Assembly (NCBI GenBank): GCA_022606425.2
Contig: JAHDVF020000992.1
Span: 744,001-808,000 of the forward strand
DNA length: 64,000 nucleotides
Direction: 5' to 3'
Source: Lepidostoma basale
Taxonomy: Eukaryota; Arthropoda; Insecta; Trichoptera; Lepidostomatidae
In this document: piece by piece, positions 1-64,000 of the stretch
Layout: the number at the start of each line of letters is the position of its first letter
Position numbering within the stretch: position 1 is the first letter of the stretch
Position numbers and translations under genes: made by a program
Notes under the pieces: model-generated
What the model saw: the letters and a program-made list of their open reading frames with translations, nothing else
What the model was told of the DNA's origin: nothing
Database searches by the model: none

Positions 1-739
1 CATTAAATTATTTAGACGTTCCTTCAGAAAAACTGCAAAACGTAGGTCATTTTTAACTCTGTGCTCTAACTCTACGTGAATATTATTACGACTTTCATAA
101 TTACTATACGGAGATAAGTGTGTTTTAATAATACAATTATTAAAATATTTCAGCTGATTAGTTTTACCTTCACACAAAAACTTTTTATCTTCCTGCTATT
201 TCCTTAATGCGATCGATTCTTTAGTTAATTTATACTATTCCGTTGAACATTCCCCTTGCATTGTGTTTACACATTTTTGCGGCTGTCTGTACAAACTGTT
301 CGGATATGAATGTTCCTACGTATAATTCAGCTAATTGGATTAAAATCCTGTTTTGATTACATTACAGAAAATTGAATGAACAATTTGAATCTCCCCGAGG
401 GGATGTTCAATTTCGACAATATATTCGGTATACACACATTGTAAATAATACAATAACAAACAGTACAGGGGCGGTCATACAGCAATTCACCAGTAAAAGT
501 ATCATATTTTTTTTTAATTCAATCACAGTAAAAACCAAAATCGTTTTATCAAAGACGTAATTGACATGTATAATTTGTATTTAGAATAATAAATAATTAG
601 ACGGCATTGGTCGATTCATTAAAAGGATGCTTAAGATTCCGGTGTAAGAATTTTAAATTAAATTAAAGTCATCGAAGTATAATCTCCCATTATGAGTACG
701 ATGAGAATCTATAATATAAAGCATGCGTATAACCAATAA
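1..739. other. AT-rich noncoding stretch
   Basis: I see no coding sequence, RNA gene or clear repeat here. The short open frames lack any recognisable domain. Most likely intronic sequence upstream of the Shaw exons at the far end of the window. Confidence 0.5.
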
Positions 740-1080
740 TAACATATGGCGTTGAGGCAAGGGCAGACGCTTCAGGACCAATCAAATTCTAAATACTTCC
801 GAGATGAAGACACTGAGAGATCGTGTGAGGAACACCAGAATTAGAGAGATATGTAAGGTTGAGGATATTATAAGATGGAGTAGACAGCGAAGGAAGGACT
901 GGTACGGTCATGTCCAAAGATTGGACACCATCAGACACCCCTATATTGCACTACATAATCAGCCTCACGGGACTCGTCCTCGTGAAAGAGCTCCTAAAAG
1001 ATGGAAGTACAGTTTAGCATCCACCTCACAGGAGGAGCGACCTTCTGGAAAACAAACCACATAGGTCTTCAAAAAGAAAG
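740..1080 (+). mobile_element. LINE-B fragment, C-terminal end of reverse-transcriptase ORF
   Basis: The translated frame from about 804 contains KTLRDRVRNTRIREICK, then WSRQRRKDWYGHVQRLD and RPRERAPKRWK, the usual end of a non-LTR retrotransposon polyprotein (a short basic region after the thumb, then a G/R-R-P-x-x-R-W box). The same KTLRDR-x-RN start occurs at 10500, so this is a second copy of the element at 9567-10790. No RT catalytic motif is present, so it is a 5'-truncated dead copy. Confidence 0.8.
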
Positions 1081-1589
1081 ATGAAGAAAAATAATTATAT
1101 TTGAATTGTATTGTAATATTTAATATAATTCACTATTATCAAATTTTATGGAACAATGCGTCGATTATCATTATCAGATATTGTTTTCTATTTCACCATG
1201 TTTACATTATGTAGCATATAGTACATACATATATTATGAAAATAGAAAATGTTTTGTATTCTGACAAAGTTTCATGAAATCTTCTTGTTAATCTTATAAA
1301 TCCATTTAAATCAGAGTGTCCTAAATTTCTGTATTAACAAACAAAACTGTAAATCGCTTCATATTTTAGTGCCATAAAATCAAGGGCTAGTGGATTTAAT
1401 TTTCTATTAACCCAAAAAAACGAGTAAATAAACAGATTTTTATGTAAGATTTAATGCCGCTTCAATTAAATTACGTACTTATTTATAAGAAAATTAATTA
1501 TTTGATTGATAAAATGTGTAACGATTTTTTTTTCGTTTCATTTTTTTTCTTAATTTTAAATTTTAAAAATAACGTTTTTTCGAAAGCTT
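1081..1589. other. AT-rich noncoding stretch
   Basis: No gene or recognisable repeat seen; includes T-rich runs near 1530-1570. Confidence 0.5.
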
Positions 1590-2040
1590 GAAATGAAAAC
1601 TATTCCTATTCAGATCCAACTTTCCGCGCAGGAAGCGCACTTCTGTGCGGCCTCATACATTATGGAGCAAGTGCGAGCCGCCCATACGAGAAGTAGCCTT
1701 GAAGTAGTAATTGGTATTTTGTCAGACTATTGGTTCGGAAAATTACGGTCGCCATTCTTCGGGGAGGTGTTGGTATAAATATCCCTTTTTACCGCACCCG
1801 GACCATTAAAATAACGCCAGCCGATTGGGCGCGTCCGGTGAACTTGAAATGCCCAACGAGCGGGAAATTTAATATAAGAACAAGCCGAGTGACGTCATCA
1901 AGTGAACCATGTTCCTTTCAATTAGAGGTTTCGCGGTCTCTCATTACGGAAGTTACCTGCTCCACCTTGGGAGCTTTGATTCTTAATTTGAGGTAAAGAG
2001 CGCGAAATGATTCGTTAAAAGTGCGCGGGGCGTCAAAAAC
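1590..2040. promoter_or_regulatory. GC-richer island with CRE and TATA-like boxes
   Basis: About 450 bases stand out from the AT-rich surroundings and match no repeat elsewhere in the window. They hold a TATA-like tataaata (1774-1781) and a full CRE palindrome tgacgtca (1890-1897). Small open frames here have no known domain. Function is unknown; a conserved noncoding element or an alternative promoter is possible, but this is inference from composition and motifs only. Confidence 0.3.
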
Positions 2041-3589
2041 CATTATCGAATGCTGGTTTAATCTAAATCTTTATAAGGAGATTAACATTTGCTGTTTTCT
2101 TTTTTTCTGTTCAATTAAAAACCTTTTTAGATTTGTTTTTTTTTATAGATACCTGAAAACAGAATTATCTAAATCCATTAATGGTGTGAGGCAATAAGCA
2201 TTAAGTGCTTAATATAATCCGTTGGATTTCGTCGGATTCTGTTAAAATTATTTTACACTTAAATTTTTCATTGCGATGGATTATTGAAACACAATGTCTA
2301 TTAATGATATATTTTTATTTATTTCAGACTCTTAAATACAGATATTTAAAAATGTATAATATTTAAACTAAGTATTAAAATTGCTTCAGCTATCATATTA
2401 ATAGTAAACCTTTTTTGAGAAGAATCAGTTTAAATAAGGTCAGAAGTCAATCGTTTTATGTCTTTGGAGACTACTTAGATGACCAAGTGTATTGTATTTA
2501 TTAATATTTCGAAAATAAATAAATGAAATATAGCTCTACCCTTTCAAATCGAAGTTTCTCGAACCAATCGAAACTACTTTAGTATTATTGTAGATCAGAT
2601 TTTTTGTGAGGTTTTACAACTCTAAGCTTTTAATTTAATGTCGTCCGAGCTTCTCGTAAAACTGAGAAAGCATTCGGGTATTGTCCGGGTTTAAAAAAAA
2701 CTGGAGATCCAGCATTGTATTACCTAATATATGGCTGCTGTAAAGTTTTATGGAAATATATTTTATAATGGAAGACATTTCCGATACTTTGATTTTACGG
2801 ATTCCTCTTGAAAAGGTTGCTGATAACAATCTCGAGGTTTATGTTTCATAAAAATGTTTATACCCGGAGTAACTACCAAATTGTTTTCGTCTGTCCTCTG
2901 AGGTAAGGAATTCCGCTAAAATATTACTCTAATGGTCTGTGTGGGGAGATACTAGGAAACTGATTAATTGTCACATTCAGGCAGTACCAATATATAATGG
3001 ATCACATAAACATAAATATATACTGGTCTATTCAGTTCATATTACTCTTTAAATCAAATTTATCTTTTATATAATATTAAAACACTTTTAAATTTGTATT
3101 TGCACCACCTTATTCTTTTCAACAACCAAACGGTTTCACTCCCGCCGGAGCTTCATCGGGGTTACAAACGACACTTAATATACGAGTATAATCAGTGAAC
3201 AACACAATATTTAAAACGAAATATAAAATGGAGAATGGAAAGTGGGTTAAGAAAAAGTGTGCACGAGGTCAATTAGTATGGTAGAACGGTGAGTCATGAG
3301 CATTACGGAAATTAAAATGGAGACATTCTAATTAATATTCTAGTGGTGGACAAGGGAGTTAAATTTTATTATGGAAAAAAGGGGACTCTTTCCCCCCTCC
3401 ATTTTATATTTCTTTAATTACATTGTGTTGGTCTTTGGTTTTATATTTAGTGTCTTCTGTAACCCTAACAGAAGATCCGGCGGGCTATGTCATAGCTATT
3501 GCCACTCTGGCACGAATGTCACATTTACAGATAAAAGCCTTATTTCATTTTTTTGTTTCAATCCTTTGGTTTGCAGAAAAATCTTTCCT
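2041..3589. other. AT-rich noncoding stretch
   Basis: No gene seen. Open frames are short and without domains. No member of the repeat families described here was recognised in this stretch. Confidence 0.5.
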
Positions 3590-3835
3590 ATTGCTTTCCA
3601 CATTTTTGTATACAACAGGTTATTTGAACGCACTTGCTTTATACAACTTTATAGCTATTGATTCTCATGATATGTGATAGGTAACAAGTCTATTGCCAGT
3701 TTTATTGTTATGTGAATTCTGCCGGACCAAACGCATCGTGATTGTTTTCTAAATGGCCATTGCCGGGAATCGAACGTGGCACCTTCAGTGTAGCAGTAGT
3801 AGGTGTCGCCACTCTGCCACGAAAGCCGCATTTTA
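3590..3835 (-). mobile_element. tRNA-derived SINE1, copy 1 (reverse)
   Basis: Read on the - strand, the copy starts with a tRNA-like head (ttcgtggcagagtgg, about 3814-3830, A-box region) and a degenerate B box (3761-3775). It is followed by the shared SINE1 body with attctcatgatatgtgatag (3661-3680) and ends near a gtatacaacaggtta block (3607-3622). The same head and body recur at 14020, 20740, 35391, 49825 and 56105. Confidence 0.75.
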
Positions 3836-4059
3836 TTTAAGACCGTATTTTTTCATTGGTCGTTTTTGTCATTTTTTCATTAGACCTTTATTTAACACTC
3901 TACACTGGTAAATAGTGAAAAAAAAAATTATTTGTTTTATGATGAATTCACAACGGCGTATACACAAGTATAGGCGAGTTTAGAATAAATCATTGGATTA
4001 AACCTCATTATTTCGGTAATGTCAATAATGCTAATTCAGAAGTTATCTTTTTACGAAGA

Positions 4060-4165
4060 ATTATCAGATCAAATCAGTTTATTTTCTCAACAGACATTAC
4101 AAACCAAATTAATGTTTAAGGCATCTATTGGAAATTATCCGAATTGAACCGAATTTTGTAGCTGA
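4060..4165. repeat. Fragment of dispersed repeat with aatcaaatca tail
   Basis: The block from agatcaaatcagtttatt to the shared ttaaggcatct resembles 25537-25612, where the same repeat interrupts a LINE-A copy. I do not recognise the family. Confidence 0.5.
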
Positions 4166-4325
4166 TGTTTATAATGATATAATAATAATGTAATAATGTT
4201 AATAATAAAAACATACATTCATAGAGTTTATCTCAATTTTGTCATCGTACACGTGGATTTTAACGAATCCATACTCGTAGATCGTTTTCATTCATTAATG
4301 ACTTTTTACTATAAATTATTTCAAT

Positions 4326-4680
4326 GGACGCTGGCATCGACAGACCAATTTGTCGAGACCAGCGAGCCTGGCGAAACCGGTCAATATCGAAATAAATACA
4401 ACACTAAAAATAGTTTAAAAAAACATACTTAATAATTAAATAAAACGATGCATTTTAACTACTTCCACTTTTGTCTTTATTTAGACAGCGACCGGTTTCG
4501 CCAGGCTCGCTGGCATCGACAGACTGGTCTGGCCAGCGAGTCTGGCGAAACCGGTCGCTGTCTAAATAAAGACAAAAGTGGAAGTAGTTAAAAAACATCG
4601 TTTTATTTAATTATTATTTAAAATGAACTTCCATCAAGAGATTTCAGTAAAATCATTTGATTATCTTAAAAACATACTTA
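4326..4680. repeat. Family-alpha hammerhead-like palindromes, two nested copies
   Basis: A broken head-to-head pair (4326-4435) runs into a near-perfect palindrome with arms at about 4431-4514 and 4532-4618. Each arm carries the alpha core: ccagcgag hairpin closed by ctggc, then gaaaccggtc. The outer right flank ends with the family's terminal block ttcagtaaaatcatttgatt (4645-4664). The + copy in the second palindrome lacks the CTGTCGA box because it is cut at the palindrome centre. Confidence 0.75.
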
Positions 4681-4739
4681 TTTATCGTATTTCTTCATTA
4701 TTTAAAATAAGCTTCTAGAACAATTATAACAATATTTTT

Positions 4740-5026
4740 ATTATGCCGAATTTATTTATCTGGGAAGCATGTTTACAAGAGACGGAAGAATGGAGAAAGA
4801 CATTGAAAGAAGGGTTGGTGTTGGGAGCAAAATAAATGGTGATCTCAAAGTCATCACTTCAAATAAAATTATATTCACTGAACTAAAGATGGCAGTAAAA
4901 AATGGAGTTCTAGTGCCAACCCTAAAGTATGTGAGTGTTAGAGCTGGCAAAAGAAACGAGACTTAGCACTGTGGCGATCCATTATTTCTGCGCCCCTTTG
5001 AGGAAACGACGTGATGGTTAGTTTGT
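4740..5026 (+). mobile_element. LINE-A fragment with large internal deletion
   Basis: The first part matches the LINE-A block GSMFTxDGR...IERRVGVG...VKNGVLVPTL (frame from about 4769). After about residue 58 the sequence jumps straight to the LINE-A 3' end (tggcgatccattatttctgc ... gaaacgacgtgatggttag). About 400 bases present in the copy at 6313 are missing, so this is a deleted relic. Confidence 0.8.
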
Positions 5027-5080
5027 TATGAATTTATTTTAAGAGATTTCAGTAATATCATAAGATTATCATAAATTATC
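5027..5080 (+). repeat. Family-alpha 3' terminal fragment
   Basis: The agagatttcagtaatatcat and aagattatcat blocks match the terminal sequence of family alpha (compare 11705-11735). No hammerhead-like core is left. Confidence 0.45.
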
Positions 5081-5399
5081 TCGATTGCATTTTTACTGTA
5101 TATAATATATTTATTTCAGATAAATTTATATCACTTAAAAAAACATTTTTAACCCGAAACTTTGTCTGAAATAATCAAAATAATGTTAGTAAACCACAGC
5201 TGTCGAATCCAGTTCATTTATCACAACGAAAAACCTTTATTGAGTCACGCCATCGACACTAAGAATATCGTTCGTTCCGCGTCTAAGAAACAACCCTTTG
5301 TTGGCACGTTCTGTATAGAATATAATATAATTATGTACCAAGGCAAGGTGTAAGATCACCTCAATATATTGATTATTCCCCATTACGGCGATACATTAA

Positions 5400-5600
5400 C
5401 GTCGTCTGTGCTCAGATCAAAGGGCTAAGTCTATCCAGATTACCGCCGCCATATTGGTGTCACGTGATGTGTGTGCGGCGATGAGGCCGTGTCCCTTAAT
5501 AGAATCCCTCCGCAGATTGATTATAGGACATTCTGAAGGAGGTGTGATCTCAGCTCGAGTTTCCACGTATCCATTCATGATTTAAATCAATATCATAGAA
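5400..5600. other. GC-richer patch with TCACGTGA palindrome
   Basis: A short patch around tcacgtga (5460-5467) shares ggtgtcacgtgat and a neighbouring gccat block with the reverse complement of 15380-15405. It could be a small dispersed repeat or a shared bHLH/bZIP-type site. No coding content is seen. Confidence 0.3.
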
Positions 5601-5927
5601 TCAATGGAGATTGACTCACTATTGCTTTTTTCTTTACGTTTATTTCACTACATCCATACATCGCGGTATTTTTCATCGATTGTTCTTACTTTTAATGTAA
5701 CCACTTTAAAAAATATTGTATTATTTTAGTGGTTTATTTTCGGTAATCATATTTTAGTATTTTTTTGCCAGTTCCATGGTGAGTTTAGTTTTCTCTATTT
5801 GAAAAACACAAATGCGTTTTCGACTTTTATCTAAGTATGTTTATTAATCGTTTCTTGGACACCTAAATAAAACTCAGATTTTTATCTTTGAAAGTGACCT
5901 GACAATATGACATATACACCTTCACTT

Positions 5928-6354
5928 TATATCATAAAACTTCTTGAAAACTGACGATTTCATCGATACTACATATAATATTATATTATATCTTGTATTT
6001 TATTATCACTTTACAAATTATTCACTCTTATATACTTGTTCATTAAGACAATCTAATGATTTACTGAAATATCTTGATGAGAATTAATCTTAAATTAAAT
6101 GTTAAATAAAAATTTAGGTAGCATGTTCACAGCGGATGGCATATATCATAAAACTTCTTGAAAACTGACGATTTCATCGATACTACATATAATATTATAT
6201 TATATCTTGTATTTTATTATCACTTTACAAATTATTCACTCTTATATACTTGTTCATTAAGACAATCTAATGATTTACTGAAATATCTTGATGAGAATTA
6301 ATCTTAAATTAAATGTTAAATAAAAATTTAGGTAGCATGTTCACAGCGGATGGC
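5928..6354 (+). repeat. Exact 214-bp tandem duplication
   Basis: Positions 5928-6140 and 6142-6354 are identical base for base by eye (period 214). The unit includes a family-eta fragment (gacgatttcatcgatact), a reversed family-alpha terminal block, and the first bases of the LINE-A copy (gcatgttcacagcggatggc). The second unit continues into the long LINE-A fragment while the first is cut off. Perfect identity in old repeat DNA means a very recent event or an assembly artefact. Confidence 0.9.
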
Positions 6355-6951
6355 CGAACGGATAGTGAAATCGAAAGAAGGGTTGGTGTGGGTAAAAAAG
6401 TGAATGGAGCTTTAAAAATAGTCATTGGAAACAAGAATTTATCAATGAAAGCGAAAACGGCCGTTCACAACGGAGTTCTGGTCCCAACCCTAATGTATGA
6501 AAGCAAAGCATGGAGCCGGCAGAAGAAGGATGAAAGCAGGATTAATGCGGTAGAAATGGGGTCCTTAAGACGTATGTGTTGTAGAACGATATAAGACAGA
6601 ATCTCAAATGCTGATATAAGAAAGGAATGTAGAGCGTAAGAAGGTATTATGAACAAAATTATGGAAGGATCGCTGCGTTGGTTCGGACATATAAAGCGCA
6701 TGGATGGAGAAAGAATGATTAAGAAAGTAAACGTTAATGATGTAAATGGAGTACGGAGTCGAGACAGACCGAGGAAAACATGGCATGACCAAATTAATCA
6801 AATTTTAAAGGTTGGTCATGTTAGATGTCGGAAGAATCGACGTGCGTATATGACTGACTATATGAATGTGGAGGAATCTAGAGAGGTGTGCCAGGATAGA
6901 GTAGTGCGGCGGTCCATTCTCTCTGCCTACCCTTACGAGGAAACGGCGTGA
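6313..6951 (+). pseudogene. LINE-A reverse-transcriptase ORF, C-terminal 213 codons, two nonsense codons
   Basis: One frame runs from 6313 to the stop at 6949-6951, broken by taa at 6592-6594 and 6637-6639 with no frameshift. It contains IERRVGVGKKVNGAL, VHNGVLVPTLMYES, LRWFGHIKRMDGERMIKK, the RPRKTWHDQINQILK box and the ending YPYEETA. This is the RT thumb and C-terminal tail of a non-LTR retrotransposon; an RTE/BovB-like clade is my guess, not shown. The catalytic RT motifs and endonuclease are absent through 5' truncation. The 3' end (ggaaacggcgtgatggtt) is shared by the SINE2 elements of this window. It is the best LINE-A copy here and serves as reference for the others. Confidence 0.88.
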
Positions 6952-6989
6952 TGGTTTGTTGTTCTGGTTGTTAAATGTTTTTCTTATTA

Positions 6990-7172
6990 ACTTCTTCTTC
7001 TTTCCGTGTCCTGTCAGGACTCCCCAACGTTGACTATCACCCTTGAGTAGGCCTCCCCGTCCTGGGCAGCTCGGAACAGCTCCCCCACAGTCCTCAGCCC
7101 CGTCCACTCCCGGATGTTCCTCAGCCAGGAAACCCGCCTTCTCCCAACACCTCGTCGACCCTCAATCTTAAC
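6990..7172 (-). mobile_element. LINE-C fragment, intact C-terminus (reverse)
   Basis: On the - strand the frame reads KIEGRRGVGRRRVSWLRNI, REWTG, then ELFRAAQDGEAYSRVIVNVG and a stop, followed by a gaagaagaag-type tail. This is the end of a LINE ORF; three more copies lie at 35160, 53815 and 54125. It starts about 40 bases after the LINE-A 3' end and points the opposite way. Confidence 0.82.
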
Positions 7173-7189
7173 TTATTAACTATTTCCTC

Positions 7190-7490
7190 TTTTTAGTACT
7201 TGCTTACTTCCTGTGGCCAAACAACTCTCGAAGAGTTTTAACCTCCTTAATGATTTTCCTCCGAGCTCCTCAATCCTACACCTTTTGCTTCCAGCAGTCT
7301 GATTCGCCCAACTTAGCCAGATCAGCCAGAATATTATCCATTAGGTGAAATCTAGGCTTTTCTAGAGGTCTTACTCCGGTTAGTCTAGACGTGTATAAGG
7401 TTTTGATTGCTCTGGTCTTTCTGGCTCGACTTACGTCCCCAATCCATCCTAGTCCACTTATTAGTGAAAGTAGTAAATAAAAAATCATTG
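7190..7490 (-). mobile_element. LINE-D fragment, C-terminal end (reverse)
   Basis: The - strand frame contains RARKTRAIKTLY, then TGVRPLEKPRFHLMDNILADL, a degenerate R/G-RP-x-x-RPR-x-x-W/MD motif typical of LINE C-termini. The 3' UTR block with aaactcttcgagagttgt is shared with 46940-47060. Confidence 0.65.
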
Positions 7491-7756
7491 TATTTAATTA
7501 TTACTTCTTGTTATTGTTTGTTATTATTATACCAGACTTCAATAAGTATAACACTTAATGACATAACATAACAAAAAAAACAGCAAAACAAGTGTTCTAG
7601 TTTATGATGCTGAATTTTTTTTTAATTATTTCAGTTAAAAAATGTTAAATCATGGTGCCATAATATTGCTCTATTGATTTCACTTGGTAAAGTGACCTAA
7701 TAGAGAAGATACGTATATGTACACTCTTTCACAGAACCTTACAACATTAAAGTCTA

Positions 7757-7920
7757 CTTTTCTTCTTCTTCTTCATAAACAGCCGTTGTCGTCCACTGCT
7801 GGACATAGGCCTCCCCCATACTTCTCCACGTATGACATGTCATACGGGGGGTGGTTGGCATTACAACGCCATGCTTGCCAGACGGGTTGGCGAGGTGTCC
7901 TTCTACATTAGCCTATGAAT
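7757..7920 (-). mobile_element. LINE-I fragment, C-terminal end (reverse)
   Basis: On the - strand the frame reads TWRSMGEAYVQQWTTTAV near 7765-7835 and then a gaagaagaag tail. The W-x-x-x-EA-x-x-x-x-W ending recurs at 31775, 38655 and 58405. Confidence 0.7.
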
Positions 7921-8985
7921 CAATAGTATGCACCGAGGCTTATTACTCGATCTCTAACATTTCACATAGTTTCCAGGGGAGACCAAAGTCGTGGAGGTGT
8001 GGATAGGTACTTGGGGTCAGATCAATCCTCCAGCGTAGCATTGCCATCACCATGGTGATGGCCATGGACTGCTCAAAAAGTCAATAGAATCCCCCTTAGT
8101 CTACTTTTATAAGAAGATAATTTGGCAATTTCCGCAAAATCAATACAAATTGATATTTACATCTAAATAAACCGCATGCTGACATATTGAATAGTTAATT
8201 TAAAGAAATTGGGAAAACCGCATACTGACATATCAAATAAATCAAACTATATATTCAGCCAGTTCAATTCCAATTGAATCAATGAGATAGATCGTGGTGG
8301 CAACAGCATTCCGCTGCTTCCCAGCTGGAGTATGCGTGTGGCGCAGAGTCCTAAGAATAATGAATCAAATTTTCGTTGCCTCAGTCGATTTCGTGGGCCT
8401 GATTAATTCGCAGCTTAAGTATCTGTAGGAAGGAAAACCATTTTAGGATTAGAGGGAAGGTCGTCTTTGTATTATTATTTTGTATAGCAGTAACATTATT
8501 AGTATTTGATAATTTATTTAATCCTTTGGGACGCAACGCGAATATTAATTAATCATATTTTATGTAAATTGCTTTTGCCTTAAGGTGTTATGCCATTATT
8601 GTCAGATGGCTTTTAACCAAAGGGCGTATTAATTAATTTATTGTAGTCAATATTTAATGTCTGGAGTTAAAACATCATTAGAAGCCTTTACGGGCGCGGT
8701 GATTACTCTGTTAGTCAAATATTATATTATCTTACGAATGTTTTCTACCGAAACTATTTAACAATAATTTCTTAATAAAGTACTCTTTTAGTAATCAAGA
8801 ATAATCGTTTTTATAAATTAATTCATGTTTTATAAATTTCGAAGCTTGTACATCATTATTAACGAGATAACAATATCATTTGAAGAAAAAGGTTGCGTTT
8901 GTAAACAATTATGCTTAATTAAAATATCTTTATAAAAGTTATAATATTCAAATTAAATAGTCTGTTGCGTAAATAAATAAAAATT
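7921..8985. other. Noncoding stretch
   Basis: No gene seen. The part up to about 8090 may be extra sequence from the neighbouring LINE. From 8100 to 8985 I see only AT-rich unique-looking DNA. Confidence 0.45.
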
Positions 8986-9034
8986 ACTTCAATTTTCGCC
9001 ATAACTTGGTGTTGCGTATGTTTAATGTTTCTTT

Positions 9035-9130
9035 TTTTATATACTTTGTATACAACACACTCTCTTTTACGAAAATTAAAATTACAAACCAGACATGTTT
9101 CGGACACACAAGCTTGCACAAATGAGTGAT
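9035..9130 (-). repeat. Family-gamma hammerhead-like element, degenerate (reverse)
   Basis: On the - strand tgtccgaaacatgtctgg (9088-9105) gives GAAA plus the self-complementary ACATGT and then C. The outer flank tatactttgtatacaaca (9039-9057) matches the flank of the better copy at 41697-41885. The CUGANGA box is lost. Confidence 0.5.
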
Positions 9131-9559
9131 ATTATTATATATAACTATAAATATTTTTAAAAATAATAAAAATTTCCCGGATGGATAGGCATCCATCCGG
9201 ATATTGTGCTCGTTGTGTTGGTATTGTGCTCTGGGTATCCATTTACCGGACAATCAAAATTTAAGGGTATAATTTTATCGAATTTATTTGGGGTCCTGAA
9301 ATCATAATAACAAATTTGTATTTAAAAAATAGTTATATTTAAAAATATGTTATTTTTTGTATGAATGAATCGTTCTGGATATAGCATCGCTTTTTTATTT
9401 AATTGTAAGGAATACCCAAACATGCGTTATCTCTTTGGAAAAGTAATAAAAAATAAACTTCGTTTAAGTTCATTTGACCTATGTTACAGAATGGGGAAAA
9501 AATTTTATCAATATAGTATTGTATCCCGACGACACTGCGACACTGGCAGAGAATGATCT
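9131..9559. other. AT-rich noncoding stretch
   Basis: No gene or known repeat seen. A small imperfect palindrome lies at 9177-9205 (cccggatggatag / catccatccgg). Confidence 0.45.
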
Positions 9560-9745
9560 TCAATGAGTGATCTTCAGAGAGCGCTCTACAAAATTCCACT
9601 TCACATCTAAAAAATATAACATGACGATTTCTACTAGCAAAACGAAGTGCTTAACGATATCAAAAGAACCGCGCAGATGTATGCTGATCATCGATAACAC
9701 ACCCATTGAGCAAGTCATGCGATTCACTCACCTAGGTGTAGAGAG
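9560..9745 (+). pseudogene. LINE-B fragment, upstream half, interrupted by MITE
   Basis: Frame pieces contain NMTISTSKTKCL and then IEQVMRFTHLGVES, the RT region just after the catalytic YADD segment, where LINEs carry a K-T-K motif and an F-x-x-LG block. The LGVES codons at 9733-9747 run to the insertion point of the element at 9746. They continue in frame with codons on the far side when the insert and one copy of the target duplication are skipped. Confidence 0.8.
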
Positions 9746-10253
9746 CCAAGGTATATAGAATAAATATGGTAAGATATTCCGCGTTTTATTTTTGACATCT
9801 ACTGCGCAGCTACGTCACGTGGAGACCCAAGCATTAGGTTGTGTAGTATGAGTTGAGTATATATTTATACATTGGGTATGGAATTTTTCTTTGTTTATTT
9901 ATTACGTCTAATTAAAAGAAGTTTTTGTAATTGTATTAAATAAATTATGACAAATCGTTTTCTTTATTTAAGTTATTGTTTTTTTTATTTTTCTTTTTTT
10001 AGAGTTAGCATCTTCAATGAGCTTTAAGTTCATTGTTCTTATTTTGAAAAACATTTTACATCGATAAAAAAGATTTTTAACTGGATATGGCAAATCAACT
10101 CCATTTGATTTAGCTTGTTTATAGTTATTTAGGTTTGTTTATAGTTTCGTTTCGATTTCGAGTTCACCACATGACGTCACTTGACAGCAAATTATTAGAA
10201 AGGGATAGCATGCTACGTGCGCAATATCTTACCATATTATTCTATATACCTTG
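9746..10253. mobile_element. hAT-like MITE, 508 bp, inserted in LINE-B
   Basis: Terminal inverted repeats of about 32 bases: left end ccaaggtatatagaataa (9746-9763), right end the inverse (attctatataccttg, 10239-10253). Flanks carry the 8-base duplication gtagagag (9738-9745 and 10254-10261); the exact boundary is ambiguous by one base. An 8-bp target duplication and ends beginning CAAGG fit the hAT superfamily. No transposase is encoded, so it is non-autonomous. The interior contains tacgtcacgtgg (9811) and tgacgtca (10172-10179). Confidence 0.85.
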
Positions 10254-10790
10254 GTAGAGAGCTGTAGCCACAGTAACCTATATGACGAGGTGCGAGCACA
10301 AACCAACAAAGCGAGAGCCGTGGCTGGCTGCACGTGACACCACATGGAGGAACAAATATATGCTAACCGAAAGTAAAGTCAAGATATACAAAGAATGCGT
10401 CCGCCCCATCGTGACGTATGGAATAGAGGTCAGAGCCGATTCCAATAGAACTAAGAACCATCTTAGAGTAGCAGAAATGCAAACCCTACGCTCCATCGCA
10501 GGCAAAACCCTCAGAGATCGGATCAGAAATTAAACGATAAAGTCTGTCTGTGGCGTTGAGGACAGAGTGAGATTGGGAAGAGGCAGAAGGCGCTTTTGGA
10601 GAGAACCACGTGGACCGCATAGGGAATACAATTATTGCAAAAGTTGTTAAAGATGAAAACCCAAGCAGCAATAGACTACCAGGAAGGCCGCCAAAAAGAT
10701 GGAAAGATGGCTGGACATCATCATCCCAAGACAACTCACCATTACAAACGGGTCATACGACCTAAACTAAGAGGAAAGAAGATAAATAAG
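10254..10790 (+). pseudogene. LINE-B fragment, downstream half
   Basis: Continues the LINE at 9560: NLYDEVRAQTNKA, then KVKIYKECVRPIVTYGIE and AEMQTLRSIAGKTLRDRIRN. After a stop at about 10531-10533 the C-terminal part is frameshifted and broken (an RPPKRWKDGW-like block is readable near 10687). Its KTLRDR segment pairs it with the copy at 740-1080. Confidence 0.8.
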
Positions 10791-11400
10791 AAATTTGAAG
10801 AATATTAAGTATTTCCCATCTATGAAGATCATTTTGAAACACCATGTACCATTGAGATATGCCTATACTCGTATATTATACATAGTTAGTATTCCCCTTT
10901 CTCCTGTACTGTGTGAGACTTTTAATGACAATATTCTTCTGTCATTAATCGGGTAAAACTTTTACAATTCTTTCCCGCGCGCATTTATCGGTTCTGAATT
11001 CAATATTCAAAAGAAACGAATCTGCGGCCGTAAATTACATTCCAGGTCCGGACAGAGCTACGAGGCGCGGGTGGATTGCTCTTTTTCTCGGTGGAAATCG
11101 GGACGGAAATGAAGACTGGCGCCCAGGGTCGGCAACGACTTATGCCATTTTATATATTTACTGAGTACTTGATTTCTTAAAATTGAAATTTAGGAACGTT
11201 TCACCGTATTGAAATTTACCTCAAAAAACTATTCTGTTTATATATTTGTTAATATATTGAATAAAAAGGTGAGCATCAATGTTTTACCATGTAAATAATA
11301 ATAAATATAGTTTTCATATGAACCACTCACTTTGTAGTTAGACATTTTAAACTTATAGATAGAAAATAATAAAACACTTTGAATTTAACCACGGTATGGT
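10791..11400. other. Noncoding stretch with a short GC-richer patch
   Basis: No gene seen. Around 10970-11140 the base composition rises in GC without any coding signature or match to other repeats in the window. Confidence 0.45.
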
Positions 11401-11407
11401 TATTATT

Positions 11408-11515
11408 ATTGATGCCAACTAGTTTCGCTTAGACCCAAGCTTCACCAGGGCAATATAATAACTGTTATATTGCCCTGATGTAGCTTGGGTCCAAGCGAAA
11501 TTAGTTGGCATCAAT
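11408..11515. repeat. Family-epsilon palindrome with two hammerhead-like folds
   Basis: Arms 11408-11458 and 11465-11515 form a near-perfect hairpin with a 6-base spacer. The + copy (11471-11510) reads tgcc, ctgatgta, the agcttgg/ccaagc hairpin, gaaa, then ttagttggca. The - copy has ctggtga, the same hairpin, gaaactagtt and ggca. Stem I (UGCC with GGCA) closes in both; stem III in the - copy is the palindrome ACUAGU followed by U. This is the clearest full hammerhead-type fold in the window. Confidence 0.75.
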
Positions 11516-11587
11516 TTTTTTTTAATTAAAACTTAGTTGAATGCAAAGTGTGCTATTATTTTATATCTATTAGTTTAATAAATATGG

Positions 11588-11735
11588 CCAGTCTGTCGAT
11601 GCCAGCGAGCCTGGCGAAACCGGTCGCTGTCTAAATAAAGACAAAAGTGGAAGTAGTTAAAAAACATCGTTTTATTTAATTATTATTTAAAATGAACTTC
11701 CATCAAGAGATTTCAGTAAAATCATTTGATTATCA
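11588..11735 (+). mobile_element. Family-alpha unit with 12-bp target duplication
   Basis: A single 148-bp unit runs from ccagtctgtcgatgcc to gatttatcatt-like end gattatca. It is flanked by the identical 12-mer taataaatatgg at 11576-11587 and 11736-11747. The hammerhead-like core is at its very 5' end (ctgtcga, gccag/ctggc hairpin, gaaaccggtc, gctg). A target duplication this long suggests target-primed insertion rather than cut-and-paste. Confidence 0.75.
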
Positions 11736-11766
11736 TAATAAATATGGATTATAACGTAAATTTGAT

Positions 11767-11865
11767 ATTGACTTAGCAAAGCGATATTATGTTCACATGT
11801 CATTCCCATTAAATATAATTAGCCTTCTAGAAAATATACGTTTTCATTCGTATTAATTAAATAGT
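11767..11865 (+). repeat. Family-eta fragment
   Basis: Contains acttagcaaagcga, acatgtcattccca and then gaaaatatacgttttcatt, the three blocks of family eta (see 32885, 39464, 51942). Confidence 0.6.
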
Positions 11866-12655
11866 ATACACTTATTCCGTTAACCTTAACAAAATATTTT
11901 TATTTTATTTTCTCAACTAAAAAAAGTATTAGCCGGGTATATTAAAATGCTCGCGGTGCAAGGAGATAGTTTTTACTTAAATGTCTGTAGTGGTTTGAAT
12001 TTCTAAGTCGGGCCTGCCAGCTATAGGCCAAGATCTTCATCCAATGCGACGATTATTTCAGGGTGAAAATATAATGCAAAAATTCTTATTTTAAAAAATG
12101 ATATTGATTACAGTATTTATGATAAAAAATTAATTTACATATTTCTTTTTTAGCTTTCTGAAAAATTCAATTATTACTTATGATACAATAATCGCATTTT
12201 TATTTTAAATATTTGTTCCTCCCTTAGTTAACAGATACAATTTCAAACCACAGACAAACGCATATTTCATAAAATTCCTCTTAAATCAATTATTACTATT
12301 ATCTATTCTAATTATTTTTATAAACCAAATTTGTTTAACTTTATTATTAATTGATGAAAATGTTATTATTTGATAATACTCTTATATTGTCAAATATCTC
12401 CCACCCATGAAATATAAGATAACTTTCGGAAAACTGTTATTTTCATCAATATTAAACCCTTAAATACTAAACAATCAATAACTTTATATTGAGTCTTGTA
12501 TCCCATTTCACGCAACATTTAATCTAATGTAGTTTTTTTTCTAAGACGTTTCATTATGAAATTATTATCTCTGTTTCCAAATAAATACAACCAACATTCG
12601 TGATAGTGGAAGTTGTTCAGGGATGCAATATCAATGTTATGATTCTTTCTAATTC
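11866..12655. other. AT-rich noncoding stretch with eta remnant
   Basis: No gene seen. 12400-12470 holds a weak family-eta match (ttttcatcaatatt block). The rest is unassigned. Confidence 0.45.
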
Positions 12656-12659
12656 TTAC

Positions 12660-12955
12660 AATAACAACAAATCATCACGCCTTTTTCGGAAGGAGTAAGG
12701 ATCCTGACACACATCTCTAGCTTTCGCCACATTCATACAACGAGTCATACTCGCACGTTGATTCTTCTAACATGGCCGACCTTTAAAATTTGATAAATTT
12801 GGTCATACCGTGTTTTTCTCGGTCTCCCACGACTCCGCACTCCATTCACACCGTTAACGTATACGTTCTTAACCATTCTTCCTTCACCCATGGCTTCCAT
12901 ATGTCCAGAACAACAAAGCGATCCATTCATAATTTGGTTCATAATACTTTCTAGT
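12660..12955 (-). mobile_element. LINE-A 3' fragment (reverse)
   Basis: The - strand frame reads MNQIMNGSLCCSGHMEAMGE, then GVRSRGRPRKTRYDQIYQIL and KVGHVRR, followed by LINE-A 3' UTR (aaatcatcacgcc, + strand). One of about ten LINE-A copies; frame is broken near the end. Confidence 0.8.
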
Positions 12956-13630
12956 GCATACTATTTATGCTTTTTTTTTAAGGTTTCTCTTATAAATTAT
13001 TACTACATAATTGAAAACGAAAAGGGAAAATGAATTTTTTCTGTGTTAAATGAAATAAAGTGTTGTAATATTAAGTTTTATTATGTGTATTCAAATATGA
13101 ATCCACGATGCGAAGTGAAGCGAATATAGAATAAAAATGTATTTTTTATTTAAACAAATTAAATGTAGCATTGCTACCAAAGTCACTAGGCAAGCCACTG
13201 ACAGTTTATGTATTGTATCAGAATCATAATAATTCAAATGCATAATTACTTATTTTATTTTCGACTATTTTTTTTATATATTTGGCACCCCTTCTCTTTA
13301 ATCACACTTATGCCGTATTTACATAGCTGTGAGTAAAGTAAAAATGACTCAAGATCGGCCATTTAATGGCGATGGAGCTCCAATATTGGCTATCTCCTGC
13401 ACCCGGCGGGGACTAGTTTTGGCACGTGACACGCGGCTTCAAATATCCACTTATTTTTTGCAAATTTTAGTTCCATGCAAGCAACTGATAAATTTTGCAT
13501 TTAAATAGCTTGAAGAATATATAATTGGTATATTATATATTCTCTTCAACAGATTATAATTGGTCATCATTGGTTTTATTATCGGCTTAAATAATCAATA
13601 TATATACTAGTACAATCTATTACATTATTT
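12956..13630. other. Noncoding stretch
   Basis: No gene seen. 13370-13440 is a GC-richer patch holding cacgtgac (13423-13430). Confidence 0.45.
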
Positions 13631-13780
13631 GTGGCGATGAGGTTCGCAACCCATCACACCGCGTCTCCCGCGGGGCGAAAAGAGAAGGATGGAGTGCCGC
13701 ATCGGTTAAAGTGTGACAGTCCATTCTTTCTGCCTACTCTTTCGGGGAGACGGCGTGATGGTTAGTTAGTTAGTTAGTTA
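13631..13780 (+). mobile_element. SINE2, short form, copy 1
   Basis: Runs from gtggcgatgaggttcgcaac to a (gtta)5 tail. The last ~50 bases (ccattctttctgcctactct ... cggcgtgatggtt) match the 3' end of LINE-A. The 5' block aacccatcacaccgcgtctc resembles the reverse complement of that same tail. No coding content. Confidence 0.85.
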
Positions 13781-14019
13781 TCTATTACATATTAATATTT
13801 TTTGTATATACCTATATTATTGTATATTATTATAATCTATATAAACTAACCAACTCGTTGTTTCTAGTTAATACGTCAAACTGTCACCTTCTGTATTTTT
13901 TAAAATATCCTTTAATATTTTTTCACACAAACTTATAGCATCACACAACATTAAATATTGCGCTCAAACGACATAGTAACAAATAACTTTTCAGTTTTTT
14001 ATTTATTTATTATCTAAAC

Positions 14020-14225
14020 AACAGGTAATTTGAACCAAATTACTGTATATAATTTGTTTTTAACAATTATATTGATTCTCATGATATGTGATAGGTAGCT
14101 AATCGAGAATTCTACACCAGACCAAAGACAATGTGACAATCACACTGCCATCGCCGGGAATTGAACCCGGGACCTTCGGTATAGCAGTCAGAGCTCTAAC
14201 CATTCTGCCACGAAAGTTTTTTTTT
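14020..14225 (-). mobile_element. tRNA-derived SINE1, copy 2 (reverse)
   Basis: On the - strand the head reads ttcgtggcagaatggttag (A-box region), with a near-perfect B box gggttcaattcccgg (14155-14170). The SINE1 body follows (gaattctcgattagctacct, then tcacatatcatgagaatc). It has the best-preserved tRNA-like head of the six copies. It is a repeat, not a tRNA gene: no cloverleaf 3' half. Confidence 0.82.
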
Positions 14226-14879
14226 AAATGGCGGTTGATTAATTTGATATCAATCCCAAATATCAATGTTACATATTTGTATACGCATTATAGTCCTTCT
14301 TCGAAAATCTGTATTTGATTATATTGTATTTGCCATTTTGCATGCACTACAAAATATCGATCCTTAAGCAATATTGAAGTTGTTCCAACCCTGGCTACAG
14401 CACGAAATCCATGTCAACTTTTCAGCCTACCGCGACCGCATTCACATATTCCATTCACCGTTTACCACCCACCCTCGCATATTCCTTCCCCGTCCTCCCC
14501 TCGTGTGCGAATACACCCGCCAAGACCCCTCACGCGAACTGAGTGAAAATATTATTCAGACATTTATATTTTTTACTGGAAACATTTTTTGACTTCGCCA
14601 GTATATTGAAAAGAATGTTCACGTAAAAAAAGTGTGTTTAGTGGGAAACTTGAAAGAATATGGCAACTTTACTACGTGTTCTAGGAATCTGTATAAAAGT
14701 CTTATTTTCTGGAAAATGTTATAGTAAGAAATATAAACAGTTGTTACTTTGAAATAAAACAATTCTCTTTGTATATCAGTTTACTAAATAAACTTTTTGA
14801 TGGACATATGTTTTGTAATAATGTATTAAGTTTTTAAAAATATTAATGTTTTATAATAAATAATAAAAATAGAAATAAG
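14226..14879. other. Noncoding stretch
   Basis: No gene or family member seen. 14380-14530 is richer in C. Confidence 0.45.
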
Positions 14880-15125
14880 AAGGTCGGTCATGTAATTATA
14901 TATGTACATTTTACATATAATCGTTGCACGAGTGTGGAGGAAAACATGACACAACCAATTTATTTCATAACTAGAAAGGTGGTCCCGTTAAAAGTTTGGA
15001 AAATGTACAAACGTGTGTAGCATGACGTATGAAAACAAAATACCCTCGAGAGGTTCTGCAGAATAAAATGGTATGGCCATATATTGGCTATATATTTTGC
15101 CAAAGAAACGGCATGATTGTTATTT
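14880..15125 (+). mobile_element. LINE-A 3' fragment, very degenerate
   Basis: Traces of the LINE-A end remain: aaggtcggtcatgt (14880), gagtgtggagga (14930) and the terminal aaagaaacggcatgattgtt (15103-15122). The frame is destroyed. Confidence 0.6.
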
Positions 15126-15660
15126 AACATGGTTACTTATAAAATTATTTTTTTCCATACTTAATCAAGCCGGAACAGTCCTGAATGTAATAAATCAAAT
15201 GATTAAAATGTGAGCTTATTTCGTGGCGCTCCGACCTGAACTGTTAGAAAGTTCCCACAGCGAATGCCGCCGTTTCGCCTTACTTACCCTCCCAACTTTG
15301 TATAGTTCCTCTTTCAGTCCTTCCTCTCCCCTCCCCCTTCTCCATCCACCAAAACACGCTTTTCCATCTAAAGTCAGTATCACGTGACACCGAATGGCGG
15401 GTTATTGTGCAGATATTAAAGTTTATTTTCCACTCGACCTTTTTTATGACAAAATTATCAATAAGAGTCGATTTACAACTGTTTTACGATTTTAAACACT
15501 ATTTTAACAGTTTATTACTGTGACGGAACTCCGGTGGGAGCAAAACCTGTTTGTTCTTAAAAACAAATAAATATTTGTTAATAAGATAATCTAATGATTT
15601 TATCGAAATCTCTTGATACAAGTTCATTTTAAATAGTCCATTATTTTGACCGAAACACTA
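15126..15660. other. Noncoding stretch with CT-rich patch
   Basis: No gene seen. 15230-15410 is GC/CT-rich and holds tcacgtga (15380-15387). A reversed family-alpha terminal block (aagataatctaatgatttt) sits at 15583-15602. Confidence 0.45.
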
Positions 15661-15677
15661 TAATATTTTAATATTAT

Positions 15678-15835
15678 AAACTGTTAAATTATATAACTTT
15701 GTTTTTATGTATCACAATTTTATTTTTATTTTTCGTGACAGCTGTTTCGTCAACATAGGTTGACGAAAGAGGTGTCGCGAAAAATAAAAATTAAATTGTG
15801 ATACATGAAAACAAAGTTTTATAATTTAACAGTTT
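15678..15835. repeat. Family-zeta palindrome with hammerhead-like core
   Basis: Long imperfect palindrome centred near 15757. The - strand core reads cgtcaacctatgttgacg (hairpin), gaaa, then the self-complementary ACAGCTGT followed by C and acg. The + strand arm has gaaagaggtgtcgcg, so its stem III has decayed. A related core lies at 40334-40378. Confidence 0.65.
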
Positions 15836-15859
15836 ATCAGTTCATTTTAAGTCATGGTT

Positions 15860-16060
15860 AAATAAAACGATATTTTTTATTAACCGCTTCCAATTATTGT
15901 CTTTATTTTGAAAGCGACCGGTTTCGCCAGGCTAGCTGGCAGAACAGTCTGTAGATGCCAGCTAACCTGGCAAAAACGGTCGCTTTCGAAATAAATAAAA
16001 CAAGTGGTTTATAAAATACATCGTATTATTTTATTATGATTTAAATTGTGTTAAAACAAT
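15860..16060. repeat. Family-alpha palindrome
   Basis: Head-to-head pair: - copy at 15910-15942 (gcgaccggtttcgccagg) and + copy at 15945-15983 (cagtctgtagatgccag, hairpin, caaaaacggtcgc). The + copy has lost the GAAA G. The outer arms carry the family flanks ending in acgat/atcgt blocks. Confidence 0.7.
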
Positions 16061-16069
16061 TTATTTAAA

Positions 16070-16321
16070 GCTTATGCATTAAACTTAGAATACACTTTGG
16101 AAATTAAAAATAATGTTGTTTATAATCCACATAATATTAAAAAACGCGACATGTTTCGGAGGATACCTCCATCTTAAGGTGTAAATATATCATTAAAACT
16201 AAACAATGAAAGACTAATAAAAACGCATTCAAAAATCGATACAGTACAAAGGAACAATACATTTAAAAAAAAATTAAATAACCTGGGCTAATTGTTATTA
16301 CAAATTATATTTTATTTTTGT
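16070..16321 (-). repeat. Family-beta hammerhead-like element (reverse)
   Basis: On the - strand the core (16144-16184) reads cttaagatggaggtatcc, tccgaaacatgtcgcg: box, ggagg/cctcc hairpin, GAAA, self-complementary ACATGT, C. Flanks on both sides match the + strand copy at 24140-24360, including a tagcccaggtta block. Confidence 0.72.
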
Positions 16322-16336
16322 AATGTGTTTTCGTCA

Positions 16337-16458
16337 CTCACTTGGGACGATGTTAAGCATCAGGCATGCGATAGAGTCGGGTGGAGAAGATTCCTTGAGG
16401 CCCTATGCACCACGGAGGTGTGACAGGACAAAAAGAAGAAGAAGAAGAAGAAGAAGAG
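16337..16458 (+). mobile_element. LINE-E 3' end with (AAG)n tail and 15-bp target duplication
   Basis: A 122-bp insert encodes a LINE C-terminus (RVGWRRFLEALCTTEV then stop) and ends in an (aag)n tail. It is bounded by identical copies of aatgtgttttcgtca at 16322-16336 and 16459-16473. It split family-beta flanking DNA, so it is younger than that element. Same LINE at 37270, reversed. Confidence 0.88.
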
Positions 16459-16473
16459 AATGTGTTTTCGTCA

Positions 16474-18060
16474 TTTAAGGATTTTTCAATTAATATTTAA
16501 TAAAATATATTTTTTTAATTCTCTTTGTATAGTGAGTATTTAAACTACTCGTTTAGAATGCTTATAATATATTTTGTAAATAATTGTCTTTTTTTTTGGT
16601 ATATTTTTTTAAACGAAAGTACATCCCTGGTTTTGCCACCCCTAAAGAGGCTGGTATTATAAATATAGATATACTGGCATAGCCATGGGAGGCGTATGAT
16701 CCGGTTTGGTTCCATTATTTATTATCCTGCCGGTTCCTTTTTCCCATTTAACTTCAGGGGGGTCAAGCCTTTAGAGAACCGTATAACAATTAACTTTTGA
16801 AATTATATCTTAGTTGGAGATATTATAATGGTCTTACTTCTAATCTCTACTAAAATTACTAAAATTATTTATTTGAAAACTCCATTACACGTATATTTAG
16901 TTTCTTCTTATTTCGTGTCATTTCAGGTCACCCCGAAATGACTCACATTTGAGAAAAGGCGTATTTTTAGGGCGTATAAAAAGCTTTTTAAATCAATCCA
17001 TTCCTTTATGTTCCGAAGTCAGGAGATTAGCCTCCTACCAACATATTTTGTTTAAAGTTTATTTAAACGCAACCTAGACAGCAACGAAATTCGAATTCTG
17101 AACCGTTCACATTCTAACCGAATGCTTAAACTGCTTATTATAACACGTGAAACTGTTTTCGTTAAGATTCAGATTTTATCATAATCATCTTTCAGAATCA
17201 CGACCTTACCAAACTTTTTTTCCACAAGAACAAATTAATTTGTTTTTAACTACGCGTTGATCAATAATTTCGTTTAAAAAATACTGTAATCATAATTACG
17301 TATGCTTTTTTCACTGATTTAAAAAGCATATATTTATAGACTTTGTGGACAATCAATTAAAAAAAATAATATTCTTATACTTTCAACTTTATACGTGTTT
17401 ACGTGTGGACGACAACTAGATTTTATGTTATGTTCATTTAAATTTTTATTTTTTTCAAAAACAGTATATTTTGCATTTCAATATTAATCTTGAAATGCAA
17501 AATAACACCAACTGAAAAAGAACTGTACACCGTAAAATCTGGAAACATACAGTTATTTCGAATCACAGCGCAGTGCTGTAGAATCTAGAAAATGTTTACT
17601 TGGCACGCTGGTGCCATCTGTGCCCCTATACAAAAAGCTCGCTGCAGAATTCGATCGGACGGCCAAAAAGCAAGCCGTAGCATCCGGTGCGATCGAACAA
17701 TGACCCAGTCATTTCGAACAAAACCTTTCTGACTTTAATGGAGCAGTTAATCCTGGACTTACAAACGCTGCGGGGCTTAAGTTACAAACATGTTTTACTC
17801 CATTACCGAGATTAACTGGCTTATTTATTTAAGAAACTTAATGTTTTATAAAATAAACTTAATACATCAATAGTAATTATACCTTTTTTGTATAACATTG
17901 AAAGGCATTAAAAATTAATTCAACTAAATAATACTTTTGTTTGCAAAACTTTATGTTCAAATAAATGAGCTTATATGACACAACCTTTGTCACCTACGAT
18001 ATTTTTACATTATATTTTTAATAGCTAATGCCGAACAGATTTTTTGTATTTTGTAACCTT
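16474..18060. other. AT-rich noncoding stretch
   Basis: No gene seen. A small perfect inverted repeat lies at 17471-17503 (tttgcatttcaatatt / cttgaaatgcaaa). 17530-17830 is less AT-rich and matches none of the repeats listed here. Confidence 0.45.
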
Positions 18061-18065
18061 TCTTT

Positions 18066-18400
18066 TTTAGTTCTTCTTCTTTCAAGGTTATATCCCATTT
18101 ACTTGGGGTCGGCTCTTTTATTTTATGGTATTTGTCCTAAATGGCGACTGGTGGGGCGCTGTCTCTTTTGAATAAGTCCCATCCACGTCAACTTGTGCCT
18201 ACCACGTCCTCTAAGTCGCTGGACCTTTTTCGATACCTTTCGAATAACATGGTCGACTGGATGCCGCATGACGTAGCCGTACCATCTTAGAGAGTTATCT
18301 TCCAGTTTATCTAATATTGGCCTCACTCTGCGACTACCGCGGATGTGGATATTCCTGATATGGTCGAGCAACGTTACTTTTTCAAAGCAAGTTTTCCTTT
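18066..18400 (-). mobile_element. LINE-F fragment, C-terminal end (reverse)
   Basis: The - strand frame reads LLDHIRNIHIRGSRRVRPIL, then LRWYGYVMRHPVDHVIRK and RGRGRHKLTWMGLI, followed by 3' UTR with gaccccaagtaaatgggata. This is the standard LINE C-terminal layout (HIRN, LRWYGHV-like, G-R-G-R-x-K-x-T-W). Confidence 0.82.
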
Positions 18401-19600
18401 CCTTCGGGATTAGTAAAAAACACACATTTCATTAGAAATTAAAGATTGATTCTACTATTATAGTCTACCCTCAACACACCGACGTATGCTATCACTAGAG
18501 AGCACCTCTTCAAGGGTCACCCGGTTCTCGGAGCCATGGTTGGATTCCTCTTTATAATGATGACCTGGGGAATGATATCCAGAGTGTTTTCCCTTTACCC
18601 TTTCTGGAAAATTTTCTGTTAGTGTTGACTTCCTTTAGCTGGGTGAATCCAGTTTTATAACGCTGAAAATTTGGAAATTCGCCATCGTTCATTATCTATT
18701 TACTATGATACTATTGTCAGTTATCACATTGCCCAAAGATCACGGTGTCTAAAAGACCACTTATCAACGCCAGAAAGTTCGACTTGGCTATAGTGTTGGT
18801 TTGCTGATCTCATTGCAACATGGCGTATTACATTTTCAAAATGCATATTACAAGATAGTTTAATCGGTAAGGTATCCAGACGTTCCTGGAAATAAACACA
18901 TTTATCCAACAGCATTTCTACGAAAAACGTAATGAGTGTCAACTATGAATACAGCGTTTTACTACATTTCAAAAGCACCTATTAAAACTGCGATCATACT
19001 TCATTTGACCACAGGCGATTTCTTGAGCTTCACAGCAAACAAGAATGACAGGGCACCACTCACCTGGCCGACTGTTCTATGCCATTCTATGCCAGCTGTA
19101 ACCGACCGCCCACTATACGCCGCTTATTAAACTATAATTCAAACGTCACCTGCAGACTTTGAAACGAAAAAGACTTGAAACTCATTTCCTCGCAAACAAA
19201 AAGTCAACCACGCAACACGGCGGCGGGCGGAAACGTGATAACAAACGAACAAGCGTTCTTTGTAGAGACAGACTTATTACATGGCCAACCAAAAAACATT
19301 TCAATGCCATACTTCATAGAGAGAAATCATTGATAATTAAAAACAAACCCAAATTATTAAATTTACATACTTTTGATGTTTATGTTTGTACATTTACATA
19401 CATAGGTACACATTTTTGGAATGTTATTTATTTAGACATTGTGTTTTTAGAAAATAAGAAAAATAAGAATAATTACCCATTGTAAAATGTGTGTTCTTGT
19501 ATCCTCCAAACCCGATCCAACTTTGTTTCGTTATTGCATAATTCGAGTATACTCAATCATATATTGAATGTAACATTGATAACATGAATTCTCTTGACAT
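18401..19600. other. Noncoding stretch
   Basis: Open frames of up to 108 codons occur here (for example 19159-19485), but they have no recognisable domain. I see no gene or family member. Confidence 0.45.
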
Positions 19601-19618
19601 CTATTAAAAAATATAGTT

Positions 19619-19721
19619 CCGTATTTTTCTGACCAAAAGACGCACATTTTACTCTATAACTTCAACCAAAAATTGGGGTGCGTCTTATGATCCGATGCGG
19701 CTTATCGTCTGCTAAATACGG
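19619..19721. mobile_element. Small MITE-like element with CCGTATTT ends
   Basis: Ends ccgtatttttctg (19619) and taaatacgg (19713-19721) form short inverted repeats. Inside, an inverted pair aagacgcac / gtgcgtctta (19637 and 19679) makes a second fold. Insect genomes contain small TIR elements with this kind of end; the superfamily is not clear. Confidence 0.5.
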
Positions 19722-20224
19722 TTATTACTTTCATATGTTTTCCATATTTTGCCTTGCTATTATAATATATGTTTTTTAAGATATACTTTACATACTTATT
19801 TTATGACAGTTCATACGATATCAAAAAAATTAAATATATTTTGTTTTTTTTTTACGATATTTTTAAAACCATTTTGAAATAATATAAAACCAAAATTTGA
19901 ACTTCACAAAACCCACGTTTACTCATTTTTAATGTGATACCACATAGTGCTAATATGCTTTTAAAAAATACTGTATTAAAACACCCCATAACTAATTGAA
20001 ACCGCAATACTTTTCTTATCATACAAGTACCTGAAACGATAAAGTACGTCGTGGTTTAATATCGGGGAGAAAATGCCTATTTAATTTTAAACAGCCGTAA
20101 AATTCCCGCTTTCACTTACCTAAACCATCTTTATTATTGCCAATAAAATAACTAACCCCAAGGATAAGTTCTCACGTACCTACTACAATTGAATTAAATA
20201 AATACACTTTTCATTTTATGGCTT

Positions 20225-20400
20225 TGAGGGATGGCGATCAAGGACGACTACTGAGCCACTGGTCTGATCAAATCAAGTATCTGACTGGTCTCTCATAAGC
20301 TGCATTCTGGAGGCTGACGGGTGACAGAATCGCATGGCGTGCCATGGTCAATAGTTTACAGGATGGACACGCCATCAATCCTAGAACGGCCTTATTCAAA
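20225..20400 (+). mobile_element. LINE-G fragment, C-terminal end
   Basis: Degenerate match to the LINE-G copy at 33085-33280: a GRLLSHWSDQIKYLTGLS-like block, then AWRAMVNSLQDGHAIN. A stop and frame loss occur in the middle. Confidence 0.7.
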
Positions 20401-20735
20401 GGAGAAAAATCGAATTCAAATTATTTTTGTACAGTACAAATATATAATATAAGTATATTGATAAGAATGCACAGAACCAAAAACGCTATTATTAGTTCAA
20501 CGCTGAGGTGGCTGTATTTATTTTTTAAATTAGCTTTCTGAATATTGTTTCATTGATATGAAAAAAGTCGCTCTCCAGATCAACCTTGTTCAACAATTTG
20601 ATCGCTTTCCTCACTGACATCACCAACGGCAGGTTAGACTTCTTCGCTAATTTCAATCCAAGGGATTGGTTTGCAGCAATGTGTAAAATTTTTGCAGGTT
20701 CTTGGGATTTCACTTGTGTGCGCAATATGGTAGAT
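20401..20735. other. Noncoding stretch
   Basis: No gene or family member recognised. Confidence 0.4.
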
Positions 20736-20739
20736 TCCC

Positions 20740-20950
20740 GTAGCTTTTCACATATGTATACATCAAGTTATTTGAACCTTATTACTGTATACAACCTTTT
20801 AGTTATTAATTCTAATGACGTGTGATAGGTAGCTAATCTATCGCCATTTTATTTCCACGTGAATTCTACACCAGACCAAAGACAGTAACAATCACTCAAG
20901 ACCTTCGGTGTGGCAGTCATAGCTCTTACAACTCTGCCACGAAGGTCGCC
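20740..20950 (-). mobile_element. tRNA-derived SINE1, copy 3 (reverse)
   Basis: Head on the - strand from the ttcgtggcagagttg block (20935-20945); the B box is deleted (only ccgaaggtcttgag remains at 20898-20911). The body keeps gtgtagaattcacgtgga and agctacctatcacacgtca. Confidence 0.72.
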
Positions 20951-21301
20951 TTCTAGAGATATAAAACAGTATGTGCTGACACTATCTGTAATACCCATCA
21001 GGAACATAAAGTTGGATGCTCTACAAGATATCGGAGTTCTTAAACAAAATTTATATTGTTATCATTTGAAGAAATGGATGCGTGCGGGCCAATTCCTTCT
21101 GATTTGCAAACTACCGTTCCCCAGAATGCCCAAGAAAAAGGCAGTATAATACAATCACTCCCTTATAGAAAGTAACCTCAGAAATCTTTTCTGAACCTTC
21201 ACTAATATGAGCAATTACCCATTTCATGACCACCTCAATTACCTGTGTGTTGAAGTAAAATAATATTATTTTTTTTATAATATATTAACACAAATTTTAA
21301 T

Positions 21302-21452
21302 CTAACCTAACCAACCTAACCAACCATCACGCCGTCTCCCCGAAAGGGTAGGCAGAAAGAATGGACTGTCACACTTTAACCGATGTGGCACTCCATCCTT
21401 CGCTTTTCGCCCCGCGGGAGACGCGGTGTGATGGGTTGCGAACCTCATCACA
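21302..21452 (-). mobile_element. SINE2, short form, copy 2 (reverse)
   Basis: On the + strand it starts with a ctaacctaaccaacc tail and the LINE-A-like end (atcacgccgtctccccgaaa), and finishes at gggttgcgaacctcatca. Confidence 0.83.
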
Positions 21453-21725
21453 AATTTTATCTTAAAATATTACTCCAAAACTAGGGTATTCTTATATTTC
21501 TCGTTTTTCTGTCATTTCTTTTCATAAATGGGTACAAATATGACAATGTTAAATATCATCAAAAAAAAAATTTGATTATTTTAGTCTCCCAAAAACGGTC
21601 GCGGTTCCTTAAATAAAGATATCCAAAGCTTTTTTTTTTTCAAATAAAACAAATGTATTATAAATATTGCTGCCTGATTATTGTGCTTTAATTTATTAAG
21701 TCGTCAAGAAGTTATTCATTTTTCA
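21453..21725. other. AT-rich noncoding stretch
   Basis: Nothing recognised. Confidence 0.4.
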
Positions 21726-21729
21726 GCGT

Positions 21730-21955
21730 AAATAAACCTTAAAATGTTTGACAACAACATTTTGAATGTATACAAATTCTTGTAGACAAATACTGGATTT
21801 CACCCATTGCGGATAAATTATTTTTATTTTACAAGGATTAATTGTATCTCAATAGAGACGAAGATGCAAATTGTTTTCTGGGAACAGAAAACAATTTGCA
21901 TCTTCGTCTCTATTGAGATACAATTAATCCTTGTAAAATTAAAATGTTTGATTTC
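21730..21955. repeat. Repeat theta with perfect 55-bp palindrome
   Basis: Arms 21826-21880 and 21885-21939 are perfect inverted copies with a 4-base spacer (ggaa). The left flank (caacattttgaatgta, then caaatactggattt) recurs at 34168-34235. The arm sequence (cgtctctattgagatacaat) recurs at 34602-34621. No GAAA-type hammerhead core is evident, so I keep it apart from families alpha to eta. Confidence 0.8.
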
Positions 21956-23185
21956 AGAAGTAAAACTTTCGTACTAAATTAATAACATATCCCCTTAATG
22001 TGTGAATGGTTCGCGAAAAGTTTACATAGAAAATGTCGAGTATAGTATCGAAGTTCGGAACTTTCCGCTTCTGATAGAAAATATCGCTCAAATCGGCTGT
22101 CAAACCTCGTCGCAGAGGTAAGCTTCATGCAGGAGATTTATGGCCGAGTTTAGAATGTTGAAATATTGAAACCCTGAAACATAAAAAATGCACAAGTTTT
22201 TACTTCAGCGGAATATAAATCACAGCCCGGCAGCCATCAAGTATTGACGTGAAAGGAAGGTGAATTCTATTGAAAAAAGTACCGAATAACTGTATCGAGG
22301 CAAGGAATGGTATAAATTATTAAGCGGTAAATTTATTGCGTTTTAAACTCCCTTTTGCCGAAGGTCCCAAACTTTAAGGAAACTTTCCATCGTGGCCCCT
22401 TTATTAAAATTTAAATTTGTAAAGTCGGCAACCATGAAGGAGCGATTAAATTTTTATCTTTACTACAAATCACTTCGCCTGAGCTCTCCTTGGCTTGGTA
22501 AGTACCTAATTAAAATAGAGCTAAATCTTATAACTATGAATGAGAGACGCCACCAATTACGTTCAATCCAACATTTATTGATACTTCCATATATCTAATA
22601 AAGTGATAAATTAAAATGATTGTTCAGCATCTTAGTATATCATCTTTTGGGTGAATTATTTCAATAGTAGAAACTTTCAACAATCAATTAATCATTCCTT
22701 CGATGGCCATAAAGTGCTACTGGCACACGCGAGTACCTCCGAGCAATCCATTAATATTAATACTCTTATGAGTGCTTGCCAGCGCTATCGGAGAGAGACT
22801 AAATACCCCGCGTACGGGATATAAACGCGGGGGTAATTTACCAATTACAATCTGCCATCTATCGACCATAGAACAAACATGACTTCGTGAATAACGTGAC
22901 GCTAGTAAATTATATTATCTCTGACATATTTGGCATAATGCTTTATCAGAGTTCGTATTCTGACTACATGTGTGAATTTATACTTCACTATGTCACGACA
23001 AAATTTATATTTTATCTATAATACCTAAATCATTCATGTATTGGGGAAATATGTATTTTTGTCGATACACGAATGTTTGTATGAATATATTTATAATTTA
23101 CAAAATACAAAACATTTATTATTCTCATATATTTGTTTCATAACAACAAACATTTATGTACAGTTTATATAACAATGTCAAAGGA
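21956..23185. other. Noncoding stretch, mixed composition
   Basis: No gene seen. 22000-22850 has moderate GC and does not match other repeats in the window; it could be unique intron sequence. Confidence 0.45.
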
Positions 23186-23191
23186 ATATAC

Positions 23192-23753
23192 AGGGTTATT
23201 GGTTATTGAATACATTTATTCTAAGAGGTTGTAGGGGAGGTTACTTTCGATGAATTATGTCTGTAAGGCATGATGCAAAAGTGAACCATTTTTGAGATAA
23301 AACGAATTTAAGTTTTTTTTTATTATATCGAGGTGAGGTGTTTTAAAAATTAATTTAAAAATAACTGTGGGTCATAAACAAACTATTTTTAATTTATTAT
23401 TTAGTGAACATAACAGGCATTCATTATCAATTGGAAATTATCAATTAAAATAATTAAAAAAATGTGATGTTTTCGTCTGGTATTTCCAAAATGAACAGAT
23501 AGTTTTAGTTTTTGTATTATTAATGAATGCCTGTTAGGTTCACTAGTCAAAAAAAATAATGTTGATTATGACCAACAATTTTTTTTTTTTTTATTTTTAA
23601 AACACCTGACCTCGATAAATTTCAAAAAAAACTTAATTTAGTTTTATCTCAAAAATTTATCACTTCTTCATCATGCCTTACATAACATAATTCATCGGAA
23701 ATAACCTCCCCTACAACCTCCTAGAAGGAATGTATTCAATAACCATTAACCCT
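23192..23753. mobile_element. Long-inverted-repeat (foldback-like) element, ~560 bp
   Basis: Left end agggttattggttattgaat (23192) and right end its inverse (attcaataaccattaaccct, 23734-23753). The arms extend about 234 bases each: left to cataacaggcattcatta (~23426), right from taatgaatgcctgttagg (23521). A ~95-base centre separates them. The arms differ by scattered substitutions and poly-T length. No transposase and no clear target duplication are visible. Confidence 0.8.
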
Positions 23754-24139
23754 ATGTTTTTACTGGCTGGCATGAAATAAACCTTAAATAATTCTCCAAT
23801 GAGCGATGCCCATTCTAGTAGGTGTATAAATTGGAAGTTTGAATCTACCACATATTGGGTTATGATTAATTCTTTTTCGTTACTGTCTGTTTTTACTATA
23901 CTGTCAAATTTCAGTGTAATAATAATATATACTCCTTTTACTCCTTTCTCCTTAAATACTTTGTCTACATTTAATCTCCCAAGCTCCCATTCCCAATCAA
24001 ATGCATGTTAATCATTTTTTAATTTCTATATAAATTATGTCTTTTCAAATGCATGTTTTTTCTAAATTACATTTTTTTATATTATCATCATGTTTTATTA
24101 TTATTTAACATTATTTATTAGTTCTTACTGTTTAAAAAA

Positions 24140-24360
24140 TAATGGTTAGTACTTATAACAAATAGCCCAGGTTAATTTTTAAATTGGAATTATTGTATCG
24201 AATTTTAAATGCGTTTTTTATTAGTCTTTCTTCTTTTAGTTTTTATAATACTCGTATTTGTATACCTGAAGATAGAGGAATCCTCCGAAATATGTCGTGT
24301 TTTTAAATATATTTTTTAATAAATAGTGGATTAAACAAATTTATTTTCAATTTCCTAAGT
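24140..24360 (+). repeat. Family-beta hammerhead-like element
   Basis: Core at 24261-24300: tatac, CTGAAGA (exact CUGANGA box), tagagg/cctcc hairpin, GAAA, tatgt, C, then gtgt. Stem I can pair (AUAC with GUGU). Flanks (tagcccaggttaa; gtggattaaacaa) match the reversed copy at 16070-16321. Confidence 0.75.
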
Positions 24361-25430
24361 ACGTTACTATGGAATTCCACAGTGTTAATGCCTTAGCGTT
24401 CAATAAGTAAATATATTATATACTCGTATATTTAAATGTAAAGATTTTTCCATAATACATTTTTTAACGTCTTTGCCTTTTCTACGCTGTATTTTTTTAA
24501 TAAATTTCACGCGTATATGAACTCTTCAATACCTACATACTCGTATATACTTTTTATTATACAATATTCCAAGTCATCTCCTACTCAGACGAACTATGTT
24601 TTGCATTCTATTGAAGAATTGTGAACTTGATCCGCCTAACACAATATTTTGTTAGACTTGGACTTGGACTTGGATCTTCTGGCTTACAGAGGTTCATCTC
24701 TAATGGCTTTTCCTCTTACGTCTGTAGGAAACATTGCTGGAAATGTGATTTGGTAGTTGTTTTATGCGGGGGCTAGATGTGTGGCCCGGAGTGCTCCGCC
24801 GAAGAGGGCGAAGGAGGATTATTAACATAAATTTGTAGGAGAAATTTGTTTATCGAATTCGTTATTTTACAGAAGCGTCTTTTCAATTTGTTAGATATTC
24901 AAACAATTTGAACCTTTCTAAACCTCTCTTAATTTAATTACGAATGTTCTCAAACCATCGAGATGAATCCTAAGGAAATTTAATGAAACAATTTCGAGTA
25001 AAATTTACAACTCACATTTCAATCATAAACGATTTTTTTTGCTTACATAGTATAATATATTATTATATATTTTATTGGATTGCTTGTAGTCAGTTTCGAG
25101 ATATTAGCTTTAATTCCTGGTCGATCATAATTGAATGATTAGACATTTTCCTATTTTTACTGTACTAAAATTATGAAATTTAAATCAATAAGTACGTTGA
25201 GTTTGCAAGATGGTCACGGCCAATTTCCGTAAATAAACCTAAAGAATTTACAACCCCGTTTTTCCTTCGCTTGACGATTTTTTTCGGGAACCCTTATTAT
25301 TCAACTGGGAAAGCTAATTAAACGTTTTTATGGATGAAATATTAAACTTCCGCCTTTTTGGTTAATATTGCATTTTTTTTTATTAAATTTATTTATCGTT
25401 CATAATTATTATTTCTACTCATAATATTTT
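24361..25430. other. AT-rich noncoding stretch
   Basis: No gene seen. A short ggacttggacttgga tandem lies near 24659-24673. Confidence 0.45.
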
Positions 25431-26235
25431 AAATCCAAAACGGCCGTGCACATTGAAGTTTTAGTACCAACCCTGATGTATGGACGTAAAGTATGAAACT
25501 TGCAGAAAAGGATGAGAGCTGAATAAATTCGGTAGAGATCAAATCAAATCAAAACAGTTTATTTCATCAATAGATTGTTAATTACAAAATTAAAGTTTAA
25601 GGCATCTTTTGAGAACAGGTAAAATTGTATATGGTATCCTAGCAGAAAGGTATGAGAGATAGTTCGACATTAGGTAGACAAGATACTCTCCAAAATCAAG
25701 AGTATTTGCCTTCTGAACGTACTAATATGAAAGAGGCCGATCTCCGAGGAGACCGCGTTCAGCAGATTAATTGCTTTTCCCACCGGTGTCACCAGAAGCA
25801 CGTTAGTTCTGGCGCCCGGAAGATGAGATGAGATCCCTAAGACGTATGGGTACTAAAACGACATACGACAGTATTTCAATTGCTGATTGAAGGAAAGAAT
25901 GTAGAGCGAAAGAAAGTATTATGAACAAAATTATGAAAGGATCACTGCGTTGGTTTGGACATATGAAACGCACAAAAGACGAAAGAATGATTAAGAAAAT
26001 ATACATCAGCGGTGTGATTGAAGTACGGAGTCGTGGGAGACTGAGGAAAACTTGGCATGACGAAATTAATCAAATTTTAAAAGTCGTCCATGTTAGAAGT
26101 CGGAAGAACCGACGTACATATATGACTCGCTGTATGAATGTGGAGGAAACTAGAGACATGTGTCAGATAAGAGTATGGGAGTATGTGTGGCGGTCCATTC
26201 TCTCTGTCTACCTTTTCGTAGAAACGGCGTGATGG
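25431..26235 (+). mobile_element. LINE-A fragment interrupted by another repeat
   Basis: Left piece 25431-25535 (VHIEVLVPTLMYGRK-like, then degenerate). Right piece 25825-26232 reads MNKIMKGSLRWFGHMKRT, RGRLRKTWHDEINQILKV and ends VYLFVETA with the stop at 26230-26232. The two halves were split by the repeat at 25537-25822. Frames are broken on the left only. Confidence 0.83.
25537..25822. repeat. Repeat inserted in LINE-A, aatcaaatcaaa end
   Basis: Starts with atcaaatcaaatcaaaac and a tttaaggcatctttt block shared with 4060-4165, and ends ctggcgcccgga. It contains a GC-richer 3' half (cggtgtcaccagaagcacg). It interrupts LINE-A between the gcggtag and atgagatccctaag blocks. Family not recognised. 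Confidence 0.6.
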
Positions 26236-26945
26236 TTTGTTGTTTGCATAATACTTTACTGTCTTTCATTATGTTCTCAATATTCTTGTGATTTATTTTA
26301 TCTATACGTAAAAAAAATCTCACACGTCTTTGAAATCTTCAAACGCAAGTGTAACGCTTTACGCTGTTGTTATTTTCACTTGAGAAGTGCTAAACACTTT
26401 AGAAGTTGAAGCTAACAACTTTCCGGATAAGTGTTACATTACATCGCGTGTAACACCCACTCCGGTCAACTTTAACAATTTCCTGATCCTCCGAGCTCCA
26501 CGCGGCTCACACGTGTCCCGCGCTACCAGTTGGCATGTCCCGTCTGATGTTTTCAATTTCAGATGCGAGATCTTGCTAAAATGAAATAAAAAAATCGAAA
26601 CTGAAGCGCACGTATCGGAGTATTGTATTACGTGAGTACCCTCTGCCGTATGAGCACACTCGCGTCAGCGCTCCGCGGCTCTGAGCTGCCATATTAGATT
26701 ACCCCGTTATTGACAAGATACAGTTTTAATGGCTGGTTTTCCTTTGACATTTTCCCGCCGTCATCAGATCCGCGTTTTATGTGTTAAAAACAAAAAATAT
26801 ATATAAATAAAATTGCTAACTTGAGTGTGTTTGTTTTTTTTTTTTTTTGCTACGGTCCCAATATATTGTACTATATAGTCTAGGAAACAATTTAAGAAAT
26901 AAAAATAGTTTAAATATTATAATTGCGTAGATTTTCACGGTTGGC
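26236..26945. other. Noncoding stretch
   Basis: No gene or family member recognised. Somewhat GC-richer at 26440-26720. Confidence 0.4.
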
Positions 26946-26950
26946 AGCAA

Positions 26951-27120
26951 TATGTTTGGTGTGTTTTTGGGTAACACCGTGTGATAACTCCTTCTCGACC
27001 GACGTTTCGGAGATCGTTGCAGTCTCCATCTCCACAAAATGATGGAGACTGCAACGATCTCCGAAACGTCGGTCGGGAAGGAGTTATCACACGGTGTTAC
27101 CCAAAAACACACCAAACATA
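26951..27120. repeat. Family-delta palindrome, 80-bp arms
   Basis: Arms 26951-27030 and 27041-27120 pair with a single mismatch (t/c near 26995) across a 10-base spacer. Each arm carries a core: atgatggagactgc (+, 27038), ggaga/tctcc hairpin, GAAA, ACGT, C. The CUGANGA box is cut by the palindrome centre. The near identity of the arms suggests a young or gene-converted palindrome. Confidence 0.82.
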
Positions 27121-27299
27121 AAAATAGTTTAATTCTTAAATGAATCCTTTGTAAATCTAATATACTAATTTACCTTTATATTGACACGTTTATTGTTTTT
27201 TCCAAAACTTATTATTTAGGTAACTAATTACTTATAATCGGGGAATTATTCAAAATAATTTCGATAAGTTTACCAAATAATTTTTCTCAAATCTATGTT

Positions 27300-27580
27300 A
27301 ATGTTCATTTTAAATAAAATTATGTTTCTTTAAGAACTACTTTCACTTTTTGACTTTATTGCAACAGCAACCGGTTGGATGGTTCTGACTTGGTACTGGT
27401 TAACCAATCTGTCGATGCCAGCAAGCCTGGTGAAACTGGTTGCTGTCGAAATAAAGACAAAAATTGGAAATCGTTATTAAAAAGTAAATTCGTTATTCAA
27501 AAAACATTGTACTTAGAAAAAAAAGGTTTAAATGCAAAGTTCTTCATACCCAAACTGTGACTAACTATTTAACCCTTTAT
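27300..27580. repeat. Family-alpha pair, diverged
   Basis: A weak reversed copy (caacagcaaccggttgg, 27362-27378) faces a better + copy (27405-27447: ctgtcgatgccagcaagc, ctggtgaaactggttgctg). The box and hairpin are kept, with GAAA and a degenerate stem III. Confidence 0.65.
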
Positions 27581-28080
27581 TGGTCATAAACTAAAAACGG
27601 ATGGTTTTGAAACCAGCAATATTAAGGTCTATATTTCTATAATGTTTCAAGTTATAAACACCCTAATAGGTTTTAATCATTCTCAGATAACAAACAGAGG
27701 TCTTGAATTTAACCAACCGCACTGAAGTTCGCAAATATTCATTAGATGACGAATAATGCGTCCCGGTCAGTTATCTGACCGGCGCGCGGCGCGGCGTCCG
27801 ATTAGGGGCACGACAGCTGCCAGTTTTTCAACAACAGTGTTTTTGAGTTCTTGATTTTCAAAAACTCTTATTATTTTGAGAAATGTCTATAAAATTAATG
27901 TAGTGACTATTCTTGTAACAAAATTTCATTTTATTTTTCTTAAAAAACCACATTTTTATTATTCCGAAAACACTTTTTTTTTATAATACTTTTAAAAAAA
28001 TAGAAGTGTTCATCAATATGAATATAGAATACTCTAAAAAATAATAATAATTCATAAATCTTTAAATAAAAAAGGTATCC
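27581..28080. other. Noncoding stretch with CpG-rich patch
   Basis: No gene seen. 27765-27815 contains a CG-rich patch with gaccggcgcgc, a string that also occurs at the centre of the alpha palindrome at 28330. Confidence 0.45.
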
Positions 28081-28084
28081 TATA

Positions 28085-28560
28085 AATAATAATTAAATAA
28101 AACGATGTTTTTTAACTACTTCCACTTTTGTCTTTATTTAGACAGCGACCGGTTTCGCCAGGCTCGCCGGCATCGACAGACTGGTAACACTATTGTAAAC
28201 TTAGTCCTTTATATACATACAGATCAGGGGTGGTAAACATGATTCTATACAAAAATAATCTTCATATATTTATGTAAAATTTTTCTGAATTTAACTATTG
28301 GTATTACAGGTATTCTTGGAGGTTTAATGACCGGCGCGCACGAGCGTCCGAATACCTGTAATACCAATGCCATCTTTATGTATATAAAGGACTAAGTTTA
28401 AATACTGTTAAGTTTACAATGCCAGCGAGCCTGGCGAAACCGGTCGCTGTCTAAAAAGACAAAAGTGGAAGTAGTTAAAAAAACATCGTTTTATTTAATT
28501 ATTATTTAAAATGATCTTCATCAAGAGATTTCAGTAAAATCATTTGAGAGTATCCTATAA
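28085..28560. repeat. Family-alpha composite palindrome, ~475 bp
   Basis: Reversed copy with full core at 28141-28184, and a + copy at 28417-28451 that lacks the CTGTCGA box. The arms share the inner block agtcctttatatacatac and an inner palindrome ttggtattacaggtattc / gaatacctgtaataccaa around gaccggcgcgc (28331-28341). The left arm has about 60 extra bases. Confidence 0.78.
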
Positions 28561-29225
28561 AGCTTTAAATTATATTTGACCTTTTACGCTTTTTATTAAT
28601 TGTTTAATCCAAATTCACTTTTTCTATTGGACCCTAAATTAAATGAGTGACGTGTATCAAAAACTTGCGGTAAAACTTGTATCAATGAAATTAAAATATA
28701 ACTTTGTATAATTTTGAGTCAAGTGTCTGTTTTACCTTAAAAGCGCTGTTAAGATACAACTCCGGCGAGATGTATTGATGTTCCCATTCAACTTCCATAA
28801 GATAATTCTGTTTGTTTTGCGTTTAATGTTTTATGACAGCAACCATCGATCAACGCCAGAAGGCGAGCAGAAAACGTCGGCTCCGTCGAGATATCGAGAC
28901 GTGTTTTATTATAGACCATTCTATATTGCTCCTCTGTGTTTATTAAATTTTATCTCCTTCATTCCGTAAAGTGCAGCCAAGATACTCAATATATTACGCT
29001 AAACACAAAATTACATTCTCTTCTTTCATATCGATGGCATTTGGATTTCCGAGAATCTAATGATGAAATAATTTTGTGCTGGAGTGAAACTGATATAATG
29101 AGTTTATGTAAATATTCTTGGGTAAAAAATATATGCTAACGAATACATTCTTGAACAATATTATTTTCTTTAAACACAACACTTTATTTTTATATATAAA
29201 TAAATTGAAAATTACGCATTAACTC
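28561..29225. other. Noncoding stretch
   Basis: No gene or family member recognised. Confidence 0.4.
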
Positions 29226-29259
29226 AAACATGTTTAGGTACACAAAAGCCCTTCATCGG

Positions 29260-29705
29260 TATAGTTTAAATATTGTAAATCTTCGATGGCCCTACAGCCC
29301 ATATCGAGCCTTAGCCTCCAATATTCTTCGCCTCCAACTCCTCCTGTCCTCCGCTTCAACCCTCCAATCTGACACTCGTAACAATCTTGCCCCATCTCTC
29401 CCAATTTCATCCTCCCATCGCAGCCTTGGTCGTCCAATTGGTCTTCTACCACCTGGGTGCTACTCCAGCAATCTTTTTGGGGTTCTCGATGACGGCATCC
29501 TCTGCACGAGACCGGCCCATCTTAGTCTATTCAGTCTGACCTGTGTGGAGAGACTGGCAGTTTTGTAAATATGGTACAGCTCGTCATTATGCCGTACTCT
29601 CCAGCCTTCGCCGTCATTTACAGGTCCCAAAATTCTGCGCAGCACGCCTCACATCCATAGGTCACTACTGTTCGGATGATTGTTTTATACAGGATGATTT
29701 TGGTT
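29260..29705 (-). mobile_element. LINE-H fragment, C-terminal end (reverse)
   Basis: The - strand frame starts LRRILGPVNDGEGWRVRHN, then YHIYKTASLSTQVRLNRLR, WAGLVQRM and, after a frame change, a GRRPIGRPRLRWEDE block. This layout (R-x-x-N-x-EL, L-x-R-L-R-W-x-GH-like, RP-x-GRP-x-x-RW-x-D) is a LINE ORF end. Spacing of the blocks is near normal, with one frameshift. Confidence 0.82.
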
Positions 29706-30685
29706 TTCCAGTGTACATTTCTTGATTTAAGCGCTGGTAATAGAGAGAAAAATATTTGGTTGCCAATTGTGATTCTTCTTTCGATTTCCTTGTGATCTTC
29801 GTAAATACAACATTAAAATTTAAACAAATTGTATTTTGAATTTGGTCAGTTTTGACAGATGTTAAAATTAAAAAAGGAATAGCAAATATATAGGAAATAC
29901 ATTTTTGATTATGATTTAAATGTTTATTTTAATGTTTTCATTATCAACTTAATCTCAGAATTTAAAAAAATATATATTTTATTCCATAAAGATAAGTAAT
30001 TTCTTTTAAAAATTTGGATATCTGTAAAAATATAACCTAAAATTCATAGTTTCTGATATTTTGGCATAAAAGCATATTTGACGGATTTTATGTTTTTTTA
30101 ATACAAATATTAATAATATTACAAATATCAAATAAAATGATATTTATTCAACGTCTCATAATGTCACCTTATGATTTGATTGAAGATATAGGAGGTTTGA
30201 GGTTATAAGGACACAGTGGGCCAACTACTCTTGAATTTTGCATCAGGATAATGCGCTGGCTCACGGTTTACAGCTTATTCGTTTATTTAGGACAATAATA
30301 TGACCACAGTGCTGCAATAGCTTTCGTTTTCAGCTGATTTAGCTTCATGTGATGACTTTCTCTTTCTTTAAAACGTTTTAACAGCATTTTTATGATAAAA
30401 TAAAAATCGCAGGAGTAACAAAACACCATCGCAAAAACCGAGTTCGTGTGTTGTTGTAAACAATTGGAAAAACGGTGGCATACGTATGTATTTCATATCT
30501 AACGGGAACTAGTATAAAGACACAGTCTATATCAATTAACATATAAATATATAGTTCTATGAAACCCTAACTTATTATACAATAGGTCACCTAATATTTC
30601 AATATGTTTTTATCACTTCAAATAAAAAAAAAACATTATTTGATTTCATTATTTATTTTAAAATGATGTTAAACTCTCCATAAAA
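29706..30685. other. AT-rich noncoding stretch
   Basis: No gene or clear repeat family recognised. Confidence 0.4.
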
Positions 30686-30689
30686 TAAT

Positions 30690-30775
30690 TAATATGAATT
30701 AAAACGTCTGTTTTCTAGAAATTATATTATATTTTATGGAAATGACATGTTTCGCCTTTTTAAGTCATTATAGAA
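30690..30775 (-). repeat. Family-eta element (reverse)
   Basis: - strand: gacttaaaaaggcgaaac, then atgtcatttcc. Core has a weak hairpin, GAAA, self-complementary ACATGT and C. The family's ttttctagaa block follows. Confidence 0.62.
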
Positions 30776-31489
30776 TGTTGTTTTTAAATAGATTTTATAT
30801 ATATATATATTAAGATTTTTAGACATTTGATAATACCTTAGAAGGGAGATATATGTTTCATATAAAATATTATACAACTTCTAGATCAAGAATGTTTTCA
30901 ATCGTATTCATTACTTTTTGGTTTTGTTATACAGAAAAAATTATGTATTGTAAAATAATCTTATTAGTTCATGAAAAATAATAAACAGAGTTCATACCAA
31001 TACACGATTATCTGCTTTCTAGTGTCACAATATAATGCCTTCATCATACAGCAGAATGGCTTTTGTAAAATAAATAAGTGTGGAAAGTCATATTCTATAA
31101 AATATTTCTATTATATACGAGTATGGGTCAACAAAGGACTTAGAAATCCCGGAACGCCATATTTAAGCCGTACTGACCGAACGGCCTCATAAATTCATAC
31201 TAAAATAACGACTTCGTGGGATTATCCGGCGCTAAAATGTTATCAAAGAACTAGAAAATTCCACATGTCGCATTTATGAATTAGGGGCATTAGAGTAACC
31301 TGTTTAAAATGGCCTTTTTGATTGCCAAAATAACATTTTTTAAAACCCCTCAATGTTATTTTTGCAAGCCGTACCTCAGTAATCCTTGTACCGAATTGAG
31401 CTGGGTACACATTGTTTTCATTGTTACGCATCACAGCGGCATCATGACTGATTTGTAATTATATAATATATTCTTAAATAGCGAAATTG
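30776..31489. other. AT-rich noncoding stretch
   Basis: Contains a (ta)n run at 30798-30810. No gene seen. Confidence 0.4.
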
Positions 31490-31637
31490 GTGGCGATAAG
31501 GTTCGCAACTCATCACACCGCGTCTCCTGCGGAGGCGAAAAGAGAAGGATGGAGTGCCGCATCGGTTTAAGTGTGGCAGTCCATTATTTCTGCCTACCCC
31601 TTCCGGGAGACGGCGTGATGGTTAGTTAGTTAGTTAG
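31490..31637 (+). mobile_element. SINE2, short form, copy 3
   Basis: From gtggcgataaggttcgcaac to a (gtta)n tail, with the LINE-A-like 3' block ccattatttctgcctacccc. Starts at the same internal point as copies at 13631 and 21452. Confidence 0.84.
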
Positions 31638-31774
31638 CAAAACGCGCTTTCCAAATTTGATAGGATATTTTATTTTAGCTTTGTATTCAATGACATATCT
31701 ATGTAAATTAATAACTATTAACTTCTTCAAATTAAATAAACTTAAGACCATATGTGAGTTAACAACAAAAAATT

Positions 31775-31940
31775 ATATTCTTCTACTTCAGCTTATCGCC
31801 ATCCACTCTTGGACGAAAGCCTCTTCCACGTCCCTCCATGTCGATCTCTCCTGCGCAGTCTGCATCCATAGCACCCCAGCGTATCGTTCCAGGTCATCCC
31901 TCCACCTCATTTGTGGTCTTCCTACTCTTCTTATATTAGG
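31775..31940 (-). mobile_element. LINE-I fragment, C-terminal end (reverse)
   Basis: - strand frame: RPQMRWRDDLERYAGVLWMQ, TAQERSTWRDVEEAFVQEW then MAIS and a stop. Intact for about 45 codons. Related ends at 7757, 38655 and 58405. Confidence 0.82.
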
Positions 31941-32880
31941 AAGAATTAATCATGAATAAAATATTGTTTTTTATTTTGTTTTCAACATGTTTTCGGTGGA
32001 ATTTTTACTTTATTATTATGAAATCGATAAAAATTGTTATATTAACTCTAGTTTATATTATTTTCTCGATGCTAAAGGTGCAATGCATCTGAAAAATTGT
32101 AACATTTTAAATTAATCCATTTTATATCCTACAAGCATTTTTAACGACAAGCGAATCTGCGTATGATTTTGGGGTTAAATTATATTTTTATATAAATAAT
32201 ATTATATACCAAATTATTGTGCATTGTTCAGTAAACACTTTAATTCATATAGGTACATGATGAAAACATTTTTATTGACATTTCATAATGTTTTCATATT
32301 TTTCCTTATCCCAAGTACGAAAATGAGTTCCTTTACATATTTTGTTTATTTAGAACATCACGTTTCATTTTAAGTTAAAGCCGTTGAAACGTCGGTGGTA
32401 CGATGCAACAATGTGTCGTTACTGGATTCGGTATGCAGCCAGCCTTACCCAGCGATAAGGACGCCGCCCTTCGGGTAAGGTCATAAAACTGGCATTAGGG
32501 TCATTACAGGCAGGATACGGAGCCCTTTCCACACAACATTATATTTTTGTATTCACTACTTTTTCCAGGGCGGGTGTAATCTGATCTCTCCCACACACGA
32601 TCGTGTGAAACTCATTACAAGATTAAAATATATTGCAGTGATTACCTAAAGCTTGTTGGCGGCAGGATTTTTTTTACGAACGGTAAACATATTTTATTTT
32701 AGATATGTAACATGACACACTTTGTTAATTTTTTTAAACCACTGATTGCTTATTCTATCAACCAGTTTCGATCTTAAAACTGATTTTTTTTAAATGCATT
32801 TCTTAGGTGATGCATTAAAAATAGTGGTAGAATGATAATAAGGCTTTGATTTAGGAGTGGAATAATTATAATTATTCATT
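31941..32880. other. Noncoding stretch
   Basis: No gene seen. 32380-32530 is GC-richer and holds gttgaaacgtcgg (32388), reminiscent of the family-delta core but without a hairpin. Confidence 0.4.
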
Positions 32881-32884
32881 TCAA

Positions 32885-33055
32885 CGATTGAATGAAATGC
32901 TGATATTTTAAAAGTTTTATTATATATTTTAGAATGACATTTTTTGCCTTGCTAAAGCATTATAATATTATATTATATGTCAAACATTTTTTAAGATGAT
33001 ACATGTCATTCCCATAAAAAATAATAAAACTGTAATAGGTGTTTTCATCAATATT
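32885..33055. repeat. Family-eta head-to-head pair
   Basis: A reversed copy (gaatgacattttttgcc, 32931-32947; gctaaagcattat) faces a + copy (acatgtcattcccata, 33000-33015; ttttcatcaatat). The reversed copy keeps the gccttgctaaagc hairpin; its GAAA is decayed. Confidence 0.62.
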
Positions 33056-33084
33056 GTGTATTTGATATATTTTACCTTGAAAGG

Positions 33085-33285
33085 CTCATCATCATGGGCA
33101 AAATGGAGGGAAGGCGACCACAGGGACGACCACCGCGCCGCTGGTCCGATCAAATCAGGGATTAGACTGGTCTCTCATTAGCTGTAGCCTGGAGACTGAC
33201 GGGTGACAAGAGCGCATGGCGTGTCATGGTCAATGGCTTACAGGATGGAAACGACCCTCAATCATGAGGATTACGACTGAGTAAA
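33085..33285 (+). mobile_element. LINE-G fragment, C-terminal end
   Basis: Frame reads GKMEGRRPQGRPPRRWSDQI, then after a stop a degenerate TGLSLISCSLETDG block and the LQDG region. A clear LINE C-terminal G-R-PP-R-RW-x-D motif. A second copy is at 20225. Confidence 0.82.
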
Positions 33286-33289
33286 GAAG

Positions 33290-33640
33290 ATATTTAATAT
33301 GAAAGCGACAAAAAATTGAGAGTTGTCCAAAGAGCTATTGAAAGAGCCATGTTGGGAATTAGAAGACAGGATGATAAACACCACTGATGAGAAATAACCA
33401 GAACAGTAGGCATGCACATCATCGAAAGAATGACACTGGGCAGACCATGTCACTCGCAGCTTTGACAAAAGATGAACAAAACGCCTCCTTTGCTGGTGTC
33501 CAAGAGCTCTTACACAAAACATAGGGCGTCTTTGAATTCGATGGAGGAACGGCATTAAAGAGATCTTTAAAACGTGATGGATGCGTGTTTCACAGGATCA
33601 ATAGACATGCAAGCAAATAGAAGAGTGGGCTGATGATGAC
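33290..33640 (+). mobile_element. LINE-J fragment, broken RT C-terminal region
   Basis: Readable block KLRVVQRAIERAMLGIRRQD, then several stops and frameshifts down to a tgatgatgacgatgatgat microsatellite (33631-33650). QRAMERAMLG is the usual start of this region in a moth/butterfly LINE group. It follows LINE-G directly, so the two may be nested. Confidence 0.75.
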
Positions 33641-33689
33641 GATGATGATAAAGTTTTACATCATTGTTAAAAAATTACAAATTAGTGCA

Positions 33690-33880
33690 ACAACAACAAA
33701 CAACACGCCCTCTCCCCGTAACGGTAGGCAGAAAGAATCGACCGCCACGTCACTCTATCCTGACACACCTCTCTAGCTTCCTCCACATTTATACAACGAG
33801 TCATACATGCACGTGGATTTTTCCGACTTCTAACGTGATCAACCTTTAAAATTTGATTAATTTGATCATGCCATGTTTAA
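33690..33880 (-). mobile_element. LINE-A 3' fragment (reverse)
   Basis: On the + strand: aacacgccctctccccgtaa, gtaggcagaaagaatcg, then cgagtcatacatgcacgtgg and the block matching the LINE-A KVGHVRSRKN codons. Short and frame-broken. Confidence 0.78.
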
Positions 33881-34149
33881 TGTTTGACACTCCAATAAAT
33901 AAGTGGAATAATTATAAAATTTAATCACGTAATATATACATTAAAACTCAATTTTATGGATACGTATTAACTACGAATACATTTTTTCTATTCAATATTA
34001 TTTTTGTTACGCTATTTTTATTTTGCATTATCACTCAGGAAACAGGCAATATTTTTTTTTTAAAAAATAACGTCTAACAATGTAGCTTTCTAGCTTATAA
34101 CACAGAATTACAGTATACCACGAATATGCAATTTTAAAACGTTATATTT

Positions 34150-34645
34150 ATTATCAAAAAAAAAATTCACAACATTTTGAATGTTTACAAATTCTTGTAG
34201 ACAAATACTGGATTTTACCCATTGCGGATAATTTTTTTTTATTATTACTTGTCCAAGTAGGCATAAAAATTGGAGAGACATCTCCAGGCGTAATCTAGTA
34301 CTGTATGATTTGCAGAGACTTTCACAGTGCATTAATAAAGATTTTCTGCTTAATGCTTCTCAATCTTAATAGATGACGCTAGTGTAGAGTGAACTAAAAA
34401 ATGTAAATATAAGCGTGGGATTCTAGCATATATATATATATACAAGTTCCAAAAATTGGCAGATGTGGTGGTCAAAAAAGGGCGGAATGGGGAATGTTGT
34501 TACACATAAAGCGATCGCTCAAACCAACCAATGACAGATCATAAGTCCTGTAAGCGCCTCGGCCACCACGTTCTGTTCCCAGAAAAACAATTTACATATT
34601 CGTCTCTATTGAGATACAATTATTTCTTATAAATAAATAAATAAA
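34150..34645. repeat. Repeat theta, split by ~310 bp of other sequence
   Basis: Left part (34168-34240: acaacattttgaatgttt, caaatactggatttta) and right part (34565-34640: cccagaaaaacaatt, cgtctctattgagatacaat) match 21755-21940. Between them lies about 310 bp not found at 21730, including gtggtggtcaaaaaagggcg. Confidence 0.65.
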
Positions 34646-34739
34646 TTATTTCGTATATTATAAAGATATTAAAATTGTAAATTAGAACATTATTGATAAA
34701 TAAACAATAATATATACGCGATGATTGTATTATTTGAAA

Positions 34740-35040
34740 TATATTTTATTATATTATTTACCCATTGACGTCAACTTTATAATTCCATTCTTGGCTCTTT
34801 ACATGATACACGTAATGTTCGTACCTATATCACGTGACATCACGTGTGACGTCACCGTGGCGGTACAAACACTCCGACGGGAGATGCTATCATGATTTGT
34901 GGCACTCGGGATGTCTCCAGTCTTCCAGCGATGGCTGTCGGCGATAAGGTGGGAAGATTAATGGGGAAGCCCCCGCCGCGACGACTACCGCGGATACAGA
35001 AGAGAACTACTCCAGAGGATAATGGTATATCAAATTCCTG
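34740..35040. promoter_or_regulatory. Cluster of ACGT-core sites in a GC-richer patch
   Basis: tgacgtca occurs at 34766-34773 and 34847-34854, and tcacgtga at 34830-34837, with cacgtgt between. The following 150 bases are GC-rich (ccgccgcgacgactaccgcg). No coding sequence recognised. CREB/ATF- and bHLH-type binding is possible by motif only. Confidence 0.35.
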
Positions 35041-35159
35041 ACGTCTTTTGATGCCAACTTATTTAAAGAAGCTTTTGGAATTGGTTGGGAACTCGTCTGT
35101 ACAGACCCAGTAACGGAGTGTCAAACATTATGTAAGGCGTAAAAAAATATTATAAAACT

Positions 35160-35375
35160 TGTCTTATGTATTTTCGTCTTCCATTTATAAAACGGCTGAT
35201 ATTAATGGGTAAAATAGAAGCACGTCGAGGTATTGGTAGAAGGCTGTTGTCTTGGCTGCGAAATATAAGAGAATGGACAGGAATTCAGAACCTGTTCCAA
35301 GTGGCGCAGAACGGAGATGCCATAGCTGCAGTGATCGCCAACGTTGGGGAGACCTGACGCGGCACCGGAAGAAGA
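35160..35375 (+). mobile_element. LINE-C fragment, intact C-terminus
   Basis: Frame 35166-35357 ends ...GKIEARRGIGRRLLSWLRN, IREWTGIQNLFQVAQNGDAI then IANVGET and the stop, followed by a gaagaagaaaa tail. SINE1 begins about 15 bases after it. Confidence 0.84.
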
Positions 35376-35384
35376 AAATATATA

Positions 35385-35620
35385 AAACGGCCTTCGTAGC
35401 AGAGTAGCAACAGCTATGACTGCCACACCGAACGTTCCAAGTTCAATTCCCGGCAATGATAATGTGAAAAATCATGCTGTCTTTGATCTTAAGAATTCTC
35501 GTGACAATAAAAATAGTGAGAGACTAGCTACCGATCACATATCACGAGAATCAGAAGCTTATTATTTGTGTACAATTATTGCGTTCAAATTACTTGTTGT
35601 ATATAAACATGTTGAAAGCA
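35385..35620 (+). mobile_element. tRNA-derived SINE1, copy 4
   Basis: Head ggccttcgtagcagagtagc (35391), B box aagttcaattcccgg (35439-35453), body gaattctcgtgacaataaaa and catatcacgagaatca, ending near acttgttgtatata. Nearly full length and next to the LINE-C end. Confidence 0.82.
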
Positions 35621-35734
35621 ACGAGGAAACTACCACAATAAAAAGCACCAAGTGTCATATTCTAATAACTACCAAAAATGTTAAACTTTGCTGCAAGTCG
35701 ATCCCTAGGATTGATACTTACTTATATTGAAATA

Positions 35735-36606
35735 TGGTGTTTCGGAAAGTTCGGTCCGTTGTTTTGTATGAAAATTACATTTATTTGAAAGGTAAAATAA
35801 AAAAAAACACATCAATCAAAATATTTTCCATCGTTAGCCACTACTTTTTCCATCTTTCTGGCAATAGATGAATCCATCGTCAAAAAACACCTCGTCTTTT
35901 GAGGAAATTCGGACATCGACCCAATTCTTGACATCTGCATATGAATTGAAATGCTGTTCTTCCAAAGCATGCGTCATGGATCTAAACAAGTGGTTGTCCA
36001 ATAGTGACACGTCTGGTGAATTAGGCGGGTGCGGTATGATCTCCCAACCCACATTTTGTATTTAGTTTTTGACCGCGATTGGGGTGTGAGGTTGTCATGT
36101 TGAAGAAACAGCTTGCTGTGCCTGTTGCCTGTTGCCTCATTCTGATCGTTTTTCTGTCAGTGCTTCGTTTAATTACATTGGTTGTTGTCAGTAGACTTCC
36201 CCAAAACCGTTTCATCCGGTTTGAGAAGTTAATTTTCGGTCTTCCAGGGCGATCTTTACGTCAACGCTAAAATCACCAGCTTTGAAGCGTCTATACCATT
36301 CTCTGCGTGATTTATCCGAGGGGGCATGATCGACATAAACTTCCAAAACATTTTATGCGCCTCAGCTGCACTCTTCTTCCAATTACAACAGAACAACAGA
36401 ACTTCCCGCAAATGCTTCTTATTTACTATGAAGTCGACATTTTAAGGAGCGATAAAACAAATTTTGTTGTGAGAATGACAAACATTTGCGAACTGAGCTT
36501 AATTGATGGATGCTCAGTCTCACTAAAAATAATGCACGCCAGATTTGAAGGCTTAAACCATCCAGAGCCCTCTGTTATAAAACGGACCGAACTTTCCAAA
36601 ACACCT
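35735..36606 (-). pseudogene. Defective mariner transposon (reverse)
   Basis: Terminal inverted repeats ggtgtttcggaaagttcggt (35736) and accgaactttccaaaacacc (36586-36605) lie next to TA on both sides. On the - strand, transposase pieces are readable: an N-terminal REWYRRFKAGDFSVD block (near 36260-36310), a catalytic-region piece (36021-36215), and a C-terminal GWEIIPHPPNSPDVSLLDNH block (from 36052), which keeps the mariner PHPP-x-SPD motif. The element is ~870 bp against about 1.3 kb for a full mariner. It has an internal loss of several hundred bases and frameshifts and cannot encode a working transposase. Confidence 0.88.
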
Positions 36607-37265
36607 AATATACATATATGAAAAGTATTAAAACTTACTGTATTTTTCTATTGTGATTGATTAGAATTGATTTAACTTTCTCTTAGTATAAATGCAAGTT
36701 TTATCAATAAAATCTTCTTATTTTATATTAAGTATCCTCAGAACTTTCTTGTATTATATATTAGAGTTGCAAGAATATACAACAAACAAGCTTTGTAAAT
36801 ATTTTTTTTCGTAATCTATCATAAATTAACTAATTAATGTTCCGAAAGTGCAAAAATAATTCAACACCAACGCGTGTCATGTAGTTTCTAAAACGGATAA
36901 CGTTTAAGAAGAAATATTACAAATAGTTTATCGCAGATAACATTATAGTCCGAATCAAGACGAGGTAAAATAGTTTATGGTACTTTTTTCATAATTATAA
37001 CAATAATCGACGGGTTTATTTTATCTTACAAGAAAATATGTACTTATCACCTTCCTCGTATTCTGGTTGGATTATTCCCTTGCTACCGTTGCTCCTATAT
37101 TTTAGCTTTTAAGCTACCTAGCTTTTGCATCCAACTTTTTAAATAAATTAATTAAACCTTAGAATGTTTGCAAAACTTTTATATTTTTACATACATTTTA
37201 CATAATAAAGAAGTTTTTTAATAAAGTAAATATTTTAAATGCAAGTCAAAATATTTTTTATATGA
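36607..37265. other. AT-rich noncoding stretch
   Basis: No gene or family member recognised. Confidence 0.4.
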
Positions 37266-37269
37266 AAAC

Positions 37270-37375
37270 TGTCTTCTTCTCCTCATCCTGCCACACCCCC
37301 GTGGTGCATAGGCCTCAAGAATTCTTCTTCACCCAACTCTATCGCATGCTATCGGTACTCTTTAGAGTCGCACAT
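37270..37375 (-). mobile_element. LINE-E 3' end (reverse)
   Basis: + strand: cttcttctcctcatcctgcc, ccccgtggtgcataggcctc, then caactctatcgcatgctat. This is the inverse of the LINE-E end at 16337-16458. Confidence 0.78.
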
Positions 37376-37589
37376 TATTTAAACATTCTCGCCCATACTT
37401 CATTCTGATCACGGATTATTTTGCTCCGATACCAGCTATAAACCATTTAAAAATAACATATTATTAATGCAAATTTTAAATGAAGAAAATTTCTGCCTTT
37501 GTATTTTCTCGTTTCGTCATTTAATTGTTACCTGATTTATGTTTTAATCACCAGAAAAACGAATTTGTATGAGATATTATGCATTAACT

Positions 37590-38025
37590 AAACGAAAAAT
37601 GGACCGCCACATTTTTCTTTCCTGGCATACTTCTCTTGTTTCCTCGACATTCATGATCGTCGGTTTCTCCTACTCCTCACGCGGCCGACATGCAATATTT
37701 GATTTATTTGATCGTGCCACATTTAACTCGGTCTTCCTCTATTGCAAGTTCCATTTACATCGTTAACATATATTTTTTACCATTCTATCTTCATTCATTC
37801 ATTCCAATTTTATGTGTTTAAACCATCTTAATATCATTTGCACCGCATTCATTTCTTATATTTACATTTGATACTCTATCATTCTCATATTTTACACATA
37901 TTCATCTAAGAGATCTTATTCCTACTGAATTTATTCTACTTCCATCCTTCTTTTGCCAATTCCATGCTTCGCTTCCTGCATAAGGGTCGAAACAAGAACA
38001 CCATTGTGCATTGCAATTTTAGCGT
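37590..38025 (-). mobile_element. LINE-A fragment, degenerate (reverse)
   Basis: + strand blocks: atggaccgccacatttttct, gcggccgacatgcaatattt, ttccatgcttcgcttcctgc, aacaccattgtgcattgc. These correspond in order to the LINE-A 3' UTR, the VGHV region, the WNWQ-like region and the VHNGVLVP region. No frame remains open. Confidence 0.78.
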
Positions 38026-38159
38026 ATTAAACCTATGAAATACTGTTATTTTATTTACAATCTTTGTTTTGTAACAAAATTTGGAACAAAATTTGTATCT
38101 AACAAACAGTCTACCTAAAACGAGCGATGTAATTTTAATTAAGGTTAAATATGTTTTGT

Positions 38160-38410
38160 GCCACCCAATAGATGGCGCCAATTTCGTACAGATATCCGCG
38201 AGCTGTTGTAAATATGGTCAACAGTACGCGCGACCAAACTCATAAATTCCAAACAAAAAATTGACGGCGGGAACACCGCGATAGTCAGGCGGTTGGAGCC
38301 GGGGTTGGGCGGGGGCGGGGGCGGGGGCAGGGTGAGGGCGGCTACAGCCGTACCTCGTCCGAGTTATCGATCCCCCCACCACGTGGCCGCCCTGCCGACT
38401 TCAAGTGTTC
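38160..38410. promoter_or_regulatory. GC-rich island with a G-quadruplex-prone run
   Basis: Seven G-runs of 3-5 lie within 38301-38338 on the + strand, in an island richer in CG than its surroundings. It does not match any repeat in the window. An open frame from 38293 encodes a Gly/Arg-rich peptide without a domain. It could be a promoter or alternative first exon region of the host gene; this is inference. Confidence 0.35.
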
Positions 38411-38654
38411 CACACAATGTTGCTTACATTAAACAAACTCACAAGAATGTGGAGAAAAATTCTGTTTTTATTTTTATATTTGCTTACATTCTTTATAAAT
38501 CCTTTTTAAGGGTTTTGTGTTCATTTTCGCGAGGATCTTTTTCCATTAATAATATATAATGACTCCATTCTGCACACTACAGGAGATCTACTGTCAAAGC
38601 TTTTTATTCAAATTAATTCAAGAATTTCCTCCAGTGTTATTTTGTACATACTCT

Positions 38655-38850
38655 ACATTAATTTCTTCCTCTTCTTCTTCAGCTTATTTCCGTCCACTCC
38701 TGGACAAAGGCCTCCTCTCTACGTCAACCTTTCTTGTGGATACTGCATCCAGATTATTCCGACATGTCTATTCAGGTCATCCTTCCACCGTAGTTGCGGT
38801 CGCCCTGCACATCTCTTTACCGTCCACAGTCTCCAAGTCAGCAGTCTTCT
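38655..38850 (-). mobile_element. LINE-I fragment, C-terminal end (reverse)
   Basis: - strand: RPQLRWKDDL-like block near 38790, then EEAFVQEW and EIS. One frameshift in the middle. Pairs with 31775-31940. Confidence 0.75.
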
Positions 38851-39039
38851 TGTCCATTTTTGGTCCGAGCTTCTGACTACGTGACTGCCCATTGCCACTT
38901 TAGAGTCGCTACCCGGTGGATGATGTCAGTGACCTTTGTTGACAAAAGAACAAAGGTCACATTCATTTATTTTCATGCAATCTCCAAAGTAATAACTTAA
39001 TAGAAGCTCTTTGCAGTATATCTAGCATCGAACTCCAAT

Positions 39040-39315
39040 CCTCTCACTATCTTACCATCACGCTGTCTCGCCGAACAGGTAGGCGGAAAGAATTGGCCAC
39101 CACACTGTTCTTTCCTTGGGTAATTCTTTTGAGTTTTTAACATTCATACATCGTTTCATGCAGGCACGTGAATTTCTCCGATTTTTCACGTGGCCGACAT
39201 TTAATATTTGGTTGACTTGGTCATGCCACATTTATCCTCTATTTCTTGGTCCGTTTACACAGTCTACATATACTTTCTTTGTCATTCGTTATTATATGAC
39301 CATTCAGTGCTTGTT
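39040..39315 (-). mobile_element. LINE-A 3' fragment, degenerate (reverse)
   Basis: + strand: accatcacgctgtctcgcc, gtaggcggaaagaattgg, ttcatacatcgtttcatgca, then the inverse of the RPRKTW and KVY regions. Frame lost. Confidence 0.75.
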
Positions 39316-39463
39316 TTAAATATACCCTATTTATTTTACAACATCGGTTTTGGGGCAAATATCATTATAAGTTTTTTGTAAAAATTTAAATCCCTATAAT
39401 AGCGCAAGCTAAGTTTACGGCAAAATATATCATACACAATGATGTAAAATTCTATATTAAATC

Positions 39464-39590
39464 ATTAATACGAATAAAAACGTATGTTTTCAAGAAGTAG
39501 TATTATATTTCATGGAAAAGACATAACTCGCTTTGCTAAGTCATTATCAAATTTGATAAAAATATAACAAAACTTCTAAAAAACTGTCTT
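39464..39590. repeat. Family-eta pair, mostly reversed copy
   Basis: Reversed copy 39464-39557 (atacgaataaaaacgtatg, tggaaaagacataact, cgctttgctaagtcattat). A short + remnant aacttctaaaaaactg follows at 39571. Hairpin kept, GAAA decayed. Confidence 0.58.
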
Positions 39591-40010
39591 AATCCCTGCA
39601 ACAGTTTTCTTATTTCAAATATAAAGTATTCTATGGAGAGTATCTACATTAGTATAGCTTTGGAAATCTTGTTCCACGTTGGGACTTTCACATATCTTTG
39701 CTGGTTATTGGAGTGAACGAGAAGGCGGTGATGCAAGCCAGAATCGATGATCTGAAAACACATTACTTCCAAGGACACTCGCAAATACGTTTTATGTTAT
39801 TTATTTATGATGACAGCGGATACGGATATGTACACAAGCTTTGGCGGTTATGAGATGTTTTTAAAGTTTTTTAAAAATAAATTATAATTTATTACTTGGA
39901 CCCGCATATTCAGGAAAGAATTTAATAACCAGTATGTTATCATATTTCTTCGAAGACTAATGGTTTAGTACGTATTTTAGGAAAATTTACAGACACAAGA
40001 AAACATCGTC
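39591..40010. other. Noncoding stretch
   Basis: No gene or family member recognised. Confidence 0.4.
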
Positions 40011-40014
40011 ATAT

Positions 40015-40142
40015 AAAAATCGACGAGCGTGCATATCACGATTTTTGCATTCAGGTGAAGCTGGAGAGTTATGTCAAGATATAACAGTGTGGCGGTTCAT
40101 TCTTTGTGTCTACTCTTCCGGGAAAATGGCGTGATGGTTATT
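40015..40142 (+). mobile_element. LINE-A 3' end, short
   Basis: cgacgagcgtgcatatcacg, then gtgtggcggttcattctttg and gaaaatggcgtgatggtta: only the last ~125 bases of LINE-A remain. Confidence 0.72.
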
Positions 40143-40333
40143 TATTCAATTTATTTATAAAAATACATAGTACAGATATAAGACAATATTAATAAATAAT
40201 GTTTACTTGTTCAAAGGACCTAAAAATATTATTATTTACATTTAAAAATATACATGTGATTCATTGTTTTGGCCGAAACACAAAGATACTCTACCTTTGT
40301 AAAATGTTTAAATTTAGACCACTTTAATAACGT

Positions 40334-40378
40334 ATGTTGTCCCAACAGCTGTTTTGCCCACCTATGTTGGCATCATCA
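40334..40378 (-). repeat. Family-zeta hammerhead-like core (reverse)
   Basis: - strand: tgatgatgccaacatagg (box and hairpin), tgggcaaaacagctgttgg. The hairpin pairs ccaac with gtggg loosely; stem III is self-complementary ACAGCTGT; the invariant G of GAAA reads A. Confidence 0.5.
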
Positions 40379-40980
40379 TATTTTGTTTATTACTGACGCA
40401 GCAAACTCATTTTTATAAATCGTGATAGCAATAACGGTGTTTTTAATTTAATTGTTTCATAATACATAATATACGAGTATAAATGATTTTATAAATAATC
40501 AATCTTGAAACTTATTTAAAAATAAATACACAAGTTAATGAGAAAATAGGCATATTTTTAGTAACCAATCTTTTTTTAAACCTTAACTCTGATTAAGCCT
40601 GTGAATTTTGCGTGTTAGCTAGTGGTAGTCAGGAATTCTAATCACACTAACGGGAAGTTATTTTTCGATACACAAAAACGACCCTTTCTTAAAAAAACAT
40701 TTTCATATTATGTGCGCGGTAACCTAGTTTAATTTTTACTCCTTATCTACGTACCCTGTGAGGTTCATTCTACGTTTACAATCAATTGAGAGAATACCTC
40801 CATATCCTTAACCAAAGGATATTACAGTTTTTTTTTTAATTTCTATACCTAAAAAATATCTTATCAGTGAAACAAAAAAAGCTTTAACGAAGGGTTTTAA
40901 TTATATAAGACTTGTATTAAAGATTGAAATCTTTAAAAAAAGTTTTCAAAAAAATATACAATCTCCAATTTGATCAAAAA
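40379..40980. other. AT-rich noncoding stretch
   Basis: No gene or family member recognised. Confidence 0.4.
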
Positions 40981-40989
40981 TATAATATA

Positions 40990-41095
40990 AGCGGATTTTT
41001 GTGGAAACGGAAGCAGGTTATGTCCAGGATTGAACACAAATCTCGTGGTTTAGTAGCGAAGTATTCTGTTCTCTGATCTACCACTCAAAATTTAA
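40990..41095 (-). mobile_element. SINE3, tRNA-like, copy 1 (reverse)
   Basis: - strand: gagtggtagatcagagaaca (A-box region), then gtgttcaatcctggacataa (B-box region). Shares the block after the B box with 43331-43402. Confidence 0.5.
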
Positions 41096-41099
41096 AGTT

Positions 41100-41690
41100 A
41101 CTGTTAAAGGAATTAATATCGTATATTTATGTAACTACCCATTTTTTATCAAGCCATTCGAAATATTTATAAGTTTCTGGGTATACGAATAAAATTACGT
41201 GCTTGTTTTTATTTGTAATATTCTCAGAAATGGCCCATTGAGACGAAATTAAACTATATTTCAAGCTTTTTATTTTCCCATTTTCCCTCTCTTTAAAACC
41301 GTGACTCGAGAAGTCATACAAACACAATGGATTTATTTATACAAGCATTTGAAAAACATTTCAATGACAATGATTTAGCGTTATCGACGAAAACATGGCG
41401 CCGGGAACCATGTTAAATTAATTCATTTTCAAAACGACGTATTCTAAATTCAATTACAACCCAACTTGACAGATGATTGCATTTGATTCCTCAAAGGTTA
41501 GTTAAAAAAATAAACGCTACTCCATTTTAAATTTCATGTTCATCTCAATAGGGTAGTGAAATAATATAATACAAATACTTAAATTAGATCAATTTCTTAA
41601 ATTGCAGACAAAATGTTTAAAATATCTTATCTTATTTCTTATATATACGCCATACGTTGTGTTGTTAGGATGGTTTATTTCTCTTTTTAT
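41100..41690. other. AT-rich noncoding stretch
   Basis: No gene or family member recognised. Confidence 0.4.
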
Positions 41691-41696
41691 TTTTTA

Positions 41697-41885
41697 TGTA
41701 CTTTGTATATATAACACTTAAATTATTTTTTTTAATTTACATAGACATGTATGTATCACTGAAGAATCACTGAAGTATGTATCGTATGTATAGAAATATG
41801 TATCACTGAAGAAGGACTGTTTGTCTGAAACGTGTGTATGTAATTTTATTTTTTTAATAAAAGTGTTTTATATTCAAAGTATATA
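41697..41885. repeat. Family-gamma palindrome with hammerhead-like core
   Basis: Arms: gtactttgtatatataacac (41699) faces gttttatattcaaagtatat (41865-41884). The + core at 41806-41840 reads CTGAAGA (exact box), aggac/gtct hairpin, GAAA, ACGTGTGT (self-complementary with G-U pairs), A. A partial ctgaag repeat lies just upstream (41769). Confidence 0.65.
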
Positions 41886-41889
41886 ACAA

Positions 41890-42575
41890 AAGAAAAATAG
41901 AAATATCATATCTTTTTTTTTTTTAACTTCTCTTTAAACTAAGCTGAGCGCTTGCTCTCTAGAGTCGAATCTACGTTAGGTGAATCTAAAACCAAACAAT
42001 ATGTCTCCAAGATCACCATCTATTATATACTTGTACTACTACGGGATTGAATTTTTTTCCATACAGATTCTATTTGAAGAAAATTTAATATGACCAATTC
42101 AACGATACTTTATATACACATTAGATATATTTAGAGCAGTACTATTTTATACGTAGGAAAATATCGTAATATAAATAGCAACAATATTTATTTAATAAAA
42201 CATGACAATGTGATCAGTTAAGTCTTTGGCAAGGGGCTGATCATCTGAGTCAACGTATTTCCCTCATATGAATTTTGGTGATCGGTCATCGCTTTGGTAG
42301 TATTTCAACAGGGAACAATCTACGAATACCTACAGAAGTATAACTCAACATAGGAAACATTAATAACTATTGTATCCCTTATTTTGAATATTAAAATTGT
42401 TCTCCAGGTACATTAGAGGCCGTGCTTTTAAGGTTTAAGGCTTACACAAATTAGGATTAAAGTGCTCTATTGTATTATTGGGGCGTTGAACACATTTCCA
42501 CAGTGCCTCAAAATAATTACTATACAAAAATGGAGAAACACAAATCATTTTATTTAAAATTGAACTATAATTAAC
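41890..42575. other. AT-rich noncoding stretch
   Basis: No gene or family member recognised. Confidence 0.4.
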
Positions 42576-42577
42576 GC

Positions 42578-42968
42578 CATACAAGACAAGGACACAATCT
42601 ACACCCACCTGATACTCGTACTACAAAGTTTGGTCTTAAGTCTCTGCTGTACCTGGCTTGTAGGGAATATAACAGGCTTCCTGAGAGTATTCGAGGCTCT
42701 AGTAATGTAACTTACAGCCTAAAGCTGTATTACCTCATGCAGTATGTGGAAAGTGGTAATTATTAGTATTTTAGTGTATCTTGATTTTTATTCTGTTTGT
42801 TATAATATTTTTTTGTTTGTAATAATTGTGTATTCTGTCATGAATGTATCATATATTAAAATCATTGTAATTATTTTAAGGCCTAAAATGAGTTTATTAT
42901 AACTCATGGGGAATACATGCTTTGTTATGTATTTTTTTATATAAATAAAAATAATAATAAAAAATAAT
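42578..42968 (+). mobile_element. LINE-K fragment, intact C-terminus and 3' UTR
   Basis: An open frame without ATG (42578-42766) reads HTRQGHNLHPPDTRTTKFG, then KSLLYLACREYNRLPESIRG and LKLYYLMQYVESG before the stop. This R-x-T...K-x-GLKS...NxLPxxI...FKxxLKxYL pattern is the tail of CR1/Jockey-type LINE ORFs. The 3' UTR ends in an (aat)n tail near 42945-42968. It is unrelated to LINE-A. Confidence 0.82.
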
Positions 42969-43330
42969 CTAATTAGTTTCCCGAATTATTTGATTTGGAA
43001 TGTTCAATTCGAATTTCTATCACATTTGAACGTATTCAAATTTATTGTTTTTTGGGCTAAATTTTATATAAATATCACTTCGTTTACAAAAAGGCATTTA
43101 TCAATTCAAAAATTCATTACACACCATTTATTTTATGAATTTTCATATTTCTCGAGAAAGGAGATTTGAGGACAAACCGAAAATTCAGGAAATCGGGCTA
43201 AATCAACATTTTCTTCAAACAACTTTAGATGACGGGAAAACTAAATAAGAAAATGTATTTTAATTAAAGCTTATCCAACATAATTAATCATTTTATAGTG
43301 AGTAATCAAACGCTATCAAAATAAATTTCG

Positions 43331-43402
43331 GTGGGTAGTTTAGGGCATAGATTGCTTGGCTCCTGAACCAGGGGACTTGGGTTTGAGCCTGGACACAACC
43401 AG
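43331..43402 (+). mobile_element. SINE3, tRNA-like, copy 2
   Basis: gtgggtagtttagggcatag (A-box region) and gggtttgagcctggacacaa (B-box region) give a tRNA-like head of about 70 bases. The anticodon arm does not fold cleanly, so I read it as SINE-derived rather than as a tRNA gene. Confidence 0.5.
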
Positions 43403-43467
43403 ATTCCTTCTTCAGAATAATGAGCTATTTTCTGCTCATATTGAAGATTTGTAAAATTAACTTTTAT

Positions 43468-43527
43468 ATTATTATCCTTAGTATTTTAGTCTTTTTAGAA
43501 AAAAATACTAAAATACCAAGGATAATA
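43468..43527. repeat. Small perfect hairpin
   Basis: tattatccttagtatttta (43469) pairs with taaaataccaaggataata (43509-43527) except for one position. No family assigned. Confidence 0.6.
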
Positions 43528-43740
43528 GAGAAAAACTTATGAAAAACTGTTACTTTATTGCCATTGTGAAACTAATTTCATTATCAACCATAAAAAATGT
43601 CTCATCACAAAAGTCTAGGTGGTGTTTTGGTGGAAAAAATGCATAGTTACTTCCGATTATGGTATGGGACATTGATTTACAGGCATTATTTTAGGGTTTT
43701 TTTACACTCAAGATGATTTTAAATATCAAATACTAATAAT

Positions 43741-44215
43741 TATTAAATAAATCGATATTTTTAACTTCTTCCACTTTTGTCTTTATTTCGACAGCGACCG
43801 GTTTCGCCAGGCTCGCTGGCATCGACAGACTGGTGACACTATTACAAACAAAGTCCTTTATATACATACAGATCTGGGATGGTAGTCCTTAATGACCAAT
43901 TACTGTTTGCTTCCTCCACGTTAATAACAAACAAATAAAAAATATTCCTGAAATCGATTACTGTCGAAAAATTGTTTTGTTTGATTCCAGACCTTTACAG
44001 TTATTATATTTCCCCATCCATAATCGATGAAGGCGATGCCAACTTAATGGATAAGGACTCAGTTTGGAATAGTGTCACTAGTCTCTCGATGCCAGTGAGC
44101 CTAGCGATACCGGTCGCTGTCGAAATAAAGACAAAAGTGAAAGAAATTAAAAAAACATCGCATTATTAAATTTTTTAAATATAGATTTCAATAAAATCAT
44201 TTGATTATTAAAAAC
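43741..44215. repeat. Family-alpha composite palindrome, ~475 bp
   Basis: Reversed copy with complete core at 43790-43833 and + copy at 44079-44121 (ctctcgatgccagtgagc; gcgataccggtc). The arms share agtcctttatatacatac and an aatagtgtcac block. The + copy reads GATA in place of GAAA. Layout is the same as 28085-28560. Confidence 0.78.
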
Positions 44216-45140
44216 TAACAATTAAACTTTCACTAATTTAGTTATCACATTAACGCGTTGAAATAAATTGTAGTCCATTTTTAAAAAGAGCAGTATTAAA
44301 AAAATGAACTTGACTATATAAACAAATTAAATTGATTGAAAATACTACTATCCGCATATATTTCAAACGTAAAAACCTATAGCCATAAGACATTGTATTT
44401 TACGATACCTGCGTGTGACGTTATATATTATGGACGCCCATAACTACGAGTGGATACAAATATATAACCTACATACATACTTGAAAGGGGGTTCATAGCT
44501 AGAGGTTACTACTAGCTCTGCTTCAAATAAATTATGATGAAAATATGAATTACTTTGTATTTATTATATAATAAATACAAATACAAATAAAAAAATAATA
44601 TAAAAAAATTAAATGATCAAGAAATGAGGTTGAAAAAGATATATTATTCTTATGGTAAACAAAGAGTGACCTATTTTGATTATATCGAAACCCATATTGT
44701 TTTTTTTTAAATGCAAATCAAAATTTTATTTAAATTTCTGAGATATTGGTATAAATACATAGATATTTGAAAAAACATATAATAAATAAAAAAAACATAA
44801 ATATTTATTGAAAATTATCAATTCGTAACTATCAAAAACTACATTAAGTTTATTTTGAAATGTAGTAGCAATATGAATTTTTATTTAAATATTAACGTTG
44901 ATGATTTTTTTAAATGTTAAAAGTTATTATTGTTGAATCGTGAAATTGTTTTTTTAATTATAAAAACTAACAATAACTTAGTTTCAAACAAATTAATTTC
45001 ATTTACAAACAAAATATGTAATTTAGAAAATTTCTTGTGGAGAGTAAATAATTTATTAAATTTCAAATTTTCACGTTCGTGTTAACCGCATAATTACAAA
45101 AGTCTTATTACCTCACGTAACATTGTCGTTTTTGTTTCAG
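44216..45140. other. AT-rich end of the intron upstream of the first visible Shaw exon
   Basis: Strongly AT-rich, with no gene or repeat recognised. It ends in a good acceptor: tcgtttttgtttcag (45126-45140). Confidence 0.7.
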
Positions 45141-45821
45141 ATAATCGGTGTGATATCGGTGTTCTTCATCTGCGTGTCCATCCTGTCGTTCTGCCTCAAG
45201 ACGCACCCAGACATGCGCGTGCCCGTCATCAGGAACATCACGGTGAAGACGGCCAACCAGAGCAAGGGCTGGGTGCTGGACAAGACCCAGACCAACGCCC
45301 ACGTGGCCTTCTTCTACATCGAGTGCGTGTGCAACGCCTGGTTTACACTGGAGATCCTCATCAGGTTCATCTCCTCGCCCAACAAGTGCGAGTTTATCAA
45401 GTCGTCAGTCAACGTCATAGATTACATTGCTACTCTGAGTTTCTACATCGACTTGATCCTACAGAAGTTTGCTTCGCACGTGGAGAACGCCGATATTTTA
45501 GAATTCTTTTCAATTATAAGGATAATGAGGTTATTCAAGCTCACGAGGCACTCCTCCGGGCTGAAAATCCTTATCCAAACATTCAGAGCATCCGCGAAAG
45601 AGTTGACGCTTCTCGTGTTCTTTCTCGTTCTGGGCATTGTGATATTCGCGAGCCTCGTGTACTACGCGGAAAGGATACAGGCCAATCCCCACAACGACTT
45701 CAACAGCATTCCCTTAGGCCTATGGTGGGCTCTGGTAACCATGACGACCGTGGGATACGGGGACATGGCGCCCAAGACCTACGTCGGGATGTTCGTCGGA
45801 GCCCTCTGCGCCTTGGCAGGG
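45141..45821 (+). CDS. Shaw: Shaw (Kv3-type potassium channel), core exon S1-S6
   Basis: This 227-codon exon encodes the membrane core of a voltage-gated K+ channel, which conducts K+ out of excitable cells as a tetramer. In order it holds the end of S1 ([19 protein letters not shown]), S2 ([20 protein letters not shown]), S3 ([16 protein letters not shown]), the S4 voltage sensor ([18 protein letters not shown], basic residues every third position, 45513 onward), S5, the pore helix and selectivity filter TVGYGD (45747-45764), and the start of S6. The wording is Shaw-type rather than Shaker, Shab or Shal ([27 protein letters not shown]). The exon is bounded by tttgtttcag and gggGTAAGT and is phase 0 at both ends. 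The open frame continues a few codons into both introns, which are not coding. T1 domain and start codon lie upstream of the window. Confidence 0.95.
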
Positions 45822-46570
45822 GTAAGTACTCGGAGTCGTCCACTTTCTCTTTTCTTTTTGTATAAGATTTAAGCAATTAACGTTACACAAGAATATAGCC
45901 CAAATGGGCACCCTTCGGGAAATCAAGATTTTCAGTTCCTTTTCAATTTCAATACAATATTAAACATTTGATTCTTTTCTAATTTTGCAAAATCATTTTG
46001 AATAAAATAGGAAATATATTCATTTTCATTTTTCAAAGCCGTAGCCTATTCTGCTATCACCTTTCATCGTTATCCTTTTATTTTACTCAAATTAAACTTT
46101 TTTTAAATTCAGCCATCTCCTAGAGTATTTATTTATAAATTTATCTTTTTAATAAATTCTGAGATACACTCAATTTTTTGATGAATATTGATTATTATTG
46201 CTATCATGATTGCCTATATACGGGAGTATGTAGAGTCACAAGTTCAGGCTAGTATTACAGGTTAACTTGAACTGTTCGATCCAATAGTGATTCGTTTTCA
46301 CATTCTTTCCTGAAAACAGCGCATAACCTGATAACAGTTTAATTTTTCTTTGTTTCTCATATTTCTATCACTTGGTAGAAAGGCATTGTATAATGAAATA
46401 CTGATTGAATAAATAATGAAGTAATGTACTCGTAAGGCAAATTTATGCGTCCTCTTTAAAATAATAAAATAAATCGGGTATGCGCATTTGTAACGAAAGT
46501 ATGGAAAAAAAAGTTCAAAAGTTGTAAATATGCAGACTAATGAATAGAAGTCGGGCAAAGCTGATGAATC
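45822..46570. other. Shaw intron start, AT-rich
   Basis: Donor gtaagt at 45822. No gene or repeat family recognised up to 46570. Confidence 0.6.
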
Positions 46571-46589
46571 ACCAAATTAATCCATTTCT

Positions 46590-46770
46590 AAAACACAGTC
46601 ATCTTCGAAGTCGGAAGAATCCACAAGCATGTATATCATGATCTACATATACAAATGAGTCTGGAGAGGTAGAATAGTATGACTGGCCGTCACATTGTTC
46701 TATCATGTTTGATTATTTTTTTCTTCCTCTTTGGAGAAGTGTAACAATGGTTAGATAATTAGCTTGTTAT
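46590..46770 (+). mobile_element. LINE-A 3' fragment, degenerate
   Basis: catcttcgaagtcggaagaa, gagtctggagaggtagaat and the end agtgtaacaatggttag track the LINE-A 3' end. Frame lost. Confidence 0.55.
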
Positions 46771-46899
46771 ATCTCTTAATTTTACGATTTAAACTAAAAT
46801 CTCCGAAATGTGGGTGAAAAAAGGGAATAAGATTATTTCTATGCACTTAACAAGTGATTGAGTTCACTTATCTCGGTACGGTCATGACGCTCGCCAATG

Positions 46900-47060
46900 A
46901 TATGCACGCGGAGTTGAAAGATACATTTCAAAAAGGCTTACGTGCTGCAACCTTCTGGGAGCAAAAGATGCAACATCGAGGAGCTTTTAGGAAAATCATC
47001 GAGAAAGCTTAAACTCTTCAAGAGTTGTATGACCGTAGAAGTATGTTAGTTAGAAGTGAT
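46900..47060 (+). mobile_element. LINE-D 3' UTR fragment
   Basis: gaaaatcatcgagaaagctt and aaactcttcaagagttgtat match the inverse of 7225-7255. Little or no coding part remains. Confidence 0.55.
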
Positions 47061-47064
47061 TCAA

Positions 47065-49145
47065 TTATGTAGATGTCAAATTACTTTGAAATATTATATT
47101 TTAACATATAATAGATAAGTAAATGAAAATATTTTTACTTTCGAAATACATATTTAAACACAACACTTTTTATTAAACAATTACACTTAGATAAAGCCAA
47201 TAAAGATTTGGGTTATAACAGTTTCTAAATATTTATTAAAATAAAATATTCCTGTTTGCGAAAACATTTATTTATGCTGTGACATCCGACCATAAAGGGG
47301 TGTCAAGGAAAGTATTCAAAGTAACTTTTTCAGCGGCCACGCGCTCGCATGTCACTCCGTCATTCATTTATTTTATTCCTGGAAGTCCCCCGCTGAGCTA
47401 GAAACGAACTTTGCCAAATTCGTGGATTTTTAATAAGTTATAATTAAAGTAAATTGCTTTATTTCCCAAAATACACTGCAAGAGAACTTTGGGGGTAATT
47501 TGTCATTTTCTGTATTTTGCGATTTGTTACCAGATATTCTCCACATGCGAGCCCCAATTTCATTGAACATTTTGTACTTTTACAGTGGTATTTGGTTCAG
47601 TTTAATTTATTGCGGAATTGTTCGCTTTGTGATTGCTATCGTGGCTGATGTATTGCCAAATTGAACGATATTTGCCAGCTCTAATATTTGATCATCGACA
47701 ATAATAGTAATATCAACGTTTTTAAATCAGTTAGTGAATCTTTATCATTTCATTTCAAATATAAACAATTATTCAATTTTCATATGCTAATAGTAAGATT
47801 TTTGAATAATAATTTTCCCGTTTGGAAATTAATATTAATAAGTGTATATTATAATATATCATTATTATTATTTCGGTATTCTATTTTGGTAGGTCGAGTC
47901 AGGACGACGTTTTGTCTCCACATATCATATTTAGGGGATGATTAATGATAGAGATATAATGAACGGATGTGATTTGATCTCATTGTGACTACTAAATTTA
48001 ACGTAAGCTTTATAAATGACACATTTTGCAAGATATGTATAACTATTACTTAATATTGTGCTACAGCACTTCCTTATTCTATTAGTTACAATACTTTTTA
48101 TATAAATTACCTTGGTACGGCAATATGTGTAGATCTCCTCAAATATTGTTATTAACGTCACATAATTTTCATATTTCGTCCAACAATCTGTATATACATT
48201 ATTTTCGAAATTGCTTTCAAGGAAAATATATCGAAGTAATAATTAATTAATGGGCTTACAACTTATTTTCAGAATTTTAATAAAATATAAGTATATTTTT
48301 TTAACTCAAGGCGATACACAATAACATTTTTTTTGTAAATGAAAACATATATATTATTTTATTTTTTTAGTTTATTTTATCGACTTGTATTGAAGGTTAA
48401 CGTTTGTTACGAAGGTTGGAAAAACGATTTAAAAATAAATTCAATTAATGGTGCAAACCTTAGAACCATATAAAAAAAATACACGAAAGTGGAATCCAGC
48501 TTACAATCTTCTTTAAATAATTTTAATCAGTTATTACTTTGTATATCTGCATTTGCGTATTCTTTTTTACTTTTTCGTATAGTTAATTCAACAAGATCAA
48601 ATCACAATTGGTATACATAGATGAATGTAAATTAATCTACTAGAATTTTGGTGTTGGGGAGAATATGTTTATTTGAACTCTGTTCAAAGTGTAAAGCTTG
48701 AAGATATTTACTTTAACCTGTATTATGACCAATGGAATGTTAGTACCAAGCGTATTTAACTCCATCCATCTAAAGTGATGAGTATCCCGAAAGTGAGTTA
48801 TTGTCTTATTCCTAGTGGGTGCTGCTATAATCTACTATACGAGTATGTAGCGAGGACGTTAACAAGTTTAGGTGAGAAATTTGATTATCCGCTTGAGACG
48901 GAGTGACAAGCGATGTTATATATGACAAACTTATCATATTTAAATCAAATTTTCATGTTTTTGCTGGTGTTGGATTGTGATAAGTGCCTAATTAAAATGA
49001 AAAAAGTGGAATAAAAAATTAAATAAACACAAATTAATGTCCGGATCGTCCAGCTGCCGACAAGTGCACCATCTAAAAGAACATTATGTGTTAAATTATT
49101 TTTATGTGTTATTTTATTTTATATCATTGTATTTTGTATAATTTG
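47065..49145. other. Shaw intron, AT-rich
   Basis: No exon, gene or repeat family recognised. 47280-47420 is moderately GC-richer. Confidence 0.45.
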
Positions 49146-49148
49146 TTT

Positions 49149-49359
49149 TAGATTTATTATGTAGACGTTGAATGATTGAAGTGTGCGCGGGAGATGCCTA
49201 TTGGTGGCGATGAGGTTCGCAACCCATCACACCGCGTCTCTCGCGTTAGCGAAAAGAGAAGAATGGACTGCAGCATCGATTAAAGTGTTGCAGTTCATTA
49301 TTTCTGTCTACCCTTTCGGGGAAACGGCGTGATGGTTAGTTAGTTAGTTAGTTAGTTAA
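49149..49359 (+). mobile_element. SINE2, long form, copy 4
   Basis: Extends about 55 bases further 5' than the short copies (agatttattatgtagacgtt, gtgtgcgcgggagatgccta) before the shared gtggcgatgagg. Ends with a (gtta)n tail. Its mirror image lies 800 bases downstream at 50161-50377. Confidence 0.85.
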
Positions 49360-49820
49360 CTAATCATATTATCTAGTTCATGCTTAACGATATATTAAAA
49401 AAAAATTGTAATATTTAAATTGAGAATTGTACTAAAACTTTATATATTGAATGGTTTAAGAATTAATTTTTCAAATCCGTTTACGACAACTTTATAGGAG
49501 AGAGCAAACTGAGCAGATCACACGAAGACTTGCTGTAGAGATGCTAAATTTGTTGTACCCATAGATGTGTTTTTGAATGTATGAAACAAAATAGCATTCG
49601 TAAGCTATTTTCAACCAAAAACATAGTTTATAATTTCACTGATTCCTAAGTACTCGCTAGACCCATACTTCCGACTTTTCGTTAACTGCTCAATACACCC
49701 CCAGCGCGTTTTTGGTTTTTGTAAATGCTCACCGACGTGTATTTAAATTCCTATTGGTTTTATTTTATAATGATATTATACATAATTTGAACATCTCACC
49801 AGATATCTGAAATTTTGATA
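49360..49820. other. Shaw intron, noncoding
   Basis: No gene or repeat family recognised. Confidence 0.4.
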
Positions 49821-49824
49821 ACTG

Positions 49825-50000
49825 AAAGTCCGGTTTCGATTCCATGCGATGGCAGTGTGATTGTCACACTGTCTTTGATCTGGTGTAGAATTCTTGTGAC
49901 AATAAAATGGAGATAGATTAGCTATCTATCACATGTCACGAGAATCAATATGATAGCTATACATTTTACAATTATTTGGCTCGCACTGTTACGTAAAGAT
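49825..50000 (+). mobile_element. tRNA-derived SINE1, copy 5 (5'-truncated)
   Basis: Begins at the B-box region (gtccggtttcgattcc) and keeps the body: tcacactgtctttgatctgg, gaattcttgtgacaataaaa, acatgtcacgagaatca. Confidence 0.78.
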
Positions 50001-50160
50001 CGATTCAACAAAACAATAGAAATAATAATATAGGGTTATTAAGACAAGTATTATAATAATTCTAAAAACTGACGTTTTCATCGATATTGAAAATATTTTT
50101 TTTGTGGAAACATTCAGGCAAACACAAAAACAGGTAGACAAGTCAAAAAATGCTACAAAA

Positions 50161-50377
50161 CCAACTAACTAACCAACTAACCATCACGCCGTCTCCCCGA
50201 AAGGGTAGGCAGAAAGAATGGACTGCCACACTTTAACCGATGCGGCACTCCATCCTTCTCTTTTCGCCATCGCGAGAGACGCGGTGTGATGGGTTGCGAA
50301 CCTCATCGCCACCAACAGGCATCTCCCGCGCACTTTCGATCGTTCAACGTCTACATAATAAATCTAATATATTTAAA
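50161..50377 (-). mobile_element. SINE2, long form, copy 5 (reverse)
   Basis: + strand: ccaactaactaacc tail, LINE-A-like end, gggttgcgaacctcatcgcc, then the extra 5' block aggcatctcccgcgcactt and acgtctacataataaatcta. Inverse of 49149-49359. Confidence 0.85.
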
Positions 50378-51935
50378 AAAAGGCTGAGGTATTATTATTC
50401 GCCTTCAAGTAAAAACAACATCTATCCATCGCTTGCAGAACGTTCATCTTAATAATAACAGAACACGAACAGGATGTCTGGTGCTCCATCTCCCGCAACC
50501 CTCATCCGATGTGCATCTTATAAATAGTAATTGAAATACATTATTGATTTATCGGGAAACTAAACCTTTGCTCTTCCCGAAGCGGGTATATTGCCAATAA
50601 GACCCTCGCTACACTCAATTTAAAGTTACCAGAAGCCACGAACGGTTACACATTGTATATTTTATGAACATCCTCCTACGTAAACGTAAAAACGTAGATA
50701 CGCCATTGACGTGGCTGTTCCGAGAGAGGCTTTAGTACATTTTTAATTAGCGAGGGATATCAACAAATGTGTGTCCCTGGTGAGTTTGTATTACTTTTTT
50801 TTTATAAAAGTCGTACTCGTCCATTTTATATGAAGTTTAATTTAAAATAAAGTCAACTATCTTTCGTATATCCTGTGAAGAAATATACATAAATCTTTCA
50901 CATCAAACCATATACGAGTACTTCTGAAATAGACGTTAAACCAGAATTTCATAGATCAATCATTTTGTATTCAGATAAAGCCATTTTGTACACTAAAATG
51001 AAAAAAATCAGTGCCCAGAGCAATAATGTGATACTCAATAGGACAACAGACCTCTTAAAGTTTACGATTTAAATTTTCCTTTTTTTTTTTACTTGTCAAC
51101 TTTAAATGTTTATTTTTTTTCAATGACAGACCATATTTTATTTTATTTGGGATTGGGGTGAGTTCTGGCATTGTATGTTAAATTTCAGTTAATGAATACA
51201 ATGCTTCAATAAGATAAAACGCCTGTATGACATAATCTTTGCAATAAATGGTGATGCGATCATGTCCTTTTTGGAGCAGTACCATTCGCCCATGGGCTTA
51301 TTTTTAATGTCTTGCAATATTTGAAGAGCAAAAAAAATAAGCATTTCTCCATTATCTGCAGGTTATGAGTCCTTCAAACGCAAACATCTTCGCAAAATTC
51401 CATTACTTAGACATCGACTTGCATATCGATTAGTCTCGATGTAATCAAGTCTAGGATTTCCGTATAAAAAAAATATTCGAAATAATGTAAAATCGTTGCC
51501 TTTGTATCATCATCAAAATGCATATTTACACCAGCGGCTTTTATAGCTGTATGGAAACTTTGCAGAGGAAGGTGCTGAATTTCTTATATTTATTTCAACG
51601 AAATCCCCGAATAGAACGACATCATCGTTTATAAATATAAATATGAATAATATACACATATTTTTTACACGCGTAGTAACACGACAAAAAAAATAGAGCT
51701 CTGGCTACTGGCGGTAAATAGAGCTCTGTATTACGTCAAATCAACCATTCCGAACAGCAAACTACTCAACAAGTTTAAACAAGATCTACCCGAACGGAAT
51801 TCGGGAAAAACCTTTTTCAGGAAGTCGAAACAAGATTTGCCCGAGCTAGACTCGGGCTCGTCGGTGTGCGAACTAAATCCGCGTCCGAGTCACGCTCGAG
51901 CAAAACTGTCAAGTTGTTAAAAATACAATGTATAA
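50378..51935. other. Shaw intron, noncoding
   Basis: No gene recognised. 51690-51870 is unusual: a repeated atagagctctg, and two small hairpins (ccgaacggaattcgg at 51789; gcccgagctagactcgggc at 51839). Confidence 0.45.
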
Positions 51936-51941
51936 ATTTCT

Positions 51942-52090
51942 TAATAAATACGAATCAAAACTTCCGTTTTCTAATATTTCATAAGAATGACGTGTTATTT
52001 TTTAAATTTTTCAAATTTATCAATGAAACATCTAATTTCCTTAAAATAACATGAAACTTCTATAAAACGAACGTTTTCAATCGTATAAAT
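51942..52090. repeat. Family-eta head-to-head pair
   Basis: Reversed copy (aatacgaatcaaaacttccg, aagaatgacgtgtta) faces a + copy (aatgaaacatctaatttcc, aacgaacgttttcaatcg). The + copy keeps GAAACAT. Confidence 0.6.
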
Positions 52091-52790
52091 TATTAAATGT
52101 AGTGTTTTATTGTTTGTTCAAGAAACAATAAATGACTAATATTCGTATTAAAAAAATTATCCAAAAAACCTTGACATACTCCTCTTCTCTAAATGTTCAA
52201 CCTTTATATAATAGCATTAATCAATTTGTTAAGAATGTGAAATAAATGTTCAAGTTGTATCACAAATTCTTGAACACAGTGTATCCGTTTCTTGCCATTA
52301 CAAGACATCATGTCTTATTTAAGTAGTCTCGTATAGCGCTGTTAACTCTACTCGGACACTTAAAGTTAGTGTTTGTTTTAGGGACTCTATTCTTTTTATG
52401 TTCGTTATATGACTTTGTTTAGACAAGAAGTCGTGGTCTGTGCCTTACCTTGAAATACGGTAAAACATGAAGGGGGCCGTGAAAATGTAATGGCAAGGTG
52501 AAAAGGGTTCCATTTTTAAGACATGTTTTCAAGAAGATCACGTTTTAGAGCAATATCCCGTATTATACATCACCGTCAATATTTTAGTACACAGCATCAC
52601 ATGAGAAGCATTTTATTACGATTGGAAATAAGCGCGGAAAATACAGCCACATAACATTGTTTTGAAGACTTGCAAGATCATTTGTCAGTCTTTTGAGTAA
52701 CTTTTTTATTTACATTTTTCCGTAAAATGTATTATATTTTGGTGTTATTTAAAAATTATGTACTATATATTCCAGTATCAAACAAAACAA
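52091..52790. other. Shaw intron, noncoding
   Basis: No gene or repeat family recognised. Confidence 0.4.
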
Positions 52791-52794
52791 ACGA

Positions 52795-53425
52795 ACAAAC
52801 CATCACCCCGTTTCCCCGCAGGGGTAGGCAGAGAGAATGGACCGCCACACTACTCTATCCTGGCAAACCTCTCTAGCTTTCCCCACATTCATACAACGAG
52901 TAATACACGCACGTCGATTCCTCCGACTCTATAAAATTTGATTACTTTGGTCATGCCATGCTTAACTCGGTCTGCCTCAACTCCATACTCCATTTACATC
53001 ATTAACGTATACTTTCTTAACCATTATTTCTCCATCCATGCGTTTCATATGCCCAAACCATCACAGCGATCCTTTCATAATTTTGTTTATAATACCTTCT
53101 TCCGCTCTATATTCCTTTCTTATATCAGCATTTGAGATTTTGTCGTATATAGTTCTACCACACATACGTCTTAGGGACCTCATCTCTACCGCATTTATTC
53201 TGCTTTCATCCTTCTTCTGCCAGTTCCATGCTTCGCTTCCATACATTAGGGATGGGACCAGAACTCCATTGTGAACGGCCGTTTTCGTTTCATTGATAGA
53301 TTCTTGTTTCCAATAACTATTCTTAAAACTCCATTCACTTGTTACCCGCACCAACCCTTCTTTCGACGTCACTATCTGTTCGGCCATTCCAGTATCACGT
53401 CCAATAATAATTATTATTATTATTA
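52795..53425 (-). mobile_element. LINE-A fragment, ~600 bp (reverse)
   Basis: - strand frame 53061-53270 reads TAVHNGVLVPSLMYGSEAWN, INAVEMRSLRRMCGRTIYDK, ISNADIRKEYRAEEGIINKI and continues, after small frame breaks, to the RPRKTW region and 3' UTR (accatcaccccgtttccccg on +). It is less decayed at the two codons that are nonsense in the 6313 copy. Ends beside a (tta)n run at 53406-53425. Confidence 0.85.
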
Positions 53426-53814
53426 TGCTAATTTGTTTAGCACCGTTTTCAATAATTACCCACCTCAATGGTATTTAAGCATTAAATGAGGGAAAACCAT
53501 AACTACTTATTATGGCAAGCTCAAATTTTTACTTTATATTTGACGTACTAAATTAAAAGATTGAAGAAGTACGTCATATGTCGGAAAACTGAAATTGTGT
53601 TGAATGGAGTGATAGCTGCCCCATTCCAACAAATCAGTATAAAAAATAACCGGTTTTGGGTGGGTTTTAAAATTTATGATAATACTTTTTCAAATAAGAA
53701 CTTGAATTTTCAAGTTTTTATTATGAAATATTCATTGTTGAAGATGATATAAACTCTGTATTAAATATTAAATAAGAGTACGCTAAATAACACTTAATCT
53801 TATAATTCGGTGTG

Positions 53815-53935
53815 CGAAGTGTGAAGGAGCTGTTCCGAGCGGCGCAGGACAGGGACAGGTTCGCCGAGGTGATCGCCAACGTTGGGGGGACCCGACAGGG
53901 CACTTGAAGAAGAAGAAGATTATATTAACACAAAT
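53815..53935 (+). mobile_element. LINE-C 3' fragment
   Basis: gtgaaggagctgttccgagc, gcgcaggacagggacaggtt and the VIANVGGTRQGT end, then a gaagaagaagatt tail. About 40 codons. Confidence 0.8.
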
Positions 53936-54036
53936 GAATATTATTAACACATGAATATTATTAACACATGAATATTATTAACACATGAATATTATTAACA
54001 CATGAATATTATTAACACATGAATATTATTAACACT
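53925..54036. repeat. 17-bp minisatellite, ~6 copies
   Basis: Tandem units of atgaatattattaacac, nearly identical, directly after the LINE-C tail. Confidence 0.85.
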
Positions 54037-54117
54037 AATGAAACCATCCGTTTTCTTGTAGTTATGTTTTATTAAGGCATTATCGAAAGATTTTTCAACA
54101 TTTTATAATGCCTTCTT

Positions 54118-54240
54118 CTTCTTTTTCAAGTGCCCTGTCGGGTCACCTCGGCGAACCTGTCCTTGTCCTGCGCCGCTCTCGTTTTGCAGCCAGGACATTT
54201 GTCTTCTTCCGGGCCCTCGGCGTCCCTCAATTTTTCCCTC
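54118..54240 (-). mobile_element. LINE-C 3' fragment (reverse)
   Basis: + strand: cttctttttcaagtgccctg, cggcgaacctgtccttgtcc. Inverse of 53830-53910, forming a converging pair about 200 bases apart with the minisatellite between them. Confidence 0.8.
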
Positions 54241-54299
54241 CAATATCAATTTGAGAAGGTGGTACTTTTCTCCACGCAATATATTGTAATGGCTATCTC

Positions 54300-55270
54300 C
54301 CTACCTCTGCTAGCGCAGAGAGCGGGCCCTTAGATCTCCGGTTTTCTCGTGAGATACTTTCCGGCTGCTTGTCATTCGAATAGGGAAAGGTGTAAATAAA
54401 GACATATCACGGAATACATGAGGGTTTATTGTAACACATAAAATAGTTAAAATTATTATCTAGGGGCTAGAGATGTCGTACGAATACATGAAAAAAAGGC
54501 ACAGGATGAAAGAATGAAGAGGCTGTTTGAGGCGATTCCTCGATGGCGTGCTCGTCAGGACATCGACCGGCGACGTCGTCCGTAGACGTTATCAGCGACG
54601 CTGACCAGAAGACGGTGGGTCAGCAAATCAATATTTAGAGCGTCACCTGGCAGACACGAGGTTCCCTAACCTGTTGGTGCTGTCTGAAGCGGCGTGAATA
54701 AATGGTCCTCGCAGTTCCGCATGGTGGTGAGGTCAACCATGTTGTCGGGACATGATGTGCGACAACACGTGGGCGGCAATTTCGGGAGCAGAGGATGGCT
54801 CGGACCGTGGCGGAGGGAATCAATCGCAGCATGGTCGGGCTTGACAAACGGCCTGGGAGCGGATTTGCACTTTTGGCATCGCCATAGTGCAGGACAAGTT
54901 GGTGGAAAACCTGAAATAATGCCACAGATTTTATGGGCACGATGGCAAGTATCTCAAATACCTTGTTCGAAGTTGTTCCATGGCGGATGAGGCTAGATGA
55001 AAGCGGATTATCCCATCAGAAAAAATCGCGGGTCGAATCGGCGACCCTCCAATCGATTCGGCGAAGTTGACAGCTCAAAGCGGAGTGAAGTGGGCCCGAA
55101 TGGGCTGCGCAGAAGGGGTTGCGCAGAAGGGGCTGAGAGTCAACTGCAGAGGGCGCACACATCGGGGTGAATTTAGCGCCAAATCCGCGAAGCGCGCGGG
55201 TACAAGAGTCTAAGTAGCACTCTGGTGGTAAAAACGGGAACTAGGGGTTTGAATTGAGTCGAGAGCTAAA
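54300..55270. mobile_element. Unidentified long repeat R, copy 1
   Basis: GC-richer block homologous to 57545-58330: shared ggctagagatgtcgt (54469), cagacacgaggttcc (54651) and gcagttccgcatg (54710). The length and the lack of a stable ORF would suit an LTR or the end of an LTR retroelement, but I see no primer-binding site, TG/CA ends or protease/RT. Family unknown. Confidence 0.6.
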
Positions 55271-56098
55271 CGCTGAATATTGAGATAACCGAAAATAAAC
55301 AAGAAATAGTAATTGTTACGTTACAATATGAGATACAGATGTGAGATCTTTCGAAGCATGATAGTTGATAACAATTCCCTGTCAACTCTAGCTCGCCTCA
55401 GGACTTCGGTATTGGTAACCATGTCTGTCCAGGGAACTCTGAGCATTCGGCGATGGAGCCACATTTCAAATGCTTCCAGCTAGATTGGTGAAAATGTCAT
55501 TCCCTTAAACCATAATCAAACTTCTAGAAAATAGACGTTTTCATTTATATTGATGATTTCATGCGGAATTTCACATCATTCTTCATGAAACATAAAAAAG
55601 CCAATATAATAATTAACATTCTGTGCTCATAAAAATGCTAAAAGTCAAAAAGCGATTAATTTAAAATTTCCTGTCTACGTTATTCGTTTTACAAGACAGC
55701 TTTAATTAGCTTAGCTAGTATTAAATTATTAATAATCCTAAATTATGGTAGAACTAATTAGCACCTTTTATTTTATGAATCTCTGCAAGGGCGCTCTAAT
55801 TATCTTAATTACATTATCATCTATCAAATCTTTCTCCGCATCACCAGGAAAATATGGAATAACTGTAATCTTGTAGTAGTATGTTATAAGAAGTGTATCC
55901 ATCTCTATGTTCCGGATGAATATCTTCGACAGCGTCAGCAAAGACTGTTTTATCTCCCAACATGCAGAACTAACTTGCCTCTGGTGATGCCGGTGGGGAA
56001 ACTAATCAAACTGCGGAACATGATCGCATTGAAGATTTACGTTTTTCATATTAGTGTACGTTTAGAAGACAAGTACTCTTGACTTTAGAGAGTATCTT
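55271..56098. other. Shaw intron with eta remnant
   Basis: 55494-55570 is a + strand family-eta fragment (tgtcattcccttaaacc, gacgttttcatttatattg). Otherwise nothing recognised. Confidence 0.5.
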
Positions 56099-56104
56099 TT
56101 TTTT

Positions 56105-56330
56105 TCCTTGTATACAACAGGTCGTTTGAACCCAATTACTGTATACAATTTATTTTCGCTATTATATTGATTCTTACGACATGTGAAAAGTAGCCAATCT
56201 ATCGCCATTTTATTGTCACGAGAATTCTACAGCAGACTAAAGACAGTGTGACAATCACACTCGGAATCGCCCCCGAGACCTTCGGTATAGAAGTCAGAGC
56301 TCTTACCACTCTGCCACGAAGGTCGACATT
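56105..56330 (-). mobile_element. tRNA-derived SINE1, copy 6 (reverse)
   Basis: Head on the - strand (ttcgtggcagagtggtaag), decayed B box, body gaattctcgtgacaataaaa and end at gttgtatacaagga. It stops about 135 bases before the next Shaw exon. Confidence 0.8.
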
Positions 56331-56465
56331 CCTAGAGGCGAACAATCTCTCATGCATTTCTGGTACCGACATATGGTTAACTGTTCTCAAATATCCTTAA
56401 ACTGTCAAGATGTTTGTAATGTCTTTTGGGTGAATAAACTAATATTGAATTTGAAAATGTTCCAG

Positions 56466-56607
56466 GTGCTTACGATAGCGCTCCCCGTGCCTGTGATCGT
56501 GTCCAACTTCGCTATGTACTACTCTCACACGCAGGCGCGGGCCAAGCTGCCCAAGAAACGGCGGAAAGTCCTGCCCGTGGAACAGCCCAGAGGACCGCGA
56601 CTTCCAG
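56466..56607 (+). CDS. Shaw: Shaw, exon for S6 end and basic tail
   Basis: Completes S6 with [20 protein letters not shown] (PVPVIV hinge, 56481-56498), then [20 protein letters not shown], a basic juxtamembrane tail typical of Shaw. The acceptor is ttccag|GTG, phase 0, continuing directly from ...CALAG of the previous exon; the donor is CAG|gtacca, leaving one base (G) of the next codon. It is 142 nt. The open frame beyond 56607 (GTSANHL...) is intron read-through. The SINE1 135 bases upstream and LINE-A 170 bases downstream leave little unique intron around it. Confidence 0.95.
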
Positions 56608-56779
56608 GTACCAGCGCTAACCACTTAACCACCTTACTATTACTATCATTAACCACCATCGTTCGCTGTAATTAAGCACACCTTCCAAAAACCTTTCAAT
56701 TCAGATAACTATTCCTAGTTCGTTTCAGCAGTTTTATTACAATATCAGAATTATAATTATTCATTACATATTTTTTTTA

Positions 56780-57245
56780 AACTAAGATTGCAATGCGCTC
56801 TGGTGCTAATGTACCGACCCTACTGTATGGAAATGAAGCATGGAACTGGCAAAATAGGAATGAAAGCAAAATAAATGCACTAGAAATGAGACCTTTTAGA
56901 AGAATGTGTTTCGTTCTATCATGTAAATTTGTAAATGATAGAATGTCAAACGCAAATATAAGAAGTAAATAAAAATGTTTTGAAGGGTCATTGAACACAT
57001 GGAAAATGAATGCGGAAAGAATGATTAACCAAGTGTATGTAAACTATGTAAAAGAACAAGAAATGGATGAGGACCGAGAAAAACTTGGCAGGTCAAATTA
57101 ATCAAATATTAAAGGTCAGCTACATGAAGAGTCCAATAAATCGACGTATGATACGATGAATGTTTAAAAGTGAGTGAAATATGTCAGGAAAGAATAGTGT
57201 GGTGATCCATTCCTTTTGCCTTCCTCTCCGAGAGAGCGTGTTAAT
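56780..57245 (+). mobile_element. LINE-A fragment, degenerate
   Basis: gctctggtgctaatgtaccg, catggaactggcaaaatagg, gcactagaaatgagacc, then the MNAERMINQVYV-like and PRKTWQVKLIKY-like regions and a broken end (ccgagagagcgtgtt). Frame lost. Confidence 0.78.
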
Positions 57246-57544
57246 TAGTTATGATTAAATTATGATTTAAGAAATTATTTTCTTTGGAATATTTTACGTT
57301 AGAATATTCGGCTTATTTTGTTCCCTGTGTTTAGTTGGTTACTTTAGAATTTTACCCTAAAATCTACCACGACCATATTTTTATTTATTTTATATACGAG
57401 TTCCTACCCGTTCACATGTTCGTTTAATGAACGTTACAGTATTTATGTGTTTTGACTGCGCTTCTTCTAGAGACAACGTTTCGTTCAGAAACTTAGCATT
57501 ATGTGTTACAGGCAAACGTTTTTAAATCATGTAATATTTCTCTC

Positions 57545-58335
57545 TACCCCAGCTAGGTTGCAGAGAGCTGGACTTATGTTTTCGGGTTTTACTCATAGAT
57601 TCTTTCTCAGTCGCTGTCATTCGATTAGAGGCGGGTGTAAATATAAACAAAGGTTATGGAATACATGGAGGTTTATTATAAAGTTAAATTATACACAAAC
57701 TAAAGGCTAGAGATGTCGTTACAAAAAATAACACAAAATACGATTCCATGATTGTGTGTTCCTCAGGGCATCAGGTAATCGCGGCTCAGGTGATGGCGGT
57801 TCAGAAAACACATATTTATTGAGTCACCTGACAGACACGAGGTTCCATAGACTGGTGCTACTGTACGGAGTGAAGAAGCGGTTCACGCAGTTCCGCATGC
57901 TAGTGTGGACCTTGGCAATCGCGTGGCATCAAGAGATGAAGACTTCTATCGCAGTATAACTGTCCGACAGAACAGTCGGAACTAACCACAGACACGCGGA
58001 CACGTGATGCACATGTCGAACCAAAGTGCGGTCTTCGAAATGGATAGATTTATTTTTAATAGTCTAGCTGACGCGTATATTTATATGAAATGATGGAAGA
58101 AAGGCTGAACCATTGCTGGTCCAGCCGGATGGCAACGGATTTGCGTTCCTTCTACATCTTGGCGGGATCGAGGCACGCACGAAAAACAAGGTGACGGGTT
58201 GCTCACACGGCGGACACGGGAGAAGAAGTGCCGAGACCTAGCACGATGTGCGAAGGGCGGAAAGACAGCGGTGTTGCCGAACGGGAAATGCGTCTTTGGA
58301 TTCAAGGCGAAGGTGCCATAGTTGCGCCAACAGGG
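57545..58335. mobile_element. Unidentified long repeat R, copy 2
   Basis: Matches copy 1 at several points in the same order (aggctagagatgtcgtta at 57705, cagacacgaggttcc at 57832, gcagttccgcatg at 57887). The downstream part (58080-58330) is GC-rich and less clearly shared with copy 1. Confidence 0.6.
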
Positions 58336-58404
58336 GTTTGTTTGGAAAAAATACCCGAAAAGTACTTAACTACGGCCGAAGAATTCGTAATGGTAACATT
58401 ACAA

Positions 58405-58490
58405 TCATTAATCTTCATATCATATCTTCATCAGTCTGTATCCATCCACTCGTAGGCCTCTTTTATCTGCTTCCATGTCATATAAGTATT
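58405..58490 (-). mobile_element. LINE-I C-terminal remnant (reverse)
   Basis: - strand: a TWKQIKEAYEWMDTD block, the LINE-I W-x-x-x-EA-x-x-W ending with substitutions. About 20 codons. Confidence 0.5.
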
Positions 58491-59830
58491 TTAAATATTA
58501 TTATTGTGTTCGCTATTAAAAAAATTAAAACAGTATCCTCCTAAATAAAGTAAGATACATTCCTAGCAAGGAATATGCTGGTTCAGATTAAGGAAGGCAA
58601 GGTAAGACAGAAAGACAAGAAGTTAGACATCTTAACAATGTGATTTAAATTCGATTCTGTTCATCGCTCAGCTTTATTCTCAAAATACTAAGTAATTTGG
58701 CTTTTCGGTGTTTTACATAATTTAAAGCTACACAAAAAATACTATTGTTTCAAATTACATTTCAAAGTGCCCTTAAGGTAAGCTACTAACGGAAACAGCG
58801 TTATACAAATTAGCCTAATTATAATTATTTTCACAGAAATAATTACTAATTAAATTAATCAATTAGCAATCTAAGAATATCAGAAAAGTAGATTCTACTG
58901 AGCCATCACATCGCAATACTCTGTTCAGTGGCGTATTGGATAATGATTGCTGTATTATACGAAACTATATCACCGTCAGAATTAATTAACGATAATAATA
59001 AGCTCGCTCCAGTAGCGTAGATTCGTTATTATAATACCTAATTACCAATTACGTTCCCTCGAAGGGCGCACACCTTACAAAGGCGATAGCTCCCGATAAT
59101 AATTTAACAGAAGAAAGCGATTTGGAGAGGAGAATTATTATAAAACTGAAAAGTGTTAAGCTTAAGAATTAAAATCGTTAACGACCGTTATTTAGACGAT
59201 AAGTTTTTACTGTCTGGAACTTTTGAGGGCGTTCTTACACTTCTTAATACTGAAGTCTTTCGTGTTTCGATTAAAAATATCCAAAATTCTGAACGAGAAT
59301 ACTTCCCGGTTTAATGTATAAAGTTAAATGAAAACTATTTTAGTCTCTTCTATCGCGTATTTCTAGTAAAAAGTAATTTTAAGAAATGATATTCAATAAA
59401 CATTAGGAACACGAGTATATGTTTATATTTTATTAACTGTTATTGTATTTATTTCCTAATACCTTATTTTTAGAGTGCCCTGTTTTGTAAAATTAAATAC
59501 TCACACTAGGAAAATAATGGCCGAGCAGAGAAGTCTCCATTCGTTTCTTAAATATAACGTCGCCATCCTCATACTTCAGATTAACGGGGAAATAATTCCA
59601 CCTCCACGGATCGGCAACGCTGAAAGCGGGATCGTAAAAATTTGCTTTATTTGCTCTTGCTGGAATGCAATGTTGTTCGCATCGGCTAACAATGATCGGA
59701 GTGAACGTTGAGTTTCCGTTGAACTGGGTGTGATGAAGAGGTCAGAAATGAAAGCTGGACTCTCTGAGCTTGAGTCTTAAGCAGTGTCACACAATTTATA
59801 TTTCTACTGAATAAACGATTTATATCACGT
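58491..59830. other. Shaw intron, noncoding
   Basis: No exon, gene or repeat family recognised; composition is mixed near 59040 and 59530-59720. Confidence 0.4.
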
Positions 59831-59834
59831 AACT

Positions 59835-60090
59835 GACTAACTAACTACGTTGCCGTCTTTCCGAAGAGGTTGGCATAAAAAACCGCCACACTGTTCTTCC
59901 TTGACGTATTTCTCTTGATTTCTCAACATTCACACATCGCGTCATGCACGCACGTCGATTTCTCCGATTCCTCGCGTGTCCGACATTTAATATTTGGTTG
60001 ATTTGATCATGGCACATTTTCCTCGGTCTTCCTATGTTTCTTGTTACGTTTACATCTACACATTCTTTCTTCGCCGTTCTTTCTTCAATC
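59835..60090 (-). mobile_element. LINE-A 3' fragment, degenerate (reverse)
   Basis: + strand: actaactacgttgccgtct, acatcgcgtcatgcacgcac, cgtgtccgacatttaatatt. It lies about 180 bases upstream of the next Shaw exon. Confidence 0.75.
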
Positions 60091-60268
60091 GTTTTTTTTA
60101 TATTATGTAAATTACACCATTTTAAAATACGACGTCAATAATAATAACAATTTTGTAAATATATAACAAATGTACAAGAAAATTATCTTAATAATAGCAA
60201 TCACGAAAGGGATTTTTTTAGTAATTGTGAGTACACATCCTCGTATTCAAACGGACTGCAATTTTCAG

Positions 60269-60448
60269 GGCAAGCAGGTCCCGGGGGTCCGGCCGGATCG
60301 CTGACGGGGGCCCCGGGCGGGGGCGGGCAAGGCGGTGGCGCTCCAGGCGGCGGGGGCTGCCAGGGTGGCGGGGCGCCCGCCCAGCAAAACAGGAGAATGA
60401 ACGCCATCAAAGCCAACCATCCCAAGGACATGATGGCCGCTAAGATGG
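60269..60448 (+). CDS. Shaw: Shaw, Gly/Pro-rich cytoplasmic tail exon (180 nt)
   Basis: With the G carried over from the previous exon this encodes a Gly/Pro-rich stretch (GPGGPAGSLTGAPGGGG, then QGGGAPGGGG) and a charged end RRMNAIKANHPKDMMAAKM. The acceptor is attttcag|GG and the donor G|gtctgt, which is weaker than average. Length is 180, so the exon is phase 1 at both ends and can be skipped without a frameshift. The antisense strand also shows an open, Pro-rich frame, which is only a shadow of this GC-rich exon. A role in C-terminal scaffolding or trafficking is possible but not shown. Confidence 0.85.
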
Positions 60449-63400
60449 GTCTGTGTTTTTTATTAAACATTTCATTAAATTTACTAATCAATACCTGTAC
60501 ATACTATAAAAACATGTTAAGACTATTTATTATTGAAAACATATTTATTAATAAAATCTGATAATTTGTTTTACATTAGTGGTACATTTAAAATATATTT
60601 GATTGTATTTTTTTTAAATCACTGCATAATTTTAACCATGGCAACCAATTTTATTCTACTTATTCTCATCGGGATAGTGACAAGTTGAAACTAGTTTTTA
60701 TAACTAAATATAATTGTACCAATTCCACAAAAGATGCATTCGAATATGTAATTATATTAATATATTTTGAATATACCACTTTGCTCAGACAATTGTGAAT
60801 TTAATGATAAAAGTTATGAACGAAGCAACTATAATAGTAAGAATAAATGGTTAAAATTCCCATCGCAATCAGCTGTCATTATTATTTTTATTACAATAGT
60901 TCCGTTGCTCGATCCATGTCTTTTATCGTAAAAATTCTATAGTTTATAACTGAGAAAGCTGCTACTGTTTATTTGATGTTACTATTTAAATAAACGGTTT
61001 TCATTTCGAGGAAATAAATAATTTAATGACACACAAAAACATTTCCCAACCACTTACCAAACGCTTCTTTCATAAATAATTTCAGGCTATTTCTTTTTTA
61101 ATATCTTGACAACTACCATTATAAAAAATATTTTCAGGAGCAAACAAATTAATCCTTAAACATTTTATTTAATGTAAATTATGGAATCCTTCATGTATTC
61201 TATATATCTTATTCATATTTTATTGGTCCTTAAGAAAGAAAATATTACAAAGATCGTATAGATATCATATGATGATGTTACCGTTGTAGTTATTTTTCAC
61301 ATAATTTATCAATTTATATTTTAGTTACTTCGGTTCCGTAATTTCATAATTCCATACTCGTGTATTAATGTTCCACAATATTGACTTATGTTTTCTTCGA
61401 ACACTTTCGATTCGATTCGTTAGAGAAAAATCGTCATTTTTAAAATCATGTTTTTATTGCTAATTATAATACTCGTACATCATCTAATGATAAATTTTAG
61501 ATTCTTCCATTTTTATAAGTACCTATTATTTGAATACGCCTCAAATATTTGTGAAGCCCTCTCTTAAATAAAGTTATTATTTTATTAATCCATCATATTC
61601 GTATCTGCTCTACACACAGTGTCATAATTTTTCAAGCTTTTCTACGTGTTTTATTTTATAAACCAAAATTCGCATATAAATTACAAAATTATCCTTTCAA
61701 AGAACACAATACGTTTGAAAAAATCTATTACAAGCCTTTCCTTGATAAAGCATCCAAATTAATTCATATAAACACTAGACTCCCAGTCTAATAGAACCTT
61801 CTACAATATAATACATATGTATCGCTTAAGTCATTAAGATTATAAGTACGGTAAATATGTAAATAAGTAAGTCTCACACAAATTTTCGAATTTTACTTCC
61901 TCACATTAAAAATATTGGGATATGCACTTGTCTTAGACAAAAAACTTTTAATTTTTAAATTATTTAGAATCTTCCTTATTCACATATATGCAGTGTCCTT
62001 AAATAAACGGATTTTTTTTGAAAGGGCAAGCATGTAAGCACCAAACTATTTAAAATAAAAATTGAAAGATAATTCTAAAAACGTTAATATTTATTTATAT
62101 AAACAGCTTTACTTCTTTAAATTACACGTTCAAAGCATTATTATTAAAACTTTGGTTTAATTTAAGCTACAGAATATAAAACTAGATGATCTTATATTAT
62201 AAAATAAAATATTTTTGGAACTTTTTTTCTCGAGTTTTTTTCTAATGTTACTAGTCTCAAAAATATATAATGTTATAAAATTTTAGACAGTTTGAGATAT
62301 TTTCATTTAATGATAAAAAAAAATAATCCGTTATTTGAATTAACTACTTTCCATTATGAAATTGCAATTTACATTTTGATCATTTTCGAGAAATACTGTT
62401 TATTTAAGAACTACTATGCAATTATCTTTAATAATTTTGATCCGAAAAAATTCAATAAATGTTGCTCTTTGTACGGCAAGTACCATTAACAAGTACTGTA
62501 AAACCGCTTGGCTATTGACTAAATGTGAGTCAATGTGATAATCAAAAAGATTAACGGCTTAATGCTTACTTACAATAGGGATCATAATCCTTTGAGCAGC
62601 ACCAAATAACATTTCAAAGGTCGCTTCGTGATGCAACTTAATGCTTTTCATGCCTCTAGACTAGAGAACACCGAGTAATTACAGGCCATCGCCACAGAAG
62701 GCAGGTGGCGGATTATTTCTATACTTAGTTGACTTCTCTAGTTATTATTAGATCCATAATGCACATCAGTTATTTCACGTTCCTTATCTTATTCCTGAAC
62801 AATCAAGTCTTAGTTGATACAAAAAAATGCGGTATTTTAATATATAATTTTGGGTTTTATGGTGTTTGGGAACTTCTTTTATGATAGTAAGAAGGTTCTT
62901 ACTATGCAAAAAATACACATGATAATAGGTTAGGTTAAATATTTTTTTTTTTTATAATTCAGTACATTATTATTTCCCTTCTGTATTCGTTTACATTCCT
63001 CGACATTTTTCGAAGCAATCAGTTTAAATAACTTAACTTGTGTAATTGATTAATCAGTGTTTTGAATTACATTTTAAATATAATGGACACACAAAGTAAA
63101 GGTCTCAAATTTAAAATAAAAATGTACTGAAAATATTTTAAAAGGTTTGACAAAGATTTTTATTATCATTATAAACATTTTTAGATGTTTCACTTAAATT
63201 TCTTAATCTTTTAAACGGGGATGAATTCAATTTACTTTAATGTTTAGTATATTCTTGTATAGATAATTTACATCGATAAAATAATGTGGTTATATTTCAG
63301 TTACAGTGTTATTAATTGTTATATTTAATTTTTTGGGTCACAAAATGCAAAAAATATTTTATCAATTTTTATCCATTAGGGAAAGTAATGCAGTTTTGAA

Positions 63401-63736
63401 AATAAAAAAAATATTAATTTGTGTATCATTACTTGCTATTGAAAGCCTCAAACATGAACATATCATGGGTTTTTCACGTGCAGTATTTATATTGAGGCAT
63501 TTCCAAAGTAACATAACTTTATAGTTTTTCTGTAATTCATATTAAATCAAATCAAATATCTGCGTGTGCACTAAAATTGGAACAAACATGTAACTATTCT
63601 CCTATAGCAATACGTCAAACAACATATACAATAATGTTCAATAAAGGGTAATAATTGTCAAGGTGACAGTTTTAGGAAGCGCTTATGTCTTCATGTCTGA
63701 TGTGTGCAATGTTGTGGTTACCGCGCCTGTCCACAG
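60449..63736. other. Last Shaw intron, AT-rich
   Basis: Very AT-rich for 3.3 kb. I see no exon, RNA gene or member of the repeat families listed here. The open frame at 63306-63524 has no recognisable domain. The acceptor ctgtccacag closes it at 63736. Confidence 0.55.
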
Positions 63737-63816
63737 ATGGAGATCACAGCGAGCTCGAGGCCATGATCCAAACCACCCCTAACCACTTCAAGCGCAAGAA
63801 TCTCAGCATGCTATAA
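63737..63816 (+). CDS. Shaw: Shaw, last coding exon and stop
   Basis: The carried G plus AT gives Asp, then GDHSELEAMIQTTPNHFKRK and NLSML before TAA (63814-63816). The frame is fixed by the phase-1 end of both earlier exons: either joining with 60269-60448 or skipping it gives the same reading. The exon is in a GC-richer patch, unlike the AT-rich intron. I call it the C-terminus because it has good splice context, a continuous frame and a sharp composition change; cDNA is not available here. Confidence 0.85.
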
Positions 63817-64000
63817 CGGCCGCTGGGCCGGACCGCTTCTGGGAAGCTAGGCCCTCCGACACCCCTCTAGATGTACCCCACTCCCCGATCTACCCCACCA
63901 TCGAATACCTAACGTGACTGTGACGTCATCATCCCTGCACCGCTCTTTCATCCTCTAACGCGTACATCCTAAGCATTTGTATGGCACTCAATCACTTTCA
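63817..64000 (+). other. Shaw 3' UTR, start
   Basis: C-rich untranslated sequence after the stop, containing a tgacgtca (63931-63938). No polyadenylation signal before the window ends, so the UTR continues beyond. Confidence 0.7.

Follow-up and report, generated by a model that had tools for sequence, protein, structure and literature searches.

Results

Hammerhead-like cores and the elements that carry them

The window examined here, meaning the whole stretch of 64,000 nucleotides that was analysed, contains repeat families with a common layout: a box, 1 nt, a hairpin, GAAA and a palindrome. This layout is real. A search of both strands that tolerated at most one box mismatch, and that asked for stem II to be 5 bp or longer and to follow the box after one nucleotide, gave 9 hammerhead-like cores, compared with a mean of 0.11 and a maximum of 2 in 100 dinucleotide shuffles. 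The CTGANGA box alone was near expectation (22 observed, 17.7 expected) and showed no enrichment. A strict scan, which allowed no linker and required a palindrome, yielded one site only, because the families carry an extra base after A9 (in the layout-bearing cores, stem II is separated from A9 by one additional base, A or T); the relaxed scan solved this.

The original prediction had assigned such a layout to seven families, alpha to eta. We observed it for alpha (4499-, 11616+, 28156-, 43805- and 27432+, plus decayed copies), for beta (16157-, with a second copy at 24287+), for epsilon (11426- and 11497+) and, more weakly, for gamma (41827+), but not for delta and zeta, which have no complete box, or for eta, which is not a hammerhead. 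Also, a family that had not been predicted has its core at 3137-. The firm core families number four, namely alpha, beta, epsilon and the 3137 family, with gamma weaker. The elements are as follows.

Alpha pair A, 4432..4667: head-to-head, core on the - arm (CTGTCGA-T-GCCAGCGAGCCTGGC-GAA-ACCGGT-C), tail on the + arm; flanked by the duplicated target AAAAACATACTTA (4419-4431, 4668-4680)
Alpha A0, 4335..4399, + strand: older copy adjoining pair A, 35.2 bits with model R1
Alpha F, 11588..11735, + strand: lone arm that carries a tail and whose 5' truncation falls shortly upstream of the core; flanked by the duplicated target TAATAAATATGG (11576-11587, 11736-11747)
Alpha pair D, 15578..16048: inverted pair that the zeta insertion interrupts, tail on the - arm; without a detected target duplication
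Alpha pair E, 27256..27492: inverted pair, tail on the - arm; flanked by TTATTCAAAA (27246-27255, 27493-27502), a candidate target duplication
Alpha pair B, 28087..28549: inverted pair, tail on the + arm; flanked by the duplicated target GTATCCTATAAA (28075-28086, 28550-28561)
Alpha pair C, 43704..44215: inverted pair, tail on the + arm; no target duplication detected
Epsilon pair, 11309..11575: cores at 11426- and 11497+, tail on the - arm; flanked by the duplicated target TAATAAATAT (11299-11308, 11576-11585)
Beta copy 1, 16094..16246, - strand: core CTTAAGA-T-GGAGGTATCCTCC-GAA-ACATGT-C
Beta copy 2, 24191..24360, + strand: core CTGAAGA-T-AGAGGAATCCTCC-GAA-ATATGT-C
Gamma pair, 41676..41905: core CTGAAGA-A-GGACTGTTTGTCT-GAA-ACGTGT on the + arm; an inverted partner occupies 41676-41725 (84% over 51 nt) and, as judged by eye, stops close to stem III
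3137 family, 3110..3174, - strand: core CCGATGA-A-GCTCCGGCGGGAGT-GAA-ACCGTT-T; inverted partner on the 5' side at 3388-3484 (74%)
Further weak core, 15505..15569, + strand: 21.8 bits with model R1, E 0.007
Delta pair, 26914..27117: palindrome whose 80-nt arms are 99% complementary; tail on the - arm; flanked by the duplicated target ATAAAAATAGTTTAA (26899-26913, 27118-27132)
Zeta pair, 15633..15838: palindrome with its centre in loop II, lying inside alpha pair D; tail on the - arm; flanked by the duplicated target AGTTCATTTTAA (15621-15632, 15839-15850)
Repeat taken as eta, 11758..11868+, 39453-39554-, 30686-30750-, 55494-55554+ and 52028-52092+: repeat, not a hammerhead

The further weak core possibly belongs to the 3137 family; direct BLAST of 15505..15569 against that family did not confirm the link.

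As had been anticipated for several boxes, a single substitution is present in most of the cores examined: CTGTCGA in alpha, CTTAAGA in beta copy 1, CTGGTGA and CTGATGT in the - and + cores of epsilon, and CCGATGA in the 3137 family. Four of the five alpha copies have one such change and alpha C+ has two, and among the cores examined the box is unsubstituted only in gamma and beta copy 2. Alpha is the commonest family, with about a dozen arms in the 64 kb, and core base A6 is replaced by U in all 8 of its alignable copies. Gamma does possess a core, but its stem III, originally read as ACGTGTGT, is probably a decayed ACATGT-C, because a gamma relative at 9101- (79% over 86 nt) reads GAAACATGTC.

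Delta and zeta, which have a complete box in neither arm, are assigned by architecture and not by a full core. Decay was considered as the cause of the missing boxes, and was replaced by truncation at the palindrome centre. Eta had been described with no coordinates, and we took it to be the repeat at 30686-30750- and 52028-52092+, which fits an end at 52090. As a hammerhead this repeat was rejected: GAAACATGTC occurs in a single one of its 7 aligned rows, and likewise in one when the 5 clear copies are counted. The alternative candidate for eta, at 9101-, is the gamma relative mentioned above and has no readable box (13.9 bits with model R1, E 1.5).

Pairing and predicted folding

Stem I played no part in core detection, and it pairs in at least one copy of every firm family. 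At the predicted register it comprises 4 bp in 4 of 5 alpha copies, in beta copy 2 and in both epsilon cores, and 6 bp in the 3137 family; at random places the probability of a stem I of at least 4 bp is 0.025. Elsewhere it is short (2 bp in gamma, 1 bp in beta copy 1 and alpha E+). Stems I, II and III co-vary between families: over 9 rows, 96.6% of cells were paired, compared with 24-41% when slid, and two-sided changes, present in all three helices, were observed in 29 cells, compared with a shuffled mean of 9.3. The arrangement, with stems I and II paired and stem III a short palindrome, is that of a minimal hammerhead of the type found in Penelope-like elements (PLEs).

When folding was predicted for monomers and dimers, as had been proposed, the dimer was lower in energy than two monomers for all 11 copies (by 1.8-12.4 kcal/mol), but no clean double hammerhead was seen by eye among the 11. 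The palindromic stem III of complete cores could work only as a dimer. Minimal PLE hammerheads reportedly act as dimers, as Cervera and de la Pena in 2014 and Lunse, Weinberg and Breaker in 2017 are said to have found. The cores in the window share with these a type I layout in which stem III is not closed, the GAAA and a short palindromic stem III with A first and U last, and are unlike them in the change of A6 to U in alpha and in single substitutions in most other cores.

Database searches

The covariance-model search proposed in the original prediction gave no Rfam hammerhead match over the window, at gathering score or at E<=10, and none with laxer filters on 281 bases. The Rfam hammerhead models expect a closed stem III. 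The other Rfam matches listed all fall under their gathering scores. Most of them place microRNA-type families on long hairpins, and a few are to sRNA, snoRNA, cis-regulatory and tmRNA models; we read them as palindrome or chance effects. A Penelope RT or GIY-YIG reading frame had not been seen originally, and none of the 10 fragments scanned with Pfam contained a PLE RT or GIY-YIG domain; such domains are not required in short 5'-truncated copies. Exact patterns of alpha, beta, delta and epsilon had no match in IMG/VR. A general PLE-hammerhead pattern retrieved 40 IMG/VR contigs, with a stem II of at least 4 bp in 5 of the 40 matches, which was judged near chance.

Insertion anatomy

Alpha, gamma, delta, epsilon and zeta occur mostly as head-to-head inverted pairs, and beta does not. 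Inverted pLTR-like arms with their 3' ends outward were observed for alpha A-E, delta, epsilon, zeta and gamma, and none were seen for beta. The 5' junctions of the pairs are variable. We considered 5' ends at the cleavage site as a sign of ribozyme-cut templates and set the idea aside: by eye, none of the arms compared starts exactly after position 17.

A tail of about 40-50 nt is confined to one arm in 7 of the 8 pairs judged, namely alpha A, B, D and E, epsilon, delta and zeta; the eighth is alpha C. In those 7 pairs the tail resembles the other arm no more closely than it does 13-81% of random stretches. The - arm of alpha pair C shows a weak tail-like match, with 2.2% of random stretches scoring as high, and its one-sidedness is ambiguous. 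Target duplications of 10-15 bp (lengths 10, 12, 13 and 15 bp) flank 7 of 9 loci, the exceptions being alpha pairs C and D, and their scores were matched by 0.2-2.7% of 3000 random flank pairs. The duplications are AT-rich, but the window itself is about 67% A+T.

Possibly, though we consider it somewhat unlikely, such pairs arise by self-priming, in which a cDNA, or an antisense template, would bend back at the palindromic stems and serve as its own template, in place of two separate primings. Self-priming on an antisense template is proposed for head-to-head PLE pairs in the available text of PMC3846280, and the palindrome centres of two pairs are in keeping with it, lying exactly in loop II in zeta and in or beside the box in delta. 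However, simple self-copying predicts equal arms, and the one-arm tails, as well as the unequal truncations at the centres of alpha A, D and E, argue against it.

A reading of the pairs as foldback MITEs, or as DNA transposons of another sort that terminal inverted repeats mobilise, with an incidental likeness to hammerheads, is very unlikely. The resemblance of delta and zeta to near-perfect palindromes would suit this explanation, as would a candidate mariner-like relic at about 35837-36260. Such a relic may be present there, judging by the translated frames, and Pfam found nothing on the tested part of that segment. Against it, identical terminal inverted repeats with a target duplication of fixed length were not found: the ends are unequal in the 7 of 8 pairs with the tail on one arm only, the duplications range from 10 to 15 bp and pair centres vary within alpha. 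Nor does it predict the covariation of stems I-III between families.

It is very improbable that these are metazoan retrozymes, small non-autonomous elements moving via circular RNAs from hammerhead cleavage. Retrozymes co-occur with PLEs in animals and, like the families described here, are short AT-rich repeats that carry type I hammerheads. But in the available text of PMC7229834 they are tandem repeats of about 150-450 bp with mostly canonical cores and good cleavage in most invertebrates, whereas the window has head-to-head pairs with minimal, mostly substituted cores, no tandem repeats with a canonical type I core, and an exact 214-bp tandem at 5928-6354 that the layout scan did not pick up.

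Discussion

The families had been likened to hammerheads of the Penelope type, in which a palindromic stem III is very short, with many copies perhaps inactive, and stem I pairing, covariation and insertion anatomy all support that likeness. On these grounds alpha, beta, gamma, epsilon, the 3137 family, and also delta and zeta when judged by architecture, very probably represent short 5'-truncated insertions of several PLEs, which the mechanism proposed below would have made. Both hammerhead-type ribozymes and Penelope-like insertions are already known.

As far as the available text of PMC3846280 describes them, PLEs have inverted pLTRs, a 31-bp tail on one of these, target duplications of 8-10 bp and a TATA box. 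The window families resemble EN+ Penelope/Poseidon PLEs, as described for Pen2a of Adineta vaga there and for PAc of Anolis in PMC11167929, in their inverted pLTR-like arms, short one-arm tail and short target duplications (10-15 bp here, 8-10 bp in the A. vaga account). They are like these PLEs also in the TATA-like box upstream of the core in alpha (TATATAAAGG, upstream of the cores of pair B), in a start triplet that overlaps A9 and stem II (alpha, beta copy 1 and delta) and whose A, by our own count, lies 26 nt from the predicted cleavage site in alpha, and in AT-rich target duplications, the last in a window itself about 67% A+T. Unlike the EN+ PLEs Pen2a and PAc, they showed no RT or GIY-YIG domain in the 10 fragments, consist of short, truncated copies from more than one family, and have mostly substituted ribozyme cores.

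The epsilon tail contains an ATG-led frame (MSNYKVSGSYEN), and in delta a frame is open from the A9-U-G triplet through the tail end. That tail end, 116 nt from the start triplet, resembles the RT start at 111-118 nt in PAc of Anolis (PMC11167929). The PAc RT start shows no difference between top and bottom strands (PMC11167929), and one start per strand is therefore not shown by PAc.

In the reading that we propose, each PLE copy keeps the 3' part of a pLTR, with a minimal type I hammerhead inside it where complete. A PLE RT/GIY-YIG protein, we infer, would act in trans, cut both target strands and prime a cDNA on each; in alpha and epsilon the first cDNA would begin no later than the start codon, whereas the second would begin some 40-50 nt deeper, which would constitute the tail. 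The cDNAs would be truncated at varying points and then joined head to head. Features read directly from the sequence and on which this scheme is based are the cores, stems I-III with their covariation, the outward 3' ends, the one-arm tail and the target duplications. Tentatively, and with rather little expectation that it will hold, we suggest that each head-to-head pair is a symmetrical insertion, with one cDNA per RT start, joined near the self-complementary stems of the ribozyme.

If that suggestion were true, the palindromic stems would serve to join DNA whether or not the RNA is cleaved, and symmetrical joining would explain the spread of alpha despite its A6-to-U core. The role of the PLE hammerhead is called unknown in the available text of PMC7761336, and core mutants of PAc left in vitro insertion unaffected (PMC11167929). 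Alpha, with this core base changed in every alignable copy, is natural evidence that spread needs no good ribozyme. The one-tail head-to-head pairs are a genomic counterpart of the two-strand priming seen with PAc, and insertion scars of this kind may hint at the mode of PLE insertion.

Hammerhead-like cores

The original prediction held that seven repeat families, alpha to eta, share a hammerhead-ribozyme layout. The CTGANGA box alone was not enriched in the window (22 matches against 17.7 expected). With the full layout (box mismatch of at most one, a 1-base linker between box and stem II, 5 bp or more in stem II and no more than one of them G-U, and GAAA), we observed 9 sites, counting both strands, whereas 100 dinucleotide shuffles yielded 0.11 on average and never more than 2; a looser layout (4-bp stem II, linker of 0 or 1 base) gave 12 sites against 0.75. 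The 9 sites belong to alpha (five), epsilon (two), beta (one) and a previously unlisted family, 3137 (one), and the gamma core (41827) enters the count once a 4-bp stem II is allowed. Most cores examined carry a single substitution, and one extra base, A or T, follows A9 in these cores. Delta and zeta have no complete box, because their palindrome centres fall in or beside the box and within loop II, respectively. The repeat that we took as eta, whose copies have a 3' block in common, was rejected as a hammerhead family, with GAAACATGTC in just one of seven aligned rows (one of five clear copies). Two IMG/VR contigs hold a layout-like CTGATGAT-hairpin-GAAACGTC, possibly by chance (L037, 1011-1043, and L027, 6730-6763; stem II of 5 and 7 bp).

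Stem I was absent from the search criteria and is therefore a fair test. Placed where the layout predicts, it pairs over 4 bp in four of the five alpha copies examined, in beta2 (24287, + strand) and in both epsilon copies, 6 bp in the 3137 family, 2 bp in gamma, and 1 bp in beta1 (16157, - strand) and the + arm of alpha pair E; placed at random, 2.5% of positions give 4 pairs or more. Across the three stems of a 9-core alignment, whose rows were picked partly by stems II and III but not by stem I, and are not independent since they include 3 alpha, 2 beta and 2 epsilon copies, 96.6% of cells were paired, against 24-41% when the partner was slid by 1-3 columns. Two-sided changes were seen in 29 cells of this alignment against 9.3 in shuffles, and the pairs showing them (6 against 5.2) did not exceed shuffles. 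When these rows were turned into a model, it recovered 8 more alpha arms (E<=4.4e-4) and a single weak site, 15505-15569 (E 0.007), whose kinship with the 3137 family was unconfirmed by BLAST comparison; ten further rows at E 1.1-4.9 were taken as chance matches.

The Rfam hammerhead covariance models, proposed earlier as a check, gave no match at any threshold tried. Predicted dimers lay 1.8-12.4 kcal/mol below two monomers in 11 of 11 copies, but none of the 11, judged by eye, folded as a clean double hammerhead.

Alpha is the most numerous family in the window. Its sixth core base is T and not A in all eight copies with an alignable box (A-, B-, C-, C+, D+, E+, the single arm F and the older + copy A0); B+ has a rearranged box region, and truncation excludes A+, D- and E-. 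A6 is a conserved hammerhead core position, and its change strongly reduces cleavage.

Inverted pairs, target duplications and tails

Alpha (pairs A-E), gamma, delta, epsilon and zeta form inverted pairs with 3' ends outward; beta shows no such arrangement, and alpha F is one arm alone. The alpha pairs differ in where their arms meet, with centres lying between stem III and a point upstream of the TATA-like box. Such variation is what 5'-truncated cDNAs should show, whereas a transposon would have a fixed interior.

From BLAST-defined arm ends alone, we found direct repeats of 10-15 bp flanking 7 of 9 loci (A 13, B 12, E 10, F 12, epsilon 10, delta 15 and zeta 12 bp); when 3000 flank pairs were drawn at random, 0.2-2.7% scored as high. 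F lies within the right-hand duplication of epsilon, so these two cases are only partly independent. The same search gave none at C or D. Zeta is nested inside alpha D and interrupts it at the zeta target duplication.

Beyond the cores, stems, head-to-head arms and target duplications, which we observed directly, one arm of a pair is longer than its partner by a tail of ~40-50 nt. The tail was aligned to the 70 nt past the shorter arm in eight pairs (gamma and 3137 lie outside this set), and in seven of them it was confined to one arm: for A, B, D, E, epsilon, delta and zeta, the shorter arm resembled the tail no better than did 13-81% of random stretches. On the C - arm there was a 14-column match, equalled by 2.2% of random stretches, and the one-sidedness of this pair is ambiguous. 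By subtraction, tailed arms end ~116 (delta), 131-137 (alpha), 134 (epsilon) and 131 nt (zeta, start inferred) from A9, and untailed arms at ~76-95 nt. The tails of alpha F and epsilon begin at or just before the ATG of an open frame (MNFHQEISVKSFDY, MSNYKVSGSYEN). The delta frame, 39 codons from the A9-U-G triplet through the tail end, is weak evidence by itself, 10% of window ATGs opening frames as long.

Other features of the window

5928-6354: tandem duplication of 214 bp with 100% identity between copies, either recent or produced by assembly, in which one stretch (81% over 70 nt) is related to the alpha tail in reverse orientation
21820-21945: near-perfect 126-bp palindrome without a hammerhead core, related to 34169-34248 and 34571-34649; 7-bp flank repeat, no clear target duplication
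45060-45869: voltage-gated potassium channel exon (Ion_trans, E 2.6e-41), which a frame at 56241-56672 (~56490-56670) appears by eye to continue after a ~10-kb intron; on the strength of this exon we read the window as animal DNA
53923-54035: 6.5 tandem copies of a 17-bp unit, with 97% matches
3766-3826, 14157-14217, 20886-20946, 56263-56323: possible SINE, a dispersed repeat in which one block (GGAATTGAACCCGGGACC...) resembles a tRNA
6449-6970, 25825-26250, 52785-53290, 12700-12950, 33690-33880 and others: numerous LINE-like relics, their frames resembling RTE-type reverse transcriptase C-termini; no Pfam match in two fragments tested
35837-36260, - strand: frames that we take to resemble a decayed mariner transposase; no Pfam match in the piece tested

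Mode of insertion

The observation of a shared layout is partly confirmed, and its Penelope-type interpretation is supported. As originally noted, no Penelope reverse transcriptase (RT) or GIY-YIG frame was found, here among the 10 window fragments scanned with Pfam. Like published insertions of Penelope-like elements (PLEs), the window copies have inverted arms, a tail and target duplications: passages of PMC3846280 describe, for Adineta vaga, inverted pseudo-long terminal repeats (pLTRs), one of which carries a tail of 31 bp, together with target duplications of 8-10 bp, a TATA box and the first 12 codons inside the pLTR. Passages of PMC7761336 report minimal type I hammerheads, usually missing the variable part of helix III, by thousands in many animal genomes; some map to PLE pLTRs, and they may cleave as dimers.

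The mode of insertion that we infer is two-stranded. A PLE protein supplied in trans would have cut both target strands and primed a cDNA on each, and the truncated cDNAs would then have been joined head to head. A bolder reading, in which every pair uses one cDNA from each of two RT start sites and the joining takes place near the ribozyme's self-complementary stems, we consider rather unlikely, marking it down because pair C is ambiguous and because RT start in PAc, the PLE of Anolis, is alike on both strands (PMC11167929), which also disfavours a strict rule of one start per strand. A term-based search of the available paper collection found no two-strand account of inverted PLE pairs; in PMC11167929, the one paper that matched every term, "inverted" refers to a blocking nucleotide. 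For the head-to-head joining step the main rival is self-priming, which is given in passages of PMC3846280 as the cause of head-to-head pairs, the commonest arrangement there. The symmetry of zeta and delta favours it, but as the sole route it is opposed by the one-sided tails and by unequal truncation at the centres of A, D and E.

In PAc, cleavage was seen only with protein added, no RNA-seq reads start or end at the cleavage site, and insertion was unaffected by ribozyme mutants (PMC11167929). The abundance of alpha despite its A6 change is in line with this, insertion in vitro needing no cleavage. PLE-type insertions with hammerheads were already known, and the families of this window add to them; the main points of interest are the pairs with one tail and the abundance of a family whose ribozyme core is substituted.
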